Source of the DNA: Amycolatopsis aidingensis
Lineage (GTDB): Bacteria > Actinomycetota > Actinomycetes > Mycobacteriales > Pseudonocardiaceae
Reading direction: 5' to 3'
NCBI RefSeq assembly: GCF_018885265.1
Contig: NZ_CP076538.1
Coordinates: 5,430,001 to 5,494,000 of the forward strand
Length of the DNA stretch: 64,000 nt
Position numbers and translations under genes: made by a program
In this document: in pieces, positions 1 to 64,000 of the stretch
How the letters are laid out: the number at the start of each line of letters is the position of its first letter
Numbering within the stretch: the stretch's first letter is position 1
Notes under the pieces: generated by a model
Told to the model about the DNA's origin: nothing
Database searches by the model: none
The model's input: the letters and a program-made list of their open reading frames with translations, nothing else

Positions 1-763
1 CTGAGCCATCAGCCTCGAACAAACCACGCAGGAAGGCTGCGTACACCGCCCCGTCGTTGGTCTCGCGAATGGCGGCGGGCACACGCGGCGTCCATCCCTT
101 ACCGGTGTGATCCACGCCAGGGAGGTCTTTGGCGAACCCTGCCGCAGTCCACCACTTCGCGAGCCGGACCGACTGAATACTGACCTCGTGATAGCCGGCA
201 CGCGGGGTGATCGCTGGTTCAAGTCCGAACAGCTCCTTCGACAGCACGCTCAGCCGGGCGATCACATCCAGGTCTGTGTCGGCGACACAGAGCCGGATCC
301 CCTTGGCATGCAGGCTACCGTCACCCATGAAGTAGCCGACCAGTTCGGCGAGGTGCTCATCGACGGCCTCGGGGACCTGGACGTTCCGGTCGCCGGCGTA
401 GTTGGCCTGGTCCAAAACGGGCAACGAAACCCGCCGTGGTTCACCGACCAGACCGTTCAGCTGAATCGGTACGACATCCGATGCCTCGATGTCGGCGAGC
501 CGCTTCCACACCCAGGCACCGGTAACCGGGTCGACGATCTTGACCCGATGGGCGAGTGTGCCCTGAATCCGGTAACCGCCGTCGGTCACGATGCGGCGCG
601 TCGGTTCCTCACCATTGATGAAGAACCTCGTCGCCGAGCGAGGTCCATCGTCGGTCGAGACGGTCACGTCCAGGTCCTGCCACCGGTCACCGTAAGGGTC
701 GCCCAGTTCCGAAAGCCGGGTCAGACCCCGATCGGTAGTCACCATCGTGTCGCCGGTCAGGCA
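1..763 (-). other. Intein with LAGLIDADG homing endonuclease, inserted in NrdJ (partial)
   Basis: Reading in the nrdJ frame, the host motif LAPTG is followed directly by CLTGDTMV, a splicing block A with Cys1 at 763-761. Block B follows at intein residues 68-74 (GTLAHRV, with T69 and H72). The two LAGLIDADG helices are seen at intein residues 141-149 (LVGYFMGDG) and 244-254 ([11 protein letters not shown], positions 34-2). Between them the protein has the expected alpha/beta endonuclease character. The reading frame is open throughout, so the element looks intact as far as it can be seen. The C-terminal splicing blocks (HN and the +1 residue, expected to be Thr) are outside the window. Confidence 0.93.
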
Positions 764-2419
764 GCCGGTCGGAGCCAATACGCTGGCCTGGGCGTTGCGC
801 CAGCCGTGCTGGCCGCCGATCTCGATGCCCCGCTGCCACTCCTTGGTGGCAAGGTCGCGCACCGCGACGTCGTTGACATGCATCGTCCGGATCTCGTCGT
901 TGGCCGCGGCGTGCTTGCGCATGATCCGCTGATGCGCCTTGGCATTGCGGGCATAACCCTCGTACGGCCCGACGGCGGCGGCCAGCTCGGCGGACCTCCG
1001 GTAGGACACGCCGGTCATCAGCGAGGTGATGGCCGCGGCCAGCGCGCGCCCGTCCGGGGAGTCATAGGCATGCCCGGTGGCCATCAGCAGCGCACCCAGG
1101 TTCGCGTAACCGATACCGAGCTGCCGGAACTTCCGGGTGGTGTCGCCGATCTCCTCGGTCGGGAAGTCCGCGAAGCAAATGGAGATGTCCATCGCGGTGA
1201 TCACGAACTCCACGGCCCTTGCGAACAGCCCGGCGTCGAACGTGCCGTCCTCGCCGAGGAACTTCATCAGGTTCAGCGAGGCGAGGTTGCAGCTGGAGTT
1301 GTCCAGATGAAGGTATTCCGAGCAGGGATTGGATGCGGTGATCCGGCCGGATTCCGGGCAGGTGTGCCAGTCGTTGATCGTGTCGTCGTACTGCAGGCCG
1401 GGGTCGGCGCACTCCCATGCCGCCTTGGCCATCGAGCGGAACAGCGGTTTGGCTTCCACCTCCTCGACGACCTCACCGGTCAGCCGGGCGCGCAGGCCGA
1501 ACTTTCCCTCCGCCTCCACGGCCCGCATGAACTCATCGGAGACCCGCACCGAGTTGTTCGCGTTCTGGTACTGCACCGAGCTGATGTCCGCGCCGCTGAG
1601 GTCCATGTCGAACCCGGCGTCGCGCAGCACGCGGATCTTCTTCTCCTCGCCGGCCTTGGTCTGGATGAACTCCTCGATATCGGGATGGTCCACATCGAGC
1701 ACGACCATCTTGGCCGCGCGCCGGGTGGCGCCGCCCGACTTGATGGTGCCCGCGGAGGCGTCGGCGCCGCGCATGAAGGAGACCGGCCCGGACGCGGTGC
1801 CGCCGGAGGAAAGCAGTTCCCGCGAGGAGCGGATCCGGGAAAGGTTGAGGCCAGCGCCGGAACCCCCCTTGAAGATCAGCCCCTCCTCCCGGTACCAGTT
1901 GAGGATCGACTCCATGTTGTCGTCCACGGCGAGGATGAAGCAGGCGGACACCTGTTGCTTGGACGGCGTGCCGACGTTGAACCATACCGGCGAGTTGAAG
2001 CTGAACACCTGGTGCAGCAGCATCCAGGTCAGCTCGTGCTCGAAGATCTCGGCGTCGGCCTTGGTGGCGAAGTAGCCATGCCGGTTACCTGCGTCCACAT
2101 AGGTCCGCACCACGCGGTCGATCAGCTGGCGCAGGCTGTGCTCGCGCTCCGGCGTGCCGAGCGCACCACGGAAATACTTGCTCGCCACGATGTTGGTGGC
2201 GTTGACCGACCAGGACTCGGGGAACTCCACACCGTACTGCTCGAAATTCACCGTGCCGTCGCGCCAGTTCGTCATCACGACGTCCCGGCGGGCCCAGGTC
2301 ACCTCGTCGTAGGGGTGCACTCCCTCGGTGGTGAACACGCGCGCCAGGCTCAGCCCGCGCTTACGACGCTTTCCACCCTTGCCTGCGGCTTCCGTTTCGG
2401 CCCCGATGGTTTCCGTCAT
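1..2419 (-). CDS. nrdJ: Vitamin B12-dependent (class II) ribonucleotide reductase, intein-interrupted, 3' end outside window
   Basis: The enzyme reduces ribonucleotides to deoxyribonucleotides using adenosylcobalamin. The first 552 residues are a normal NrdJ N-terminal half: they include [20 protein letters not shown], the [10 protein letters not shown] region, [20 protein letters not shown] and end at SVLAPTG. In the family this continues as T-I-G/S, but here residue 553 is the first Cys of an intein that runs to the window edge. The gene starts with ATG at 2419, whose ATGA overlaps the nrdR stop, so the two genes are probably translationally coupled. No cobalamin riboswitch is visible ahead of the operon; control by NrdR is likely. 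The remaining intein and the C-extein lie upstream of position 1. Confidence 0.93.
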
Positions 2420-2955
2420 GTCTTCTCCCCGCTCCGCGCGCGCGACTCGCGCTGCTCTGTGTCCTCCGGCTCGCCGTCCTGCGGCGCGCTGTCCGATTCG
2501 GCCGAGCCGGCAATGGCCTCGCGTAGATCCGCGATTTCCTTTTCGAAGTCCTCGATCGAGGAGAAGGAGCGGTAGACACTCGCGAAGCGCAGGTACGCGA
2601 CCCCGTCGAGTTCCCGGAGCGGACCCAGAATGGCCAGCCCGACCTCGTGGCTCGGAATCTCCGCGACCCCGGCCGAGCGGATCGACTCCTCCACCCGTTG
2701 CGCGAGCTGCTGCAACGCGTCATCGTCGACCGGACGGCCCTGGCAGGCGCGACGCACTCCCCGAACCACCTTGTCCCTGCTGAACTGTTCGGTGACCCCG
2801 GAGCGTTTGACCACGGCGAGCACCATGGTCTCCGAGGTCGTGAACCGGCGCCCACACTCGGAGCAGGAGCGACGGCGCCGGATGGCCTGCCCTTCGTCGA
2901 CCTCCCTGGAGTCGACGACCCGGGAGTCGGCATGGCGGCAGAACGGGCATCGCAT
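2416..2955 (-). CDS. nrdR: Transcriptional repressor NrdR
   Basis: NrdR is the nucleotide-sensing repressor of ribonucleotide reductase genes. The 179-residue protein has the N-terminal zinc ribbon with Cys3, Cys6, Cys31 and Cys34 (MRCPFC and SCSECG), followed by an ATP-cone domain at about residues 46-136 ([20 protein letters not shown] onward). The C-terminal 40 residues are acidic and variable. It is the first gene of the nrdR-nrdJ pair and overlaps nrdJ by four bases. A CTACATGTAG palindrome about 160 bases upstream of its start resembles an NrdR box, which would give autoregulation. Confidence 0.96.
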
Positions 2956-3112
2956 CCGCCCATCACCTTCCTCTCCGCGTCGGACTCACGACGGGCCGCA
3001 CCGGACCGGCCATTCCGCCCGGCCCGTGGCCACCCGGTGGGCAACGCGTGCAGCTGTGGACAACTACTGCAATCCTACCCCAACCTATGGACCAACTACT
3101 AAGGTGTAACTA

Positions 3113-3122
3113 CTACATGTAG
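3113..3122. promoter_or_regulatory. Probable NrdR box upstream of nrdRJ
   Basis: CTACATGTAG is a perfect 10-bp palindrome flanked by AC/GT-like bases, close to known actinobacterial NrdR boxes (consensus ACACTAYATGTAGTGT-like). NrdR usually binds two boxes about three helical turns apart; a degenerate partner may be centred near 3086 (CCTATGG), but it is weak. The position, in the nrdR-chiZ intergenic region, fits control of the nrdRJ operon. Confidence 0.55.
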
Positions 3123-3221
3123 GGGTTGACCTTAAGCCGACCCTCGCGGCCGCGCAACGGCAGAACGACAGATCCCACGACCAGGTGAGGCTACCCACCC
3201 GCCAGCCGACTGCCACCGACC

Positions 3222-3812
3222 TCATCGACCGAACTCACCTAGCCCGCCATCGGCGAGACCGGGTTGATAGGGCACGGCGAGCGGGGTCCCCGCCGGCACC
3301 GGCGCTCCGGTGAGCCCGTTCAGTTCCTGGATCCGCCGGATGACCGCACCGAGCTCACTGTCCGGGGCGAACCGGGCCGCGACGTCCCACAACGTCTCAC
3401 CCGGAGCGACGGCCACCAGCGTGGTCTCCGTGGGCACCGGGGCCGCGCCACCCACCCCCTCGGCGAGCAGCCCGAGCCCGGCCACTCCGATTCCGGTGGC
3501 AATCGCCAGCGCGACCAGCCATGGCCACCGCCGCGGCACCCTGCGCGGTGCGCAATCGGCCACCGGCGGCATCCGGCGGCCCGCCACCACGCGGGTACGG
3601 GTCGGTGGCCGCCGCGACTCGCCGCGACGGCGCCGCGCGGGCACACCGGCGCGCACCGGGCGCGCACCGACCCGGCGGCCCGGCTCGACCCGGGCGCCAC
3701 CGGGGGCGACGGGTTCGTCCAGGGGCAGTACATCGTCTCGGGGTACGTCGCCCCTGGCATCCTGGGCGGCAGCACCCACGGCACCTCCTGCACGGTCCAC
3801 GACCAGCGACAT
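3222..3812 (-). CDS. LysM-domain membrane protein, ChiZ-like SOS cell-division protein
   Basis: The 196-residue protein has a basic, Arg/Pro-rich cytoplasmic N-terminus, one membrane segment (about WPWLVALAIATGIGVAGLGL) and an extracytoplasmic C-terminal LysM domain (TLVAVAPGETLWDVAARF to the end), which binds peptidoglycan. The place between nrdR and lexA, divergent from lexA, is that of M. tuberculosis Rv2719c (ChiZ), an SOS-induced inhibitor of division. Two near-consensus SOS boxes lie upstream (3852-3867 and 3868-3883), in agreement. ATG 3812 is preferred over GTG 3815 because the GGAGG ribosome site is then six bases away. The enzymatic activity claimed for ChiZ cannot be judged here. 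Confidence 0.82.
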   Translation of the reverse strand: MSLVVDRAGGAVGAAAQDARGDVPRDDVLPLDEPVAPGGARVEPGRRVGARPVRAGVPARRRRGESRRPPTRTRVVAGRRMPPVADCAPRRVPRRWPWLVALAIATGIGVAGLGLLAEGVGGAAPVPTETTLVAVAPGETLWDVAARFAPDSELGAVIRRIQELNGLTGAPVPAGTPLAVPYQPGLADGGLGEFGR

Positions 3813-3851
3813 CACGGCCTCCTCCGGCTCTCGGTCGAGAGCTCGACCAGA

Positions 3852-3883
3852 TCGAACACTCGTTCTATCGAACGCCCGTGCGA
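3852..3883. promoter_or_regulatory. Two adjacent LexA (SOS) boxes upstream of the chiZ-like gene
   Basis: TCGAACACTCGTTCTA (3852-3867) keeps the full GAAC-N4-GTTC core of the actinobacterial SOS box. TCGAACGCCCGTGCGA (3868-3883) follows directly and has one mismatch in the second half-site. They lie 40-70 bases upstream of the divergent LysM gene, so that gene should be DNA-damage inducible. Confidence 0.8.
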
Positions 3884-4012
3884 ATGTGTACCACCTGACA
3901 CCGACAAAATCGAGTAGCCGGGATCGGGGCGTCGTGTCGGCCCAGCCGAGTGGAACCGTCCCGACCAGGGAACTCGAAGGGTGGAAAACACCTGAACGAC
4001 ACGGCGTGTCGG

Positions 4013-4052
4013 TCGAACAGGTGTTTGAAATCCCCCGCTCGGGGGCTAACGT
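4013..4052 (+). promoter_or_regulatory. lexA promoter with overlapping SOS box
   Basis: TCGAACAGGTGTTTGA (4013-4028) matches TCGAAC-N4-GTTCGA with one mismatch. A possible -35 (TTGAAA, 4025-4030) overlaps its right half, and a possible -10 (TAACGT, 4047-4052) follows with 16-base spacing. LexA bound here would cover the -35, as expected for autorepression. Confidence 0.75.
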
Positions 4053-4103
4053 CGGAGATCAGAACGGTGGGCCCACACCGAACGAACCGGAAGGCGGTGC
4101 CGC

Positions 4104-4841
4104 ATGGCCGAGAACAAGCGTGGCAAGGGTGGCAAGCTCCGCCCGCTGCCGGAGGTAGCCCCTCCCATTCCCGACCTGACCGAGGATCCCGATGACAGCC
4201 TGACCGTACGCCAGCAGCAGGTGCTGGAGGTGATCAGGGCCTGGGTCGACCGCTTCGGCTACCCGCCGAGCGTACGGGAGATCGGCGAGGCTGTCGGGCT
4301 GAACTCCACCTCCTCGGTGTCGCACCAGCTCCGTGCGCTGCAGCGCAAGGGCTACCTGCGGCGCGACGCCAACCGGCCGCGCGCGGTCGGCGTGCTCACC
4401 GCGCATGCGGACCCGGCGGGCGTGGTGCCGGTGGCACCCGCGCCCGCGGATGCCGAGCAACTGCCGCAGCCCGCGTTCGTGCCGCTGGTCGGGCGCATCG
4501 CGGCTGGTGGTCCGGTGCTGGCCGAGCAGGCCATCGAGGATGTCTTCCCGCTGCCGAAGGACATCGTCGGCGAGGGCGAGGTGTTCCTGCTCAGCGTCAC
4601 CGGTGACTCGATGATCGACGCCGCGATCACGGATGGCGACTGGGTGGTGGTCCGGCAGCAGCCGACCGCGAACAACGGCGAGATCGTGGCCGCGATGATC
4701 GAGGGCGAGGCCACGGTCAAGACGTTCAAGCGCACGGATGAGCACGCCTGGCTGATCCCGCAGAACGAGGCCTACGAGCCGATCCCGGCCGATGACGCGA
4801 CCATCCTGGGCAAGGTGGTGGCGGTGTTGCGCCGACTGTGA
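4104..4841 (+). CDS. lexA: LexA SOS repressor
   Basis: LexA represses the DNA-damage regulon and self-cleaves when RecA is activated. The 245-residue protein has a winged helix-turn-helix (about residues 33-97, with [20 protein letters not shown]), the Ala134-Gly135 cleavage site in RIAAGGP, and the protease dyad Ser169 (GDSM) and Lys206 (TVKTF). A GGAAGG ribosome site precedes the ATG. All catalytic elements are present and the length is normal for actinobacteria. The SOS box overlapping its promoter indicates autoregulation. Confidence 0.97.
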
Positions 4842-4879
4842 GCACGGACCGCCGGCGGTGACTCAGCGCCAGCGACGGC

Positions 4880-5956
4880 TCAGCGGCGGCGGAGCTTGTC
4901 GATGCCGAACACGAGGGCCAGTGCCACCGCGAGCGCCACGGCGACGGCGGGCAGGGTGGGCAGTCCCTCCTCGGCGTCAGGGTCCTGCTCAGCGGCCTCG
5001 GCTTCCGCGGCGGGTGCGGCGGCCGCGGTCCCGGCCGTACCGGCGGCGCCAGGGTCGGCATCGCGGGCGGTGACCAGTGCACTCGCACCGGACACGGCCT
5101 GCACCGGCTGACCGACACCCTCGCTCGCGGAGAGCAGGCTGCCCTCCGGGTCGAAGGCGATCGCCTCGCCCTGCCGTTGTTCCGGCAGCGGTATCCGCAG
5201 CGGCTCCCGCCGCAGGGCGGCGAGCACGTCGCCGTCCGGTGCCGGGTAGAGGTAGGCGTCGGTATAGGTGCGCAGGGCGTACACCGTCCCGTCCACACTC
5301 GCCGCCGCCCCCGTGACCAGGGTCGAGCCCATCGCGCCCACCGGTCCGCCCGGTGTGTCGGTGCCCTCGATCCGCAACGAGCCGACGTGCTCCAGCTTGG
5401 TGGGACCCGGGCTGGCGAGTTCTCCGGACGGCCGGTAGACCTCGGCCTTGCCCAGCACGTGCTTGGTGATCACGTGCGGGGTACCGGCGCGATCCAGCAG
5501 CAGGGCCTCGGCGTCGTGCTGCCCATCCGGGTAGGTCAGCCGGTACAGGGTGGCGCCACCCTCCGGCGAGACCGCGTGCAGCGCGATCGTCTCCCTGCGC
5601 TTGTCGTTGTCCCCGGTGTCGGACAGCCACAAGGTGCCATCGGCCGCGCGCGCCATGTCCTCGACGTCGAAGGGGTCGGTCGGGTCGGTGATCACCCGCT
5701 GTACCCGGCAGTCATGGCCGAGCACGAACACCTCGATCCGGGTGCCGCCGTCGTTGACGGCGTACCAGTGGTCCTGGTCGGCGGCCAGCCCGGACAGCTC
5801 GGCCAGCCGCTGGTCCCGGATCGTGCACAGGGTCTCGGTCCCCGGCACCGCCGCCGTCGCGGCGGGCGTGAACATCATCGTGCCGATGCCCACCGCCATC
5901 GCACCCACCATCGCGCCAAGCCGCCCGTGCCGTTCCACGGGCATCACCGTACTCAT
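4880..5956 (-). CDS. Secreted, membrane-anchored beta-propeller-like protein
   Basis: The 358-residue product has a signal-like N-terminus (hydrophobic stretch to PAATAA), a central body with repeated strand patterns such as WYAVNDGG, GTLWLSDTGDN and EVYRPSGEL typical of NHL/phytase-like propellers, an Ala/Glu-rich linker and a C-terminal membrane helix followed by KLRRR. It probably sits outside the membrane, held by the C-terminal helix; no LPXTG sortase motif is present. The function is unknown. It is the last gene in the run miaA-dapF-hflX, 43 bases after hflX, and converges on lexA. ATG 5956 was chosen because the longer frame runs into hflX. Confidence 0.65.
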   Translation of the reverse strand: MSTVMPVERHGRLGAMVGAMAVGIGTMMFTPAATAAVPGTETLCTIRDQRLAELSGLAADQDHWYAVNDGGTRIEVFVLGHDCRVQRVITDPTDPFDVEDMARAADGTLWLSDTGDNDKRRETIALHAVSPEGGATLYRLTYPDGQHDAEALLLDRAGTPHVITKHVLGKAEVYRPSGELASPGPTKLEHVGSLRIEGTDTPGGPVGAMGSTLVTGAAASVDGTVYALRTYTDAYLYPAPDGDVLAALRREPLRIPLPEQRQGEAIAFDPEGSLLSASEGVGQPVQAVSGASALVTARDADPGAAGTAGTAAAAPAAEAEAAEQDPDAEEGLPTLPAVAVALAVALALVFGIDKLRRR

Positions 5957-5999
5957 CACGGGCGCCGAGCCGGTGCGGACCCGCGGGCACGGCCGTGGG

Positions 6000-7433
6000 T
6001 TATCCCGGTACGCCGCCCGCCTCGTACTCCCGCAGCGCCGCGGCCAGGTCGGGGTGCACCCTGGCCCGCAACCTGGTGCCCTCGGGCGTGTGCTCCTCGG
6101 CGAGCACCTCACCATCGGCGTGTGCGCGGGCCACCAGCTCGCCACGCGCGTACGGCACGACCACATCCACCATCGCCTCGGGCCGGGGCAGCCGGTCGGC
6201 GACAGCCTCGACCAGGGCCTCGATACCCAGTCCGGAGCGGGCGGAGACGATCAGCGCGCCTGGGAGCTGATGCCGCAGCCTGGCCAGGGTGAGCTGGTCG
6301 GCCGCATCCGCCTTGTTGATCACCAGCAGTTCCGGGGGCAACGGCTCCACCCGGCTGGCGGTGATCTCGCCGAGCACCGCACGCACGGCGTTCACCTGCT
6401 CCTCAGGGGCCGGGTCCGAGCCGTCCACCACATGCAGCAGCAGGTCGGCGTCGGCCGCCTCCTCCAGCGTGGAGCGGAAGGCGTCCACCAGCTGGTGTGG
6501 CAGGTGCCGGACGAAGCCGACCGTGTCGGTCAGCGTGTAGGTGCGCCCGTCCGGCGTCGCCGCCTTGCGGGTGGTCGGGTCCAGGGTGGCGAACAACGCG
6601 TCCTCCACCAGCACGCCGGCGCCGGTGATCGCGTTCAGCAGGCTCGACTTGCCCGCGTTGGTGTACCCGACGATGGCGACGCTTGGCACCTCGTTGGCCA
6701 GCCGCCTGCCGCGCTTGGTCTCCCTGATGGTGTCCATCGAGGCGATCTCGCGGCGCAGCTTGGCCACCCGTTTGTTGATCCGCCTGCGGTCGGTCTCCAG
6801 CTTCGTCTCACCTGGTCCGCGCAGGCCCACGCCGCCGTTGCCGCCACCGGCGCGGCCACCGGCCTGCCGGGACAGCGAGGTACCCCAGCCGCGCAGGCGC
6901 GGGATCAGGTACTGCAGCTGGGCCAGCTCGACCTGCGCCTTGCCCTCACGGGAACGCGCGTGCTGGGCGAAGATGTCCAGGATCAGGGCGGTCCGGTCGA
7001 TCACCTTGACCTTGAGCTTCGCCTCGAGCTGCCGCAGCTGGCCGGGGGAGAGCTCACCGTCGCAGATCACCGTGTCCGCCCCGGTGGACAGCACCACATC
7101 CGCCAGCTCGCGCACCTTGCCCGAGCCGACGTAGGTAGCCGGGTCCGGCCGGTTCCGGCGCTGCACCAAGCCTTCGAGTACCTCCGAGCCCGCGGTCTCG
7201 GCCAGCCTGGCCAGTTCGGCGAGGGAGGCCTCCGACTGCGCGGCGGTGCCCTCGGTCCATACCCCCACGAGCACGACTCGCTCCAGTTGGAGTTTGCGGT
7301 ACTCGACTTCGGTGACGTCGTCGAGTTCGGTGGAGAGCCCGGCGACACGGCGCAGCGAAGCGCGATCCTCGAGTTCCAGCTCGCCTGCGGACGGCTCGCT
7401 CTCGGACAGGTCTCTGTGTGTCAGTTCCGTCAT
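6000..7433 (-). CDS. hflX: GTPase HflX
   Basis: HflX is a ribosome-associated GTPase that splits stalled or stressed ribosomes. The 477-residue protein has the N-terminal HflX domain (RRNRPDPATYVGSGKVREL), the glycine-rich linker (QAGGRAGGGNGGVGLRGPGE) and the GTPase domain: G1 GYTNAGKS at residues 256-263, G3 DTVGF at 303-307 and G4 NKAD. ATG 7433 begins MTELTHRD; a longer frame exists but adds a non-conserved leader. It follows dapF by 114 bases. Confidence 0.95.
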   Translation of the reverse strand: MTELTHRDLSESEPSAGELELEDRASLRRVAGLSTELDDVTEVEYRKLQLERVVLVGVWTEGTAAQSEASLAELARLAETAGSEVLEGLVQRRNRPDPATYVGSGKVRELADVVLSTGADTVICDGELSPGQLRQLEAKLKVKVIDRTALILDIFAQHARSREGKAQVELAQLQYLIPRLRGWGTSLSRQAGGRAGGGNGGVGLRGPGETKLETDRRRINKRVAKLRREIASMDTIRETKRGRRLANEVPSVAIVGYTNAGKSSLLNAITGAGVLVEDALFATLDPTTRKAATPDGRTYTLTDTVGFVRHLPHQLVDAFRSTLEEAADADLLLHVVDGSDPAPEEQVNAVRAVLGEITASRVEPLPPELLVINKADAADQLTLARLRHQLPGALIVSARSGLGIEALVEAVADRLPRPEAMVDVVVPYARGELVARAHADGEVLAEEHTPEGTRLRARVHPDLAAALREYEAGGVPG

Positions 7434-7509
7434 CGTGCTTTCATCGTCCCACGATTTCCGGGAATCGCCGAGCCAGTTATTGCGCCGGACACCGAACGGC
7501 CACGGGAAT

Positions 7510-7524
7510 GTCACGTAGCGTGAC
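7510..7524. promoter_or_regulatory. Small perfect palindrome in the dapF-hflX gap
   Basis: GTCACGTAGCGTGAC is a 6-bp inverted repeat around a 3-base centre, 24 bases downstream of the dapF stop and 77 bases upstream of the hflX start. It could be an operator for hflX or a short hairpin. No known regulator site is recognised. Confidence 0.3.
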
Positions 7525-7547
7525 CATGAAGGGCGGCGAGGGCCCGC

Positions 7548-8369
7548 TCAGTGCGCGGCCCACCACGCCTCGTCCAGCTCTCCCCTGGCGACCATCTCGG
7601 CTGGCCCGGTGAGCGTCGCGACCCCGGTCTCGACGGCCACCTCGACCACCCCGCCGGGTACCTCGACCGTGCAGCGCCCGGTATCGGTGCCGCGCAGGTG
7701 CAGGGCCGCCGCCACCACGGCCACGGTCCCGGTGCCGCAGGACCGGGTCTCGCCCACACCACGCTCGTACACCCGCATCCGCAGCATGCCCTCGCCCACC
7801 GAGTTGACGAACTCCAGGTTCACCCCTTCGGGGAAGAAGTCCCGGTCGAACACCGGTTGCTCGCGCAGGTCCAGCCCGGCGACCTCGGTGTCCATGAACG
7901 ACACCAGATGCGGGTTCCCGACATCCACCGCGACACCGGAGAACTCGTTGTCGCCGACCGCGGTGACCGAACTGCCCACGATCCGCGACTCTCCCATATG
8001 GACGGTAACCGACCGGTCCGGGTGCACCAGCACCCGCCGGTCGCCTGCCCTGCTGCCCACCACGAACTCGGTCGCGGTGACCAGCCCGGCGTCCACCAGG
8101 TAGCGCGCGAACACCCGCACGCCGTTGCCACACATCTCGGCGAGGGAACCATCGGCGTTGCGGTAGTCCATGAACCACTCCCCCGCGGACTCCACACCCA
8201 GCGCCGCGGGACGGGTCACCCTGAGCACGCCATCGGCACCGAGTCCCTGCCTGCGGTCACACAGCGCCGCGACCCGCGTCGGCGTCAGGTCCAACCGTCC
8301 GGCCGCGTCCGGCAGCACCACGAAGTCGTTCTGCGTGCCATGCCCTTTGCGGAACTCGATGCCACCCAT
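7548..8369 (-). CDS. dapF: Diaminopimelate epimerase
   Basis: DapF converts LL- to meso-diaminopimelate for lysine and peptidoglycan synthesis. The 273-residue protein carries both catalytic cysteines: Cys80 in MCGNGVR and Cys211 in ETRSCGTGT. The N-terminus (FRKGHGTQNDFVVLPD) and YRNADGS motif are standard. It starts nine bases after miaA ends and belongs to the miaA-dapF-hflX gene run. Confidence 0.97.
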   Translation of the reverse strand: MGGIEFRKGHGTQNDFVVLPDAAGRLDLTPTRVAALCDRRQGLGADGVLRVTRPAALGVESAGEWFMDYRNADGSLAEMCGNGVRVFARYLVDAGLVTATEFVVGSRAGDRRVLVHPDRSVTVHMGESRIVGSSVTAVGDNEFSGVAVDVGNPHLVSFMDTEVAGLDLREQPVFDRDFFPEGVNLEFVNSVGEGMLRMRVYERGVGETRSCGTGTVAVVAAALHLRGTDTGRCTVEVPGGVVEVAVETGVATLTGPAEMVARGELDEAWWAAH

Positions 8370-8378
8370 GCGAACAGA

Positions 8379-9281
8379 TTACGGGCCGAGCGCCGCGCGC
8401 ACCCGCTCGGCCAGGTCCGGTTCCGCCCCGTCGAACCAGTGGATCCGCCGGTCCCGCCGGAACCAGGAACGCTGCTTGCGCACGAACCGCCGGGTGGCGG
8501 TCACCGTCGCCGCGGCAGCGGCCGCGAAGTCACCCTCCCCGTCCAGCTCGGCCAGTACCTGCTGGTACCCGAGCGCCCTGGAGGCCGTGCGACCGGACCG
8601 CAGCCCCCGCGCCTCCAGCGTGCGCACCTCGGCCACGAGACCCTGCTCGAACATCCGCCGCACCCGCTGCTCCACCCGGTTGTCCAGCTCGGTCACGCCC
8701 CGGTCGACGCCGATCATGCGGGTGCCGTACCGGGGCTCCCCCGGGCGGGGGAGATTCGCGGAGAAGGGTCGGCCGGTGAGTTCGATGACCTCCAGCGCTC
8801 GCACGACCCGGCGAATGTTGGAAGGCAGGATGGCGGCCGCCGCGTCCGGGTCCAGCCGGGCCAGCCTTTCGTGCAGCACCCCGGCGCCGGCCTCGGCAGC
8901 CTCGGCCTCCAGTGCGGCGCGTACCTCCGGGTCGGTGCCGGGGAACCGCAGGTCGTCGAGGACGGCCTGGATGTACAGCCCGGAGCCGCCGACCAGCACC
9001 GGCACCCTGTCCGCGGCCAGCAGCCGCTCGATCTCGGCGCGGGCCTGCCGCTGGTAGGCGGCCACCGAGGCGGTCTCGGTCACCTCCAGCACGTCCAGCA
9101 GGTGGTGTGGCACTCCGCGGCGTTCCAGCGGGGTGGCCTTGGCGGTGCCGATGTCCATCCCCCGGTACAGCTGCATGGCGTCGGCGTTGATCACCTCCCC
9201 GCCGAGGTCGAGCGCGAGCCGCACGCCGAGGTCGGTCTTGCCGGTCGCGGTGGGCCCCACGACGGCGATCGGGCGGCTCAT
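8379..9281 (-). CDS. miaA: tRNA dimethylallyltransferase
   Basis: MiaA attaches the dimethylallyl group to A37 of tRNAs that read U-starting codons; MiaB (at 37.4-38.8 kb in this window) then adds the methylthio group. The 300-residue protein has the P-loop GPTATGKT (residues 9-16), DAMQLYRGMDIGTAK, VGGSGLYIQAVL and the C-terminal RKQRSWFRRD. The ATG at 9281 overlaps the stop of the preceding gene (ATGA), indicating coupling. Confidence 0.97.
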   Translation of the reverse strand: MSRPIAVVGPTATGKTDLGVRLALDLGGEVINADAMQLYRGMDIGTAKATPLERRGVPHHLLDVLEVTETASVAAYQRQARAEIERLLAADRVPVLVGGSGLYIQAVLDDLRFPGTDPEVRAALEAEAAEAGAGVLHERLARLDPDAAAAILPSNIRRVVRALEVIELTGRPFSANLPRPGEPRYGTRMIGVDRGVTELDNRVEQRVRRMFEQGLVAEVRTLEARGLRSGRTASRALGYQQVLAELDGEGDFAAAAAATVTATRRFVRKQRSWFRRDRRIHWFDGAEPDLAERVRAALGP

Positions 9282-9997
9282 CGGCGCTCCCAGGTGGCCA
9301 CGTGGTAGCCCACCCCGAACGGGGCGCCGGAGTAGAGCAGCTCGCTCCGCCACCGCGCGCCCTCTGCGAAGGCGGCGAGCACCTGCCATGGCACCCTGCC
9401 CTGGGCACCCAGCTCGGCGGCAAGGCCGGGGTCGATCGCGAGCAGGGTCGCGATGTCCGCCGTGCCGAGTGCGCGGGCCGCTACCTCGTCGAAACCGGCG
9501 GCCCGATCGTCCTGGCCACCGGGTGAACGTGGCCCGTGCCGGTGGGAACCGTCGCCGAGCACCAGCAGCCCGAGTTCCCCTTCCGCCTCGGCCAGCCGGG
9601 CCAGCTCGGCGCCGGCCCGCGCGCAGTCCTCGGCCCCGGCGTCGGCGGCCAGCAGCCGCACCTCGACCGCGGTGGCCGCCGCCCGCTCCCGCAGCCACCC
9701 GGCGATCAGCGCGGGCAGCGGCAACTCGGCAGGGTCCTCCTCGGCGACGTCGGAAAGCGCCACCCGCACATCGACCCCGTAGCCGCCGAACCGGCCGCGC
9801 GCACCGGGCCGCACGGTCGTCGGCGTGGTCACGGCCGGGTCAGCGCCGATCGCGACCCAGTGCCGGGCCCGCTCGGCGAGGAAGCCTGCCGCGGCGAGGC
9901 AGGCCGTACGCACCGGAGCGGTCGATTCCACCGAACCGGGCACCAGTTCGGGTACCAAGAGGGGAGGATGGGGTACCACGACAGCACGCGCGATCAC
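9278..9997 (-). CDS. Class III extradiol-dioxygenase-like protein (Rv2728c-type)
   Basis: The 239-residue product starts with ARAVVVPHPPLLVPEL, the N-terminal pattern of the LigB/MEMO-like fold, and has a later LGDGSHRHGPRSPG segment. The gene is conserved ahead of miaA in actinobacteria. Whether it binds metal or acts as a dioxygenase is unknown. The GTG at 9997 is the only start that fits the conserved N-terminus. The stop overlaps the miaA start. Confidence 0.75.
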   Translation of the reverse strand: MIARAVVVPHPPLLVPELVPGSVESTAPVRTACLAAAGFLAERARHWVAIGADPAVTTPTTVRPGARGRFGGYGVDVRVALSDVAEEDPAELPLPALIAGWLRERAAATAVEVRLLAADAGAEDCARAGAELARLAEAEGELGLLVLGDGSHRHGPRSPGGQDDRAAGFDEVAARALGTADIATLLAIDPGLAAELGAQGRVPWQVLAAFAEGARWRSELLYSGAPFGVGYHVATWERR

Positions 9998-10201
9998 GCT
10001 CGCCGACGTTACCCGGCGGCTCGACCGGCACACTGGACGACGGCGGGAACTCCGTTCGGAGTACCGCGAACGGCACTGACCTGTTTGAATGCCGCCAGGG
10101 ACTGCTCGTCCCGCGGCACGATGACAGAGCGCATGCAGGACCCGGCCCCACAGGTGTGGGGCGCCCGCCCCGGCGGGCCGACAGGCAAGAAGGAGCCGGC
10201 C

Positions 10202-11524
10202 ATGGCCGATCACAACACACCCGAGGGCACGGGAGTCCCGGCACCACATCAGGTGCCCCGTTCAGCCGCCGGGACAGGGCCCGCCGCGCCCACGGTGCCG
10301 CCTGCGGAGCCGAGCCCGGCTCGCTGGGGCCGGATCGACGACGAGGGCAAGGTGTACCTGCACGACCAGGACGGCGAGCGGGTGATCGGCGTCTGGCAGG
10401 CGGGCACCGCCGAGGAGGGCCTGCTGCACTTCGCCCGCCGGTTCGACGACCTGCGGACCGAGGTGGAGCTGCTGGAGACCAGGCTGTCCTCCGGCGCCGG
10501 TGACCCCAAGCAGGCGCTGACCAGCGCCACCCAGCTGCGGGACGGGCTGCCGGACGCTGCCGTGGTCGGGGACATCGCCTCGCTGCGGGCGCTGATCGAG
10601 CACGTGATCACGCACGCGGAGCGCGCGCAGGCCGCGGCGAAGGAGGAGCGCGAGCAGGCGCGGGCCGAGGCGGTAGCCCGTAAGCAGGCACTGGCCGAGG
10701 AGGCCGAGCAGATCGCGGCCGAGTCCACCCAGTGGAAGTCGGCCGGGGACCGGCTGCGGACGATCCTGGACGAGTGGAAGACCATCAAGGGCGTCGACCG
10801 CAAGACCGACGACGAGCTGTGGAAGCGGTTCTCCAAGGCGCGGGAGTCGTTCAACCGGCGACGGGGTTCGCACTTCGCCGAGCTGGACAAGCAGCGGGCC
10901 GCGGCCAAGGCCCGCAAGGAGGAGCTGATCGCCGAGGCGGAGTCGCTTTCCGACTCCGAGGACTGGGGCCCCACCGCCGGGCGGTACAAGGAGCTGATGG
11001 CCGAGTGGAAGGCGGCCGGGCGCGCCCCCAAGGACAGTGACGAGGCGCTCTGGCAGCGGTTCCGCGCCGCGCAGGACAAGTTCTTCGCCCGCAGGTCGGC
11101 GGTGTTCTCCGAGCGGGACGCCGAGTTCGCCGCGAACGCCACGCGGAAGGAGGAGCTGCTCGCCGAGGCCGAGAAGATCGACCCCGCGGCGAACCTGGAC
11201 AGCGCCAAGGCCCAGCTGCGCAAGATCCAGGACGCCTGGGACGAGATCGGGAAGGTGCCGCGGGAACGCATCCGCGAGCTGGACGGCAGGCTCAAGGCCG
11301 TGCAGGACCGGGTGCGGGGTGCCGAGGACAGCAAGTGGCGGCGCACCGACCCGGAGGCGCAGGCCCGCGCCGCCCAGTTCCGCGAGCGAGTGGAGCAGTT
11401 CGAGTCGCAGGCGGCGAAGGCGCGGGCGAACGGCGACGAGCGCAGGGCGAAGAAGGCCGAGGAACAGGCCGCCCAATGGCGGGAGTGGATGGAGGCCGCC
11501 GAGAGGGCCGTCGCCGACCGCTGA
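10202..11524 (+). CDS. DUF349 domain protein (Rv2731-type)
   Basis: The 440-residue, highly charged protein contains three DUF349 repeats recognisable by EWKTIKGVDRKTDDELWKRF, EWKAAGRAPKDSDEALWQRF and the AWDEIGKVPRERI unit, joined by long Ala/Glu/Arg-rich helices that probably form coiled coils. An AAGGAG ribosome site lies six bases before the ATG. It is divergent from the miaA gene run, as in mycobacteria. The role is unknown; the family is cytoplasmic and helical. It marks the left border of the first accessory insert. Confidence 0.85.
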   Translation: MADHNTPEGTGVPAPHQVPRSAAGTGPAAPTVPPAEPSPARWGRIDDEGKVYLHDQDGERVIGVWQAGTAEEGLLHFARRFDDLRTEVELLETRLSSGAGDPKQALTSATQLRDGLPDAAVVGDIASLRALIEHVITHAERAQAAAKEEREQARAEAVARKQALAEEAEQIAAESTQWKSAGDRLRTILDEWKTIKGVDRKTDDELWKRFSKARESFNRRRGSHFAELDKQRAAAKARKEELIAEAESLSDSEDWGPTAGRYKELMAEWKAAGRAPKDSDEALWQRFRAAQDKFFARRSAVFSERDAEFAANATRKEELLAEAEKIDPAANLDSAKAQLRKIQDAWDEIGKVPRERIRELDGRLKAVQDRVRGAEDSKWRRTDPEAQARAAQFRERVEQFESQAAKARANGDERRAKKAEEQAAQWREWMEAAERAVADR

Positions 11525-11528
11525 CGAC

Positions 11529-11637
11529 AACTGCTGCGAGTGGCCCTCCCACCCGTCTCCCACCACCGCCCAGACGGAGGCGCTGACGCGCCACTGTGTT
11601 CGCTGCGAAAATGCAGGGAACGGGCCACTCACAACAG
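11529..11637. repeat. Degraded copy of a dispersed inverted repeat
   Basis: The left arm, CTGCTGCGAGTGGCC (11531-11545), and the right arm, GGCCACTCACAACAG near 11623-11637, are inverted copies with two mismatches, about 78 bases apart. The left arm is identical to the arm of the intact hairpin at 42463-42521. It lies between the convergent DUF349 and aldehyde dehydrogenase genes. Confidence 0.6.
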
Positions 11638-11641
11638 GTGG

Positions 11642-13183
11642 TCAGGTGGGTGGGTAGAGGGTGTACGAGGGGAAGTGGCCGTAGAGACGCTCGCCGGGCT
11701 GGCCGACCGTGACCGCCTGCACCAGCAGCTCACCGCCGACGAAGGCGCCGCGCCAGGACGCGCCCCTGCCGCCGAACACCTCGGCCCGGTCACCGCGCGA
11801 GCGGGGCCGGTTGATGCCGACCTTGAACGCCTGCACCTCGCCGGCGATCCGCCGCGCGGTGGCCTCGTCATCGCAGGCCAGCGACGACACCAGGGCCCCG
11901 TTGCTGGCGTTCATCGCGGCGAGCAGCTCCGCCTCGGTGTCCACCAGCACGATGCTGTCCACCGGGCCGAAGGGCTCGGCGTGGTGCAGTGGCGAGGAGG
12001 GCGGTGGCTCCAGGATGCACACCGGGGCGAAGTAGGCGGAGGTTTCCTGCCCTGGCAGGAAACGGCCATCGGCCAGGTCACCACGGTGGATCGGCACCCC
12101 GCCCCTGCCGATCGCCTCGTCCACCGTGTCCCGCAGTTCCTTCGCCTTGGTATCGCTGATCAACGGCCCGAAGTCGAGCGCGGGCAACGGATCTTCTGGC
12201 GCGGCCACCGCGAGCGGATGGCCGAAGGACAGGCCCTGCACCGCGGGCAGGTAGGCGGCGAGGAACTCGTCGAAAAGGCTGCGCTGCACGACATAGCGCG
12301 GATACGCGGTGCACCGCTGCTTGCCGTACTCGAAAGAGGTACGAATGTGCGCCGCCAGCGCGGGCCAGTCGCTGAACTCCCACACGCCCCAGCAGTTCAG
12401 CCCTTCCTGCTCCAGGATGTGCCGCTTGCCGGAGTCGACGAGGTTGGCGGCGACCGCACCGCCGGTGCCGCGGCCGCCGACGAAGGAAAGGCAGCCGATC
12501 ATCGGGGAGCGCACCAGCGCATCGGACAGCTCCGACCCGTTGCCGCTGACCAGCGTCAACGGCAGCCCGTGCCGGGCGGCCAGCGCGGTGGCCAGGGTCA
12601 GGCAGTGCACGCCCCCGTCCGTCGGCGCCTTCGCGATCGCCGCATTGCCCGCGAGTACCTGCACCAGCATGGCGTGCATCAGCACGCTCATCGGGTAGTT
12701 CCAGCTGGCGATGTTGCTGACCGGCCCCTCCAGTGGCCTGCGCCCGGCGAGCATGCCGTCGATCTCCGCGCAGTACCACCGGACCCCGTCCAGGCACCGG
12801 TCCACGTCCGCGGTCGCCGACTTCCAGGTCTTGCCGATCTCCCAGACCAGCAGCAGGGCGAGCAGGTCGCGCTGTGCGGCGAGTTCGTCCACGGCGGCAA
12901 GCACTCGCTGCCTGCGTTCCGCGAGCGAGGCCGTGGACCAGGTGCGGTGCTCGTTCAGGCCGGCCCGCACCGCCCTGGTCGCGTCCGGCGCGGACAGTTT
13001 CGGCGGGCCGGGGATGGCGCGCCGGTCCAGCGGTGAGGTGGCCTGGCCCGGGGTCCCTTCCGCACGCCACCGTCCGCCCCAGTAGTTGAACAGCCGCTCG
13101 GAGTCGAACGCCTCCGGAGCGACCGCCCGAGCGCGGCCGTACACCTCAGCCCACGAGGTGCCGGGCTTGCCTACCAAGGTCAT
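11642..13183 (-). CDS. Aldehyde dehydrogenase family protein
   Basis: The 513-residue enzyme should oxidise an aldehyde, or reduce or form an acyl-CoA, with NAD(P). It shows SNIASWNYP (cofactor site), Lys185 in AIAKAP, the Glu258/Glu260 region in LEQEGLN and catalytic Cys291 in GKQRCTAYPR. The cofactor loop (usually PWN with KP) and the ELGG motif deviate from classical ALDHs, so it is a divergent branch. It is downstream of the panE-like gene with 22 bases between, and both read away from the operator at 14247. In the oxalate context an oxalyl-CoA/glyoxylate-type reaction is possible but unproven. Confidence 0.8.
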   Translation of the reverse strand: MTLVGKPGTSWAEVYGRARAVAPEAFDSERLFNYWGGRWRAEGTPGQATSPLDRRAIPGPPKLSAPDATRAVRAGLNEHRTWSTASLAERRQRVLAAVDELAAQRDLLALLLVWEIGKTWKSATADVDRCLDGVRWYCAEIDGMLAGRRPLEGPVSNIASWNYPMSVLMHAMLVQVLAGNAAIAKAPTDGGVHCLTLATALAARHGLPLTLVSGNGSELSDALVRSPMIGCLSFVGGRGTGGAVAANLVDSGKRHILEQEGLNCWGVWEFSDWPALAAHIRTSFEYGKQRCTAYPRYVVQRSLFDEFLAAYLPAVQGLSFGHPLAVAAPEDPLPALDFGPLISDTKAKELRDTVDEAIGRGGVPIHRGDLADGRFLPGQETSAYFAPVCILEPPPSSPLHHAEPFGPVDSIVLVDTEAELLAAMNASNGALVSSLACDDEATARRIAGEVQAFKVGINRPRSRGDRAEVFGGRGASWRGAFVGGELLVQAVTVGQPGERLYGHFPSYTLYPPT

Positions 13184-13205
13184 CGGTTCCTCCCCATCGC
13201 TCGGT

Positions 13206-14180
13206 TCAACCTCCGGTGTTGCCGTCCTCGAGCAAGCCGGCCAGCGCGTTCACCACGCGCAGCGTGGGCACCGGGACCCCGGTCAGGCCGGCCAGTTCGA
13301 CCACGGCGGCGAGGATGGCCTCGAGTTCGAGCGGCTTCCCACGTTCCAGGGACTGCAGGGTGGATGTCTTGTGCTCGCCGACCCGCTCCGCACCGGCCAG
13401 CCGCCGCTCGATCGAGACGTCCGGGTGCACGTCGAATGCCGCCGCCACCGCGAGCGTTTCCCGCATCATGTCCACCACGAGCTCCCTGGTACCGCCGTGC
13501 CGGCAGATGCCGGCCATGGTGGCCCTGGTGAGCGCGCTGATCGGGTTGAAGGCGATATTGCCCATCAGCTTGATCCAGATGTCCCGGCGCAGGTCCGGCT
13601 CGACCGGGCACTTCAGACCTCCGGCGACCATGGCGTCAGCGAACTCGTTGCAGCGCGCGGAGTCGGTGCCGTCCGGTTCCCCAATGGACAGCCGGGTGCC
13701 CTCGAGGTGCCGGATCTGCCCCGGCGCGACGATCTCGGTCGCGGCGTACACCACGCAGCCGATCGCCCGGTGCAGCGGCAGCGCGGCGCTCACCACACCG
13801 CCCGGGTCCACACTTTCCACCCTGCGCCCCTGGAACGGGCCGGGCAGCTGATGGAAGTACCACCACGGGATCCCGTTCTGCGCCGCGATGAGCGTGGTCC
13901 GCTCGTGCAACAGCGGCGCGACCAGCGGCCCCGCCTGCGCGTACTGGTTGGCTTTCAGACCGAGGAAGACATGGTCCACCGGACCGACCTCGTGCGGGTC
14001 GTCGGTGGCCAGCGGCCTGCTTTCGAAGTCACCACGTGGGCTGTGCACCCGCACGCCCGACTCGCGGATCGCCTGTAGATGTGCGCCACGCGCGATGAGG
14101 AAGACCTCGACTCCCGCGCGACAGAGGCTGGCGCCGACATAGGCACCGATGGCGCCGGCACCGAGAACAGCGACTCTCAC
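13206..14180 (-). CDS. Ketopantoate reductase-like (ApbA/PanE family) oxidoreductase
   Basis: The 324-residue protein has the Rossmann motif GAGAIGAYVG (residues 7-16) and the family signature with Lys204, Asn208 and Asn212 in WIKLMGNIAFNP. The family reduces 2-keto acids such as ketopantoate with NADPH. The location in a catabolic cluster, with an ALDH directly downstream, suggests a substrate other than ketopantoate, for example a small oxo-acid. It is divergent from the DUF6457 gene across a 126-base region carrying a GntR-type operator. Confidence 0.85.
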   Translation of the reverse strand: MRVAVLGAGAIGAYVGASLCRAGVEVFLIARGAHLQAIRESGVRVHSPRGDFESRPLATDDPHEVGPVDHVFLGLKANQYAQAGPLVAPLLHERTTLIAAQNGIPWWYFHQLPGPFQGRRVESVDPGGVVSAALPLHRAIGCVVYAATEIVAPGQIRHLEGTRLSIGEPDGTDSARCNEFADAMVAGGLKCPVEPDLRRDIWIKLMGNIAFNPISALTRATMAGICRHGGTRELVVDMMRETLAVAAAFDVHPDVSIERRLAGAERVGEHKTSTLQSLERGKPLELEAILAAVVELAGLTGVPVPTLRVVNALAGLLEDGNTGG

Positions 14181-14246
14181 GGCAGCTCCGTCCCTGTGCG
14201 TTCAACGGCCCCCTTGTGCCACGTCTTGCGTGGCTTGATGTATTCA

Positions 14247-14257
14247 GTATACAGTAT
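14247..14257. promoter_or_regulatory. Probable GntR operator (panE-like/DUF6457 divergent region)
   Basis: GTATACAGTAT is the reverse complement of ATACTGTATAC and is nearly palindromic. The same 11-mer family occurs at 14617-14627, 24185-24195 and 28990-29000, and in a weaker form at 24085-24095. It sits in the divergent promoter region, 67 bases from the panE-like start and 50 bases from the DUF6457 start. Confidence 0.65.
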
Positions 14258-14306
14258 GAGACTATTCGGTCAATGCCGCCGATGCCGTTCGCAGCGGGAG
14301 GACAGG

Positions 14307-14549
14307 ATGAACGCACTCGCGGAATGGACCTCGGCGGCATGCTCCGACCTCGGGCTGACCGAGGAGCCCGACCGCATGCTGATCGCGGATATCGCGCGGC
14401 ACGCGAGCCGGGCGGTCTCCGCCCCGGCCGCGCCGGTGACCGCATACCTGTTCGGCCTCGCGGTCGGGCGCGGGCTGCCGCCCGCGGACGCCGCCCGGCG
14501 GCTCACCGCACTGGCCGCACGGTGGCGCGGAATCGACTGGCGCGACTGA
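14307..14549 (+). CDS. Small DUF6457 domain protein
   Basis: The 80-residue protein (MNALAEWTSAACSDLGL to the end) matches the pattern of DUF6457, a helical domain found alone or at the C-terminus of MobA-like nucleotidyltransferases. There is an AGGA ribosome site just upstream. The role is unknown. It lies between two copies of the cluster operator, 115 bases before the ThDP enzyme gene, so it may be expressed with the catabolic cluster. Confidence 0.7.
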   Translation: MNALAEWTSAACSDLGLTEEPDRMLIADIARHASRAVSAPAAPVTAYLFGLAVGRGLPPADAARRLTALAARWRGIDWRD

Positions 14550-14616
14550 GGAAACCGACTCTTCGAAGATCACCCCTGGACAAGCGGGCAAGGGCGGAGC
14601 AGTATAAGTACATATC

Positions 14617-14627
14617 GTATGCAGTAT
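14617..14627. promoter_or_regulatory. Probable GntR operator upstream of the ThDP enzyme operon
   Basis: GTATGCAGTAT is the exact reverse complement of the copy in front of sucC (24185-24195). It lies 37 bases upstream of the chosen start of the ThDP enzyme gene. An in-frame ATG at 14619 falls inside the operator, which argues against that ATG being the true start. Confidence 0.65.
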
Positions 14628-14663
14628 TCGGTAGCCACAATGCGTGAGGAGATGAGGACGCAC

Positions 14664-16349
14664 ATGGCAGTCGACGGCGAACCAGAGCTGATCTCCGGCG
14701 GCCACCTGGTGGCGAAGGCACTGAAGGCCGAGGGCGTCGAGGTCGTCTTCACCCTCTGCGGCGGGCACATCATCGACATCTACGACGGCTGCGTCGACGA
14801 AGGCATCGACGTGATCGACGTACGGCACGAGCAGGTGGCGGCGCATGCGGCCGATGGCTACGCGCGGATCACCGGCAGGCCCGGCTGCGCCGTGGTCACC
14901 GCGGGCCCTGGCACCACGGACGCGGTCACCGGGGTGGCGAACGCGCTGCGCGCGGAAAGCCCGATGTTGCTGATCGGCGGGCAGGGGGCCCTGACCCAGC
15001 ACAAGATGGGCTCGCTACAGGACCTGCCGCATGTGGACATGATGAACCCGATCACCAAGTTCGCCGCCACGGTGCCCGCCACCGAGCGGGTCGCGGACCT
15101 CGTGTCGATGGCCTTCCGGGAGTGCTACCACGGTGCGCCGGGTCCCTCCTTCCTGGAGATCCCGCGGGACGTGCTGGACGCGGAGGTACCGGCCGCGTCG
15201 GCACGGGTGCCCGCAGCAGGGCACTACCGTGCCTCGACCCGCAGTGCGGGTGACCCGGAGGCAATCGAGCGGCTGGCCGATCTGGTGGTGCAGGCGGAGA
15301 AGCCTTGCGTGCTGCTGGGCAGCCAGGTGTGGACCTGCCGGGGCACCGAGGCCGCCATCGAGTTCGTCCGCAAACTCAACGTGCCCGCCTTCATGAACGG
15401 CTCGGGCCGCGGAACCCTCGCCCCAGGGGACCCGCATCACCTGCAACTCGCGCGCAGGTATGCCTTCCAGAACTCGGACCTGATCATCATCGTCGGCACC
15501 CCCTTCGACTTCCGGATGGGCTACGGTCGCAGGCTCTCCAGCGCGGCCACGGTGGTGCAGGTCGACCTCGACTACCGCACGGTGGGCAAGAACCGGGACA
15601 TCGACCTCGGCATCGTTGGCGACGCCGGACTGGTGCTGTCCGCGGTGACCCAGGCCGCCTCCGGCCGGGTGGACAACGGTGCCGTGGCGCGCAAGGCTTG
15701 GCTGGACGAACTGCGCGGGGTGGAGACCCAGGCCTACGAGAAGCGGCTGCCCCGGCAGCTGTCCGGCTCCTCCCCGATCGACCCGTACCGGCTGGTGCAC
15801 GAGATCAACGAGTTCCTCACCCCCGACTCGATCTACGTCGGGGACGGCGGGGACATCGTGACCTTCTCCGGTCAGGTGGTGCAACCGAAGGCGCCGGGTC
15901 ACTGGATGGATCCCGGTCCACTCGGGACACTCGGGGTCGGTGTCCCCTTCGTGCTGGCCGCCAAGTACGCCAGGCCGGAGAAGGAGATCGTCTGCCTGTT
16001 CGGTGACGGGGCGTTCAGCCTCACCGGCTGGGACTTCGAGACGCTGGTGCGGTTCAACCTTCCGTTCATCGGCATCATCGGCAACAACTCCTCGATGAAC
16101 CAGATCCGCTACGGGCAGATCCAGAAGTACGGCGCGGACCGCGGCAGGGTGGGCAACACCCTCGGCGATGTCCCCTACGGCGAGTTCGCCCGGATGCTGG
16201 GCGGCTACGGCGAGGAAGTGACCGATCCCGCCGGCATCCGGCCCGCGCTGGAACGGGCCCGCGAGTCCGGCAAACCGTCCCTGATCAACGTCTGGGTCGA
16301 TCCCGAGGTCTACGCCCCGGGAACGATGAACCAGACCATGTACAAGTAA
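14664..16349 (+). CDS. ThDP-dependent enzyme, oxalyl-CoA decarboxylase/2-hydroxyacyl-CoA lyase-like
   Basis: The 561-residue protein has the three-domain ThDP enzyme layout: catalytic Glu56 in RHEQ, and the cofactor motif beginning GDG at residues 447-449 and ending NN about 26 residues later. The segment GSLQDLPHVDMMNPITKFAA resembles the equivalent part of 2-hydroxyacyl-CoA lyases and oxalyl-CoA decarboxylase more than acetolactate synthase. The formyl-CoA transferase gene is 21 bases downstream, which favours oxalyl-CoA decarboxylation to formyl-CoA. ATG 14664 is preferred because GAGG precedes it closely; earlier ATGs lie in or next to the operator. Glyoxylate carboligase-type chemistry remains possible. 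Confidence 0.72.
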   Translation: MAVDGEPELISGGHLVAKALKAEGVEVVFTLCGGHIIDIYDGCVDEGIDVIDVRHEQVAAHAADGYARITGRPGCAVVTAGPGTTDAVTGVANALRAESPMLLIGGQGALTQHKMGSLQDLPHVDMMNPITKFAATVPATERVADLVSMAFRECYHGAPGPSFLEIPRDVLDAEVPAASARVPAAGHYRASTRSAGDPEAIERLADLVVQAEKPCVLLGSQVWTCRGTEAAIEFVRKLNVPAFMNGSGRGTLAPGDPHHLQLARRYAFQNSDLIIIVGTPFDFRMGYGRRLSSAATVVQVDLDYRTVGKNRDIDLGIVGDAGLVLSAVTQAASGRVDNGAVARKAWLDELRGVETQAYEKRLPRQLSGSSPIDPYRLVHEINEFLTPDSIYVGDGGDIVTFSGQVVQPKAPGHWMDPGPLGTLGVGVPFVLAAKYARPEKEIVCLFGDGAFSLTGWDFETLVRFNLPFIGIIGNNSSMNQIRYGQIQKYGADRGRVGNTLGDVPYGEFARMLGGYGEEVTDPAGIRPALERARESGKPSLINVWVDPEVYAPGTMNQTMYK

Positions 16350-16370
16350 CGGCTCGAGGGGAGAACCGCC

Positions 16371-17600
16371 ATGCGAAAGGCACTCGAGGGTGTTCGTGTT
16401 CTCGACATGACGCATGTCCAGTCCGGGCCGTCCTGCACGCAGATCCTGGCCTGGCTGGGCGCGGATGTGGTCAAACTGGAGGCGCCCACCGGGGACATCA
16501 CCCGCAAGCAGCTGCGCGATCTGCCCGATGTGGACAGTCTCTACTTCACGATGCTGAACTGCAACAAGCGCAGCATCACGCTGAACATGAAGAGCGACCG
16601 GGGCAAGGAACTGTTCACCGAGCTGGTCTCCCGGTTCGACATCCTGGCCGAGAACTTCGGTCCCGGCGCGGTGGACCGGATGGGCTTCAGCTGGGAGCGG
16701 CTGCAGGAGATCAACCCGCGACTGATCTACGCCTCGATCAAGGGTTTCGGCGAGGGGCCGTACACCCATTTCAAGGCCTACGAGGTGGTGGCACAGGCGA
16801 TGGGCGGCTCGATGAGCACAACCGGTTTCGAGGATGGCCCCCCGCTGGCAACCGGCGCCCAGATCGGGGACTCCGGCACCGGCATCCACACCGTGGCCGG
16901 CATCCTCGCGGCGCTGTACCAGCGCGAGCACACCGGCAAGGGCCAGCGGGTCACGGTGGCCATGCAGCACGCGGTGCTCAACCTCTGCCGGGTGAAGCTG
17001 CGCGACCAGCAACGGCTCACCCACGGGCCGCTCGCGGAGTACCCGAACGAGGAGTTCGGCGAGGAGGTCCCGCGTTCCGGCAATGCCTCGGGTGGCGGTC
17101 AACCGGGCTGGGCGGTCAGGTGTGCGCCGGGCGGACCCAACGACTACATCTACGTGATCGTCCAGCCCGCGGGCTGGGAGCCGATCAGCAGGCTGATCGG
17201 CAGGCCGGAGCTCGCCGACGACCCGGAGTGGAACACCCCGGAGGCCCGACTATCCAAACTGGACAAGATGTTTCAGATGATCGAGGAGTGGAGCAGCGGG
17301 CACGGCAAGTGGGAGGTGCTGGCGAAGCTCAACGAGCACAACATCCCGTGCGGTCCGATCCTGTCCACCAAGGAGATCATCGAGGACGAGTCGCTGGCCG
17401 CCAACGAGATGGTCGTGCGGGTCCCGCACCCCGAGCGCGGCGAGTTCGCCACGGTGGGATGCCCGATCAAGCTGTCCGAATCCTCGGTCGACGTCACGCC
17501 ATCCCCGCTGCTCGGCGAGCACAACGAGGACGTCTACCTGCATGAGCTCGGCCTCGCCCCCGGCAGGCTCGCGGAGCTCGAAGCGAACGGAGTGATCTGA
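16371..17600 (+). CDS. frc: Formyl-CoA:oxalate CoA-transferase (class III CoA-transferase)
   Basis: Frc moves CoA from formyl-CoA (or another donor) to oxalate. The 409-residue protein follows the known Frc sequence closely: [10 protein letters not shown] at the N-terminus, [16 protein letters not shown], catalytic Asp167 in IGDSGTG, LRDQQRL, the flexible glycine loop [10 protein letters not shown] and IPCGP. GGGGAG precedes the ATG. It follows the ThDP enzyme by 21 bases and is three bases ahead of the acyl-CoA synthetase, so the three form one operon. Related enzymes use succinyl-CoA as donor, of interest because a sucCD pair lies in the same cluster. Confidence 0.87.
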
Positions 17601-17603
17601 TCG

Positions 17604-19748
17604 ATGACCGCGGACAACAGTGACACCGCCGCCGTACGGGCGGTCCTCGACCAGGCCCGCGCCGAGGGAAGGCAGGCCCTGACCGCCCCCGAGGGCAGGC
17701 GGATCTGCCAGGCCTACGGCATCCCCACCCCGGCCGAGGGGCTGGCCACCACGGCGGAGGAGGCGGCAGGCCTTGCCGAGGAGATCGGCGGACCGGTGGC
17801 CTGCAAGATCGTGTCCCCGGAGATCCTGCACAAGACCGAGGCGGGCGGCGTGCTCGTCGGGGTCGAGGGCGCGGCAGCGGCCCGCGAGGCCTTCGAGACG
17901 ATCGTGGCGAACGCCCGGCACTACGACTCCGCGGCCACGATCACCGGGGTCCAGGTGCAGCAACTGCTCGGCGATGGCCAAGAGGTCATCATCGGCGCCA
18001 CCACCGATCCCACCTTTGGCAAGATCGTGGTCTTCGGGCTCGGCGGGGTGCTGGTCGAGGTACTCAAGGACGTCACCTTCCGGCTCGCCCCACTCCAGCC
18101 CGAGGAGGCGCGGGCCATGGTGGAGGACATCGAGGCCGCCGAGGTGCTACGCGGGGCCCGTGGTGCCGACCCGGTCGACCTCGACGCGCTGGCCGAGCTG
18201 GTCCGCACGGTGTCGGAGCTGGTCACCGACTTCCCGGAGATCAAGGAGATCGACCTGAACCCGGTGTTCGCCACGGCGGGCGGAGCGAGCGCGGCCGACA
18301 TCCGGATCCTGGTCGAGACCGGCGAGATCGTCCAGCCGGTGCGCTACTCACGGGAGGAGATCCTGCGGGTGCTGGACCGCATGATGAACCCCCGCTCGGT
18401 GGCGGTCATCGGGGCGTCCGCCGAGGAGGGCAAGATCGGCAACTCGGTGCTGAAGAACCTGATCAACGGCGGGTACGCGGGCGAGATCTACCCGATCAAC
18501 CCCAAGGCCGACGACATTCTCGGCCGCAAGGCATACCCCTCCATCGCCGAGGTGCCAGGGGAGGTGGACGTGGCGGTGTTCGCCGTGCCGGCGAAGTTCG
18601 TGCCGGACACCCTGGAGGCCTGCGGGCAGAAGGGGGTGCCTGCCGCGGTGCTGATCCCTTCCGGGTTCGCCGAGACCGGCGATGTGGAACTGCAGCACCG
18701 GGTGGTGGAGATCGCCCGCAGGAACGGGACCAGGCTGCTCGGCCCGAACATCTATGGCTACTACTACACACCGCAGAACCTGTGCGCGACCTTCTGCACA
18801 CCGTACGATGTGCGCGGCGGAGTGGCACTGACCTCGCAGAGCGGTGGCATCGGGATGGCGATTCTCGGCTTCAGCCGCACCACCAAGATGGGCGTCTCGG
18901 CCATCGTGGGGCTCGGCAATAAGTCCGATGTGGACGAAGATGACCTGCTCACCTACTTCGAGCAGGATGAGAACACCCAGTGCGTGGCGATGCACCTTGA
19001 GGACCTCAAGGACGGCAGGGCCTTCGTCGACGCGGCCAAGCGGATCACGAAGAAGAAGCCGGTGGTGGTGCTGAAGGCTGGCCGAACCGCGCTGGGGGCA
19101 CGGGCGGCCGGCTCGCATACCGGCGCGCTGGCCGGTGATGACCGGGTGTACGACGACATCCTGCGCCAGGCCGGGGTGGTCCGCGCGCCCGGCCTGAACG
19201 AGATGCTCGAGTACGCCAGGGGCCTGCCGATGCTGCCCACCCCGCAGGGTGAGAACGTCGTGATCATCACCGGAGCGGGTGGCTCCGGGGTACTGCTCTC
19301 CGACGCCTGCGTGGACAACGGCCTGTCCCTGATGGACATACCGCCGGATCTGGACGAGTCGTTCCGGCGGTTCATCCCGCCGTTCGGCGCGGCGGGCAAC
19401 CCGATCGACATCACCGGCGGGGAGCCGCCGTCGACCTACGAGGCGACGATCCGGTTGGGGCTGGAGGACCCACGGATCCATGCCCTGATCCTCGGGTACT
19501 GGCACACGATCGTCACCCCGCCGATGGTGTTCGCCGAGCTGACCGCCAGGGTCGTCGAACAGGCGCGGGCGCAGGGAATCGACAAGCCGGTTGTCGCCTC
19601 GCTCGCCGGGGACACCGAGGTGGAGAAGGCCTGCGAGTACCTGTTCGACCACGGGATCGTGGCCTACCCGTACACCACGGAACGACCGGTGGCCGTGCTC
19701 GGCGCGAAGTACCAGTGGGCCCGCTCGGCCGGGCTGCTCGGCGGCTGA
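17604..19748 (+). CDS. Acetate--CoA ligase family (ADP-forming) acyl-CoA synthetase
   Basis: The 714-residue fusion has an N-terminal ATP-grasp domain (about residues 20-235, VACKIVSPEILHKTEAGGV), a CoA-binding Rossmann domain (about 255-380, NPRSVAVIGASAEEGKIGNS) and a succinyl-CoA-ligase-like domain with the phospho-His region AGSHTGALAGDD (His505). Such enzymes make an acyl-CoA from acid, CoA and ATP, giving ADP and phosphate. The domain order, ATP-grasp first, is the reverse of some relatives. The gene is three bases after frc. The substrate may be oxalate, formate or another acid; sequence alone cannot decide. Confidence 0.82.
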   Translation: MTADNSDTAAVRAVLDQARAEGRQALTAPEGRRICQAYGIPTPAEGLATTAEEAAGLAEEIGGPVACKIVSPEILHKTEAGGVLVGVEGAAAAREAFETIVANARHYDSAATITGVQVQQLLGDGQEVIIGATTDPTFGKIVVFGLGGVLVEVLKDVTFRLAPLQPEEARAMVEDIEAAEVLRGARGADPVDLDALAELVRTVSELVTDFPEIKEIDLNPVFATAGGASAADIRILVETGEIVQPVRYSREEILRVLDRMMNPRSVAVIGASAEEGKIGNSVLKNLINGGYAGEIYPINPKADDILGRKAYPSIAEVPGEVDVAVFAVPAKFVPDTLEACGQKGVPAAVLIPSGFAETGDVELQHRVVEIARRNGTRLLGPNIYGYYYTPQNLCATFCTPYDVRGGVALTSQSGGIGMAILGFSRTTKMGVSAIVGLGNKSDVDEDDLLTYFEQDENTQCVAMHLEDLKDGRAFVDAAKRITKKKPVVVLKAGRTALGARAAGSHTGALAGDDRVYDDILRQAGVVRAPGLNEMLEYARGLPMLPTPQGENVVIITGAGGSGVLLSDACVDNGLSLMDIPPDLDESFRRFIPPFGAAGNPIDITGGEPPSTYEATIRLGLEDPRIHALILGYWHTIVTPPMVFAELTARVVEQARAQGIDKPVVASLAGDTEVEKACEYLFDHGIVAYPYTTERPVAVLGAKYQWARSAGLLGG

Positions 19749-19852
19749 GAAACCGGCTGCTCCCAGCGGCCGGCCCGCCCGCCGGCGAGGAAGAACGCGA
19801 GACGTAGGGGTCCCCACGCGCACATGCATGAGTCCTACGATCAGGAGGTCCA

Positions 19853-21388
19853 ATGGTGGATTCCTCGAACGCCCCTGCCGCGGGCTCGTCCAGAAGTGGT
19901 TCCGAGAACGACGCGGCCACCGGGGTAGCGCCGGACAAGGACGAGTCCGCACGGGTGTGGCGAGCGGGCCGGCTCGACCCGATGCCCATCCGTAAACTTC
20001 CCGAGGCCCCGCCCGCCATTCACCTGCTCGGCCCCACGGTCTTCCTGGTCGCGCTGGGTGTCGGGATGGGCGAGTCCTACATGTGGCCGAGACTCGTGCT
20101 GGTCTTCGGCCCCGAGATCCGCTGGTTGTTCCTCGTCGGCGTGACCCTCCAGGCCTTCGTGATGCTGGAGATGGCGCGTTACGCGATGGCCACCGGGGAG
20201 AGCATCTTCACCGGCGCGGCGAGGGTGTTCAAACCGATCATGTGGTTCTTCTTCGTGGTGGCGATACTGGTCTATATCTGGCCAGGCCACCTATCCGCGG
20301 GAGCCGCCGCGCTGGAGGAGATCACCGGTATCCCCTGGGTGGTCAGTGCCTGTGTCGGGCTGGTTCTGGTCGGCATCGTGTTCAGCCTGGCCAGGGTGAT
20401 CTACAACCTGCTGGAGAACGTGCTGTCCATCCTGATCGGGACGCTCGTGGTCGGCACCGCGGTGGTCGCCTCGCTGGTCGGCAGCTGGGGCGACCTGGCG
20501 AGCACGCTCAGCGGCATGTTCCACTTCGGATACTTCCCTTCCGAGGCATTGTCCAGCGCGTGGTTCCCGATCCTGGTCGGTTCCGTCGCCTTCGCCGGCC
20601 CCTCCGGCATGCAGCAGATGTGGTACACCCTGCACCTGCGGGACAGCGGTGCCGGGATGGGTGCGCACATTCCACGGGTGCGCGGGCTGCGGCACGCCGG
20701 TGAGGAAGAGGCGATGCCCTCCCGCGGTTTCATGTTCGACACCGAGGACCCCAAGGAGATGGCCAAGTGGCGGGGCTGGCGCCGCTGGGTCACCTTCGAC
20801 GCGCTGCTGCTGTTCTGGGGAATCACGATGCTGGTGACGGTCTCGTTCACCGTGCTCGCCCAGGCGGCGAACCGGGAGAACCCGAACGTCAAGGCACTGA
20901 TCGAGGGCGGCGACCGGGACGCCGCGCTGGGTGCGATGTCGGACGCGTTCGCCTCGGTCGGCGGTCCGGTGCTCGGCGGGGTGTTCTTCGGGTTCATCGC
21001 GCTGATCGGGATCAACGCCACTCTCGGGCTGTTCGACTCCTTCTCCCGCGGGCAGGCGGACATGACGTACTTCTTCGTGCCCGGCGCACGCAAGTTCAAG
21101 ATGTCGCACCTCTACGCAGGGTTCCTCTGGGGCGTGATCGTCTTCGGCATCCTGATCCTGTTGTTCGGGCCTGCCGACGGGCCGAGCGGCGTGCTGGACA
21201 TCCTGGCGTTCCTTTCCACCTTTGCGATGGGCGCGTACTGCGTCGTGCTGCTGCTGGTGAACAACCGGATGTTGCCGAAACCGATCCGGCCGAGGTGGTG
21301 GGCCAACGTGATCATCGGCTTCGGCGCGGTGTTCTACCTCGGCATGCTGTTCTACAGCCTGGTCCGGTTCGGCGTCGTGGTGAGTTGA
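19853..21388 (+). CDS. Nramp-like multi-spanning transporter
   Basis: The 511-residue membrane protein has a hydrophilic 50-residue N-terminus and about eleven hydrophobic segments. GVGMGESYMWPRLVLVFG at the first helix resembles the unwound helix of Nramp/LeuT-fold carriers, but the metal-binding DPGN is not present, so the substrate may not be a divalent metal. AGGAGG stands four bases before the ATG. It follows the acyl-CoA synthetase by 104 bases in the same direction and is probably an uptake carrier of the catabolic cluster. The assignment to Nramp is by pattern only. Confidence 0.6.
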   Translation: MVDSSNAPAAGSSRSGSENDAATGVAPDKDESARVWRAGRLDPMPIRKLPEAPPAIHLLGPTVFLVALGVGMGESYMWPRLVLVFGPEIRWLFLVGVTLQAFVMLEMARYAMATGESIFTGAARVFKPIMWFFFVVAILVYIWPGHLSAGAAALEEITGIPWVVSACVGLVLVGIVFSLARVIYNLLENVLSILIGTLVVGTAVVASLVGSWGDLASTLSGMFHFGYFPSEALSSAWFPILVGSVAFAGPSGMQQMWYTLHLRDSGAGMGAHIPRVRGLRHAGEEEAMPSRGFMFDTEDPKEMAKWRGWRRWVTFDALLLFWGITMLVTVSFTVLAQAANRENPNVKALIEGGDRDAALGAMSDAFASVGGPVLGGVFFGFIALIGINATLGLFDSFSRGQADMTYFFVPGARKFKMSHLYAGFLWGVIVFGILILLFGPADGPSGVLDILAFLSTFAMGAYCVVLLLVNNRMLPKPIRPRWWANVIIGFGAVFYLGMLFYSLVRFGVVVS

Positions 21389-21395
21389 GGTGACC

Positions 21396-21941
21396 ATGCA
21401 CAGCACACGACCGCAGCAGACCCGGTTGCGCCGCAACGCCGAACTCGCACTGCCCGGTGGCACCGTCGGTCTGGTCGCCGGGGTGGCGGCCGGTGGGCTG
21501 GCCGCGCTCGTCGGCCAGCCCACCGGGTGGGCGCTGGTCACCGCCCTGTCACTCGGTGTCCCGCTCGCACTGCTCGGCGGAGGCTACGGACTGCTGATCG
21601 CCTACGGCAGGGTCCGGCTCGGCGGCTTCGCGCCGGCGGCGTTGTTCTGGCTGGTGGGTTTCCCGCTGGCCAGGCTCGCGCACGAGCTGCTCACGCACCT
21701 CGTGCTGACCGGGCGCCCCGAGCTGCCACCCGACCTGCTCGGTTTCCTCGCCTACCAGGGCCTGGTAAGCGCCGGCTTCGCAATCGGGTTCCTCTGGCTA
21801 CACGAGCGGATCGCGCCCCGGTGGTGGTTGCGGATCGCCCCGCACAACCCGTACGCCGAGCGGATCCTGGCGGCCTACGCCGCACACGCCAAGGCACTGC
21901 ACGACGCGAAGCAGGCCAGGCGGCGCGCGAAGGTCTCCTGA
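21396..21941 (+). CDS. Small membrane protein, unknown function
   Basis: The 181-residue protein has about four hydrophobic segments (for example GTVGLVAGVAAGGLAALVG and PAALFWLVGFPLARLAHELL) and a basic C-terminal tail (HDAKQARRRAKVS). It starts eight bases after the Nramp-like gene, with a GAGG ribosome site, so the two are probably cotranscribed and the product may be an accessory subunit. I do not recognise a family. A perfect 16-bp hairpin follows its stop. Confidence 0.65.
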   Translation: MHSTRPQQTRLRRNAELALPGGTVGLVAGVAAGGLAALVGQPTGWALVTALSLGVPLALLGGGYGLLIAYGRVRLGGFAPAALFWLVGFPLARLAHELLTHLVLTGRPELPPDLLGFLAYQGLVSAGFAIGFLWLHERIAPRWWLRIAPHNPYAERILAAYAAHAKALHDAKQARRRAKVS

Positions 21942-21961
21942 CCACCTGCCCACCGTCCCCC

Positions 21962-21995
21962 GTCACCACGCGCCCGGAGCCGGGCGCGTGGTGAC
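21962..21995 (+). terminator. Strong hairpin after the Nramp-like transporter operon
   Basis: The 16-base arms (21962-21977 and 21980-21995) are perfectly complementary around a 2-base centre. There is no T-run, as is common in high-GC actinobacterial terminators. It lies 20 bases after the membrane-protein stop and 20 bases before terC, so it should separate the two transcripts or act as an attenuator. Confidence 0.7.
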
Positions 21996-22015
21996 CCGAT
22001 CCTGCCGAGGTGAGC

Positions 22016-22993
22016 ATGAACGTTCCCGTCTGGTTGTGGCTGGCCACCGTCGCCGGCCTGTGCGCCGTCATCGGTTTCGACTTCTATCTGGTCTCCCGCA
22101 AACCGCGGGAGCCGTCGATGCGGGAGTGCACCGCCTGGGTATGCGGTTACGTGAGCCTGGCCGTCCTGTTCGGACTCGGCGTGCTGCTCACCGCGGGAGC
22201 CCGGCGCGGCGGCGAGTTCTTCGCAGGCTGGATCACCGAGTACTCGCTGTCGGTGGACAACCTGTTCGTTTTCGTGATCATCATGAGCACCTTCACGGTA
22301 CCGCGGGTCTACCGGCAGCAGGTGCTGCTGATCGGTATCGTGCTGGCGCTGCTGATGCGCGGCGCCTTCATCGCGATCGGCGCGCAGGCGATCGCCCGGT
22401 TCGACTGGCTGTTCTACCTTTTCGGTGCCTTCCTCATCTACACCGCGTGGAAGCTGATCCGGCACAAGGACTCCGAGGAGGAGGAGTTCTCGGAGAACGC
22501 CGTGCTCCGCACCGTCAAACGGGTGTTACCCGCCACCGAGACCTACCACGGCACCTCGCTGGTCACGAAGCTGGACGGACGCCGTGTGGTGACCCCGATG
22601 CTGATTGTGATGGTGGCGATCGGCACTACGGACCTGTTGTTCGCGCTGGACTCCATTCCGGCGATCTTCGGATTGACCAAGGAGCCCTACCTGGTCTTCA
22701 CCGCGAACGCCTTCGCCTTGATGGGCCTGCGGCAACTGTTCTTCCTGATCGGCGGGCTGCTGGACCGGCTGGTGTACCTCAGCATCGGCCTCGCCGTGGT
22801 ACTGGGCTTCATCGGCGTCAAGCTGATCCTCGAGGCCCTGCACCACGATGGTGTGGGCTGGGCGCCGGAGATTCCGATCCTCGGCTCCCTTGCCGTGATC
22901 CTCGGAACCCTCGCCATCACCACCGTGGCGAGCCTGGTGAAGGGCCGGCGCGAGCGCGGCCGCGATCGGGATCAGGACGATGCGGTCGTGTGA
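22016..22993 (+). CDS. TerC/Alx family integral membrane protein
   Basis: The 325-residue protein has the TerC pattern: about eight or nine membrane helices, with the conserved acidic ITEYSLSVDNLFVF and the second TDLLFALDSIPAIFG motif, each carrying the Asp proposed to bind a metal ion. The family includes manganese exporters that also help load exported metalloproteins. ATG 22016 follows GAGG closely. It is separated from upstream genes by a strong hairpin; a TerC relative occurs near lexA in mycobacteria too, so it may belong to the backbone rather than the oxalate set. Confidence 0.9.
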   Translation: MNVPVWLWLATVAGLCAVIGFDFYLVSRKPREPSMRECTAWVCGYVSLAVLFGLGVLLTAGARRGGEFFAGWITEYSLSVDNLFVFVIIMSTFTVPRVYRQQVLLIGIVLALLMRGAFIAIGAQAIARFDWLFYLFGAFLIYTAWKLIRHKDSEEEEFSENAVLRTVKRVLPATETYHGTSLVTKLDGRRVVTPMLIVMVAIGTTDLLFALDSIPAIFGLTKEPYLVFTANAFALMGLRQLFFLIGGLLDRLVYLSIGLAVVLGFIGVKLILEALHHDGVGWAPEIPILGSLAVILGTLAITTVASLVKGRRERGRDRDQDDAVV

Positions 22994-23169
22994 ACGTCAC
23001 CGCGGTTCTCGCGGGCCCGCCTGCGCAGGAAGTCCTCGACATCCGCGGTGGGATTCCGCCGCTGTTGTTCCAGCGCGGTGGCGAGGCCGAGGCCGAGCCT
23101 TCTGCCGTCGGCACTGGCACCCCGCGGCGCGCGGGTCAGCCAGGCACGGAACTCACTCCAGGTACGCAT
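22972..23169 (-). CDS. Small basic protein of 65 residues, unknown function
   Basis: The gene begins with ATG at 23169 and is preceded by GGGAGGTGA, one of the strongest ribosome sites in the window, which is the main reason to accept it. The product is short and basic (MRTWSEFRAWLTRAPRG, with VEDFLRRRARENRGD near the end). It ends inside the 3' end of terC on the opposite strand, a 22-base overlap. No family is recognised. It lies downstream of the GntR gene on the same strand. Confidence 0.6.
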   Translation of the reverse strand: MRTWSEFRAWLTRAPRGASADGRRLGLGLATALEQQRRNPTADVEDFLRRRARENRGDVHTTASS

Positions 23170-23224
23170 TTCGCTGTCACCTCCCTTTCTTCAGGCACAA
23201 CCATGTTCAGGACATCACCGGGTA

Positions 23225-23250
23225 GCCGGGCGCCGCCACTCGGCGCCGGC
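23225..23250 (-). terminator. Imperfect hairpin downstream of the GntR gene
   Basis: GCCGGGCGCCG (23225-23235) pairs with CGGCGCCGGC (23241-23250) except for one bulged G, around a 5-base loop. It lies 17 bases past the stop of the GntR gene and before the small 65-residue gene on the same strand. Confidence 0.45.
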
Positions 23251-23266
23251 GAAAATGCCGGGATAC

Positions 23267-24010
23267 TTACGCTTGCGGGCCGATACGCCTGCGCCGGGTG
23301 CGGACCTGCGCAGGCTGTTCCTCGGCAGCGCGGTTCGCCCGCTGCTCGAGGTAGGACTGCCGGGTTCGCTCGGTGTGCTCGCGCATGGTCTGCGCCGCCG
23401 CTTCGGAGTCGCCCCGCTCGATGGCCTCGACCAGCTTCTCGTGCTCTTCCCAGGACGCCTGACCACGATGACGGGCAATCGGGGTGTAGTACCAGCGCAC
23501 CCTGCGATCGACCTGGTTCACGAAGTCGATCAGGACCCCGTTTCCGGACAGTTCGGTGACCGCCCGGTGCAGCTCGGCGTTGGCCGCCACCATGGCGTCG
23601 ACGTCGTCGTCAGCCACCGCGGCCTCGCCCCGGGTACAGATCTCCTTCAACAGCCGCACCCCTTCGGAACCCGCCTGCTGCGCCGCCAGGCGCGCCGACT
23701 CCCCTTCGAGCACGGAGCGCACCGCCAGCAGCTCGTCGACCTCGGCATCGGTGGGCGCGTGGACGAAGGCCCCATAGCCTGGCCGCAGGTCCACCCATCC
23801 CTCCGAGTTCAGCAGCTGCAGGGCCTCACGGATCGGCTGGCGGGACACGCCCAGCGTCTCCGCCAGCTCGCTCTCCACCAGATGCTGCCCCGGGGCGAGC
23901 TGACGAGAGATGATCATCTCCTGTATCGCCTGGTAGACGCGCTCACGCAAGGGAGCAGGCCGGTTGATCCGGTGTGCCGACATATCCTGTGGCAACTCAC
24001 TCGGGGGCAT
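23267..24010 (-). CDS. FadR-subfamily GntR transcriptional regulator
   Basis: The 247-residue protein has an N-terminal winged helix (LRERVYQAIQEMIISRQLAP, ESELAETLGVSRQPIREALQ) and a C-terminal all-helical FCD ligand domain (about residues 95-220). FCD regulators usually respond to small organic acids. It is divergent from sucC. A perfect inverted repeat TACAATGA-AC-TCATTGTA (24093-24110) and a copy of the cluster operator lie between, suggesting autoregulation and local control. ATG 24010, with GGAG seven bases ahead, is preferred over upstream ATGs that would place the start in the operator region. The C-terminal tail is Arg-rich. Confidence 0.9.
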   Translation of the reverse strand: MPPSELPQDMSAHRINRPAPLRERVYQAIQEMIISRQLAPGQHLVESELAETLGVSRQPIREALQLLNSEGWVDLRPGYGAFVHAPTDAEVDELLAVRSVLEGESARLAAQQAGSEGVRLLKEICTRGEAAVADDDVDAMVAANAELHRAVTELSGNGVLIDFVNQVDRRVRWYYTPIARHRGQASWEEHEKLVEAIERGDSEAAAQTMREHTERTRQSYLEQRANRAAEEQPAQVRTRRRRIGPQA

Positions 24011-24084
24011 TGCGAACTCCAAGAACTCGCGACGGGACCCGGCTCTGCCGGGAACGAAGTCCAGTCGACCACTGCGTCGACTGC

Positions 24085-24110
24085 CTACAGCATACAATGA
24101 ACTCATTGTA
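24085..24110. promoter_or_regulatory. Operator region of the GntR gene
   Basis: TACAATGAACTCATTGTA (24093-24110) is an 8-bp perfect inverted repeat with a 2-base centre. It overlaps CTACAGCATAC (24085-24095), a weaker form of the 11-bp cluster motif. It lies 75-100 bases upstream of the chosen GntR start. Confidence 0.6.
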
Positions 24111-24184
24111 CGGAATGTGCACTTCGGGTGATGTCCACCACCCCTCGTAATTGTTCACCCTTCTGGGTAGTCGCCATGGACTCC

Positions 24185-24195
24185 ATACTGCATAC
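24185..24195. promoter_or_regulatory. Probable GntR operator upstream of sucC
   Basis: ATACTGCATAC ends 17 bases before the sucC ATG, overlapping the region where the promoter must be. A possible -10 TACACT (24200-24205) follows, which would put the transcription start at or next to the ATG; no ribosome site is seen, so sucC may be leaderless. Confidence 0.65.
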
Positions 24196-24212
24196 AGTCT
24201 ACACTAGGCTAT

Positions 24213-25382
24213 ATGGACCTCTACGAGTATCAGGCGAAGGATCTCTTCGCTGCCCATGGAGTGCCGGTGTTGCCGGGTTCTGTGGCGGAGACTGCCGAGC
24301 AGGCTCGGGTTGTGGCCGAGGGGGTTGGTGGTCCGGTGGTGGTGAAGGCTCAGGTGAAGACCGGGGGTCGGGGTAAGGCCGGTGGGGTGAAGCTGGCTGG
24401 GGATCCTGGGGAGGCTGAGGCGAGGGCTGCGGGGATTTTGGGGATGGATATCAAGGGGCACCGGGTGTATCGGGTGCTGGTGGCTGAGGCGTCGGAGATC
24501 GCGGAGGAGTATTACTTCTCGTTCCTGTTGGATCGGGCGAATCGGACGTTTTTGGCGATGGCCTCGGCTGAGGGTGGGGTGGAGATCGAGCAGTTGGCTG
24601 TTGAGCGTCCGGAGGCGCTGGCGCGGGTGCCGGTGGATCCGCTGGCCGGGGTGGATCTGGAGCGGGCGCGGGAGATCGTGCGGTTGGCGCGGTTCCCGGA
24701 GGTGGTTCAGGAGGCGGCCGCCGAGGTGGTGGTGCGGCTGTGGGAGACGTTCGTGGCCGAGGATGCCACGTTGGTGGAGGTGAATCCGCTGGTGCGGGAT
24801 CCGCAGGATCGGATCATCGCGCTGGATGGCAAGGTCACCGTGGATGACAATGCCGCGTTCCGGCAGCCCGGGCATGCGGGGCTGGTGGATGAGCGGGCGG
24901 AGGACCCGCTGGAGGCCAAGGCCAAGGCCAAGGACCTGAACTATGTGAAGCTGGACGGGCAGGTCGGGATCATCGGGAATGGTGCCGGGCTGGTGATGTC
25001 CACCCTGGATGTGGTTGCTTACGCGGGTGAGCGGCATGGTGGGGTCAGGCCGGCGAACTTCCTGGATATCGGGGGTGGCGCCTCGGCGGAGGTGATGGCC
25101 GCGGGGCTGGATGTGATCCTGGGTGATCCGGATGTGCGCAGTGTGTTCGTGAACGTGTTCGGCGGGATCACCGCCTGTGACGCGGTCGCCACCGGGATCG
25201 TGGAAGCGCTGCGGATCCTCGGGGACGAGGCCGCCAAGCCGCTGGTGGTGCGGCTGGACGGCAACAATGTCGAGCAGGGCCGGGCGATCCTGGCCGAGGC
25301 GAACCACCCGCTGGTCACGGTGGTGGACACGATGGACAACGCGGCGGACAAGGCCGCCGAGCTGGCAGCGGCAGGAGCCTGA
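24213..25382 (+). CDS. sucC: Succinate--CoA ligase beta subunit (cluster-specific paralogue)
   Basis: The 389-residue protein is a full-length SucC: ATP-grasp start [59 protein letters not shown] and the [16 protein letters not shown] helix. With SucD it interconverts succinate (or a similar acid) and its CoA ester at the cost of a nucleoside triphosphate. The gene's first two thirds use mostly G- or T-ending codons, unlike its neighbours. The operator overlapping its promoter links it to the GntR regulon, suggesting this is not the housekeeping TCA copy. Malate or another dicarboxylate could be the substrate. Confidence 0.9.
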
Positions 25383-25387
25383 GCACC

Positions 25388-26293
25388 ATGGCGATTTTTC
25401 TCAACAGTGACAGCAAGGTGATCGTGCAGGGCCTGACCGGGTCGGAGGGCATGAAGCACGCCACCAAGATGCTGGCCTCCGGCACCACGATCGTGGGCGG
25501 GGTCAACGCCCGCAAGGCCGGGCAGAGTGTGACCATCCACGACCAGGAGCTGACCGTGTACGGCACGGTGGCCGAGGCCATGGCCGCCACCGGCGCCGAC
25601 GTCAGCGTGATCTTCGTGCCGCCGAAGTTCGCCAAGGACGCCGTGATCGAGGCCATCGACGCGGGCATCGGGCTGGCCGTGGTCATCACCGAGGGCATCC
25701 CCGTGCACGACGCGGCCGCCTTCTGGGCCCACGCCGTGGCCACCGGCAACCGCACCCGCATCATCGGCCCCAACTGCCCCGGGATCATCTCCCCCGGACA
25801 GTCCAACGCCGGCATCATCCCCGCCACCATCACCGACACCGGCCGCATCGGCCTCGTCTCCAAATCGGGCACCCTGACCTATCAGATGATGTACGAACTG
25901 CGGGACATCGGGTTCTCCACCGCCATCGGCATCGGCGGCGACCCCATCATCGGCACCACCCACATCGACGCCCTGGCCGCCTTCGAAGCCGACCCCGACA
26001 CCGACGTCATCGTCATGATCGGCGAAATCGGCGGCGACGCCGAAGAACGCGCCGCCGACTACATCCACCACCACATCAGCAAACCCGTCGTCGGCTACGT
26101 CGCCGGCTTCACCGCCCCCGAAGGCAAAACCATGGGCCACGCCGGCGCCATCGTCTCCGGCTCCAGCGGCACCGCCCAAGCCAAAAAACAAGCCCTCGAA
26201 ACCGCAGGCGTCAAAGTCGGCAAAACCCCCACCGAAACCGCCGAACACGCCCGCGAGCTCTACAAGAGCCGAACGGCTCACCGCGACCACTAG
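25388..26293 (+). CDS. sucD: Succinate--CoA ligase alpha subunit (cluster-specific paralogue)
   Basis: The 301-residue protein has the CoA-binding Rossmann region ([15 protein letters not shown]), [13 protein letters not shown], and the phospho-histidine His251 in [19 protein letters not shown]. It begins five bases after sucC, with AGGAG inside the sucC end. The codon bias changes along the gene: the last third uses almost only C- and A-ending codons (GAA, AAA, CCC, GTC), the opposite of the sucC start. Both catalytic halves are intact. Confidence 0.92.
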
Positions 26294-26406
26294 GTATATC
26301 CCGGATCGGCACCCCGACGGCACGGATTGCTGACCGTCACGCCCACGGTGAGACTGGAATCCGGGTACGGGAGATCCCCGGACCACGGTGGCGTGAAGGA
26401 GCGGCA

Positions 26407-27576
26407 ATGCAGCTCGCCCGTCGGATGAACCGCCTCGGAACGGAGTCGGCCTTCGAGGTACTGGCCAAGGCAAAGGCACTGGAAAAGGACGGCAGGGAGA
26501 TCATTCACCTGGAGATCGGGGAACCTGATTTCGATACGCCGGGCCATATCGTCGCGGCCGCGCAGCAGGCATTGAGCGAGGGACACACCCACTACGTTCC
26601 CGCTCCCGGTATTCCGGAACTGCGGAACGCGGTCACCGACTTCCTGACCCGCAACGAAAGGCTGGCGGCCTCGCCCGAACAGGTGGTGGTGACCCCCGGC
26701 GCCAAGCCGATCATGTTCTTCACCATCCTCGCGCTGTGCGAGGAGGGCGACGAGGTGCTGTACCCCGATCCGGGGTTTCCCATGTATGCCTCGATAACCC
26801 GCTTCGCAGGCGCCACACCGGTCGCGGTACCGCTGCGCGAGTCCAATGGCTTCACCATCGACCCCGGTGAGCTGGACTCGCTCGTCACCGACCGCACGAA
26901 ACTGCTGATCCTGAACTCCCCGCACAACCCCTGTGGCAGTTCACTGACCAAGGAGCAGGTCGAGGCCATCGCCGAGATCGCGCTCCGACGTGACCTGCTC
27001 GTCCTCTCCGACGAGGTGTACTGGGCACTTCGTTATGGCGGTGAGCAGCACAGCGTGCTCGACGTCCCGGGGATGGCCGAGCGGACCATCCTGCTCGACG
27101 GCTGGTCGAAGACCTTCGCGATGACCGGCTGGCGCCTGGGATTCGGGGTGTTCCCCACGCCGCTGGTGGAACCGGTCACCAGGCTCGCGATCAACTCCGT
27201 GTCCTGCACCTCGGCCTTCAGCCAGCATGCAGCGATCGCGGCGTTGACCGGACCATGGGAGGAGGTGGAACGGATGCGGTCGGCATTCGCCGAGCGGTGC
27301 GAGGTGATCACCTCCGGCCTGAACGCCATTCCCGGGGTCTCCTGCGTACGCCCCGGCGGTGCGTTCTACGCCTTCGCCAACATCACCGAACTCGGGCGGA
27401 CGGCCGCGGAGCTGTCCGATCTGTTGCTGGAACGGGCCGGGGTAGCGGTCACTCCGGGGACCGCGTTCGGCGGGTACGGCGAGGGGTACATCCGGTTCTC
27501 CTACGCCAATTCCACCGAGAACATCACGGCCGCGCTCGCCGCTGTCGAGCGGGTGGTGCGGGATGAGCTGTCGTAG
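26407..27576 (+). CDS. Class I/II (fold type I) PLP aminotransferase
   Basis: The 389-residue enzyme has the aspartate-aminotransferase-type pattern: HLEIGEPDFDTP, NSPHNPCGSS, SDEVYWALRYGG, the PLP lysine Lys235 in SKTFAMTGWRLG, and the substrate-carboxylate Arg in YIRFSYANS. AAGGAG precedes the ATG. It follows sucD by 113 bases. In the cluster it could transfer amino groups to glyoxylate or another 2-oxo acid, but the substrate is not readable from sequence. Its TAG stop lies inside a dispersed repeat. Confidence 0.85.
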   Translation: MQLARRMNRLGTESAFEVLAKAKALEKDGREIIHLEIGEPDFDTPGHIVAAAQQALSEGHTHYVPAPGIPELRNAVTDFLTRNERLAASPEQVVVTPGAKPIMFFTILALCEEGDEVLYPDPGFPMYASITRFAGATPVAVPLRESNGFTIDPGELDSLVTDRTKLLILNSPHNPCGSSLTKEQVEAIAEIALRRDLLVLSDEVYWALRYGGEQHSVLDVPGMAERTILLDGWSKTFAMTGWRLGFGVFPTPLVEPVTRLAINSVSCTSAFSQHAAIAALTGPWEEVERMRSAFAERCEVITSGLNAIPGVSCVRPGGAFYAFANITELGRTAAELSDLLLERAGVAVTPGTAFGGYGEGYIRFSYANSTENITAALAAVERVVRDELS

Positions 27577-27616
27577 ACGGGTTCGGCGACCGCGCGCCTT
27601 CTTCAACACAGCCTAG
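27573..27616. repeat. Dispersed intergenic repeat, copy 1
   Basis: This 44-base element (GTAGACGGGTTCGGCGACCG at its left end, AACACAGCCTAG at its right end) recurs at 55420-55463 with about four mismatches and two single-base gaps. It spans the stop codons of the convergent aminotransferase and MFS genes, so it supplies both TAG stops and the whole 36-base gap. Confidence 0.75.
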
Positions 27617-28968
27617 AAAGAGGGTGATGGCGGCAGCACGGTCGGCATCCCCGGCCGCCGGAGCGTCCGGACGAGTACCGCGCCGACCAGGCTCAGCACC
27701 GCCACGATCGGGAGGGCCATGACCGTTCCCGCGGGGTAGGCGAAGATCATCGCCAGGCCGATGCCGATCAGGCCACCGGAAGCCTTCGCCCCGTAGAACA
27801 GGCTGAAGATGGGCAAACCCGGGTGCTCACCGAAATGCGCCTCGGCCAGACCGGGCAGCACCGCATAGCAGGTACCCGCGCTCGCGCCCGCCACGAAGGC
27901 ACCGGCCAGCAGCAGCCACCACAGGCCGTGCAACCCGGCGAACAGCAGCACCAGCTGGGCCGCGGCCCCCGCCGCCAGTGCCCGCCGCACCAGCCGAGTT
28001 CGGCCCAACCGGTCCCCCGCCCAGCCTGCGGCCAGCCGCGCCAGCCCGCTCGCGCCTGCCAGCACCCCGACGGCGGCGGCCGCCATCGCCGGCCCCGCGC
28101 CGTCCCGCGTGGCCAGCAGCGCCAGGTAGGCAAGGTCGAACAGGGAGACCGCGGCGGCACAGGCCACCGCGAGATAGAGCAGGGCGGACATCCGGGTGCG
28201 CAGTACCTCGCCGGGCGCATACCGGCGCACTGCGGGCTTGTTGTTCCGCAGGCCGGGGTTGATCGATTTGTCGACCGCCCACCGTCGCGGGTCGATATGC
28301 GCGGGCCACCAGCCCTCCGGCGGATCGCGCAGCACGGCGGCGGCCGCACCGGCCACCAGCAGCACCGCTCCCCCGGACAGCACGAGCAGCAGGTCGACCC
28401 CGCCCGTGCCGGCGAGCCAGCCAGCCAGCACGAGGAACGGAATCGCGCCGTAGGCGAACGCCCCGCTCACGAACGAGGTCCGCGCCGGTCGCTCCGGGTA
28501 CCACTGGGCGACGACACCGAGCGCCGTCCCGTAGATCAGCCCGGCCCCGAGGCCGCCGAGCACGGCGTGGTTCAGCAGCGCCACCAGGAAGCTGCCCGAG
28601 GCGCCGAGAGTGATCAGGCCGTTCGCGGTGAGCACCGCACCCGCCGCCATCGGCACGACCGGCGCCAGCCGCAACCGGTGTCGCAGCCGGGCCACGGGAT
28701 ACACGGTGAGGCTCTGGCAGCAGGTCCAGATCGCGAGCACGGCCAGCGCCTCGGTGACCGTCCAACCGTGCAGCTCACCGAGGACCGGGATCAGCGCGCC
28801 GTAGCCGTACTGCCCGAGGCTTGCCACCAGCATCGCCGCCCAGGCCGCCCACAGCATCCAGCCCCGGGACCGCCCGAGCAGTTCCCGATCGCTCACGCCG
28901 ACGCGATGCCGCCTGCCATAGAAGTCACGTACCTCGTGCGGGACGGAGGGAAAGCCGGAGCCACGCAT
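27613..28968 (-). CDS. MFS transporter, oxalate/formate antiporter-like (OFA family)
   Basis: The 451-residue protein has twelve hydrophobic segments in two halves. GLGAGLIYGTALGVVAQWYPE and the central RYAPGEVLRTR, together with the late IFSLFYGAKASGG, follow the pattern of OFA carriers such as OxlT. It probably imports oxalate or exchanges it for formate. ATG 28968 has GAGGTGG just upstream. The operator copy at 28990-29000 lies 22 bases before the start, putting the gene in the same regulon as the catabolic enzymes although it is on the opposite strand. Confidence 0.8.
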   Translation of the reverse strand: MRGSGFPSVPHEVRDFYGRRHRVGVSDRELLGRSRGWMLWAAWAAMLVASLGQYGYGALIPVLGELHGWTVTEALAVLAIWTCCQSLTVYPVARLRHRLRLAPVVPMAAGAVLTANGLITLGASGSFLVALLNHAVLGGLGAGLIYGTALGVVAQWYPERPARTSFVSGAFAYGAIPFLVLAGWLAGTGGVDLLLVLSGGAVLLVAGAAAAVLRDPPEGWWPAHIDPRRWAVDKSINPGLRNNKPAVRRYAPGEVLRTRMSALLYLAVACAAAVSLFDLAYLALLATRDGAGPAMAAAAVGVLAGASGLARLAAGWAGDRLGRTRLVRRALAAGAAAQLVLLFAGLHGLWWLLLAGAFVAGASAGTCYAVLPGLAEAHFGEHPGLPIFSLFYGAKASGGLIGIGLAMIFAYPAGTVMALPIVAVLSLVGAVLVRTLRRPGMPTVLPPSPSF

Positions 28969-28989
28969 GGGACCACCTCGTGAATTTGT

Positions 28990-29000
28990 ATACTGTATCC
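28990..29000. promoter_or_regulatory. Probable GntR operator upstream of the OFA transporter
   Basis: ATACTGTATCC matches the cluster motif ATACTGYATAC at ten of eleven positions and is preceded by TTGT, extending the dyad (TTGTATACTGTAT). A second TTGTATACC half lies at 29008-29016. Confidence 0.6.
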
Positions 29001-29060
29001 AGCACCTTGTATACCACTGTGATCCAGCACACGCCAGCCCTTCGATCCGGCAACCCGAAC

Positions 29061-29100
29061 GTGAACCGGCCCGGCGATCACTGCCGCCGGGCCGGTTCAC
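29061..29100 (-). terminator. Strong hairpin downstream of the ALF-AbfB-LGFP gene
   Basis: The 16-base arms 29061-29076 and 29085-29100 are perfectly complementary around an 8-base loop. It begins 22 bases after the stop of the secreted ALF protein gene and separates that gene from the OFA transporter promoter. Confidence 0.75.
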
Positions 29101-29122
29101 ATGGTTCGGTCAGCCTGTTCGG

Positions 29123-31315
29123 TCAGTCGTAGTGCACGGTGGTCTGACCGGTCTCCTTGTTGTGCTCGATCCGGCCGCCCTGGAACCGCTGAGTCAGCAC
29201 GCCCTGGGACTCGCTCTGCTCGGCCACCGGGTAGCCCAGCCGCGACGTCGCCCGGCCCAGAGCGGACCACTTGTCGCGGATCTCGCCCCACACCGCGTGC
29301 GCTCCGCTGTTCGGGGACCAGTAGATCGAGCCACCATCCGGGCGGTCGAAGTCGTTGTACCGGCCCACGCCATCAGAAGCCGTCAGCATATCGGTGATCG
29401 GATAGCCGAGGATGCCTTTCTCCCAGCCAAGGTCGGCCCACTTTTTCCTGATCGCCCCTTGAATCAGGTGCGCACCGGTGTCCGGGGACCAATAGATCGA
29501 CGTGTCGTACTTGCTGAAATGGTTGTACCGGCCGATACCGTCAGGCGTGGTCCGATGATCGGTTTCCGGAACCCCGAATCCGCCCTTGTGCCCACCGAGC
29601 TCCAAGTACTTCTCCAGAACCGATGCGGCGATCTGCCTCGCTCCGGTCTCGCTGGTCCAGTACATCCGGCCACGTTCGTACACACGCCAACGGACATCGC
29701 CGTCGGCCTGCTCGACATCTTGCGGCCCGCCGAGACGTTCCCGAATCGCGGTGTCATTGAGCCATCGCAGCAGAATCCCGGTAGAGACAGGGTTCGCACC
29801 CATGACCCGCCATGAAGCATCCGCTTCGTAGTACGCCGACTTGTCGAACCAATGTTCACCGCTGTCGTTCGCGACCCACACCTGCCCATCGATGTGCCGC
29901 AAGAATCGACCAGGTTCGCTGAAAGCCTCGAGACTGACGCCGCCACCATGCAGGCCAGTCCGCGAACACCAAGTGGCATTCGCGCGGAACTGGTCACTAC
30001 CGTCGCTGGGCAACGCCTTGACTCGCAGGTCTTCGTGAGTCAGATACACGCCTGGTCGACCGTCCACCTCGAAGGAATGGCAGTCAGGGTCGGCAAGGCC
30101 CCTGAGCACCCGCCAATTGGCGTCCGCGCCGACGCCCTGCGCGGGAACCGGCTCCCCCGGATGGATCCGTACCGGCGAATCGTCCTCCTTGTGGCGGATG
30201 TACCAGCCACGCATACCACGTGTATCAGCCCGCAACGACTGCACCAAGTTGTTGTACTGGCCGTAACGGAGGAAGCGCGACACTTCGGCAGGCCCGGCAT
30301 CCAGTGCGGTCTGCGCCGCGTGCGCCAGGCCAGGGTGGACCAGGCTGTTCTCGGCCCAGGTCTTGATCTCCAGGACTCGCTTGCGGTCGGCCTCCTCCTG
30401 CTCTCGCAACTCGTTGGCCTTGTCCCGCTCGTCGGCCTCGTAGATGCCGACCTCGATGAACTGCTTCCACACGGCCGGGTCCGAGCTGCGCAGCGCCGCG
30501 ATCGCCGCGGCCTGCACCTCGGTGTCCGGTTCGGCGCGGTCCCACACCTCACGGATGAAGTTGTCGTCGGAGAGGTCGAGCATCCCATCAGTGGGCACAA
30601 CGCCAAGCACCGAGCGCATCGCACGATCCTTGGCGGCGCGGGCACGCTGCCGGGCCTTCTCCTCCTCGGAGGCCTGTTCGTCCTCCTCGATCGCGTCGAG
30701 CTGATCCTGCTCGTGCGCCTCGCGGATGCCCTCGGAAAGGAACCGCTTCTGCGCGGCCTCATCCGCGCCGAAGGCCTCCAGCGCCGCGGCCTTCACCCGG
30801 TCACCCTCGGCGCGTTCCCACAGCTCGTAGATGAAGTCCCGGTAGCTCAGCACCAGCATCTCCGGCGTCGGTTCGATCCCGATCACCATCGCGCCGTTGC
30901 GCTTGAGCTCACGCGCGATCCGCGCCTTCTCGGCGTCGCGCAGCTCGTTGGCCTGGTCCCGCTTGACCGCCTCGTGGATTCCGTTCTTGATCCACGCCGT
31001 GCAGGCGGCGTCGGAGTCAGTGTCCCCCAGCGCCAGTTCGGCGGAGGCACGTACCTCCTCGCCCTCGGCCCGGTTCCACAGCTCGAACACGAAGTTGCGA
31101 TCGCTGAGCACCAGCAGGTCGTCACCGGCCACGATCCCCAGCGCCGAGGCCGCCCGGACCTTGTCCTGCAGGGTGGCCTCCGGCACCTCGGCCGCCTCGG
31201 CCTGCTGACTGGCCGGGGCGTTCTGCGCCGGATCGGCCGCCGCGACCGGACTCAGCAGCCCCGCCGGGACCGCACAGATCGCCGTCGCGACGACAACACG
31301 TCTCCACCGTCTCAT
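29123..31315 (-). CDS. Secreted ALF-repeat, AbfB-domain and LGFP-repeat protein
   Basis: The 730-residue protein has a signal peptide (MRRWRRVVVATAICAVPAGL, cut near AAA). Four or five ALF repeats follow at about residues 45-360, each with a D-x-N/D-F-hydrophobic-x-E/V-W core such as LSDRNFVFELW and LSDDNFIREVW. Next come an AbfB-like beta-trefoil (about 385-500, CHSFEVDGRPG and FLRHIDGQVWV) and three or four LGFP repeats (for example KWADLGWEKGILGYP), which bind cell-wall polymers. No enzyme domain or toxin tip is visible, so it looks like a wall-bound adhesin or scaffold. It is the last gene of the ALF locus; ATG 31315 follows AGGA. Confidence 0.82.
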   Translation of the reverse strand: MRRWRRVVVATAICAVPAGLLSPVAAADPAQNAPASQQAEAAEVPEATLQDKVRAASALGIVAGDDLLVLSDRNFVFELWNRAEGEEVRASAELALGDTDSDAACTAWIKNGIHEAVKRDQANELRDAEKARIARELKRNGAMVIGIEPTPEMLVLSYRDFIYELWERAEGDRVKAAALEAFGADEAAQKRFLSEGIREAHEQDQLDAIEEDEQASEEEKARQRARAAKDRAMRSVLGVVPTDGMLDLSDDNFIREVWDRAEPDTEVQAAAIAALRSSDPAVWKQFIEVGIYEADERDKANELREQEEADRKRVLEIKTWAENSLVHPGLAHAAQTALDAGPAEVSRFLRYGQYNNLVQSLRADTRGMRGWYIRHKEDDSPVRIHPGEPVPAQGVGADANWRVLRGLADPDCHSFEVDGRPGVYLTHEDLRVKALPSDGSDQFRANATWCSRTGLHGGGVSLEAFSEPGRFLRHIDGQVWVANDSGEHWFDKSAYYEADASWRVMGANPVSTGILLRWLNDTAIRERLGGPQDVEQADGDVRWRVYERGRMYWTSETGARQIAASVLEKYLELGGHKGGFGVPETDHRTTPDGIGRYNHFSKYDTSIYWSPDTGAHLIQGAIRKKWADLGWEKGILGYPITDMLTASDGVGRYNDFDRPDGGSIYWSPNSGAHAVWGEIRDKWSALGRATSRLGYPVAEQSESQGVLTQRFQGGRIEHNKETGQTTVHYD

Positions 31316-31372
31316 TGTTAGTCCTGACAATATATAATCCTAACTCGATTTTGATTATTTCCTGAAGCTCTA

Positions 31373-31831
31373 TTATCCTGGCACCCTTACCACTGTGATC
31401 GACCCATTATGCCAGTACTCAATTAAGATCTCGTCGACCGGCGAAAAAACCCACACGTCATCTCCTATCTCGATGAGACGTTCCGCGTGCGCCGCCGCCA
31501 GACTGCCTGGCATGGCGACCGTGGGGATAATAAGATTTCCCCAGAAAACGATCACCTCCGCATCCGACGCGACGAAGTCTTCCGTAGCTCCGGCCAGCTC
31601 GCGTGCGGATTCTTCCAGGTCGAGATCGACTCGTTCGCGTAACACCTCGGATATCCGCAGTTCGATCCCACCAAACTTATTCTCTGAAGCCGGGAAGCGA
31701 CCGAGGCTCAACGAGTAGTACGCGTCGTTCGCAGCACCGTCCAGCATACGGACGAGTGGACGCGACGAGGATCCTACGTCGGACAACAACTCGTTCAGCA
31801 AGTGCGGGCGACTACCATACGAAGAACTCAT
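31373..31831 (-). CDS. Probable immunity protein for the upstream polymorphic toxin
   Basis: The 152-residue acidic, soluble protein (MSSSYGSRPHLLNELLSDVG to VVRVPG) has no signal peptide. It starts two bases after the toxin stop and has lower GC than its neighbours. These are the usual marks of an immunity gene: small, cytosolic, directly after a toxin tip and atypical in composition. The C-terminal half shows a repeated strand pattern (DDVWVFSPVDEILIEYW). I do not recognise a named immunity family. The role is inferred from position. Confidence 0.65.
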   Translation of the reverse strand: MSSSYGSRPHLLNELLSDVGSSSRPLVRMLDGAANDAYYSLSLGRFPASENKFGGIELRISEVLRERVDLDLEESARELAGATEDFVASDAEVIVFWGNLIIPTVAMPGSLAAAHAERLIEIGDDVWVFSPVDEILIEYWHNGSITVVRVPG

Positions 31832-31833
31832 AC

Positions 31834-34800
31834 TTAGATGTTACCATCGAGAATAGCCAGGAATTCCTCCTTGGTTCCCGGCCATTTTATCGCCCATTTT
31901 TCACCGCTCGACCCACGGCCAATCATGATGTTGATATGAGGCCCTTTATCGGGATCCCAGTCCAATCGAAACCGTTTGTACACACCGTCGACCCTAGTCT
32001 CAAAGCCAACCACTTTGTCGTACGTTTCCGGAAATGATTCCAGCCGTCCCCGGTACGGCTCACGTGTCGCCGGATCGACCTTGCCCAGGAGGTTGAGTGC
32101 CTTGTTACGTGCTTGCTCATAACTCGGAAAGTCGAGCGATACCTCCTTGCACTTCTTGCCAGCCGCCTCGAAGGATGTTGTGATCGCGGATGGGCCCGAA
32201 ACCGGGTCTGCTCCTGCCCCCACGAGTTGGGCGGATGCCGTGCCGTTCGGGACCAGGCCCGCCCGGCAAGCAGCTTTAATCTTGCTGACCAAGTTCCGGG
32301 TCTGCTTCAGAATGCGTTTCCCCGCTGCGGAACCCTCAAGAAAACGTACGAACCCGCCAGCCAGCTTGCCGATCGCGTTGGCGACGGCCGGAGCCTTGAA
32401 GATCAGCGCCACCAGGGAAGCCGCATCGACCACCGTCCACAGACAGCTCAGGAAGTTACCGTCGCCAAAACACCGCTTGGCGTCTTCCCAACCGATAACT
32501 CCCTTCAGCACATCCGCACCGATCTCCACGAGAAACTCGCCGAAGCTCTTGTTCGCCGCGGCCAGTCCTTCGCGAAACTCCCGGACCGCTTCCATCCCGC
32601 CTTCCATCATGAGGAGCTCTTCCTCACGTGGCGTCAGCCGTGGCTCGTTGCCATCCCCAGCCTGCTGGGCCGCTTCCTCGCGCCGCCTGCGTTCCTCCTC
32701 GCGGGCAGCGGCCTCGGCGCGTTCGGCTGCCTTGATGGCCTCGGCCGCGTGCCCACGCGCGTTCTTGGCGGCTTCGGCGGCTTCCTCCGCGTGCTGCTGT
32801 GCGCTCGCTGCGGCGGCCTTGGCCGCCTCGGCATCGCGTTGTGCCTGTTCGGCGGCGCTTCGTGCGGCCGCAGCGTCCTGCTCCGCCGTGGTGGCCGCGG
32901 CCCGTGCGGTGGCGGCCTCCTGCTCGGCGGCGTCGGCGGAACGACCGGCCAGTGCCGCGTCCCTTGCGGCGGCGTTGGCGGCCGCCCGCGCCTTGCGGGC
33001 GTCCTCCTGGGCCTGCGCGTCGGCGCGGTTGGCGCTGGCCGCGGCTTCCCGTGCCTTGGCGCCCTCGGCCGCGGCGTCCGCGGCGACCCGCTGTGCCTGC
33101 GCGGCGGAGTCCGCGGCGGCGGAGGCGGACTCGGCGGCCCTTGCCGCCGCGTCGAAGGCCGGTTTGACCTCCTCGGCAGCCTCGTCGGCGGCCTGGCGGG
33201 CCGCCTGTGCGGCGGCCACGGCTTCCTCGGCACGCTGCTGCGCCGCCGCGGCCTGCTCCTCGCCGACCTGCTGGGCCTGCTCGGCAACCAGCTGGGCGAA
33301 GTCCGCGTCGATGTCCTCCCCGGTGAACGGGGCCACGATGGTGATCGCCGTGTTCGCGGGGTCGGTGATGCCTTCCGACGAGGATCGCGCCGACATGGCC
33401 GCCCGCACCGCGATCCCGGCCTGGGTCGCCGCGGACACCGCTTCGGCCTCCGCGGCGGCGGCCTCGTCCTTGGTGCGCTGCGCCGCCCACAGCGCACGCA
33501 TCGCCTCATCGGCGGCCTGCTGCGCCAGATTGGCCGCGTTGCGGGCATGCTGGGCCGCCCGCGCCTCGGCGGCGGTGGCCTCCTTGGCCTTGGCGTTGGC
33601 CTCGGTAGCCGCCGCATGCGTCTCGGCTGCCTGTGCCTCGGCCTCGTCCGCGGCGGCGTCCGCGCGCGCCGCGGCCGCCTCGGCCTCCCTGGCAGCCGCC
33701 CTGGCCCGCGCCGCGGCCCGGGTCGCCTCGGTCGCGGCCGCCCTGGCGCTGGCCGCCGCACCGCTGGCCAGCTGGGCCGCACTACCCGCTTCCTGCGCGG
33801 CGGTGGCCGCGGTGTTCGCTTCGCCCCGCGCCCGGATCGCGGCCTGCCCGGCCTCTACCTCGTGCTCGGTGCCCTTGGCGGCCGCGGCGGTGGCCTCCAT
33901 CGCCCGCGCCCTTGCCACCGCGGCCTGCCGCCGCTGCTCGGCCGCGAACGCCGCCTGCCGCGCCTCCTGTGCCCTGCGTTCCTCGGACAGCGCGTGCTGT
34001 TTGGCTTGACCGGCGATGCGGTCCTGCTCCTCGGCACGAGACCGTGCCCCGGCGGCGATACTGGCCTTGTACTCGGCGGTGGATCGCGCCCTCGCGGCAA
34101 CCGCTGCCTGCTGCTGGGCCCGCTGCCGGGCCGCGGCGGCGTTGGCCCGCTCGGTCTCCGCCCGCTGCCGGGCGTCTGCGGCCTTACGCTGCTCGGCCTC
34201 CGCGGTCAGCCGGGCCTGCCGGGTGCGCTCGGCCGCCGCCCAGGCCCGCTGCTCGGCCTCCTGCGCCTGGATCCGCGCCCGCCTGGCCTGGTCCGCCGCA
34301 TGCCGGGCCGCCACCGCCTGTGCCTGCGCGGCCTCGGCCAGCGAGGCGGCCGAGGCCGCATGCTCCTCGGCGTGCCGGCGCCAGCGGCGGGCCTGCTCGG
34401 CATGCGCCTCGGCCTTCTCCTGCCCCTCGTTGGCCTTGTCCGTGGCCTCGGTGGCCACCACCGCGTGCTGCGCGGTCTGCACCGCACCCACCGCGGCCTG
34501 TGCCGCGGCGGCCATACCCTCGGCGATATCCGCCCAGTCCGCGCCGTAGGTCAGCCCGGTCTCGACCAGGATGTCCGCCTCACCCCGCGCCCGCGCGGAA
34601 GCGGCGCCCGCCTGCTCGGCCGCGCTACGCGCATAGCCGAGCTGCCGCTCGACCTCACGCTTCACCTCGGAGAACGATCCGTTGTGGTGCCCGCCCGCCT
34701 CGTTCGCGGCCAGGATCTGCGCGGCCTCCCGCGCCTCGTTCGAGGCCAGGGTCATCGCGTTCGCGGCCCGTTGCAGCGCCCGCACCCCGTCCCCGTGCGC

Positions 34801-35619
34801 GGACAGCAGATTCCGGCGTGCCTGCGAGGCACGCTCGGCCTTCTTGGCCAGCTCGCTGAGCTCCTCGGCCGCCTTCTCCCGCTCCCGCTGCTGCCGCAGG
34901 TACTCCTCGCGCGCGGCCGCGTCCCGCTCGGCCGCAGCCAGGTACCCCGTCTCAAGGAACTCCACGATCGCCGCGTCGGTCCCGGCGTCCAGCGCCGCCT
35001 GGGCCGCCGCGGACACCTCCGGCCCGGCCGAGCCCACCAGCAGCTGCACCCGCGCCCGCAGCGCGGTCATCCGCTCCGCGTCCCGCTCCGCGGTCTGCTC
35101 GTCCCGCGCCCTGGCGATATCCGCGCCGTAGTCCAGGAACACCGCCCGGTCGTAGTCCGACCCGGCGAGCACCCGCTCCACCTCGGCGTTGAAGTACGGT
35201 CCGCCGGTACCCGCCATCTCCTCGATGGCCTCGCGGTTACGCCGGGCGGTCTCCTCCTTGCGCGCCTCGGCCCGCGCCTTCGCCTCCGGATGCCCCGTCT
35301 CAAGGAACTCCAGCACCGCCGCGTCGGTGCGCGCGTCCAGCGCGGCCTGGGCCGCCTCCCGCACCTCGACGTCCTCGTCCAGCTCGGCGATATCCGCCAC
35401 CAGCTGACGTAGCCGCGGATCGAAATCCGGTAACCCGGTCTCGCCATCCCATTCTTCGTACTGGGATTCCGGCATCTCCCGATCGGCGTCCGGTGTCGCC
35501 GTCTCCGCAGCCGCCGTGAGCCGCCACGGCGAGGGAGCGGTCGGATTGACCAGCGTCGCCAGCACGGCGAGCACCAAGGCCAGGACGAGGGTTCTTCGCG
35601 CATGCCCGAATACGCGCAC
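31834..35619 (-). CDS. Secreted ALF-repeat polymorphic toxin with C-terminal toxin domain
   Basis: The 1261-residue protein has a signal sequence (RRTLVLALVLAVLATLV). ALF repeats follow at about residues 60-240 (AAQAALDARTDAAVLEFLET recurs). A very long Ala/Glu/Arg-rich coiled coil covers about 245-985. A pre-toxin segment with a hydrophobic stretch (FLSCLWTVVDAASLVALIF) comes next, then a compact C-terminal domain of about 100 residues (from SYEQARNKALNLLGKVDP through FRLDWDPDKGPHIN to the end). This layout is that of contact-dependent polymorphic toxins, with the last domain as the toxic tip, perhaps a nuclease. GTG 35619 gives the best spacing to GGAGG; GTG 35622 is possible. Confidence 0.8.
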   Translation of the reverse strand: MRVFGHARRTLVLALVLAVLATLVNPTAPSPWRLTAAAETATPDADREMPESQYEEWDGETGLPDFDPRLRQLVADIAELDEDVEVREAAQAALDARTDAAVLEFLETGHPEAKARAEARKEETARRNREAIEEMAGTGGPYFNAEVERVLAGSDYDRAVFLDYGADIARARDEQTAERDAERMTALRARVQLLVGSAGPEVSAAAQAALDAGTDAAIVEFLETGYLAAAERDAAAREEYLRQQREREKAAEELSELAKKAERASQARRNLLSAHGDGVRALQRAANAMTLASNEAREAAQILAANEAGGHHNGSFSEVKREVERQLGYARSAAEQAGAASARARGEADILVETGLTYGADWADIAEGMAAAAQAAVGAVQTAQHAVVATEATDKANEGQEKAEAHAEQARRWRRHAEEHAASAASLAEAAQAQAVAARHAADQARRARIQAQEAEQRAWAAAERTRQARLTAEAEQRKAADARQRAETERANAAAARQRAQQQAAVAARARSTAEYKASIAAGARSRAEEQDRIAGQAKQHALSEERRAQEARQAAFAAEQRRQAAVARARAMEATAAAAKGTEHEVEAGQAAIRARGEANTAATAAQEAGSAAQLASGAAASARAAATEATRAAARARAAAREAEAAAARADAAADEAEAQAAETHAAATEANAKAKEATAAEARAAQHARNAANLAQQAADEAMRALWAAQRTKDEAAAAEAEAVSAATQAGIAVRAAMSARSSSEGITDPANTAITIVAPFTGEDIDADFAQLVAEQAQQVGEEQAAAAQQRAEEAVAAAQAARQAADEAAEEVKPAFDAAARAAESASAAADSAAQAQRVAADAAAEGAKAREAAASANRADAQAQEDARKARAAANAAARDAALAGRSADAAEQEAATARAAATTAEQDAAAARSAAEQAQRDAEAAKAAAASAQQHAEEAAEAAKNARGHAAEAIKAAERAEAAAREEERRRREEAAQQAGDGNEPRLTPREEELLMMEGGMEAVREFREGLAAANKSFGEFLVEIGADVLKGVIGWEDAKRCFGDGNFLSCLWTVVDAASLVALIFKAPAVANAIGKLAGGFVRFLEGSAAGKRILKQTRNLVSKIKAACRAGLVPNGTASAQLVGAGADPVSGPSAITTSFEAAGKKCKEVSLDFPSYEQARNKALNLLGKVDPATREPYRGRLESFPETYDKVVGFETRVDGVYKRFRLDWDPDKGPHINIMIGRGSSGEKWAIKWPGTKEEFLAILDGNI

Positions 35620-35665
35620 CACTAACCTCCGAAAGAAAGGAAAGAAAATAGAGTCGGCTGAGCTG

Positions 35666-36724
35666 TCAGTTCTCGTTCAGCATGCGCTGCTCACCGGCAA
35701 GCGCCTGTTCCAGCAATCCGTTCCAGAATCGCGCCTGCTCGGCGATCGTGTCCCGCTCGGCGGTCCACTGGTGTTCGTTCTCCGCGGAGAAGTCGACCAC
35801 GGCGGCCCAATTGGGCCCGGTCGCCTGCCGGGCGGCCTCGGCAACGGCATGCCAGTTCGCCGCCTGTTCCCTGGCGACCTCGCCTGCCTCCGCCCATGCG
35901 GTACGGGGTGAGTCGGTGTTGTCGGCGACCGTGCGCCATGCCCTGGCGGCGGCAGCCCTCGCCTGCTCCTCGGCCTCGCCTGCGGCCTCCGATGCGGCCT
36001 GTTCCGCAGCCCGCGCCTCGGTGACCAACCGGTTGACCGTGGCTCGCCAGGCCACCTCGTTGTCTGCCATGCGCAGGCGGTGCGCCTCGAGATCCAGCCG
36101 CGCGGCGCTGGCCCAGTCGTAGGCGAAGAACTCCACGAGGTCGCTGTCGGTGGCGGCGGGGCGAACGGCCCACTGCGCCGCCGCCCGGACCTGCGGGCCG
36201 GGATCGGCGGCGGCGAGGTTGCGGACGTAGGCCCGGTCGGCCTCGGCCAGCGCTTCCTGCTGCTCGCCGGAGCGCTCCCTTGCCGCGCGGTCACGTGCCT
36301 CGGCTTCGGCGTAACCGGTCTCGGCGAACCAGGCCCGGTCGGCGCTGGTCCCGTCCATCGCGCGCCGGGCCGCGGCGTGCACCTCGGGCGCGAACTCCGC
36401 GGTGTGCGTCTCCAGCACCCTGCGGGCGAAGTCGGCGTTACGCGCCGAGCGCCGCTCGGCCAGTTCCTTCGCGTAGTCGTACTCGCTGGTGAGGAAACGC
36501 TCGATCGCGGTGTCACCATTCGCCGAAGCCACCGCGGTCAACGCGGCGACCCGCACCACCGACCGGGGGTCCCGGCGGGCGATCCACCACACGAACGCGC
36601 GGTCGGCTTCGGAGATATCGGTCACCGTCGCATCTGTACTGATTGTCTTATTCGCCGATGCCGTACTCGCACCGCCAGTCAAAATCAACGACAAAAGGAC
36701 AGCAACCAACGCACACCGCTGCAC
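35666..36724 (-). CDS. Secreted ALF-repeat protein
   Basis: The 352-residue protein begins with a clear signal peptide (QRCALVAVLLSLILTGGAST, cut near ASA). It has ALF-type repeats (DRAFVWWIARRDPRSVVRVA, DTAIERFLTSEYDYAKELAE, DRAWFAETGYAEAEARDRA, DLVEFFAYDW) and ends in an Ala/Glu-rich helical segment. GTG 36724 is chosen because a GAGGGGGG ribosome site precedes it and the signal peptide then starts normally. It is 46 bases upstream of the toxin gene and likely heads the ALF operon. It has no toxin tip; it may assist export or surface display of the large toxin. Confidence 0.75.
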   Translation of the reverse strand: MQRCALVAVLLSLILTGGASTASANKTISTDATVTDISEADRAFVWWIARRDPRSVVRVAALTAVASANGDTAIERFLTSEYDYAKELAERRSARNADFARRVLETHTAEFAPEVHAAARRAMDGTSADRAWFAETGYAEAEARDRAARERSGEQQEALAEADRAYVRNLAAADPGPQVRAAAQWAVRPAATDSDLVEFFAYDWASAARLDLEAHRLRMADNEVAWRATVNRLVTEARAAEQAASEAAGEAEEQARAAAARAWRTVADNTDSPRTAWAEAGEVAREQAANWHAVAEAARQATGPNWAAVVDFSAENEHQWTAERDTIAEQARFWNGLLEQALAGEQRMLNEN

Positions 36725-36873
36725 AGAACCCCCCTCTTTCAGAAATCCCCGAATTCTGTCGCTGTTAATCTCATGGATTAACGCGAACCTCACAGAGGTT
36801 ATCTTCCGTGCCGGTAACTGTCACTACGCCGAATGCAGCAACAAATGGTGAGCTGAACCACCGAAAGTACTGA

Positions 36874-37362
36874 TCAGGACCGCGACCAGGCGGTGCGCAA
36901 CCATTGCGCGGCGAGCACGATCGTCGTAATCACAGCGATGACCATCCCGATCCCGGGGCCGTCCCCCGCGACGCCGGTGGCGGGCGCGGACTGCTGTGAC
37001 CAGATCGCCAGCAACCCGTCCACCGAGGCGAACCAGCCACCGACCGCGCACACCCACGCCAGCCACCACCGGCGGGTGATCAGGGCGAGTGCGGAAGCGA
37101 GAATGCCGAAGCCGGTCGAGGTGGTGGCGAACAGCCGGGGAATCCACCCGGCCTCGCCGGCCAGCACCTGCCAGCCAACGTGGTCACCGGCCCAGGGCAG
37201 CAACAGGCTGAGGATCAGCACGAAGGTGCCCACGGCGATGACGAACCCGCGCCTGCCGAACTCGACGGTGCGCGCGGCCCTGGTCACCACCCGGTCGACA
37301 TCGGCGGCAAGGTCGTCGACCTCGGAGCCGCCGTCACCGGCGCCGCTTGCGTCCTCGCTCAT
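36874..37362 (-). CDS. Small membrane protein (Rv2732c-type)
   Basis: The 162-residue protein has an acidic N-terminus and about four hydrophobic segments ([57 protein letters not shown]). It overlaps miaB by four bases (ATGA at 37362-37359), as the equivalent gene does next to miaB in mycobacteria. The function is unknown. It marks the right border of the first accessory insert. Confidence 0.75.
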
Positions 37363-38837
37363 CGCGAACATCCGTTCTCCGCCGGGGCCGGCTGCGTGGC
37401 AGGCCGGCCGAATGAGGGCAGCCCGAGGGTCACGCCGTTGGTCTTCGGCCGCGTGCCGGCCTCGGTGTTGTCCCCCGCCCTGGTACGGCGGTGGGTGAGC
37501 AGGTCGCCGTCGGCCACCAGGTGGTGCGGCGCGCCGTAGGTCACCATGGTCTCCACGATGTCCCCCGGCCGCACCGAGCGGTCCACGGCGGGGCCGGTCG
37601 GGGTGAAGTGCACCAGCCTGCCGTCCCTGGCCCGGCCGCTCATCCGGTCGGTCTCGGTGTCCTTACGGCCTTCCCCGCTCGCCACCAGCAGCTCCACCTT
37701 CCTGCCGACCAGCGCGCGGTTCTCCGCCAAGGCGATCTCGTCCTGCAGCTGGACCAGCCGGTCGTAGCGTTCCTGCACGACCTCCTTGGGCAGCTGCCCC
37801 GCCATCTCGGCCGCCGGGGTGCCCGGCCGCTTGGAGTACTGGAAGGTGAACGCGCTGGAGAACCTGGCCTGCCGGACCACGTCGAGGGTCTGCTGAAAGT
37901 CCTCTTCGGTCTCGCCGGGGAAACCGACGATGATGTCGGTGCTGATCGCCGCCTCCGGCATCGCCGCGCGCACCTTGTCCAGGATGGAGAGGAACCGCGC
38001 CGCACGGTAGGAGCGGCGCATCTGCTTCAGCACCCGGTCCGAGCCGGACTGCAACGGCATGTGCAGCTGGTGGCACACGTTCGGGGTCTCGGCCATCGCG
38101 TCGATCACGTCATCGGTGAAGGCGGCCGGATGCGGGGAGGTGAACCGCACCCGCTCCAGGCCGTCCACGCTGCCGCAGGAGCGCAGCAACTGGGAGAAGG
38201 CCTGCCGCTCGCCGAACTCCACCCCGTAGGAGTTGACGTTCTGCCCGAGCAGGGTCACCTCCAGCACGCCCTCGGCCACCAGTGCCTCGACCTCGGACAG
38301 GATCTCCCCGGGGCGGCGGTCGCGTTCCTTCCCGCGTAACGAGGGGACGATACAAAACGTGCACGTATTGTTACAACCGACCGAGATGGACACCCAGCCC
38401 GAGTAGGCCGAGTCCCGCCGGGCGGGCAGGGTGGAGGGGAAGGTCTCCAGCGACTCCAGGATCTCCACCTCGGCCTCGGCGTTGTGCCGGGCCCGCTCCA
38501 GCAGCACCGGCAGCGAGCCGATGTTGTGCGTGCCGAACACCACGTCCACCCACGGGGCGCGCTTGACGATCTCGCCGCGGTCCTTCTGGGCGAGGCAGCC
38601 GCCCACCGCGATCTGCATCCCGGGGTTGGCGCCCTTGACCTGCCGCAGGTTACCCAGGTTGCCGTACAGCTTGTTGTCCGCGTTCTCCCGGACGGCGCAG
38701 GTGTTGAACACGACGACATCGGGCGTGCCGCCGTCCGCGGGGACGTAGCCCGCGTCCTCGAGCTGGCCTGCCAGACGTTCGGAGTCGTGTACGTTCATCT
38801 GGCAGCCGAAGGTGCGGATCTGGTAGCTGCGGGTCAC
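37359..38837 (-). CDS. miaB: tRNA-2-methylthio-N6-dimethylallyladenosine synthase
   Basis: MiaB is a radical-SAM methylthiotransferase that completes ms2i6A37 on tRNA after MiaA. The 492-residue protein has the auxiliary cluster cysteines Cys12, Cys47 and Cys81, the radical-SAM CxxxCxxC at Cys155, Cys159 and Cys162 (GCNNTCTFC), and a C-terminal TRAM domain. The substrate enzyme gene miaA lies in the same window at 8.4-9.3 kb. Confidence 0.97.
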
Positions 38838-39130
38838 CCGATCTCCTGGTCAACTGCGATGCCGGTGGTGCATCCCCCAGGGTAAGCTGCCGCTCCCCCG
38901 TAGGCGTGACGCGGTCCTGGCTGGGCACCCGCCGCGACCTGCCCTGGCATAGTTGAACGGACGGTGACTACAGTCTCCCCACGGTTCGCCGGATCACCCG
39001 TTAGGCCGAGACGGCGACACCGGGGTTGCATTTCGACCCGACCCGTATGCCTCCGCGGCCTGCTCGGTGTTAGATGCCGATCATGCCTTCCGGGGCATCA
39101 CCGACCAGTGCGCGCCGCCATGGAGGCCAG

Positions 39131-39880
39131 ATGACCGCAGCGACGCCGCCGATGATCAAGGCGGCAGCCGTGAACAAGTTCTTCGGCGACCTGCACGTGC
39201 TCAAGGACATCGACATGGAGGTCCCGCGGGGGCAGGTCGTCGTGGTACTCGGCCCTTCGGGCTCCGGCAAGTCCACCCTCTGCCGGGCGATCAACCGGCT
39301 GGAGCCGATCAACTCCGGGCAGATCGAGGTGGACGGCCAGCCGCTGCCCGCGGAGGGCAAGGCGCTCGCCGCGCTGCGCGCGGACGTCGGGATGGTGTTC
39401 CAGCAGTTCAACCTGTTCGCGCACAAGACGATCCTCGAGAACGTCACGCTCGGGCCGGTCAAGGTGCGTAAGGTCTCCGGCGACGAAGCCCGCAAGACCG
39501 CGATGGAACTGCTGGAGCGGGTCGGCATCACCAACCAGGCTGAGAAGTACCCGGCCCAGTTGTCCGGCGGCCAGCAGCAGCGTGCGGCGATCGCCAGGGC
39601 GCTGGCCATGCGACCGAAGGTGATGCTGTTCGACGAACCGACCTCGGCACTGGACCCGGAGATGGTCCAGGAGGTCCTGGACACCATGACCGGCCTCGCC
39701 AAGGACGGGATGACCATGCTCGTGGTCACCCATGAGATGGGTTTCGCCCGGAAGGCCGCGCACCGGGTGGTGTTCATGTCCGATGGTGAGATCGTCGAGG
39801 ACTCGACCCCGGACGAGTTCTTCACCGCGCCGAAATCGGACCGCGCGAAGGACTTTCTTGGCAAGATCCTGACTCACTAG
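39131..39880 (+). CDS. gluA: Glutamate-type ABC transporter ATP-binding protein
   Basis: The 249-residue ATPase has Walker A GPSGSGKS (residues 41-48), [11 protein letters not shown], the signature LSGGQQQR, Walker B VMLFDEP and the His switch VVTHEMGFA. This is the polar-amino-acid (GlnQ/GluA) type. GGAGG lies four bases before the ATG at 39131. It is first in the order ATPase, binding protein, two permeases, which is the gluABCD arrangement, and divergent from miaB. Confidence 0.9.
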
Positions 39881-39939
39881 TTCCGATCGCGGCGCCCTTC
39901 GCGGGCGCTGCTCCCACGAAGGAAACAGGAGAGGTGCAC

Positions 39940-40863
39940 ATGAGGATCCGCACCCTGGCGGCGGGGCTGATGGTCGGCGCCCTCGCGCTGACCGCGTGTG
40001 GCAAGGAGGGCAGCCCGGCCGACCCCGGCAACGGCAACGGCGAGGGGGACGGCGGCGGCACGCAGCTGCCCACCTACGAGGTCGCCCAGGACGTCACCGT
40101 CGAGGGTTCGCCCACCTTCGACAAGATCAAGGCCGCGGGCCAGCCGACCATCGGGGTCAAGCAGGACCAGCCCGGCCTCGGCGAGAAGGACGCGACGACC
40201 GGCGAGTACAACGGCTTCGACATCGAGATCGCCAAGCTGATCACCGCCAAGCTGGGCTTCGAGCCGGACAGCATCGAGTACAAGCCGGTCCCCTCGGCCG
40301 GGCGCGAGCAGGCGCTGATCAACGGCGACGTGCACTACTACGTCGGCACCTACACGATCAACGACAAGCGCAAGGAGCAGGTCAGCTTCGCCGGGCCGTA
40401 CTTCGTCGCAGGCCAGGACCTGCTGGTGGCCAAGGACAACACCGACATCACCGGCCCGGACGCGCTGAGCGGTAAGAAGGTCTGCTCGGTGAGCGGCTCC
40501 ACCCCGATCCAGCGGGTGCGTGAGGAAGGGATGGTCGAGCCCGGCGGCGAGATCGTCGAGCTGCAGACCTACTCACAGTGCGTGGAGCAGCTGGCCCAGG
40601 GCCGGGTGGACGCGGTCACCACCGACGACGCCATCCTCAAGGGCTACGCCGCGCAGGAGCCGGACACGTTCAGGGTCGTCGGCGAGACCTTCTCCGATGA
40701 GCCGTACGGCGTCGGCCTGCCGAAGGAGGACAAGGCGCTCCGGGACAAGGTGAACGACATCCTGGAGCAGGCGCTGGAGGACGGCACCTGGCAGCAGATC
40801 TACGACGCGACGCTGGGTAAGTCGGGGTCGACCGCCGAGAAGCCGACCATCGACAGGTACTGA
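39940..40863 (+). CDS. gluB: Glutamate-binding lipoprotein of ABC transporter
   Basis: The 307-residue protein has a lipoprotein signal (lipobox LTAC, Cys22) and a Gly/Asn-rich linker. The SBP family 3 domain follows: GFDIEIAKLITAKLG, EYKPVPSAGREQALINGDVHYYVGT, and late EPYGVGLPKEDKALRDKVND. It captures the amino acid outside the membrane and hands it to GluCD. The ribosome site AGGAGAGG precedes the ATG. A perfect 40-bp palindrome follows six bases after its stop and probably raises its level over the permeases. Confidence 0.9.
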   Translation: MRIRTLAAGLMVGALALTACGKEGSPADPGNGNGEGDGGGTQLPTYEVAQDVTVEGSPTFDKIKAAGQPTIGVKQDQPGLGEKDATTGEYNGFDIEIAKLITAKLGFEPDSIEYKPVPSAGREQALINGDVHYYVGTYTINDKRKEQVSFAGPYFVAGQDLLVAKDNTDITGPDALSGKKVCSVSGSTPIQRVREEGMVEPGGEIVELQTYSQCVEQLAQGRVDAVTTDDAILKGYAAQEPDTFRVVGETFSDEPYGVGLPKEDKALRDKVNDILEQALEDGTWQQIYDATLGKSGSTAEKPTIDRY

Positions 40864-40869
40864 TCTCCA

Positions 40870-40909
40870 CTCGGCCGGCGGTGACACCCGGGTGTCACCG
40901 CCGGCCGAG
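40870..40909. terminator. Perfect 40-bp palindrome between gluB and gluC
   Basis: Bases 40870-40889 are the exact reverse complement of 40890-40909, with no loop base in the DNA (in RNA the top would open as CACCCGGGUG). It lies inside the operon, so it should act as an attenuator or 3' stabilising hairpin, giving more binding protein than permease. Confidence 0.8.
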
Positions 40910-40961
40910 CCCGTTCCGACCGCACCGGTCGCCTGCGGCATGAGGGAATGCTGGTATCCAC

Positions 40962-41609
40962 ATGGACGTCCTGTTCGACAACCTTGACCTGTACGGTCCC
41001 GGGTTTCTCACCACGATCGAGCTCTTCGCGCTCGCCGCGGTCGGGTCGCTGATACTGGGCACGATCCTGGCGATGCTCAGGGTGAGCCCGGTGCCGGTGC
41101 TGCGGGCCGGGGGCACGACGTACGTGACCCTGTTCCGCAACACCCCGCTGACGCTGATCTTCTTTTTCTTCGCCTTCGCCTTCCCGCTGCTGAAGATCGT
41201 GCAGATCGACTTCTTCGTCTCGGCCGTGGTGGCGTTGACGCTCTACACCTCGGCGTTCGTGTGCGAGGTGGTGCGGTCGGGGATCAACACCGTGCCGGTA
41301 GGGCAGGCCGAGGCCGGGCGCGCGATCGGGTTGACCTTCGGCCAGATCCTGGCCAGCATCGTGCTACCGCAGGCCACCCGCTCGGTGGTTCCGCCGATGG
41401 TCAGTACCATGATCGCGCTGATCAAGAACACCACCATCGCCTCGGGCTTCTCCGTCGTCGAGGCCGGCGCGATCCAGTCCTACCTCTCCGAGCGGGGATA
41501 CAGCGTGATGATCGGGCTGCTCTGGGTCGCGCTCGGGTTCGTCATCCTGGTTATTCCCATGACCCTGCTGCAACGCAGCCTCGAGAAGCGCTGGAGCGTG
41601 GCCCGATGA
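40962..41609 (+). CDS. gluC: Glutamate ABC transporter permease
   Basis: The 215-residue HisM-type permease has five hydrophobic segments and the EAA loop (AEAGRAIGLTFGQILASIVLPQA) that contacts the ATPase. It lies 98 bases after gluB, beyond the palindrome. Its TGA overlaps the ATG of gluD. Confidence 0.92.
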   Translation: MDVLFDNLDLYGPGFLTTIELFALAAVGSLILGTILAMLRVSPVPVLRAGGTTYVTLFRNTPLTLIFFFFAFAFPLLKIVQIDFFVSAVVALTLYTSAFVCEVVRSGINTVPVGQAEAGRAIGLTFGQILASIVLPQATRSVVPPMVSTMIALIKNTTIASGFSVVEAGAIQSYLSERGYSVMIGLLWVALGFVILVIPMTLLQRSLEKRWSVAR

Positions 41610-42460
41610 GTTCCGTCCTTTTCGACTCGCCCGGCCCCAAGGCACGGATACGGCACCGGATCTACGGCGCCGCAGGCTTACTCGCGTTCGCCGCACTCAT
41701 CGGGTTCATCGTGCTGCGCTTCGCCGATGAGGGCCAGTTCGACGGCAAGTTGTGGAGCTGGCTGCAGTACGAGACCGTCCAGCTGGAACTGCTCAGCGCG
41801 CTCGGCAACACCTTGCGGGCGTTCGCCGCGGGCGCGGTGCTCGCCCTGGTGTTCGGCGCGATCTTCGCGGCCGGGCGACTGTCCGATCACGCGATCTTCC
41901 GCGTGCCCTCCACGGTCATCGTCGAGTTCTTCCGTGCCGTGCCCCTGGTGGTCATGATCTTCTTCTTCCACTTCGGGATCAGTCTTGGCGCGCCGTTCTA
42001 CTCCGTGGTGCTCGGTCTCACGCTGTACAACGGATCGGTGCTGGCCGAGGTCTTCCGGGCCGGGGTGCTGTCCCTGCCGTCCGGACAGGGCGAGGCGGCG
42101 TACGCGATCGGCATGCGCAAGACCCAGGTGATGCAGACCGTGCTGCTGCCGCAGGCACTGCGGGCCATGCTGCCCGCGATCATCAGCCAGCTGGTGGTGC
42201 TGCTCAAGGACACCGCGCTCGGCTTCCTGATCACCTACGAGGAGCTGCTGCGTTACGCCCGTTTCCTGGGCGGGATCGCCGAGTTCGGCCGCCCGCTGGT
42301 GCCGATCACCATCGTGGTCGCGGCGATGTACATCGTCATGTGCCTCGCGCTGACCGGGCTGGCGAAGTACCTGGAGGGCCGCAACCGACGCAACAAGAAG
42401 GCCCCGATACCGGACAAGAAGCCGGACGACGTAGTCCTCGCCAACGAACCCATGAACTGA
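41606..42460 (+). CDS. gluD: Glutamate ABC transporter permease
   Basis: The 284-residue permease has the same fold as GluC with an extra N-terminal hydrophobic segment (IYGAAGLLAFAALIGFIVL), an EAA loop (GEAAYAIGMRKTQVMQTVLL) and a basic C-terminal tail rich in Lys, Asp and Pro. The start overlaps the gluC stop by four bases, so the two permeases are coupled. A hairpin that also belongs to a dispersed repeat family follows directly. Confidence 0.92.
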   Translation: MSSVLFDSPGPKARIRHRIYGAAGLLAFAALIGFIVLRFADEGQFDGKLWSWLQYETVQLELLSALGNTLRAFAAGAVLALVFGAIFAAGRLSDHAIFRVPSTVIVEFFRAVPLVVMIFFFHFGISLGAPFYSVVLGLTLYNGSVLAEVFRAGVLSLPSGQGEAAYAIGMRKTQVMQTVLLPQALRAMLPAIISQLVVLLKDTALGFLITYEELLRYARFLGGIAEFGRPLVPITIVVAAMYIVMCLALTGLAKYLEGRNRRNKKAPIPDKKPDDVVLANEPMN

Positions 42461-42462
42461 CC

Positions 42463-42521
42463 ACTGCTGCGAGTGGCCCGTTCCTTGCGGAACCCGGAAG
42501 GAACGGGCCGCTCGCAGCAGT
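42463..42521. repeat. Intact dispersed inverted repeat, probable bidirectional terminator
   Basis: The 24-base arms 42463-42486 and 42498-42521 pair with a single T:G wobble around an 11-base loop. It sits between the convergent gluD and sdhB genes, touching the sdhB stop, so it can end both transcripts. The outer arm ACTGCTGCGAGTGGCC also occurs at 11530-11545 as part of a degraded copy. Confidence 0.8.
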
Positions 42522-43270
42522 CAGCCGCGCTTGAAGAGTTTGTTGCCGAGCCAGACGATCGGGTCGTAGCGCTTGTCCGCGGCGCGTTCCTTCATCGGGA
42601 TCAGCGCGTTGTCGGTGATCTTGATGCCCTCAGGGCAGACCTCGGTACAGCATTTGGTGATGTTGCAGTAGCCGAGGCCGTGCTCGGTCACCGCCTCATC
42701 CCTGCGGTCGGCGACGTCCAGCGGGTGCATCTCCAGCTCGGCGATACGCATCAGGTAGCGCGGGCCAGCGAAGGCTTCCTTGTTCTCCTCGTGGTCGCGC
42801 ACCACATGGCAGGTGTCCTGGCACAGGAAGCATTCGATGCACTTGCGGAACTCCTGCGAACGCTGCACGTCCCGCTGCTGCATCCGGTACTCACCGGGCT
42901 CGAGGTCCCTGGGCGGGGTGAACGAGGGGATCTCCCGTGCCTTGGTGTAGTTGTACGACACGTCGGTCACCAGGTCACGCACGATCGGGAAGGCACGCAG
43001 CGGGGTGACGGTGATGACCTCGTCCTCGGCGAAGGTGGACATCCGGGTCATGCACAGCAGTCGCGGCCGCCCGTTGATCTCCGCCGAGCACGAGCCGCAT
43101 TTGCCTGCCTTGCAGTTCCAGCGCACCGCCAGGTCCGAGCACTGGGTGGCCTGTAGCCGGTGGATCACATCGAGCACGACCTCGCCCTCGTTGGCCTCCA
43201 CCGTGAAGTCCTTCAGCTCGCCCGAGTCGGCGTCGCCCCGCCATACCCGGAACCGGGCCTCGTACCCCAT
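42521..43270 (-). CDS. sdhB: Succinate dehydrogenase/fumarate reductase iron-sulfur subunit
   Basis: The 249-residue protein carries three cluster-binding regions: plant ferredoxin-type KAGKCGSCSAEI with a later Cys (RLLC), and the two C-terminal sets in FRKCIECFLCQDTC and CNITKCCTEVCPEG. It passes electrons from SdhA to quinone. It starts two bases after sdhA and ends the sdhCAB operon. Confidence 0.95.
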   Translation of the reverse strand: MGYEARFRVWRGDADSGELKDFTVEANEGEVVLDVIHRLQATQCSDLAVRWNCKAGKCGSCSAEINGRPRLLCMTRMSTFAEDEVITVTPLRAFPIVRDLVTDVSYNYTKAREIPSFTPPRDLEPGEYRMQQRDVQRSQEFRKCIECFLCQDTCHVVRDHEENKEAFAGPRYLMRIAELEMHPLDVADRRDEAVTEHGLGYCNITKCCTEVCPEGIKITDNALIPMKERAADKRYDPIVWLGNKLFKRG

Positions 43271-43272
43271 AC

Positions 43273-45192
43273 TCAGGCCTTCCTCTCCGGATGCCCAGTG
43301 AGTTCGGGCTCCGTGTAGTACTTCTCCAGTTCCGTCAGCTCGAACAGTTCGAGCAGATCCGGGCGCATCGGGTCCTGCTCCTTGCTGCGCACGTCGATGT
43401 CCGGAATGGTGTGGTCGCCGGTTTCGTCGGCCCGGCCGCAGGCCAGCAGCCGGTTGCGCCACTGCGCGTCCAGCTGCGGATGGTCGTCCCGAGTGTGGCC
43501 ACCACGGCTTTCCGTGCGCATCAGCGCCGCCTTGGCGACGCATTCACTCACCAGCAGCATGTTGCGCAGGTCGATCGCCAGGTGCCAGCCGGGGTTGAAC
43601 TGCCGGTGCCCCTCAACGGTCACCCTGGGCATGCGCTCCCTGATCTCGCTCAGCTTCGCCATGGCCTGCTCGATCTCGTCCGCCTTGCGGATGATGCCGA
43701 CCAGCTCGTTCATGGTCTGTTGCAGTTCCGACTGCAGGGCGTAGGGGTTCTCCTCCTCGCCGTTCGCCGGCGGGTCGAACGGCGAGAGCGCCTGCCGCGC
43801 AGCAATATCCACATCGGACTGATCGATCTTCGGCCGCGAGCCAAGGGACTCCACATAGGACGAAGCGCCGAGCCCGGCACGCCTGCCGAACACCAGCAGG
43901 TCCGACAGCGAGTTGCCGCCGAGCCGGTTGGAGCCGTGCATCCCGCCGGAGCACTCACCCGCCGCGAACAGCCCGGGGACCTCCGCGGCCGCCGTGTCCG
44001 GGTCGACCTCGATTCCGCCCATCACGTAGTGACAGGTCGGCCCGACCTCCATCGGCTCGGCGGTGATGTCGACATCGGCGAGTTCCTTGAACTGGTGGTA
44101 CATCGAGGGCAGACGCCGCTTGATCTCCTCGGCAGGCAGCCTGCTGGCGATGTCCAGGAACACACCGCCGTGCGGGGAACCCCGGCCCTCCTTGACCTCC
44201 GTGTTGATCGCCCTGGCGACCTCGTCCCTCGGCAGCAGGTCCGGGGTGCGCCGGTTGTTATCGGCGTCGGTGTACCAGCGGTCGGCCTCCTCCTCGCTGT
44301 CCGCGTACTGTCCTTTGAAGACATCCGGAACGTAGGAGAACATGAACCGGTCGCCCTGCGAGTTCTTCAGCACCCCGCCGTCGCCGCGCACGCCCTCGGT
44401 GACCAGGATTCCCTTGACGCTCGGCGGCCAGACCATCCCGGTGGGGTGGAACTGGACGAACTCCATGTTGATCAGCTTCGCGCCCGCCCGCAGCGCCAGC
44501 GCGTGCCCGTCACCGGTGTACTCCCAGGAGTTCGAGGTGACCTTGAACGACTTGCCGATCCCGCCGGTGGCCAGCACCACGGCCGGGGTCTCGAACAGGA
44601 TGAACCGGCCGGACTCGCGCCAGTAGCCGAACACACCCGCGATCCGGCCGTCCTGCTTGAGCAGCTCGGTCACGGTGCACTCGTGGAAGACCTTCAGCTT
44701 GGCCTCGTAGTCGCCGTAGGCCTGATAGTCCTCCTGCTGCAGCGAGACGATCTTCTGCTGCATGGTGCGGATCAGCTCGAGCCCGGTGCGGTCCCCGACA
44801 TGCGCCAGCCGCGGATAGGTGTGCCCGCCGAAGTTGCGCTGGCTGATCCGGCCGTCCTCGGTGCGGTCGAACAGCGCACCGTAGGTTTCCAGCTCCCAGA
44901 CCCGTTCCGGCGCCTCCTTGGCGTGCAGCTCCGCCATCCGCCAGTTGTTCAGGAACTTCCCGCCACGCATGGTGTCCCGGAAGTGCACCTGCCAGTTGTC
45001 GCCGGAGTTCACATTGCCCATGGACGCCGCGCAGCCGCCCTCGGCCATCACGGTGTGTGCCTTGCCGAACAGGGACTTGCACACCACCGCCACGCTGAGT
45101 CCCCGCTGCCGCGCCTCGATCACCGCACGCAAGCCCGCGCCGCCGGCACCGATCACCACGACGTCGTAGCTGTGCCGTTCGACCTCGGTCAT
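43273..45192 (-). CDS. sdhA: Succinate dehydrogenase/fumarate reductase flavoprotein subunit
   Basis: The 639-residue flavoprotein has the FAD dinucleotide motif VVIGAGGAGLRA, the covalent FAD region with AHTVMAEGGCAASMGNV, the active-site FVQFHPTGM and GGIEVDPDTA, and GSNRLGGNSLSDLLVFGRRA. The GDNW and RGGKFLNNW segments fit the actinobacterial type associated with a one-subunit membrane anchor (Rv0248c-like). GAGGTGG precedes the ATG. Confidence 0.95.
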   Translation of the reverse strand: MTEVERHSYDVVVIGAGGAGLRAVIEARQRGLSVAVVCKSLFGKAHTVMAEGGCAASMGNVNSGDNWQVHFRDTMRGGKFLNNWRMAELHAKEAPERVWELETYGALFDRTEDGRISQRNFGGHTYPRLAHVGDRTGLELIRTMQQKIVSLQQEDYQAYGDYEAKLKVFHECTVTELLKQDGRIAGVFGYWRESGRFILFETPAVVLATGGIGKSFKVTSNSWEYTGDGHALALRAGAKLINMEFVQFHPTGMVWPPSVKGILVTEGVRGDGGVLKNSQGDRFMFSYVPDVFKGQYADSEEEADRWYTDADNNRRTPDLLPRDEVARAINTEVKEGRGSPHGGVFLDIASRLPAEEIKRRLPSMYHQFKELADVDITAEPMEVGPTCHYVMGGIEVDPDTAAAEVPGLFAAGECSGGMHGSNRLGGNSLSDLLVFGRRAGLGASSYVESLGSRPKIDQSDVDIAARQALSPFDPPANGEEENPYALQSELQQTMNELVGIIRKADEIEQAMAKLSEIRERMPRVTVEGHRQFNPGWHLAIDLRNMLLVSECVAKAALMRTESRGGHTRDDHPQLDAQWRNRLLACGRADETGDHTIPDIDVRSKEQDPMRPDLLELFELTELEKYYTEPELTGHPERKA

Positions 45193-45232
45193 TGAGTTGC
45201 CACCTCAGAGGTTTATTTTCGCGAGTATCGCC

Positions 45233-46063
45233 TTAATTGATGAAACGCAGGTCCGTGATCGTCCCACTCGCCACCAGCCACACGTACAGGTCGGTGAGAA
45301 CCAGCGTGCCGAGGGTGATCCAGGCGAACGCCATGTGCCGGGTGTTCAGCCGGGAAACCTGGGTCCAGATCCAGTACCGCACCGGGTTGCGGGAGAAGTG
45401 CTTCAGCCTGCCGCCGGTGACATGCCTGCAGGAATGGCAGGACAGGGTGTAGCACCACAGCAGCACGACATTGCCGAGCAGGATCACGTTGCCCAGCCCG
45501 ATGCCGAACCCGTTCTCACCGCCGAAGGCGAGGACCGCGTCGTAGGTGTTGATCAGGGTGACGACCAGCGCGGCGTAGAAGAAGTACCGGTGCGCGTTCT
45601 GGATGATCAGCGGCAACCGGGTCTCGCCGGTGTACTTCTGGTGCGGCTCGGCCACCGCGCAGGCGGGCGGCGAGAGCCAGAAGGCCCGGTAGTAGGCCTT
45701 GCGGTAGTAGTAGCAGGTCAGCCGGAAGCCGAGCAGGAACGGCAGGGACAGGAAGGCGAGCGGGATGAACCCTGGCAGCTCGCCGAACCAGGTGCCGAAG
45801 TGGCTGGACCCGGCGACACAGGACTCGCTGAGGCACGGCGAGTAGAACGGGGTCAGGTAGTGGTGCTCGGCGACCCAGTAGTCCACGCGCATGAACGAGC
45901 GAACGGTCGCGTAAATGACGAAGACGGCGAGCCCGGTCGCCGTCAGCACCGGCGGCAGCCACCACCTGTCCTTGCGCAGGGTGCGCGCGCCGATGCGCGC
46001 ACGGGACGGGGCACGGACACCGGTGTCCAGCTGGGTTGTCACGCTGTTGGCCGTCTCCTTCAC
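45233..46063 (-). CDS. sdhC: Succinate dehydrogenase cytochrome b/membrane anchor subunit
   Basis: The 276-residue membrane protein has about five hydrophobic segments and conserved histidines (AEHHY, QNAHRYFF, CHSCRH) able to bind haem. It resembles the single-chain anchor encoded beside SdhA/B in actinobacteria (Rv0249c type), so no separate sdhD is expected and none is seen. The GTG at 46063 overlaps the stop of the small upstream gene (GTGA); a later GTG at 46042 with AAGGAG twelve bases ahead is an alternative start. Confidence 0.88.
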   Translation of the reverse strand: MKETANSVTTQLDTGVRAPSRARIGARTLRKDRWWLPPVLTATGLAVFVIYATVRSFMRVDYWVAEHHYLTPFYSPCLSESCVAGSSHFGTWFGELPGFIPLAFLSLPFLLGFRLTCYYYRKAYYRAFWLSPPACAVAEPHQKYTGETRLPLIIQNAHRYFFYAALVVTLINTYDAVLAFGGENGFGIGLGNVILLGNVVLLWCYTLSCHSCRHVTGGRLKHFSRNPVRYWIWTQVSRLNTRHMAFAWITLGTLVLTDLYVWLVASGTITDLRFIN

Positions 46064-46353
46064 CGCTGGTGACGTTGGTAGCCGCCGACGCCTTCGTCAT
46101 CGGCACCCTGCCACAGCGAGGGATCATAGGGGGTATCCGGTACCACCACCACGTTCTCCCGGTCGGCCGCCTTGGACTGCGCAGGAACCGGGGGCGCGTC
46201 CCCCAGTTCACCTGCGTCGATGTCCAGCCGTTCCAGGTCGTTGGCCAGCCTGCGCACCGCGGGGGCCTCGCCGTAACGCGCGCGCAGCGCACCCACACAC
46301 TGTCGCAACTGCCCGATCGTGCGCCGAAGCTCGGTGATTTCGGTGCTGGTCAT
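46060..46353 (-). CDS. Small protein at the head of the sdh operon, unknown function
   Basis: The 97-residue protein begins MTSTEITELRRTIGQLRQCV and has a helical N-terminal half (RRLANDLERLDIDAGEL) and a disordered, acidic C-terminal half (PDTPYDPSLWQGADDEGVGG). Its stop overlaps the sdhC start, so it is translated with the complex and may be an assembly or regulatory factor. No family is recognised. Confidence 0.7.
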   Translation of the reverse strand: MTSTEITELRRTIGQLRQCVGALRARYGEAPAVRRLANDLERLDIDAGELGDAPPVPAQSKAADRENVVVVPDTPYDPSLWQGADDEGVGGYQRHQR

Positions 46354-46461
46354 CGTGCTACCTCCCGAGTCAGTTCGCGGCAGTGCCGGCTGCGAGTGGG
46401 AATCGAGCTGACGTGGTGGGCTCGGTCCCGTGCAATGCCGACTCTGCCTTGATCCGTGCAG

Positions 46462-46477
46462 TGTGACAAGTAGCACA
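46462..46477. promoter_or_regulatory. CRP/GlxR-like site between sdh and edd
   Basis: TGTGACAAGTAGCACA matches the CRP-family consensus TGTGA-N6-TCACA with one mismatch. It lies 109 bases upstream of the sdh operon start and 160 bases upstream of edd, so cAMP control of either or both is plausible. Confidence 0.5.
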
Positions 46478-46636
46478 CCAGGCGTTTCGGCAGTGATCGG
46501 GGTCACGCCGGAGGTCTTCTGTATCGATTTTGATTCGAGCGCTTCCTGCGGTTACTGTGCTGGGTGTCACTGCCGAGCGACGCCAGCGCCGCCGTCCGCC
46601 GGGCCCACCACAAGCCACACCCCGGGAGATCGACGC

Positions 46637-48523
46637 ATGTGCGCTGCCCGACCCGCCCTCCATCCCGTCATCGCTGAGGTCACCGAACGCATCGCCGCCC
46701 GCAGCCTGCGCACCCGGACCGCGTACCTGGACCGCATCGCGGCCGCGAGCGCGGAAGGACCCGTGCGGGCAGGGATGGCCTGCAGCAATCTCGCGCACGG
46801 CTTCGCCGCCTGCGCCGGAGAGGACCGGCTGGCCGTGCGGGGCCGCCGCAAACCGGGCATCGCAATCGTGTCCGCCTACAACGACCTGCTCTCGGCCCAT
46901 CAACCGCTGGCCGAGTTCCCGGAATGGATCAAGGAAGCCACCCGGGACGCGGGCGGGGTCGCCCAGTTCGCGGGTGGGGTGCCCGCCATGTGCGACGGCA
47001 TCACCCAGGGCCGCTCCGGCATGGAGCTGTCCCTGTTCAGCCGGGAAGTGATCGCGATGGCCACCGGGGTCGCGCTGTCCCACGAGATGTTCGACGGCGC
47101 CCTGCTGCTCGGGGTGTGCGACAAGATCGTGCCCGGCCTGCTGATCGGTGCGCTGTCCTTCGGCCACCTGCCCGCGATCCTGGTCCCCGCGGGGCCGATG
47201 GCATCCGGCCTGCCGAACAAGGAGAAGGCGCGGATCCGGCAACGCTACGCCGAGGGCCTTGCCAGCAGGGAAGAACTGCTGGACGCGGAATCGGCCTCGT
47301 ACCACTCCCCCGGCACCTGCACCTTCTACGGCACCGCGAACTCCAACCAGCTCGTGGTGGAGGTGATGGGGCTGCACCTGCCGGGTGCCAGCTTCGTGCA
47401 TCCCGGCACACCGCTGCGCCGGGCACTGACCGAGGAGGCGGGCAGGCGGATCGTGCGGCTGGCGGACACCGAGCGCACCCCCCTCGGCGAGGTGGTCGAC
47501 GAGCGGTCGGTGGTGAACGGGGTGGTCTCCCTGCTGGCCACCGGCGGGTCCACCAATCACACCCTGCACCTGGTCGCGATCGCCGCGGCCGCGGGAATCC
47601 AGCTCACCTGGGACGACTTCGCCGAGCTGTCCGCGGTGGTGCCGCTGCTGGCCAACATCTACCCGAACGGCAGCGCGGACATCAATCACTTCCACGCCGC
47701 GGGTGGGGTGCAGTTCCTGGTCGGCACGCTGCTGGACGCCGGGCTGCTGCACGAGGACGTGCGCACCGTCGCGGGCGACGGGCTGCACCGCTACCGGCAG
47801 GAGCCGGTGCTGGCCGAGGACGGTACGCCGACCTGGCGTGAGGTACCGACCCGCAGCCTGGACCTTTCGGTGCTGCGGCCGGTGCACGAGCCGTTCTCCC
47901 CGGACGGCGGGCTGCGCATGGTGTCCGGCAACCTCGGCCGCGCGGTGATCAAGGTGTCGGCGGTGGCAAGGGAGAACCGCAGGGTGTGCGCCCCGGCCAG
48001 GGTGTTCACCACGCAGGCCGGCTTCGACGCCGCATTCCGGGCCGGTGAGCTGGACGGGGACGTCGTGGTGGTGGTCCGCGGCCAGGGCCCGCGGGCCAAC
48101 GGGATGCCGGAGCTGCACGGGCTCACCCCGGCACTCGGCGTGCTGATGGACCGGGGCCACCAGGTGGCGCTGGTGACCGATGGCCGGATGTCCGGGGCCT
48201 CCGGCAAGATCCCGGCCGCCATCCAGGTCACCCCGGAGGCGGCCGCGGGCGGCCCACTGGCTCGGCTGGCCGACGGTGACCTGGTTAGCCTGGACGCCGA
48301 GACCGGTGAGCTGGAGGTGCTGGTCGACGCGGCCGCGTTCGCGGCACGGCGGCCCGCCGATGCGGCGCCGGACGACACCGAATGGACCGGAACGGGGCGG
48401 GAACTGTTCGCGGCACTGCGCCGTTCGGTCGGTCCCGCCGACCACGGCGCCAGCGTGTTCGGCGGGCCGGACTCCGCCCACTTCGGCACACCAGCGACGA
48501 TTCCTTCGGAGGTACACCGGTGA
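46637..48523 (+). CDS. edd: 6-phosphogluconate dehydratase
   Basis: Edd converts 6-phosphogluconate to KDPG in the Entner-Doudoroff pathway. The 628-residue protein is an IlvD/Edd-family enzyme. The Fe-S cluster cysteines lie in [14 protein letters not shown] and GVCDKIVPG plus a later Cys; further signatures are [24 protein letters not shown] and [17 protein letters not shown]. The KDPG aldolase gene overlaps the 3' end, which fixes the assignment as Edd rather than IlvD. ATG 46637 has GGGAGA upstream. Confidence 0.95.
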
Positions 48524-49158
48524 CGACGACCCCGACCGGCCTGCTCGAGCTCTCCCCCGTATTGCCCGTGGTGGTACTCGAGGACGCCGGGCACGCGGTG
48601 CCGGTGGCCGAGGCGCTGCTGGCGGGCGGCATCCGCGCGATCGAGCTGACCCTGCGCACCCCGGCCGCACCCGCGGCGATCGAGCGGGTCGCGAAGGAGG
48701 TGCCCGGCATCGTGGTGGGCGCAGGCACGGTCACCAGCGAGCGGGAGGCCCGGCTGGCTGCCGAGTCCGGCGCCGGGTTCCTGGTCACTCCCGGCAGCAC
48801 CGACGCGCTGCTGGATGCCGTCGGCGGCACCGGACTGCCGTTCCTGCCCGGCGTAGCCACGGTCTCCGAGGCGATGCGGCTGGCCGAGCGCGGGCTGACC
48901 GAGCTCAAGTTCTTCCCAGCGGAAGCCAGCGGCGGGGCGGGGTTCCTGCGGTCGATCGCGGGTCCGCTGCCGGATCTGCGGTTCTGCCCCACCGGCGGGG
49001 TCACCGCGGACAACGCGGCGGACTACCTCGCGCTGCCCAACGTGGGCTGTGTCGGCGGCACCTGGCTGACCCCGAAGGCGGCGCTGACCGCGGGCGACTT
49101 CGCTCGGGTCGAGACGCTGGCAAGGGACGCACTGCGGAGTGCGGCCGCGGCGCGGTAA
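48520..49158 (+). CDS. eda: 2-keto-3-deoxy-6-phosphogluconate aldolase
   Basis: Eda cleaves KDPG to pyruvate and glyceraldehyde 3-phosphate. The 212-residue TIM barrel has [11 protein letters not shown] with the catalytic Glu, VGAGTVTS, the Schiff-base Lys in [12 protein letters not shown] and the FCPTGGVT phosphate site. The GTG start overlaps the edd stop (GTGA, 48520-48523), with GGAGG seven bases ahead, so the two are coupled. Confidence 0.95.
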
Positions 49159-49197
49159 TCTGCCCGCGTCACCAGGCACCCGGCACGAGGAGCATTC

Positions 49198-50667
49198 GTG
49201 GTGGCGTGGGACTGGCTGGCCGATGCCGATTACTGGACCTCGCGTCTGGTGTTCCAGCGCCTGCTCGCCGCGCTCTATCTGGTCGCGTTCCTGAGCGCCG
49301 CGAACCAGTTCCGGGCGCTGATCGGCGAACACGGGATCACGCCGATCCCGCGGTTTCTCCGGTCGGTACCGTTCCGCCGCGCGCCGAGCGTGTTCCACCT
49401 GTACTACTCGGACCGGTTCTTCGCGCTCCTCGCCTGGCTGGGCGTGCTGATCTCCGGCGCGCTGCTGCTCGGGCTCGCCGACGCGGCCCCGGTCTGGCTG
49501 TGCCTGCTGCTGTGGGCACTGCCGTGGGCGCTGTACCTTTCGATCGTCAACGTCGGGCAGGTCTGGTACGGCTACGGCTGGGAGTCACTGCTGGCCGAGA
49601 CGGGTTTCCTGGCCATCTTTCTCGGCCCGGCGGATATCGCGCCGCCGGTGCTCATGCTGTGGTTGCTGCGCTGGCTGCTGTTCCGGGTGGAGCTCGGCGC
49701 CGGGCTGATCAAGATGCGCGGCGACCCGTGCTGGCGCGACCTGACCTGTCTGTACTACCACCACGAGACCCAGCCGATGCCGGGGCCGCTGAGCTGGTAC
49801 TTCCACCATCTGCCGAGGCCTCTGCACAGGGTCGAGGTGCTGGCCAGCCATTTCGCCCAGCTGGTGGTGCCGTTCGCGCTGTTCGCGCCGCAGCCGGTGG
49901 CGGCGGTGGCGGCCGGTTTCGTGGTCGTCACCCAGGCCTGGCTGCTGCTCAGCGGGAACTTCGCCTGGCTCAACGCGCTCACCATCGTGCTTGCTTTGTC
50001 CGTTGTGGACGGTTCACTGTTCGCGCCGCTGTTGCCGGAGCCACCGGCGAATCTCACCGATCCTCCGCTGTGGCATCTCGTGCTCGTGTTCGTCGTGGTG
50101 GCGCTGGTGACGGTGCTCAGCTACCAGCCGGTGCGCAACATGCTCAGCAAGCGGCAGCTGATGAACTACAGCTTCACCAGCCTGCGCCTGGTGAACACCT
50201 ACGGCGCGTTCGGCTCGATCGGAAGGACACGGCATGAGGTGATCATCGAGGGCACCGGCGACACCGAGCTCACCGAGGACACGGTGTGGCGGGAGTACGA
50301 GTTCAAGGGCAAGCCCGGAGATCCCCACCGGCGTCCCCGCCAGGTCGCGCCCTACCACCTGCGGCTGGACTGGCAGCTCTGGTTCGCCGCGCTGTCCGCC
50401 CAGCAGGCCCGGGGCTGGCTGCCCGGCCTGGCGGCGAAGCTGCTGGAGGGCGACCGGGACACGCTGAAGCTGGTTGCCCGCGACCCGTTCCCGGGCTCCG
50501 CGCCCCGGTTCCTGCGCGCGACGCTGTACCGCTACCGCTTCACCACCTGGCGGGAGCGCCGGGAGACCGGGGCCTGGTGGGTCCGCGAGCCGGTGTCCCC
50601 GGTCCTGCATACCTGCCGGCTCACCGAGGACGGCGATGTGGTGCCGTCCGGTAGCCAAGAAACATGA
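49198..50667 (+). CDS. Lipase maturation factor family membrane protein
   Basis: The 489-residue protein has about eight to ten hydrophobic segments and family motifs: [13 protein letters not shown] [96 protein letters not shown] split by short gaps, and a soluble C-terminal part ([16 protein letters not shown]). In animals LMF1 helps lipases fold; the bacterial role is unknown. A secreted glycosidase gene follows within 51 bases, a possible client. GTG 49198 or 49201 follows GAGGAG. Confidence 0.88.
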
Positions 50668-50717
50668 AAGATGTTCTAATTTTCCCGCTGGGTCGATGTC
50701 GACGCCGGGAGGTGGCC

Positions 50718-52142
50718 ATGCGGCGGCTGGGTGGACTGCTCGCGGTACTCATGGTGCTCACCGGGTCGGTAGCGGCCCCGCCTCCGGTGACGGCCGCACC
50801 GCAACCGGGCACCAGCCGGTTGTCGGTGCAGGGCCGCTGGCTGGTGGACGAGCAGGACCGGAAGGTGCTCCTGCACGGCGTGAACAACGTGGACAAGCAG
50901 GCGCCGTACGTCGAGCCGGGTGACGGCTTCACGGTGACCGCCACCGACGCCGCGCTGCTGGCCGGGCACGGGTTCAACACCGTGCGCCTCGGGGTCTCCT
51001 TCGACGGGCTGATGCCCCGGCGCGGCGAGATCGATCATGCCTATCTGGACCGGATCGCGCGCACCGTGCGGACATTGGCGGAAGCCGGGATCTGGGTGCT
51101 GCTGGACAACCACCAGGACGGGCTCAGCAAGGTCTGGGGAGGAAACGGGTTCCCGCCGTGGGCGCTGCGGTCCCGGCCGCACTGGTGGGAACCGAAGCTG
51201 GAGTTCCCGCTGTACTACCTGTTGCCCAGCATGAACGCGGGCTGGGACGAGGTGTGGAACGACAGCCATGGTGTGCTCGGCTATCTCGGTGACGCGCTGG
51301 CCGCGCTCGCCGAGCGGGTTGCCGGCGACCCGGCGGTGCTCGGCATCGAGCTGCTGAACGAACCCTGGCCCGGTTCCGCGGCACTGAGCTGTTTTCCCGC
51401 CGGTTGCCCGGGTTTCGACAGGAAGTACCAGGCCGCGCACGAGCGGCTGACCGCGCGGATTCGTACGGTCGCCCCGGAGTTGCCGGTGTTCTGGGAGCCC
51501 AACGTGACCTGGAACCAGATGATGCCAACGCATCTGGCCCAGCCGCCGCTGACCCCGCCGCTGGCCGATGACCGGGTGGCATTCTCCTTCCACGACTACT
51601 GCATCCCCAGCCAGGCGGCCATCTATCTCGGCTTGCCCGAGCAGCTGCGCGCGCTGTGCCCGGCGCAGCAGGAGATCACCTGGGCGAACGCCGACGCCTT
51701 TCTCGGCCGTACCGGGATTCCCGCCCTGTTGACCGAGTTCGGGGACGGCGACCCGGAGGTGCTCGGTGCCACCCTCGAGCATGCCGACGCCCGGTTCGTC
51801 GGCTGGCAGTACTGGCACTACCAGAGTGTTTCCGGCTCGGAGCCGGGAACCGACCCGTTCACCGGTGAACTCGGTAAGGAACTCGTGCGAACCTACCCAC
51901 GGGCCACCGCGGGAACCCCGAGCGAGCTGAGTTTCGATCCGGCGAACGGGAACTTCCGCTACACCTACCAGGCCGACGGCGGGCAGGCGCCAACCGAGAT
52001 CTACGTGTCCGACCTGCACTATCCGCACGGGTACGAGGTGTCGGTGACCGGCGGGACCGTCATCTCCGAGCCCGGGGCCCCGCTCGTCCTGGTGCGGGCC
52101 GAGCAGACCGGGTCGGTCACCGTCTCCATCCGGGGCGGCTAG
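50718..52142 (+). CDS. Secreted GH5 glycosidase, endoglycoceramidase type
   Basis: The 474-residue protein has a signal peptide (LLAVLMVLTGSVAA) and a GH5 barrel with acid/base Glu215 in ELLNEPWPG and nucleophile Glu340 in LLTEFGDGD, plus DNHQDG and FSFHDYC. A C-terminal beta domain (FRYTYQADGGQAPTEIYVSD onward) is typical of endoglycoceramidases, which cut the glycan from glycosphingolipids; rhodococcal relatives are known. GGGAGGTGG precedes ATG 50718; an ATG at 50664 overlapping the upstream stop is weaker. The natural substrate may be another glycolipid. Confidence 0.85.
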   Translation: MRRLGGLLAVLMVLTGSVAAPPPVTAAPQPGTSRLSVQGRWLVDEQDRKVLLHGVNNVDKQAPYVEPGDGFTVTATDAALLAGHGFNTVRLGVSFDGLMPRRGEIDHAYLDRIARTVRTLAEAGIWVLLDNHQDGLSKVWGGNGFPPWALRSRPHWWEPKLEFPLYYLLPSMNAGWDEVWNDSHGVLGYLGDALAALAERVAGDPAVLGIELLNEPWPGSAALSCFPAGCPGFDRKYQAAHERLTARIRTVAPELPVFWEPNVTWNQMMPTHLAQPPLTPPLADDRVAFSFHDYCIPSQAAIYLGLPEQLRALCPAQQEITWANADAFLGRTGIPALLTEFGDGDPEVLGATLEHADARFVGWQYWHYQSVSGSEPGTDPFTGELGKELVRTYPRATAGTPSELSFDPANGNFRYTYQADGGQAPTEIYVSDLHYPHGYEVSVTGGTVISEPGAPLVLVRAEQTGSVTVSIRGG

Positions 52143-52241
52143 CTCGGGTCAGGAAGGCGCGGCTGAAGCCGTCTGGCTGCGCGCGGCCGGGGCATCGCGG
52201 TCGCCGGGGTCGCGATCACGGCGGCCCGTTATCGTGGGCCT

Positions 52242-53153
52242 GTGCAGCTCGGCCTGTCGCAGTTGATCGACCCTCGGCTGATTCCGCTGGTCGACTCGAC
52301 CCGCGAGTTCTATGAGAAGCGCGGCGTGGGCCGGGGCCCGAGCGGCTGGAGCGAGCTGAAGTCGATCCGCGACGCGGTGAAACCTCCGGCTCCATCGAGC
52401 CCTCCCGCGGTCGTCGAAGTGGCCGGCCACGGCGACCGCACGGTCCCGGTGCGGATTCACGTCCCGACGTCGACCGCCGTCAAGGGTGTGTTCCTGGACA
52501 TCCATGGCGGTGGGTTCTACCTGGGATCTGCGGCGGGAAACGATGTCCGCAACCGTGAACTGGCGGACACGCTCGGCATCGTGGTCGTCAGCGTCGACTA
52601 CCGGTTGGCGCCCGAGCATCCGTGGCCGGCGGCGCCCGACGACTGCGAGACCGCAGCATTATGGCTCGCGGAGCACGCGGCCGACCGGTTCGGCATACGT
52701 CGCCTCGCCATCGGTGGCTTCTCCGCGGGCGCCACCCTCGCGATGACCACTCTCGTTCGCCTCCGCGATCGCGGCATTGCCGCATTCAGTGCCGCCGCGC
52801 TGCAGTTCGGCACCTACGACCTCAGCGGGCAGACGCCCAGCGGACGTCTGATCGCCGACGAGTACTTCATCGAGGCCTACGCAGGTCTGGCGCCCGACCG
52901 CACCCACCCGGACATCTCTCCGATCTACGCCGACCCGGCGAACCTGCCACCGGTGCTGATCATGGTCGGAGAAGAGGACATCCTGTTGCGCGACAACGTC
53001 GCCATGGCCGCGCTGCTTTCCGTCGGCGGCGTCGATGTCGACCTGCGGGTCTATCCCGCCGCACCGCATGGCTTCACCGGGCACGCTACGCCCATGGCCA
53101 GTGCAGCACTCGACGACCTGCACACCTGGCTCGACAGCCAACTCGGCTGGTGA
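52242..53153 (+). CDS. Alpha/beta hydrolase, hormone-sensitive-lipase family esterase
   Basis: The 303-residue enzyme has the oxyanion motif HGGGF (residues 88-92), nucleophile Ser161, acid Asp246 in GEEDILLRDN and His276 in APHGF. The nucleophile elbow reads GFSAGA instead of the usual GDSAGG, a substitution that may affect activity or oligomer contacts. It starts at GTG 52242 with no ribosome site but TATCGT ten bases upstream, so the mRNA may be leaderless. No partner genes are evident; it converges on recX. Confidence 0.85.
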   Translation: MQLGLSQLIDPRLIPLVDSTREFYEKRGVGRGPSGWSELKSIRDAVKPPAPSSPPAVVEVAGHGDRTVPVRIHVPTSTAVKGVFLDIHGGGFYLGSAAGNDVRNRELADTLGIVVVSVDYRLAPEHPWPAAPDDCETAALWLAEHAADRFGIRRLAIGGFSAGATLAMTTLVRLRDRGIAAFSAAALQFGTYDLSGQTPSGRLIADEYFIEAYAGLAPDRTHPDISPIYADPANLPPVLIMVGEEDILLRDNVAMAALLSVGGVDVDLRVYPAAPHGFTGHATPMASAALDDLHTWLDSQLGW

Positions 53154-53191
53154 ACGACGGCACGGTCCACGCGAAGCGCGCGCCGTGATCA

Positions 53192-53728
53192 TCAGTCGGG
53201 CAGCGCGTTGTCCAGCATGGTGGCCTCGGCCCCGGCGTTGCGCAGCTCCTCACGCACCACCGCATAGGACAGGCCCTGCGGGTAGCCCTTGCGGGCGAGC
53301 GCGCCGAGCAGCCGCCGGATCGCGGTCTGCTCGTCGACGTTGCCCAGCACCCGTAGCCGCTTGCGCACCAGCTCGCGGGCCCGTTCCTCCTCGGAGTCCC
53401 GGTCCACCTCGCTCGCGGCCTGCACCGCGATCTCGTCCTCCACCCCCTTGCGTTTCAGCTCGGCGACGAGCGCGCTTCTCGCCAGGCCCTGGTTGGCATG
53501 GCGAGAGCGCACCCACGATTCCGCGAACGCGGCATCGTCGACCAGGCCGGATGAGTCCAGTTTGCCCAGCAGGGTCTCCCTGGTCTCCTCGTCGAATCCC
53601 TTGCGCCGCAGGGCATGCCGAAGCTCGTCCTTGGTCCGCGACCGGATGGCGAGCAGGTCGAAACAGACCTCTTTGGCCTTGCGCCAGGCATCCTCGGGCG
53701 ACAACTCGGCTGGATCAACCTTCGCCAT
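53192..53728 (-). CDS. recX: Recombination regulator RecX
   Basis: RecX binds and inhibits RecA filaments. The 178-residue protein is made of the typical three-helix repeats (LLAIRSRTKDELRHALRRKG, ESWVRSRHANQGLARSALVA, ALARKGYPQGLSYAVVREEL). It lies 52 bases downstream of recA on the same strand, the usual actinobacterial order. ATG 53728 follows a GAGGGGCGG stretch. Confidence 0.95.
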   Translation of the reverse strand: MAKVDPAELSPEDAWRKAKEVCFDLLAIRSRTKDELRHALRRKGFDEETRETLLGKLDSSGLVDDAAFAESWVRSRHANQGLARSALVAELKRKGVEDEIAVQAASEVDRDSEEERARELVRKRLRVLGNVDEQTAIRRLLGALARKGYPQGLSYAVVREELRNAGAEATMLDNALPD

Positions 53729-53780
53729 ACCCGCCCCTCGATGCTTGTCCGGAAACGCGCGACACGATCGGCCGCACGCG

Positions 53781-54830
<1,050 letters not shown>

Positions 54831-54985
54831 GAGAATCCACCTCGCTGGTAGGAGCCTGTTGTCGGAATCTGGAGCTTGTCTGCGGTTGTGTGCCGTCGGG
54901 TCCGACGCTACGGGTCGGGACCGACAATTCCAGGGCCCGATGGCGATCTGTGGATCAGCTGACCCTGATGTGGACAACACCATAG

Positions 54986-55001
54986 CCGAACGTCTGTTCG
55001 A
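54986..55001. promoter_or_regulatory. LexA (SOS) box upstream of recA
   Basis: CCGAACGTCTGTTCGA keeps the full GAAC-N4-GTTC core; read on the recA strand it is TCGAACAGACGTTCGG, one mismatch from the actinobacterial consensus. It is 156 bases upstream of the recA ATG, a distance similar to that in mycobacteria. Confidence 0.8.
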
Positions 55002-55086
55002 GGCTGGTAGCGACACGCCCCTGGGGCGGAATTTCCGGTGTCGATGCTGGTCAGCACGCTTGGGTCCGATTGGGACACGCGGCGGG

Positions 55087-55281
55087 TCACCGCCGTTCGG
55101 CTGGCACCTCGAACGCGGCGCAGACCTCCTGCCAGACTTCCTTGGCCGGGGTCCCCGCGGCGAGGGCCTGTTCGACGGTCCGGCCACCGAGCCCGCTGAG
55201 CACATGGTCCCTGGCCAGCATCTCCGCACGGACGGCGCCGAACTCCTCCGCCATCAGCCGCCGGAACACCGTGATACGCAT
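55087..55281 (-). CDS. DUF3046 protein (Rv2738c-type)
   Basis: The 64-residue protein ([20 protein letters not shown] to [10 protein letters not shown]) is the small DUF3046 protein conserved immediately upstream of recA in actinobacteria. It is probably helical and cytosolic. No function is known. The SOS box lies between it and recA, so it may have its own promoter. Confidence 0.85.
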
Positions 55282-55419
55282 CCGTTCCAGCCTAGGCGTT
55301 GCTTCAGAAGGTGGTTGCCTGAGGTGATGCGTGGGCGCGCGGTGTGGCCGCGGGCCTCGCGAACCCGGCTGCGGGCCGCCCGTCCGCCAGTGCACCGGGC
55401 CATGACCCAGTCACGGTCC

Positions 55420-55463
55420 GTAGACGGGGTTCGGCGACCGCGCCCCTTACCAACACAGCCTGG
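55420..55463. repeat. Dispersed intergenic repeat, copy 2
   Basis: This 44-base stretch (GTAGACGGGGTTCGGCGACC at its left end, AACACAGCCTGG at its right end) matches 27573-27616. It lies in the 210-base gap between the DUF3046 gene and a small membrane-protein gene. The preceding 130 bases of the gap are GC-rich and may be part of a longer repeat, which cannot be tested with one copy. Confidence 0.7.
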
Positions 55464-55491
55464 CCCCGGGCCCGCGTCGTACCGTGGAGGG

Positions 55492-55614
55492 ATGTTCCTG
55501 ACACAGGCGACGATGCCGTCCTGGGCTCCGACCGCGCTCACCCTCGCCTCCATCGCGGTGGTGACCGCCGCGCTGGTGGTCGTGGTGGTGGCCTGGCGCA
55601 ACCGGAACAAGTAG
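55492..55614 (+). CDS. Possible 40-residue single-pass membrane protein
   Basis: The short frame encodes one hydrophobic helix (ALTLASIAVVTAALVVVVVA) followed by a basic tail (WRNRNK), a normal topology for a small membrane protein. GGAGGG touches the ATG at 55492, which is too close for ideal initiation; ATG 55513 inside the frame is better spaced from nothing obvious. It converges on the Hsp70-like gene with a 24-base gap. The call is tentative. Confidence 0.45.
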   Translation: MFLTQATMPSWAPTALTLASIAVVTAALVVVVVAWRNRNK

Positions 55615-55638
55615 GAGACAGGACCGACGGGCCGGCCG

Positions 55639-57552
55639 TCACTCGCCGGGCTGGATGGTCCGTTCGAAGTAGTCGGCAAGCGAGGACCGGTTGTCCGCCG
55701 GTTCCGCGCCCGCGGTGTTGACCTCGTAGATGAAGCCCACCACCGGGCGGTCGGGCACGTTGAACACCAGCACGGCGGAGTCCCTGCCTGCCGTCGCGGT
55801 GTAGCGGCCGTCCAGCGCGTTGCCCTTCCAGCGCGCCTCGACCCGGTCCCCGCCGCCGGTGCGGTTCAGCAGCCCGTCGGTGTACTCCCGCAGCGCCTCG
55901 GCTGAGCTGCCGTGCAGGTAGGTCACCTGCGCCCCGGCCCTTCCCGGTGCGGGACAGGTGACCGAGACGCCGAGCTCATCGGGGTTGGCCGCGGCGGCAG
56001 GCCCGGTACCCATCCCCGGATTGCACCCGCCCTGCTCCGCGATCGTGCCCGCCAGCTGCCGCAGGCAGCCGGTGAAGCCCTTGTCGTCGGTCTGCCCCGG
56101 CTGCTGGCATTCCGCCGCGCTGTAGGTGGCCACCGAGGGCCTGTTCAGCAGGAAGAACGCCGCGCCGCCCAGCAGGACCACCAGCACGGCCGCCGCGATC
56201 CCGAGCAGCAGCTTCCGCCTGCCGCCTGCGGCCTTGGCGGGTTGCGTCGAAGCCGCGGGGTAGGTCGGGAAGTTGGCCTGCGCGGCCTGCTGGGGCGCGT
56301 TCAGGGCTGGCTGCGGGCCGCTGCCGGGATGGAACGGCTGCTGGTGCTGGCCAGGCGGGACCGCCTGGGGCGCCTGGGGCGGTTGTGGCTGCGGGTGCGG
56401 GCGCGGTGCGGAACGGCCCTGCTGGTATGGCGCACCGGTCGCGGCCATCGGCCCGTCCACGTTCTGCGTGCGCATGCTCAGGCCGTCCGCCGACACATGG
56501 TGTGCCCCGAGCGCGACCGCGGCCTCCGGCTGGTCGAGGCTGCCCGGCACGACCCCGAGCTTCTCCGCGATCATGGTGCCGACCAGCGGAAGCCTGCTGG
56601 ACCCTCCGACCAGGTAGATACCCGCCAGGTGCTCAGCGGAGAGTCCCGCCGAGTGCACGGTCCGGCCCAGCAGCTCGACGCTGCGCAGCATGGCGGGACG
56701 GACCAGCGCCTCCAGCTCCGCCCTGGTGACCAGCACGTCGGTGAACGGCTCCGGCATCGGCACCTCGGTCTGCGGGTGCCGGGACAGCGCCTCCTTGGCG
56801 GCCTTCACGTCCTCCTGCAGCGCACGCCGGGTGCGCCGGTCGCCGGTGGACTCCGGGCGCAACAGCCGCTGCCAGCGCTGCGGGTCGGCGTGCGAGACCT
56901 CGCGGCCGACGTGCACCAGTAGCGCCTGGTCCACATCCAGGCCACCGAGATCGGGCAGGCCGTCCTCGGCCAGCACCGTGAAGCCGTTCTGGGTGGCCCC
57001 GACCACCGCGACGTCGAAGGTGCCCGCGCCAAGGTCGTACACCGCCAGCGCCTGACCGGGAACCAGTGCCTTACCAGGGAAGGAAGCGAAGTGCGCCGCG
57101 GCCGCGACCGGCTCCGGCACCAGGGAGACGCCCTTGTTCATCCCGGCCAGCCGGGCCGCGGACAGCAGCACGTTGCGGCGCACCGGTCCCCACTGCGCGG
57201 GGTGGGTCAGCCGCACCTCGTCCGGCTGCTCGCCGCCGAGCTGCCGGGACGTCTCCTCGAGCACCCTGCGCAGCACCGCGGCCAGCGCCTCGTTCACCGG
57301 GACCACGTCCTCGCCGAGCAGCAGCGTCTGCTCGTCCACCCGGCGTTTGGGGTTGGGCTCGAACCGGGTCGGGTCCAGCCTGGCCCGCCGCTCGGCGTCC
57401 CGGCCGACCATGAGCGTGCCGTCCTCGCCCGCGAACACCGCCGAGGGCATGGTCGCCGAGCCGTCCACTTCGATCACCCACGGCGCACGGCCGTGCGCGG
57501 ACAGCACGGCCACCGTGTTGGATGTCCCGAGATCCACCGAAAGGACCCGCAC
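55639..57552 (-). CDS. Membrane-anchored Hsp70-like protein
   Basis: The 637-residue protein starts with an Hsp70/actin-type ATPase (VLSVDLGTSNTVAVLSAHG, VYDLGAGTFDVAVVG, YLVGGSSRLPLVG; about residues 1-355). No peptide-binding domain follows. Instead there is a Pro/Gln-rich linker (about 365-440), one membrane helix (about 448-470) and an extracytoplasmic domain of about 165 residues with four Cys (ECQQPG, GCLRQL, GCNPG, TCPAPG). This suggests signalling or assembly coupling between an inside ATPase and an outside sensor. GTG 57552 with GGGAG is preferred over GTG 57567. Confidence 0.82.
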   Translation of the reverse strand: MRVLSVDLGTSNTVAVLSAHGRAPWVIEVDGSATMPSAVFAGEDGTLMVGRDAERRARLDPTRFEPNPKRRVDEQTLLLGEDVVPVNEALAAVLRRVLEETSRQLGGEQPDEVRLTHPAQWGPVRRNVLLSAARLAGMNKGVSLVPEPVAAAAHFASFPGKALVPGQALAVYDLGAGTFDVAVVGATQNGFTVLAEDGLPDLGGLDVDQALLVHVGREVSHADPQRWQRLLRPESTGDRRTRRALQEDVKAAKEALSRHPQTEVPMPEPFTDVLVTRAELEALVRPAMLRSVELLGRTVHSAGLSAEHLAGIYLVGGSSRLPLVGTMIAEKLGVVPGSLDQPEAAVALGAHHVSADGLSMRTQNVDGPMAATGAPYQQGRSAPRPHPQPQPPQAPQAVPPGQHQQPFHPGSGPQPALNAPQQAAQANFPTYPAASTQPAKAAGGRRKLLLGIAAAVLVVLLGGAAFFLLNRPSVATYSAAECQQPGQTDDKGFTGCLRQLAGTIAEQGGCNPGMGTGPAAAANPDELGVSVTCPAPGRAGAQVTYLHGSSAEALREYTDGLLNRTGGGDRVEARWKGNALDGRYTATAGRDSAVLVFNVPDRPVVGFIYEVNTAGAEPADNRSSLADYFERTIQPGE

Positions 57553-57675
57553 GGCTCTCCCTTGCACTCAGCTCTGCCGGCCACGTCGCCGGTGATGCTG
57601 CCATGCGCGCGGGACCGGGGTGGACATAACCCGGCAGATCGTCCCGCCAGGAAACTGTCGGTGCCCGGTCGCATC

Positions 57676-60600
57676 ATGGATGACGTGACCGATGTGCTCG
57701 AGCTGTTCTCCCCCGCGACCAGGGACTGGTTCGCCGGGGCCTTCGCCGCGCCTACCGAGGCGCAGGCGGGGGCGTGGCGGGCCGCGCACGCCGGGGAACA
57801 CGCCCTGGTCGTCGCGCCGACCGGCTCGGGCAAGACGCTGGCCGCCTTCCTCTGGGCGCTGGACCGGCTGGCGACCTCGGCACCGCCCGCGGAGGCCGTC
57901 CGCCGCTGCCGGGTGCTGTACGTCTCACCGTTGAAGGCCCTGGCGGTGGACGTCCAGCGCAACCTGCGCGCCCCGCTGGCCGGGATCTCGCAGGCGACCC
58001 GGCGGCTGGGCGGTACCCCACCCGAGATCACCGTGGGCATGCGCACCGGAGACACCCCGGCCACCGAGCGCCGATCCTTCGCCCGCACCCCGCCGGATGT
58101 GCTGGTCACCACGCCGGAGTCGCTGTTCCTGCTGCTCACCTCGGCGGCAAGGGAGTCGCTGCGCGGGGTGGAGACGGTGATCGTGGACGAGGTGCACGCG
58201 ATGGCCGGTGGCAAACGCGGGGCGCACCTCGCGCTGTCCCTTGAGCGGCTGGACGAGCTGCTGCCCCGGCCCGCGCAGCGGATCGGGCTGTCCGCAACCG
58301 TACGGCCGATCGACGAGGTGAGTTCCTTCCTCGCCGGTGGCAGGCCGGTCCAGGTGGTGCGGCCGGAGCTGGCCAAGACCATCGAGGTGCGGGTCGAGGT
58401 CCCGGTCGAGAACATGGCCGACCTGACCTCCCCGCCGCAACCGCGCGACCCGATGCAGCAGTCCGATATGGACGAGGAGAGGACTGGGGCGGAGCTGCCG
58501 CGACCGTCCATCTGGCCCGCCGTCGAGGAACGGGTGCTCGAGCTGATCAGGGCGCATCGCTCGACCATCGTGTTCGCCAACTCCCGCAGGCTCACCGAAC
58601 GGCTCACCGCGCGGCTGAACGAGCTCGCCGCCGAACGGACCGAACTGGAACCGGGAGACACGTTCCCCGCCGAGGCCATCGGTGAGTCCGGGCTGGCCAC
58701 CGGCGCCGTGGCCACCGTGGCCAGGGCGCACCACGGGTCCATGTCCCGGGAGCAGCGCACCCTGGTCGAGGAGGAGCTGAAATCGGGCAAGCTGCCCTGC
58801 GTGGTGGCCACTTCCTCGCTGGAGCTTGGCATCGACATGGGCGCGGTCGACCTGGTGGTGCAGATCGAGGCCCCGCCGACGGTGGCTTCCGGGATGCAGC
58901 GGGTCGGCAGGGCCGGGCACCAGGTCGGCGCCGTGTCCAGCGGGGTGATGTTCCCGAAGTTCCGCGGTGACCTGGTCTCCTGCGCGGTGGTGGCCGAGCG
59001 GATGGCGGCCGGCCGGATCGAGGCGGTCCGTTACCCGCGCAACCCGCTGGACGTGCTGGCCCAGCAGGTGGTGGGCATGGTCGCGGTGGAGCCGAGGACG
59101 GTCGAGGACCTCGCGGCCACCGTACGCAGGGCGGCCCCGTTCACCGCGCTGCCGGACGATGCCCTGCACGCCGTGCTGGACATGCTGGCGGGCCGCTACC
59201 CCAGCGAGGAGTTCGGCGAGCTGCGCGCGCGGATCACCTGGGACCGGGTGACCGGTGAGCTGCGCGGGCGGCCCGGGGCGCAGCGCCTGGCGGTCACCTC
59301 CGGCGGCACCATCCCGGACCGTGGCCTTTTCACCGTGACCACCCCCGGAGAGGAGGGCAAACCGGGGTCGCGGGTGGGCGAGCTGGACGAGGAGATGGTC
59401 TACGAGTCCAGGGTGGGCGACACGATCCTGCTCGGCACCTCCTCCTGGCGGGTCACCGACATCACCCACGACCGGGTCGTCGTGGTCCCCGCACCGGGTG
59501 AACCGGCGAGGATGCCGTTCTGGAAGGGGGACGCCCCCGGCAGGCCGCTGGAGCTGGGGCGTGCGCTCGGGGCCTTCGTCCGGGAGGTGGCGGCCGAGGC
59601 GGTGGCCGATCCGGAGGCGGCCCGCGGGCGGGCCACCGCGGCCGGGCTGGACGAATCGGCCAGTACCAACCTGCTCGGTTACCTGGACGAGCAGCGCCAG
59701 GCCGCGCGGCATATCCCGGATGACCGCACGATCCTGCTGGAACGTTTCCGGGACGAGCTGGGCGACTGGCGGGTGGTGCTGCACTCCCCGTTCGGCGGGC
59801 AGGTGAACGCGCCGTGGGCGCTGGCGATCGCCGCGCGGCTGCGCGAGCAGCGCGGGGTGGACGCGCAGGTGGCGCATTCCGACGACGGGATCGTGCTGCG
59901 GCTGCCCGAGACGCTGGACGACAACGGCACCGAACTCACCCTCGGCGCGCAGGACGTGCTGCTGGATTCGGAGGAGGTGGAGCAGCTGATCGTCGCCGAG
60001 GTCAGTGGATCGGCACTGTTCGCGGCCCGGTTCCGGGAGTGCGCGGCGCGATCCCTGCTGTTGCCGCGCCGGGACCCGCGCCGCCGCACCCCGCTGTGGC
60101 AGCAGCGGCAACGGGCCGCGCAGTTGCTCGGGGTGGCGGCCAAGTACGAGCGGTTCCCGGTGGTGCTGGAGGCCATGCGGGAATGCCTACAGGACGTCTA
60201 TGACGTGGGCGGGCTGCGCGAGCTGATGGCCGATGTGCGGGCCCGCAAGGTGCGGGTGGTGGAGGTGGAGACCGAGTCGGCCTCGCCGTTCGCGCGCAGC
60301 CTGCTGTTCGGCTACGTCGGCATGTTCCTCTACGAGACCGATGCGCCACTGGCGGAGCGGAGGGCCGCGGCCCTTTCGCTGGACTCGGCGTTGCTGGCCG
60401 AGCTGCTCGGCACCGAGGCGATCAGGGAACTGCTGGACGCCGAGGTGGTCGAGTCGGTGGAACGGTCCCTGCAACGGCTCGACCCCGACCGGCAGGCCCG
60501 CGGCCAGGAGGACGCGGCGGACCTGCTGAAGTTCCTCGGCGACCTGTCCGAGGAAGAGGCGGGGCAGCGCGGGATCCGGCCGGAGTGGCTCGCCGAACTG

Positions 60601-62295
60601 GTGGCGCAGCGGCGGGTCATCCGGGTACGGATCGCGGGCGAGGAGCGCGCCATCGCCATCGAGGACGCGGGCCGGGTCCGGGACGCGCTGGGGGTGGCGC
60701 TGCCGATCGGGGTTCCGGAGGCGTTCACCGAACCGGTGGCGGACCCGCTCGGCGACCTGCTCGCCCGGTATGCCCGTGGCCGGGGCCCGTTCCCGGCACG
60801 GCAGGCCGCGCGACGCTTCGGGCTCGGGGTGTCGGTGGTGACCGGCGTGCTGGACCGGCTGACCGCCGAGGGCAGGCTGGTCCGCGGTGAGCTGAGCCCG
60901 GTGAGCCACGAGCGGATGCCCGAGCCTGGTGGGACGGAATACTGCGATGCCGGGGTGCTGCGTCGGTTGCGGCGGGCCTCGCTGGCAAAGCTGCGCGCCG
61001 AGGTGGAGCCGGTGGAACCGGCCGCGCTGGGCCGGTTCCTGCCGTCCTGGCACGGCATCGGTGGCCGGGTGAGGTCCGCACCCACCGCGGACGATGTGCT
61101 GTCCGTTGTGGACCAGCTCGCGGGCGCACCACTGCCGGCGAGCGCGCTGGAGTCACTGATCCTGCCCAGCAGGCTGCCGGGCTACTACCCCGCGCTGCTG
61201 GACGAGCTGACGGCCGCAGGCGAGGTGGTCTGGTGCGGCTGCGGGACACTGCCCGGCGGGGACGGCTGGCTGGCGCTGGCCGGTGCCGACCTGGCCGACC
61301 TGCTGCTGCCCGAGGTCGAGGAGACGGCCCCGGACGGCCCGCTGCACCAAGCGATCATCTCCACTCTGGATGGCGGGGCGCTGTTCTTCCGCCAGATGGT
61401 GGACCGGGTGACCCCGCTGCTGCCGTCCGCACCGAACGACGCCGACGTGGTGACCGCGTTGTGGGAACTGGTGTGGGCCGGGATGGTCACCGGGGACACC
61501 CTCGGGCCGTTGCGCGCGCAGGTATCCGGCCGGGGTGCCGCACACAAGCCTCGCCGGTCCGCGCCCCGGGGCCGGTATGCCCGGATGCGAGCGAGCCGCC
61601 CGGCCATGCCCTCGCGCACCGGGCCACCGACCGTGGCCGGGCGCTGGGCGCTGACCCCGCCACGGGACGCCGACCCCACCCGGCGCACACATGCCAGGAC
61701 CGAGGCATTCCTGGAACGGCACGGCGTGCTCACCAGGGGCGCACTTGAAACCGAGCGGGTGAGCGGCGGATTCTCCGGGATCTACAAGGTGCTGCGCGGG
61801 ATGGAGGACTCCGGGCAGGTCATCCGCGGGTATGTGGTGGAAGGGCTGGGCGCGGCCCAGTTCGCCGCGCGCGGCGCGGTCGACCGGCTGCGGGCCCTTG
61901 CCGATCCGGCGGGGCAGCGGACGGGGAACGAGGCCATCGTGCTGGCCGCGGCCGACCCCGCGCAGCCCTACGGCGCGGCACTGCCCTGGCCCACGCCGCT
62001 CGGCGAGACCAGGCACCGGCCCGCCCGCAAGGCGGGGGCGCTGGCCGTGCTGGTCGATGGGGTGCCCACGCTGTACGTGGAACGCGGCGGGCGCTCCCTG
62101 CTGTCCTTCACCGAGGACGATGCGGCCCTGCGTGCGGCGGCGCAGGCCCTTTCCACCGCCGTGCGCGAAGGCTGGCTCGGGCAGCTCGCAGTGCAGCGCG
62201 CCGATGGCGAGCAGGCGCTCACCTCCGGCCTCGCCGACATCCTGCGCGAGGCCGGTTTCCGCGCCACCCCGAAGGGCCTGCGGCTGCGTGCCTGA
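57676..62295 (+). CDS. lhr: ATP-dependent helicase Lhr (large helicase-related protein)
   Basis: Lhr is a 3'-5' ssDNA translocase and RNA:DNA helicase linked to DNA repair. The 1539-residue protein has Walker A APTGSGKT (residues 47-54), DEVH box at 171-174, motif III SAT, the second RecA domain with TSSLELGIDMGAVDLVVQIE and MQRVGRAGHQVG, then the winged-helix and Lhr-core beta domain. A long C-terminal region (about 680 residues) fits the Lhr-CTD of actinobacteria, whose full enzyme is about this size. ATG 57676 has no clear ribosome site; GTG 57685 is possible. It is divergent from the Hsp70-like gene. Confidence 0.95.
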   Translation: MDDVTDVLELFSPATRDWFAGAFAAPTEAQAGAWRAAHAGEHALVVAPTGSGKTLAAFLWALDRLATSAPPAEAVRRCRVLYVSPLKALAVDVQRNLRAPLAGISQATRRLGGTPPEITVGMRTGDTPATERRSFARTPPDVLVTTPESLFLLLTSAARESLRGVETVIVDEVHAMAGGKRGAHLALSLERLDELLPRPAQRIGLSATVRPIDEVSSFLAGGRPVQVVRPELAKTIEVRVEVPVENMADLTSPPQPRDPMQQSDMDEERTGAELPRPSIWPAVEERVLELIRAHRSTIVFANSRRLTERLTARLNELAAERTELEPGDTFPAEAIGESGLATGAVATVARAHHGSMSREQRTLVEEELKSGKLPCVVATSSLELGIDMGAVDLVVQIEAPPTVASGMQRVGRAGHQVGAVSSGVMFPKFRGDLVSCAVVAERMAAGRIEAVRYPRNPLDVLAQQVVGMVAVEPRTVEDLAATVRRAAPFTALPDDALHAVLDMLAGRYPSEEFGELRARITWDRVTGELRGRPGAQRLAVTSGGTIPDRGLFTVTTPGEEGKPGSRVGELDEEMVYESRVGDTILLGTSSWRVTDITHDRVVVVPAPGEPARMPFWKGDAPGRPLELGRALGAFVREVAAEAVADPEAARGRATAAGLDESASTNLLGYLDEQRQAARHIPDDRTILLERFRDELGDWRVVLHSPFGGQVNAPWALAIAARLREQRGVDAQVAHSDDGIVLRLPETLDDNGTELTLGAQDVLLDSEEVEQLIVAEVSGSALFAARFRECAARSLLLPRRDPRRRTPLWQQRQRAAQLLGVAAKYERFPVVLEAMRECLQDVYDVGGLRELMADVRARKVRVVEVETESASPFARSLLFGYVGMFLYETDAPLAERRAAALSLDSALLAELLGTEAIRELLDAEVVESVERSLQRLDPDRQARGQEDAADLLKFLGDLSEEEAGQRGIRPEWLAELVAQRRVIRVRIAGEERAIAIEDAGRVRDALGVALPIGVPEAFTEPVADPLGDLLARYARGRGPFPARQAARRFGLGVSVVTGVLDRLTAEGRLVRGELSPVSHERMPEPGGTEYCDAGVLRRLRRASLAKLRAEVEPVEPAALGRFLPSWHGIGGRVRSAPTADDVLSVVDQLAGAPLPASALESLILPSRLPGYYPALLDELTAAGEVVWCGCGTLPGGDGWLALAGADLADLLLPEVEETAPDGPLHQAIISTLDGGALFFRQMVDRVTPLLPSAPNDADVVTALWELVWAGMVTGDTLGPLRAQVSGRGAAHKPRRSAPRGRYARMRASRPAMPSRTGPPTVAGRWALTPPRDADPTRRTHARTEAFLERHGVLTRGALETERVSGGFSGIYKVLRGMEDSGQVIRGYVVEGLGAAQFAARGAVDRLRALADPAGQRTGNEAIVLAAADPAQPYGAALPWPTPLGETRHRPARKAGALAVLVDGVPTLYVERGGRSLLSFTEDDAALRAAAQALSTAVREGWLGQLAVQRADGEQALTSGLADILREAGFRATPKGLRLRA

Positions 62296-62677
62296 CCCCT
62301 GCGGGTATCCCGGCAAGACCGCACTACTCCGGCTCGGCAAGACCTATCCCTGAAAGCGTGACCCGGGCCCGCGGGAGGACGCCCTCCGAGCAGCGATCCG
62401 GTCGGCTACTGGGCCATCCAGGTTAGTTCAAACACGGAAGTGTGCCATCTCTTCACAATTTCGAAGATCAATTTCTGAGAAATTCGGGTTTCGTCCGCTG
62501 CCGCCGGACCACTTTGGGGTGATGCCCATGGATGACCGTTCGAGGCCTACGCTAACGTGTGCCCGGCATGGAAATACGGCCCGCCGTTTCGACACACAAG
62601 GAGGACAGCCTTGTAGTGCCACCCGATTTCGGCATCGTCATTTATTGATCTTGATAGTTAGCACCGAGGAGATACCC
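62296..62677 (+). other. 382-base non-coding stretch upstream of the Asn/Gly-repeat gene
   Basis: No convincing gene is present. Around 62430-62500 the sequence becomes AT-rich (TTCACAATTTCGAAGATCAA and following), which stands out in this genome and is a likely promoter or upstream control region. An AAGGAGG at about 62599-62605 has no usable start codon behind it. No hairpin of note is seen. Confidence 0.4.
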
Positions 62678-63346
62678 GTGGTCAAGAAAGTGCTGGTTGT
62701 TGGCGCCACGACGGCTGGACTTCTGCTCATCGGAACACCAGCATTCGCTGACTCCAGCCCGGCTTCCGAGGACCGGCTGTTCGCCCAGCCCCTCGTTTCC
62801 AACGTCAACGTACTGAGCAACAACATCGTCCCGACCGGGAACACCAACGGTGGCAACGGCAACAACGCCGGCCAGGACAACATGGGTGGTAACGGCAACA
62901 CCATCGGCTCGGCCAACAACGGCGGCAATGGCAACAGCAACGGCGGCAGCGGCAACATCGTCGGCAGCGGAAACCACGGCCGGCAGCATGACACGCTGGT
63001 GGCCGGCGGGCCGGGTAACAACAACGGCGGCACCGGAAACAACGCCGGCCAAGGAAACGTCGGCGGGAACGGCAACATCCACGGCAGCAACAACAACGGC
63101 GGAAACGGCAACAGCAACGGCGGCAGCGGAAACACCGTCGGCAGCGGAAACATCAACGTCGCCGGGCACCACATTGTCCTGCCACTGATCGGCGGCCCCG
63201 GTAACAACAACGGCGGCACCGGAAACAACGCCGGCCAAGGAAATATCGGCGGGAACGGCAACATCCACGGCAGCAACAACAACGGCGGAAACGGCAACAG
63301 CAACGGCGGCAGCGGAAACACCGTCGGCAGCGGAAACCACGGCTGA
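62678..63346 (+). CDS. Secreted Asn/Gly-rich protein with three tandem repeats
   Basis: The 222-residue protein has a clear signal peptide (VKKVLVVGATTAGLLLIGTP, cut at AFA) and a body made almost only of Gly, Asn and Ser. A unit of about 46 residues (GNNNGGTGNNAGQGNVGGNG, GNIHGSNNNGGNGNSNGG, SGNTVGSGN) occurs three times, the last two nearly identical, separated by short linkers (HGRQHDTLVAGGP, INVAGHHIVLPLIGGP). GTG 62678 follows GAGGAG. There are no cysteines in the mature part. It may form a surface fibre, coat or matrix component; no family is recognised. A perfect hairpin ends the gene. Confidence 0.8.
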   Translation: MVKKVLVVGATTAGLLLIGTPAFADSSPASEDRLFAQPLVSNVNVLSNNIVPTGNTNGGNGNNAGQDNMGGNGNTIGSANNGGNGNSNGGSGNIVGSGNHGRQHDTLVAGGPGNNNGGTGNNAGQGNVGGNGNIHGSNNNGGNGNSNGGSGNTVGSGNINVAGHHIVLPLIGGPGNNNGGTGNNAGQGNIGGNGNIHGSNNNGGNGNSNGGSGNTVGSGNHG

Positions 63347-63354
63347 CCAGAAAG

Positions 63355-63399
63355 CGGTCGACGGCAGGGCAACCGACGCGGTTGCCCTGCCGTCGACCG
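63355..63399 (+). terminator. Strong hairpin after the Asn/Gly-repeat gene
   Basis: The 21-base arms 63355-63375 and 63379-63399 are perfectly complementary around the 3-base loop ACG. It starts nine bases after the stop codon. Confidence 0.85.
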
Positions 63400-63457
63400 G
63401 TAACGACCTCGCGCGGGCCGGCCCGGGATTGTCGGTGCTGGGTGTGACGATGAGCCG

Positions 63458-63760
63458 ATGGTCGTAGTTTTCGATGCCGAGCTGTGGGTATGGGATGCCC
63501 GCCGCGGGGACAGCTGGATCTTCGTCAGCCTCCCGATCGAGGAATCCGAGGAGATCCGGGACCTGGCCGGTCCACCGGGTCGTGGCTTCGGCTCACTGCG
63601 GGTGCGGGTCACCATCGGCGGGACCACCTGGCGGACCTCGATCTTCCCGGACAGCGCGCGGGGCAGCTATGTGTTGCCCGTCAAACGGGCCGTCCGCCAG
63701 GCGGAAGCCCTCGACGCGGGCGACCTCGCGACCGTGACGGTCGAGCTCATCGACCTGTGA
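63458..63760 (+). CDS. DUF1905 domain protein
   Basis: The 100-residue protein (VFDAELWVWDARRGDSWIFV, SLRVRVTIGGTTWRTSIFPD, YVLPVKRAVRQAEALDAGDL) is a complete DUF1905 beta-barrel domain. The family is widespread in actinobacteria and has no established function. It ends 14 bases inside the convergent cupin gene. Confidence 0.85.
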   Translation: MVVVFDAELWVWDARRGDSWIFVSLPIEESEEIRDLAGPPGRGFGSLRVRVTIGGTTWRTSIFPDSARGSYVLPVKRAVRQAEALDAGDLATVTVELIDL

Positions 63761-64000
63761 CCGGCGGCAGCGCGCCGGCATCGGCCCGCACGTGCGCGCG
63801 CATCCCGTGCGGGCCGAACAGGATGAGCAGCTCGACCACCGCACCGTCGGCGCTGCCCAGCCAGTGCGGCAGGTTCGTGTCGAACTCGGCTGCCTCGCCG
63901 GGCGGCACGATCAGGTCGCGCTCACCGAGCACGAGCCGCAGGCGTCCATTGAGCACGTAGAGCCATTCGAAGCCCTCATGCGTCTGCGGGTTCGGTTCGA
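63747..64000 (-). CDS. C-terminal part of a cupin-domain protein (probably an XRE-cupin regulator)
   Basis: Only the last 84 residues are inside the window. They form a cupin fold: PQTHEGFEWLYVLNGRLRLV, LIVPPGEAAEFDTNLPHWLG, VVELLILFG. The pattern is that of the sensor domain of XRE-family regulators such as PuuR-type proteins, but the DNA-binding part would lie beyond 64000, so a plain cupin protein is possible. Its 3' end overlaps the DUF1905 gene on the other strand. Confidence 0.7.
   Translation of the reverse strand, partial: EPNPQTHEGFEWLYVLNGRLRLVLGERDLIVPPGEAAEFDTNLPHWLGSADGAVVELLILFGPHGMRAHVRADAGALPPVTGR

Follow-up and report, generated by a model that had tools for sequence, protein, structure and literature searches.

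Putative operator boxes of a GntR/FCD regulator in an actinobacterial oxalate gene cluster

Results

An oxalate gene cluster with re-read gene starts

Oxalate, which causes kidney stones, is also a substantial source of carbon in soil. The window (the whole 64,000-nucleotide stretch of Amycolatopsis aidingensis DNA that was analysed) carries genes whose predicted products make up an oxalate pathway, comprising a formyl-CoA transferase (Frc) above its model cut-off, an Oxc-like enzyme, a PanE-like reductase and an OFA-like MFS transporter (Table 1). The same cluster is carried by many actinobacteria. The Oxc-like protein falls below both oxalyl-CoA decarboxylase equivalogs (TIGR03254, 228.8 versus 739.4 bits; NF006721, 249.7 versus 557 bits), and its nearest solved chains are 2-hydroxyacyl-CoA lyases, followed by chains named HACL/HACS or oxalyl-CoA decarboxylase. 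Similarly, the MFS protein scores 57.7 bits against a cut-off of 335 for the oxalate/formate antiporter model TIGR04259. By analogy with PanE2 (PMC8411744), the PanE-like product is a probable oxalyl-CoA reductase. Gene starts were re-read from conservation and Shine-Dalgarno sites, as the mechanical ORFs open too early at 14619 (oxc) and 24106 (gntR); the likely starts are 14664 or 14640, and 24010, respectively.

Table 1. Genes and predicted regulatory sites of the cluster (window positions).
Feature	Position	Strand	Remarks
panE-like gene, 2-dehydropantoate-reductase family	13206..14180	-	NF005089 428.7 bits, cut-off 223
Operator 1 (putative)	14240..14259 (core 14242-14257, 16 bp)		Three boxes GTATTC-A-GTATAC-A-GTATGA; between panE-like gene (-) and DUF6457 gene (+); same place conserved in relatives
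Promoter-like site of panE-like gene	14246..14273	-	TTGACC - 16 - TATACT; second hexamer inside operator 1
DUF6457 protein gene	14307..14549	+	PF20058 60 bits
Operator 2 (putative), upstream of oxc	14612..14636 (core 14612-14627)		Boxes (cATATC)-GTATGC-A-GTATTC-G-GTAGCC; conserved
oxc-like gene, thiamine-pyrophosphate enzyme	14640..16349 (start 14640 or 14664)	+	Oxc models, below cut-offs
frc, formyl-CoA transferase	16371..17600	+	TIGR03253 672.4 bits, cut-off 504.2
ADP-forming acyl-CoA ligase family gene	17604..19748	+	PF13549, PF19045, PF13607, PF13380
Nramp-like membrane protein gene	19853..21388	+	NF037982 473.5 bits, cut-off 50; Pfam Nramp 19.9, under cut-off 29.8
TerC-family membrane protein gene	22010..22993	+	PF03741
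gntR, GntR/FCD regulator	23267..24010	-	Pfam GntR 74.5, FCD 107.2 bits; start from conservation and GGAG ahead
Operator 3 (putative), upstream of gntR	24083..24095	-	GTATGCTGTAGGC; 72 bp ahead of likely start; recurs in relatives
Operator 4 (putative), upstream of sucC	24183..24202 (core 24185-24200)		CCATAC-T-GCATAC-A-GTCTAC; 10 bp ahead of sucC start; conserved
sucC-like ligase beta subunit gene	24213..25382	+	NF001913 515.5 bits, cut-off 370
sucD-like ligase alpha subunit gene	25388..26293	+	PF02629, PF00549
MFS transporter gene, related to oxalate/formate antiporter family	27613..28968	-	TIGR00890 88.5 bits, under cut-off 374.85; MFS_1 73.7
Operator 5 (putative), upstream of MFS gene	28988..29014		GTATAC-T-GTATCC (28988-29000) and extra GTATAC 29009-29014; 19 bp ahead of likely start

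A repeated element built from 7-bp-spaced boxes

The original prediction held that an 11-bp operator, ATACTGYATAC, occurs in four copies and one weaker copy just upstream of starts in the cluster. Three copies are exact, at 14247-14257 (-), 14617-14627 (-) and 24185-24195 (+), while the fourth, at 28990-29000, reads ATACTGTATCC and has one mismatch. The weaker copy proposed at 24085-24095 is confirmed: it has two mismatches to the 11-mer and, read on the minus strand as GTATGCTGTAGGC, recurs upstream of gntR in relatives. With the re-read starts, the copies do lie upstream of their genes. Further one-mismatch readings are present at 28988-28998 (-) and 14240-14250 (-). At up to one mismatch the window contains six matches, a number reached in none of 100 shuffles (mean 0.14, maximum 1), in agreement with the view that chance occurrence is unlikely.

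The shared element is, though, larger than the 11 bp first proposed. It consists of GTATNC-like boxes at 7-bp spacing with the core ATAC-N-GNATNC-N-GTAT, the boxes being near two-fold symmetric and repeating every 7 bp. An additional box stands in register at 58 of 86 sites, compared with 1 to 4 for shifted controls. Each putative operator has two or three such boxes and lies on or near a predicted core promoter.

Genome-wide distribution

Allowing one mismatch, the core occurs at four places in the 7.66-Mb genome (reversed control, 0). Three are in the cluster (panE/DUF6457, oxc and sucC), and the fourth is the fdsGBAD promoter, 2.87 Mb away. The exact 11-mer has three matches genome-wide, all inside the cluster; at up to one mismatch there are 12, of which six are in the cluster, two in the fds promoter and four elsewhere (reversed control, 8). 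The expectation that hits would be limited to the cluster or its pathway is therefore largely borne out, by 8 of 12 matches for the 11-mer and by all four places for the longer core. The outliers (405199, 932143, 2628370 and 7194813) were rejected as targets, three being within predicted genes and one intergenic before a methyltransferase gene.

Other patterns were searched in the same genome. GTATNCNGTATNC has six matches, two of which (2161038 and 7194811) are within predicted unrelated genes. The loose pattern GNATNCWGTANNC matched 31 times, at 29 different places, versus 21 control matches, and was rejected as too unspecific for finding regulon members. GCATCCTGTATGC is found at 550686, between a Na+/H+ antiporter gene and a POT transporter gene, and was left out of the target count. 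The genome's own pntAA-AB-B operon (locus L160) has no site at up to two mismatches and was dropped as a regulon member.

The distant target combines a formate dehydrogenase alpha subunit (TIGR01591, 905.8 bits versus a cut-off of 666.25), NuoF- and NuoE-like subunits and FdsD (PF11390, above the Pfam cut-off) in one operon, the composition that defines an NAD-dependent Fds formate dehydrogenase; the gamma subunit just misses NF004638 (191.3 versus 198 bits). Its promoter carries two 13-mers, 59 to 32 bp ahead of fdsG, and a site is present in the fds promoters of 11 of 19 close relatives as well as here, and absent from the other 8. These matches support a predicted regulon that reaches beyond the cluster to an unlinked formate dehydrogenase of the same pathway.

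Conservation and co-occurrence in relatives

In a first set of loci, a site at up to one mismatch precedes 89 of 122 operon-head genes and 0 of 93 inner genes. The corresponding counts are 206/270 and 3/289 in a second set, which comprises 80 actinobacterial loci plus one GntR-less locus and overlaps the first. In this second set, 56 of 57 oxc promoters have a site at up to two mismatches, the sole exception being the GntR-less locus. Matches number 242 (control 56) in the 75 genomes with the regulator and 65 (control 43) in the 125 without it; the co-occurrence P value of 5e-19 overstates independence, because the genomes with the regulator are kin, and one genome (G131) supplies 26 of the 242 matches. 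At least three matches are present in six GntR-less genomes. Two of the 80 GntR-less genomes tested have oxc: in G010 it has no site, and in G103 sites are present and oxc runs to the contig end. Distances between the best site and the predicted start cover a wide range, with overlap at one extreme and more than 200 bp at the other; miscalled starts and shared divergent regions account for part of this spread. Also among relatives, the operator pattern pointed to transhydrogenase and tungsten genes.

A regulator of the GntR superfamily and FCD subfamily

The gntR product has a GntR winged helix at its N-terminal end (74.5 bits, cut-off 27) and an FCD domain at its C-terminal end (107.2 bits, cut-off 24.3), and falls short of the NCBIfam NanR model (101.8 versus 260 bits). 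FCD domains have six helices in the VanR group and seven in the FadR group; the structure model (pLDDT 90.3) has six after the wing. An Asn/His/His/His set (N124, H128, H170 and H192, first-row numbering) is invariant in 18 of 18 rows, our protein and 17 homologs, and aligns with the Zn ligands of Atu1419, a VanR-group FCD repressor of Agrobacterium fabrum (PMC7797058). A metal site of three His and one Asn/Asp is reported for several VanR-group members, not all (PMC7797058). Predicted to be FadR-type, the regulator is indeed a GntR/FCD protein, but by model and alignment it fits the VanR group rather than the FadR group.

Discussion

Proposed regulation and its alternatives

From the sequence we infer that the GntR protein uses the repeated motif as its operator and would repress both its own gene and a regulon for oxalate catabolism, and we give this reading a probability of about 0.86. 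The predicted link between the cluster promoters and this regulator is supported by head-gene conservation and by enrichment in genomes with the regulator, and the regulon appears to exceed the cluster. One GntR-type repressor would very probably let the whole oxalate-to-energy pathway switch on together. Such a regulon would span uptake (MFS), CoA chemistry (frc, the acyl-CoA ligase and the sucCD-like ligase), oxalyl-CoA decarboxylation (oxc) and probably reduction (panE-like), with the distant fdsGBAD burning the formate. Without inducer, repressor dimers, the presumed stoichiometry, would pack on the 7-bp-spaced boxes and block RNA polymerase; when oxalate is present, a pathway metabolite would bind and the dimers be released. 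The effector may be oxalate, held by the conserved FCD metal site, or else oxalyl- or formyl-CoA.

The motif could instead be a core promoter element, a TATACT-like -10, or a special sigma factor site. TATACT in operator 1 does score as a -10 with TTGACC 16 bp upstream, a pattern found once versus a shuffle mean of 0.1, and GGTCAA (TTGACC on the opposite strand) keeps an equal offset in 7/7 DUF6457 promoter rows (our own and six relatives). Overlap of operator and -10 is, however, expected of a blocking repressor, and the symmetric repeating boxes, the four genomic places of the core and the way sites track the GntR gene across genomes and loci make a promoter element very improbable. We give still less credence, practically none, to chance repeats retained through common descent: relatives do share the cluster by descent, but the shuffles, the unlinked fds site here and in relatives, and the near absence of sites from operon-inner genes all speak against it.

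Alternatively, the operator may be real but belong to a different FCD regulator, or to a pair of paralogs. One relative (G029) has a second such regulator, 52% identical, which comes with a separate three-box site, and each genome encodes many GntR-like proteins (58 candidates at first look in this one). Since gntR is located among the sites and is itself preceded by a site that recurs in relatives, and the GntR-less G010 has oxc without a site, we regard this as quite unlikely. Somewhat less so, yet still unlikely, is an activator or dual regulator acting on the boxes, which the wide range of site-to-start distances would suit; the sites lie across or next to likely core promoters, and both Atu1419 and NanR, FCD proteins whose sites are related, have been described as repressors (PMC7797058, PMC8012715). 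Of our preferred reading, repression by the GntR protein, a broader form is tentative and, on balance, doubtful: a metal-dependent FCD repressor that senses oxalate may govern, as master switch, an energy regulon leading from oxalate through formate to NAD(P)H in several actinobacterial families. In some lineages it might also command a proton-translocating transhydrogenase (pntAA-AB-B) and a tungsten/molybdenum module (an aldehyde:ferredoxin-oxidoreductase-type protein with formate-dehydrogenase-like subunits, cofactor genes and tungstate-type uptake), acting on a cooperative operator with boxes 7 bp apart, a design undescribed for the group.

Relation to known systems

PmiR of Pseudomonas aeruginosa (PDB 7xp0/7xp1) serves the 2-methylisocitrate pathway, which differs from the oxalate regulon here. 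The reactions that we propose for frc, oxc, the panE-like gene and fds are those of Oxc-Frc catabolism with PanE2 oxalyl-CoA reductase and formate dehydrogenase (PMC8411744, PMC12927642), from which our oxc differs in scoring under the Oxc model cut-offs. The main text of PMC12927642 contains neither 'regulat' nor 'GntR', and among titles and abstract starts of the open-licence literature we found no GntR regulator of the Oxc-Frc pathway, and nothing relevant for the literal operator words. The regulator type is known; the regulon is apparently undescribed. The operator can serve as a sequence tag in searches for pathway genes, and here it led to the unlinked formate dehydrogenase. The regulator is a candidate sensor of oxalate or formate, and the system offers a test of FCD dimer packing on boxes 7 bp apart.

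Atu1419 has a single 10-mer operator, ATGTATACAT, whose copies in one region are separated by 190 bp, unlike the 7-bp spacing here, and controls a hydroxycinnamic acid degradation region rather than an oxalate regulon (PMC7797058). Closer in design is E. coli NanR, an FCD repressor, as proposed here, on tandem short repeats, (GGTATA)3, and both proteins have an N-terminal extension before the winged helix; NanR differs in its repeat and in its sialic acid pathway (PMC8012715). As in NanR, two or three short repeats follow one another at a constant distance here, an analogy of mechanism only.

Operator architecture and specificity

The original prediction placed the 11-bp motif ATACTGYATAC before several genes of the cluster. 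Three of its four strong copies are exact and the fourth (28990–29000) carries one mismatch, while the weak copy at 24085–24095 is present with two mismatches. Allowing at most one mismatch, we found six matches in the window, against a mean of 0.14 across 100 shuffles (largest 1).

When the flanks are included, the motif is part of a longer element of GTATNC-like boxes at a 7-bp period, every box near-identical to its own reverse complement. Among 86 distinct sites from 80 named loci, an extra half-box (at least three of four letters, on either side) lies in the 7-bp register in 58, versus 1–4 of 86 when the expected position is shifted by 1–3 bases; overlapping 13-mers from one array may both count here, which raises the in-register figure. 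The sites were picked by at most one mismatch to GTATNCWGTATNC, and thus the inner columns are conserved by construction, while the flanking boxes played no part in the choice. The box array and regulon seem new to the open-licence literature, the regulator itself belonging to a well-known kind.

Features of the window and related operons, with operator boxes and first-set promoter stretches carrying the site at one mismatch or fewer
Feature	Position	Boxes	Stretches with site
Operator 1 (panE-like/DUF6457)	14240–14259	GTATTC-A-GTATAC-A-GTATGA	panE 9/10; DUF6457 7/8
Operator 2 (oxc)	14612–14636	3' part GTATGC-A-GTATTC-G-GTAGCC	14/18
Operator 3 (gntR)	24083–24095		17/21
Operator 4 (sucC)	24183–24202	CCATAC-T-GCATAC-A-GTCTAC	13/15
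Operator 5 (MFS)	28988–29014		9/13
fdsG promoter			12/20
pntAA promoter			8/17 (17 of the 25 pnt loci; total across all 25, 8)
Oxc-like protein	14640–16349		
Frc protein	16371–17600		
gntR (minus strand)	23267–24010		
Protein with ALF, AbfB and LGFP domains, beside the cluster	29123–31315		
Alanine-rich protein beside the cluster, 1262 residues, no Pfam match	31834–35622		

Across the organism's own genome (7,657,695 bases), ATACTGYATAC has three exact matches, all in the cluster. One mismatch raises this to 12, with six in the cluster, two in one distant promoter and four elsewhere (reversed control, 8); the expectation that hits would be confined to the cluster or its pathway was borne out for the exact matches and for eight of the 12, and not for the other four. 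A 16-bp core, ATACNGNATNCNGTAT, matches with at most one mismatch at exactly four places, three of them operators 1, 2 and 4 and the last the distant promoter (reversed control, 0), a count that expresses specificity rather than independent discovery, as the core was composed after viewing its sites. The distant promoter had already surfaced in the search with ATACTGYATAC. Operators 3 and 5 do not match this three-box core. The pattern GTATNCNGTATNC has six matches, four in the regulon and two within unrelated predicted genes. A looser pattern was rejected as a regulon finder, being unspecific (31 matches at 29 places versus 21 in the control).

A distant formate dehydrogenase operon

The distant promoter carries two 13-mers, GGATACAGTATTC and GTATACCGTATTC, 59 to 32 bp upstream of a NuoE-like subunit gene; genes for a NuoF-like partner, the alpha subunit of a formate dehydrogenase, and FdsD come next. 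Judged by family, this operon (fds) encodes an NAD-dependent formate dehydrogenase; it lies 2.87 Mb away from the cluster. Because the Oxc–Frc route ends in formate, the regulator hypothesis gave a physiological prediction that the sequence bears out. The interest lies in a clean, testable putative regulon extending to formate dehydrogenase.

Conservation and co-occurrence with the regulator

Of 200 genomes in the family, 75 (own genome among them) encode a relative of the regulator at E 1e-50 or better. We examined the neighbourhoods (7–20 kb) of 20 relatives together with fds and pnt (transhydrogenase) loci and the window, taking gene starts from a simple purpose-made gene caller. At one mismatch or fewer, the site is present in 89 of 122 promoter stretches of operon-head genes, counts that are partly dependent because divergent genes have a common stretch and many gntR stretches are credited with the sucC-adjacent site. 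Stretches before the inner genes frc, acyl-CoA ligase, Nramp-like, sucD, hyp183 and TerC carry it in 0 of 93, with none at two mismatches either in a one-strand reading. Within fds, fdsA and fdsB have it at one mismatch or fewer in 0/22 and 1/24, respectively.

A scan with the regulator alignment gave a wider set, the best 80 of at least 495 relatives, all at named loci and overlapping the first set. These 80 come from Prauserella, Amycolatopsis, Actinophytocola, Nonomuraea, Saccharopolyspora, Pseudonocardia, Nocardiopsis, Kribbella and others, including one Mycolicibacterium and one Streptomyces, and 65 have oxc or frc within the examined stretch. With a GntR-less locus (L196) added to these best 80, the site precedes 206 of 270 heads at one mismatch or fewer and 261 at two or fewer, and 3 and 19 of 289 inner genes, respectively. 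Fourteen of the 19 are hyp183, and the three found at one mismatch or fewer all belong to frc, at loci lacking a recognised oxc. For oxc promoters the figures are 46/57 and 56/57, the sole exception at two mismatches or fewer being that of L196.

In the 75 regulator-bearing genomes, GTATNCNGTATNC has 242 matches (median 3 per genome; reversed control, 56), 26 of them in G131 alone, the top count among the 200 genomes. The 125 genomes without the regulator have 65 (median 0; control, 43), and six of them have at least three. Oxc at E 1e-200 was found in two of 80 GntR-less genomes examined (of the 125). One, G010, has no site upstream of oxc; in the other, G103, oxc does have sites but extends to the contig end, so we guess that the regulator gene may just have escaped assembly. 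The proposed operator link between the cluster promoters and the mid-cluster GntR regulator holds, the site going with the regulator, the operon heads and fds; motif observation and regulator interpretation are both upheld, with binding as a prediction.

Proposed mechanism

PMC8012715 describes three NanR dimers binding cooperatively to a (GGTATA)3 operator via an N-terminal extension. Our regulator likewise has residues before its winged helix and tandem boxes in its operator, and from this likeness we propose that its dimers would pack cooperatively on two or three boxes. A promoter scan (14180–14680) found a -10-like TATACT within operator 1, preceded by TTGACC at a 16-bp spacing, and 10 bp separate the end of the sucC operator from the sucC start codon; both positions fit blocking of RNA polymerase. 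Oxalate, a good metal-ion binder, is an attractive candidate effector because the regulator pocket has a conserved metal site where it might bind. In terms of the pathway, formate or a CoA thioester would be an equally good fit.

Pathway enzymes of the cluster

The Frc protein scores above the formyl-CoA transferase cut-off (672.4 vs 504.2 bits). The Oxc-like protein, a thiamine-pyrophosphate enzyme, falls below the oxalyl-CoA decarboxylase cut-offs (249.7 vs 557; 228.8 vs 739.4); its best model is PRK05858 (486 vs 587), and its nearest solved chains are 2-hydroxyacyl-CoA lyases, then a set including proteins named oxalyl-CoA decarboxylase. As its gene adjoins frc in relatives, we take it as a probable divergent Oxc. 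Annotation based on cut-offs could overlook such an oxalate pathway. By family and gene context, the PanE-like protein is akin to M. extorquens PanE2, characterised in PMC8411744 as a putative oxalyl-CoA reductase (oxalyl-CoA to glyoxylate). The SucCD-like ligase and the ADP-forming acyl-CoA ligase could supply CoA thioesters, and the MFS protein has only a distant likeness to OFA.

Further operator-bearing loci in relatives

The operator lies upstream of pntAA-AB-B in 8 of 25 pnt loci of relatives (loci named with it: L151–L156, L159, L174 and L176), and pnt adjoins the MFS gene in two genomes, G049 (L174) and G081 (L176). The own-genome pnt has no operator upstream. In relatives it also precedes operons whose genes cover tungsten/molybdenum cofactor, tungstate-type transport, and formate-dehydrogenase-like subunits together with an AFOR-type protein. 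Since the pnt and tungsten/molybdenum loci were found in part by motif scanning, we treat them as leads.

Locus L176 carries the operator at 3935 and 14454, with a run of MobA-type, AFOR-type, formate-dehydrogenase-like, NuoEF-like and MoeA-type genes plus a binding-protein gene. Formate-dehydrogenase-like genes lie directly 3' of an AFOR-type gene in L182 (G115; operator at 6552), L190 (G073; operator at 7048) has a tungstate-type ABC transporter, and L191 (G039) has an operator copy at 14731. A SelB-like gene (TIGR00475, 111.7 bits, under the 242.25 cut-off) lies between operator 1 and DUF6457 in L180 (G163; 11519–12994). A second regulator paralog, 52% identical and with its own site, adjoins FdhD and DUF6457 genes in L189 (12974–15408), a neighbourhood giving a hint that the role of DUF6457 is tied to formate dehydrogenase. 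In five relatives the operator is immediately upstream of an aldehyde dehydrogenase gene (L181, 9853; L183, 7141; L185, 7350; L186, 6369; L188, 6851); that of L181, the sole one scanned, resembles succinic semialdehyde dehydrogenase, under the cut-off.
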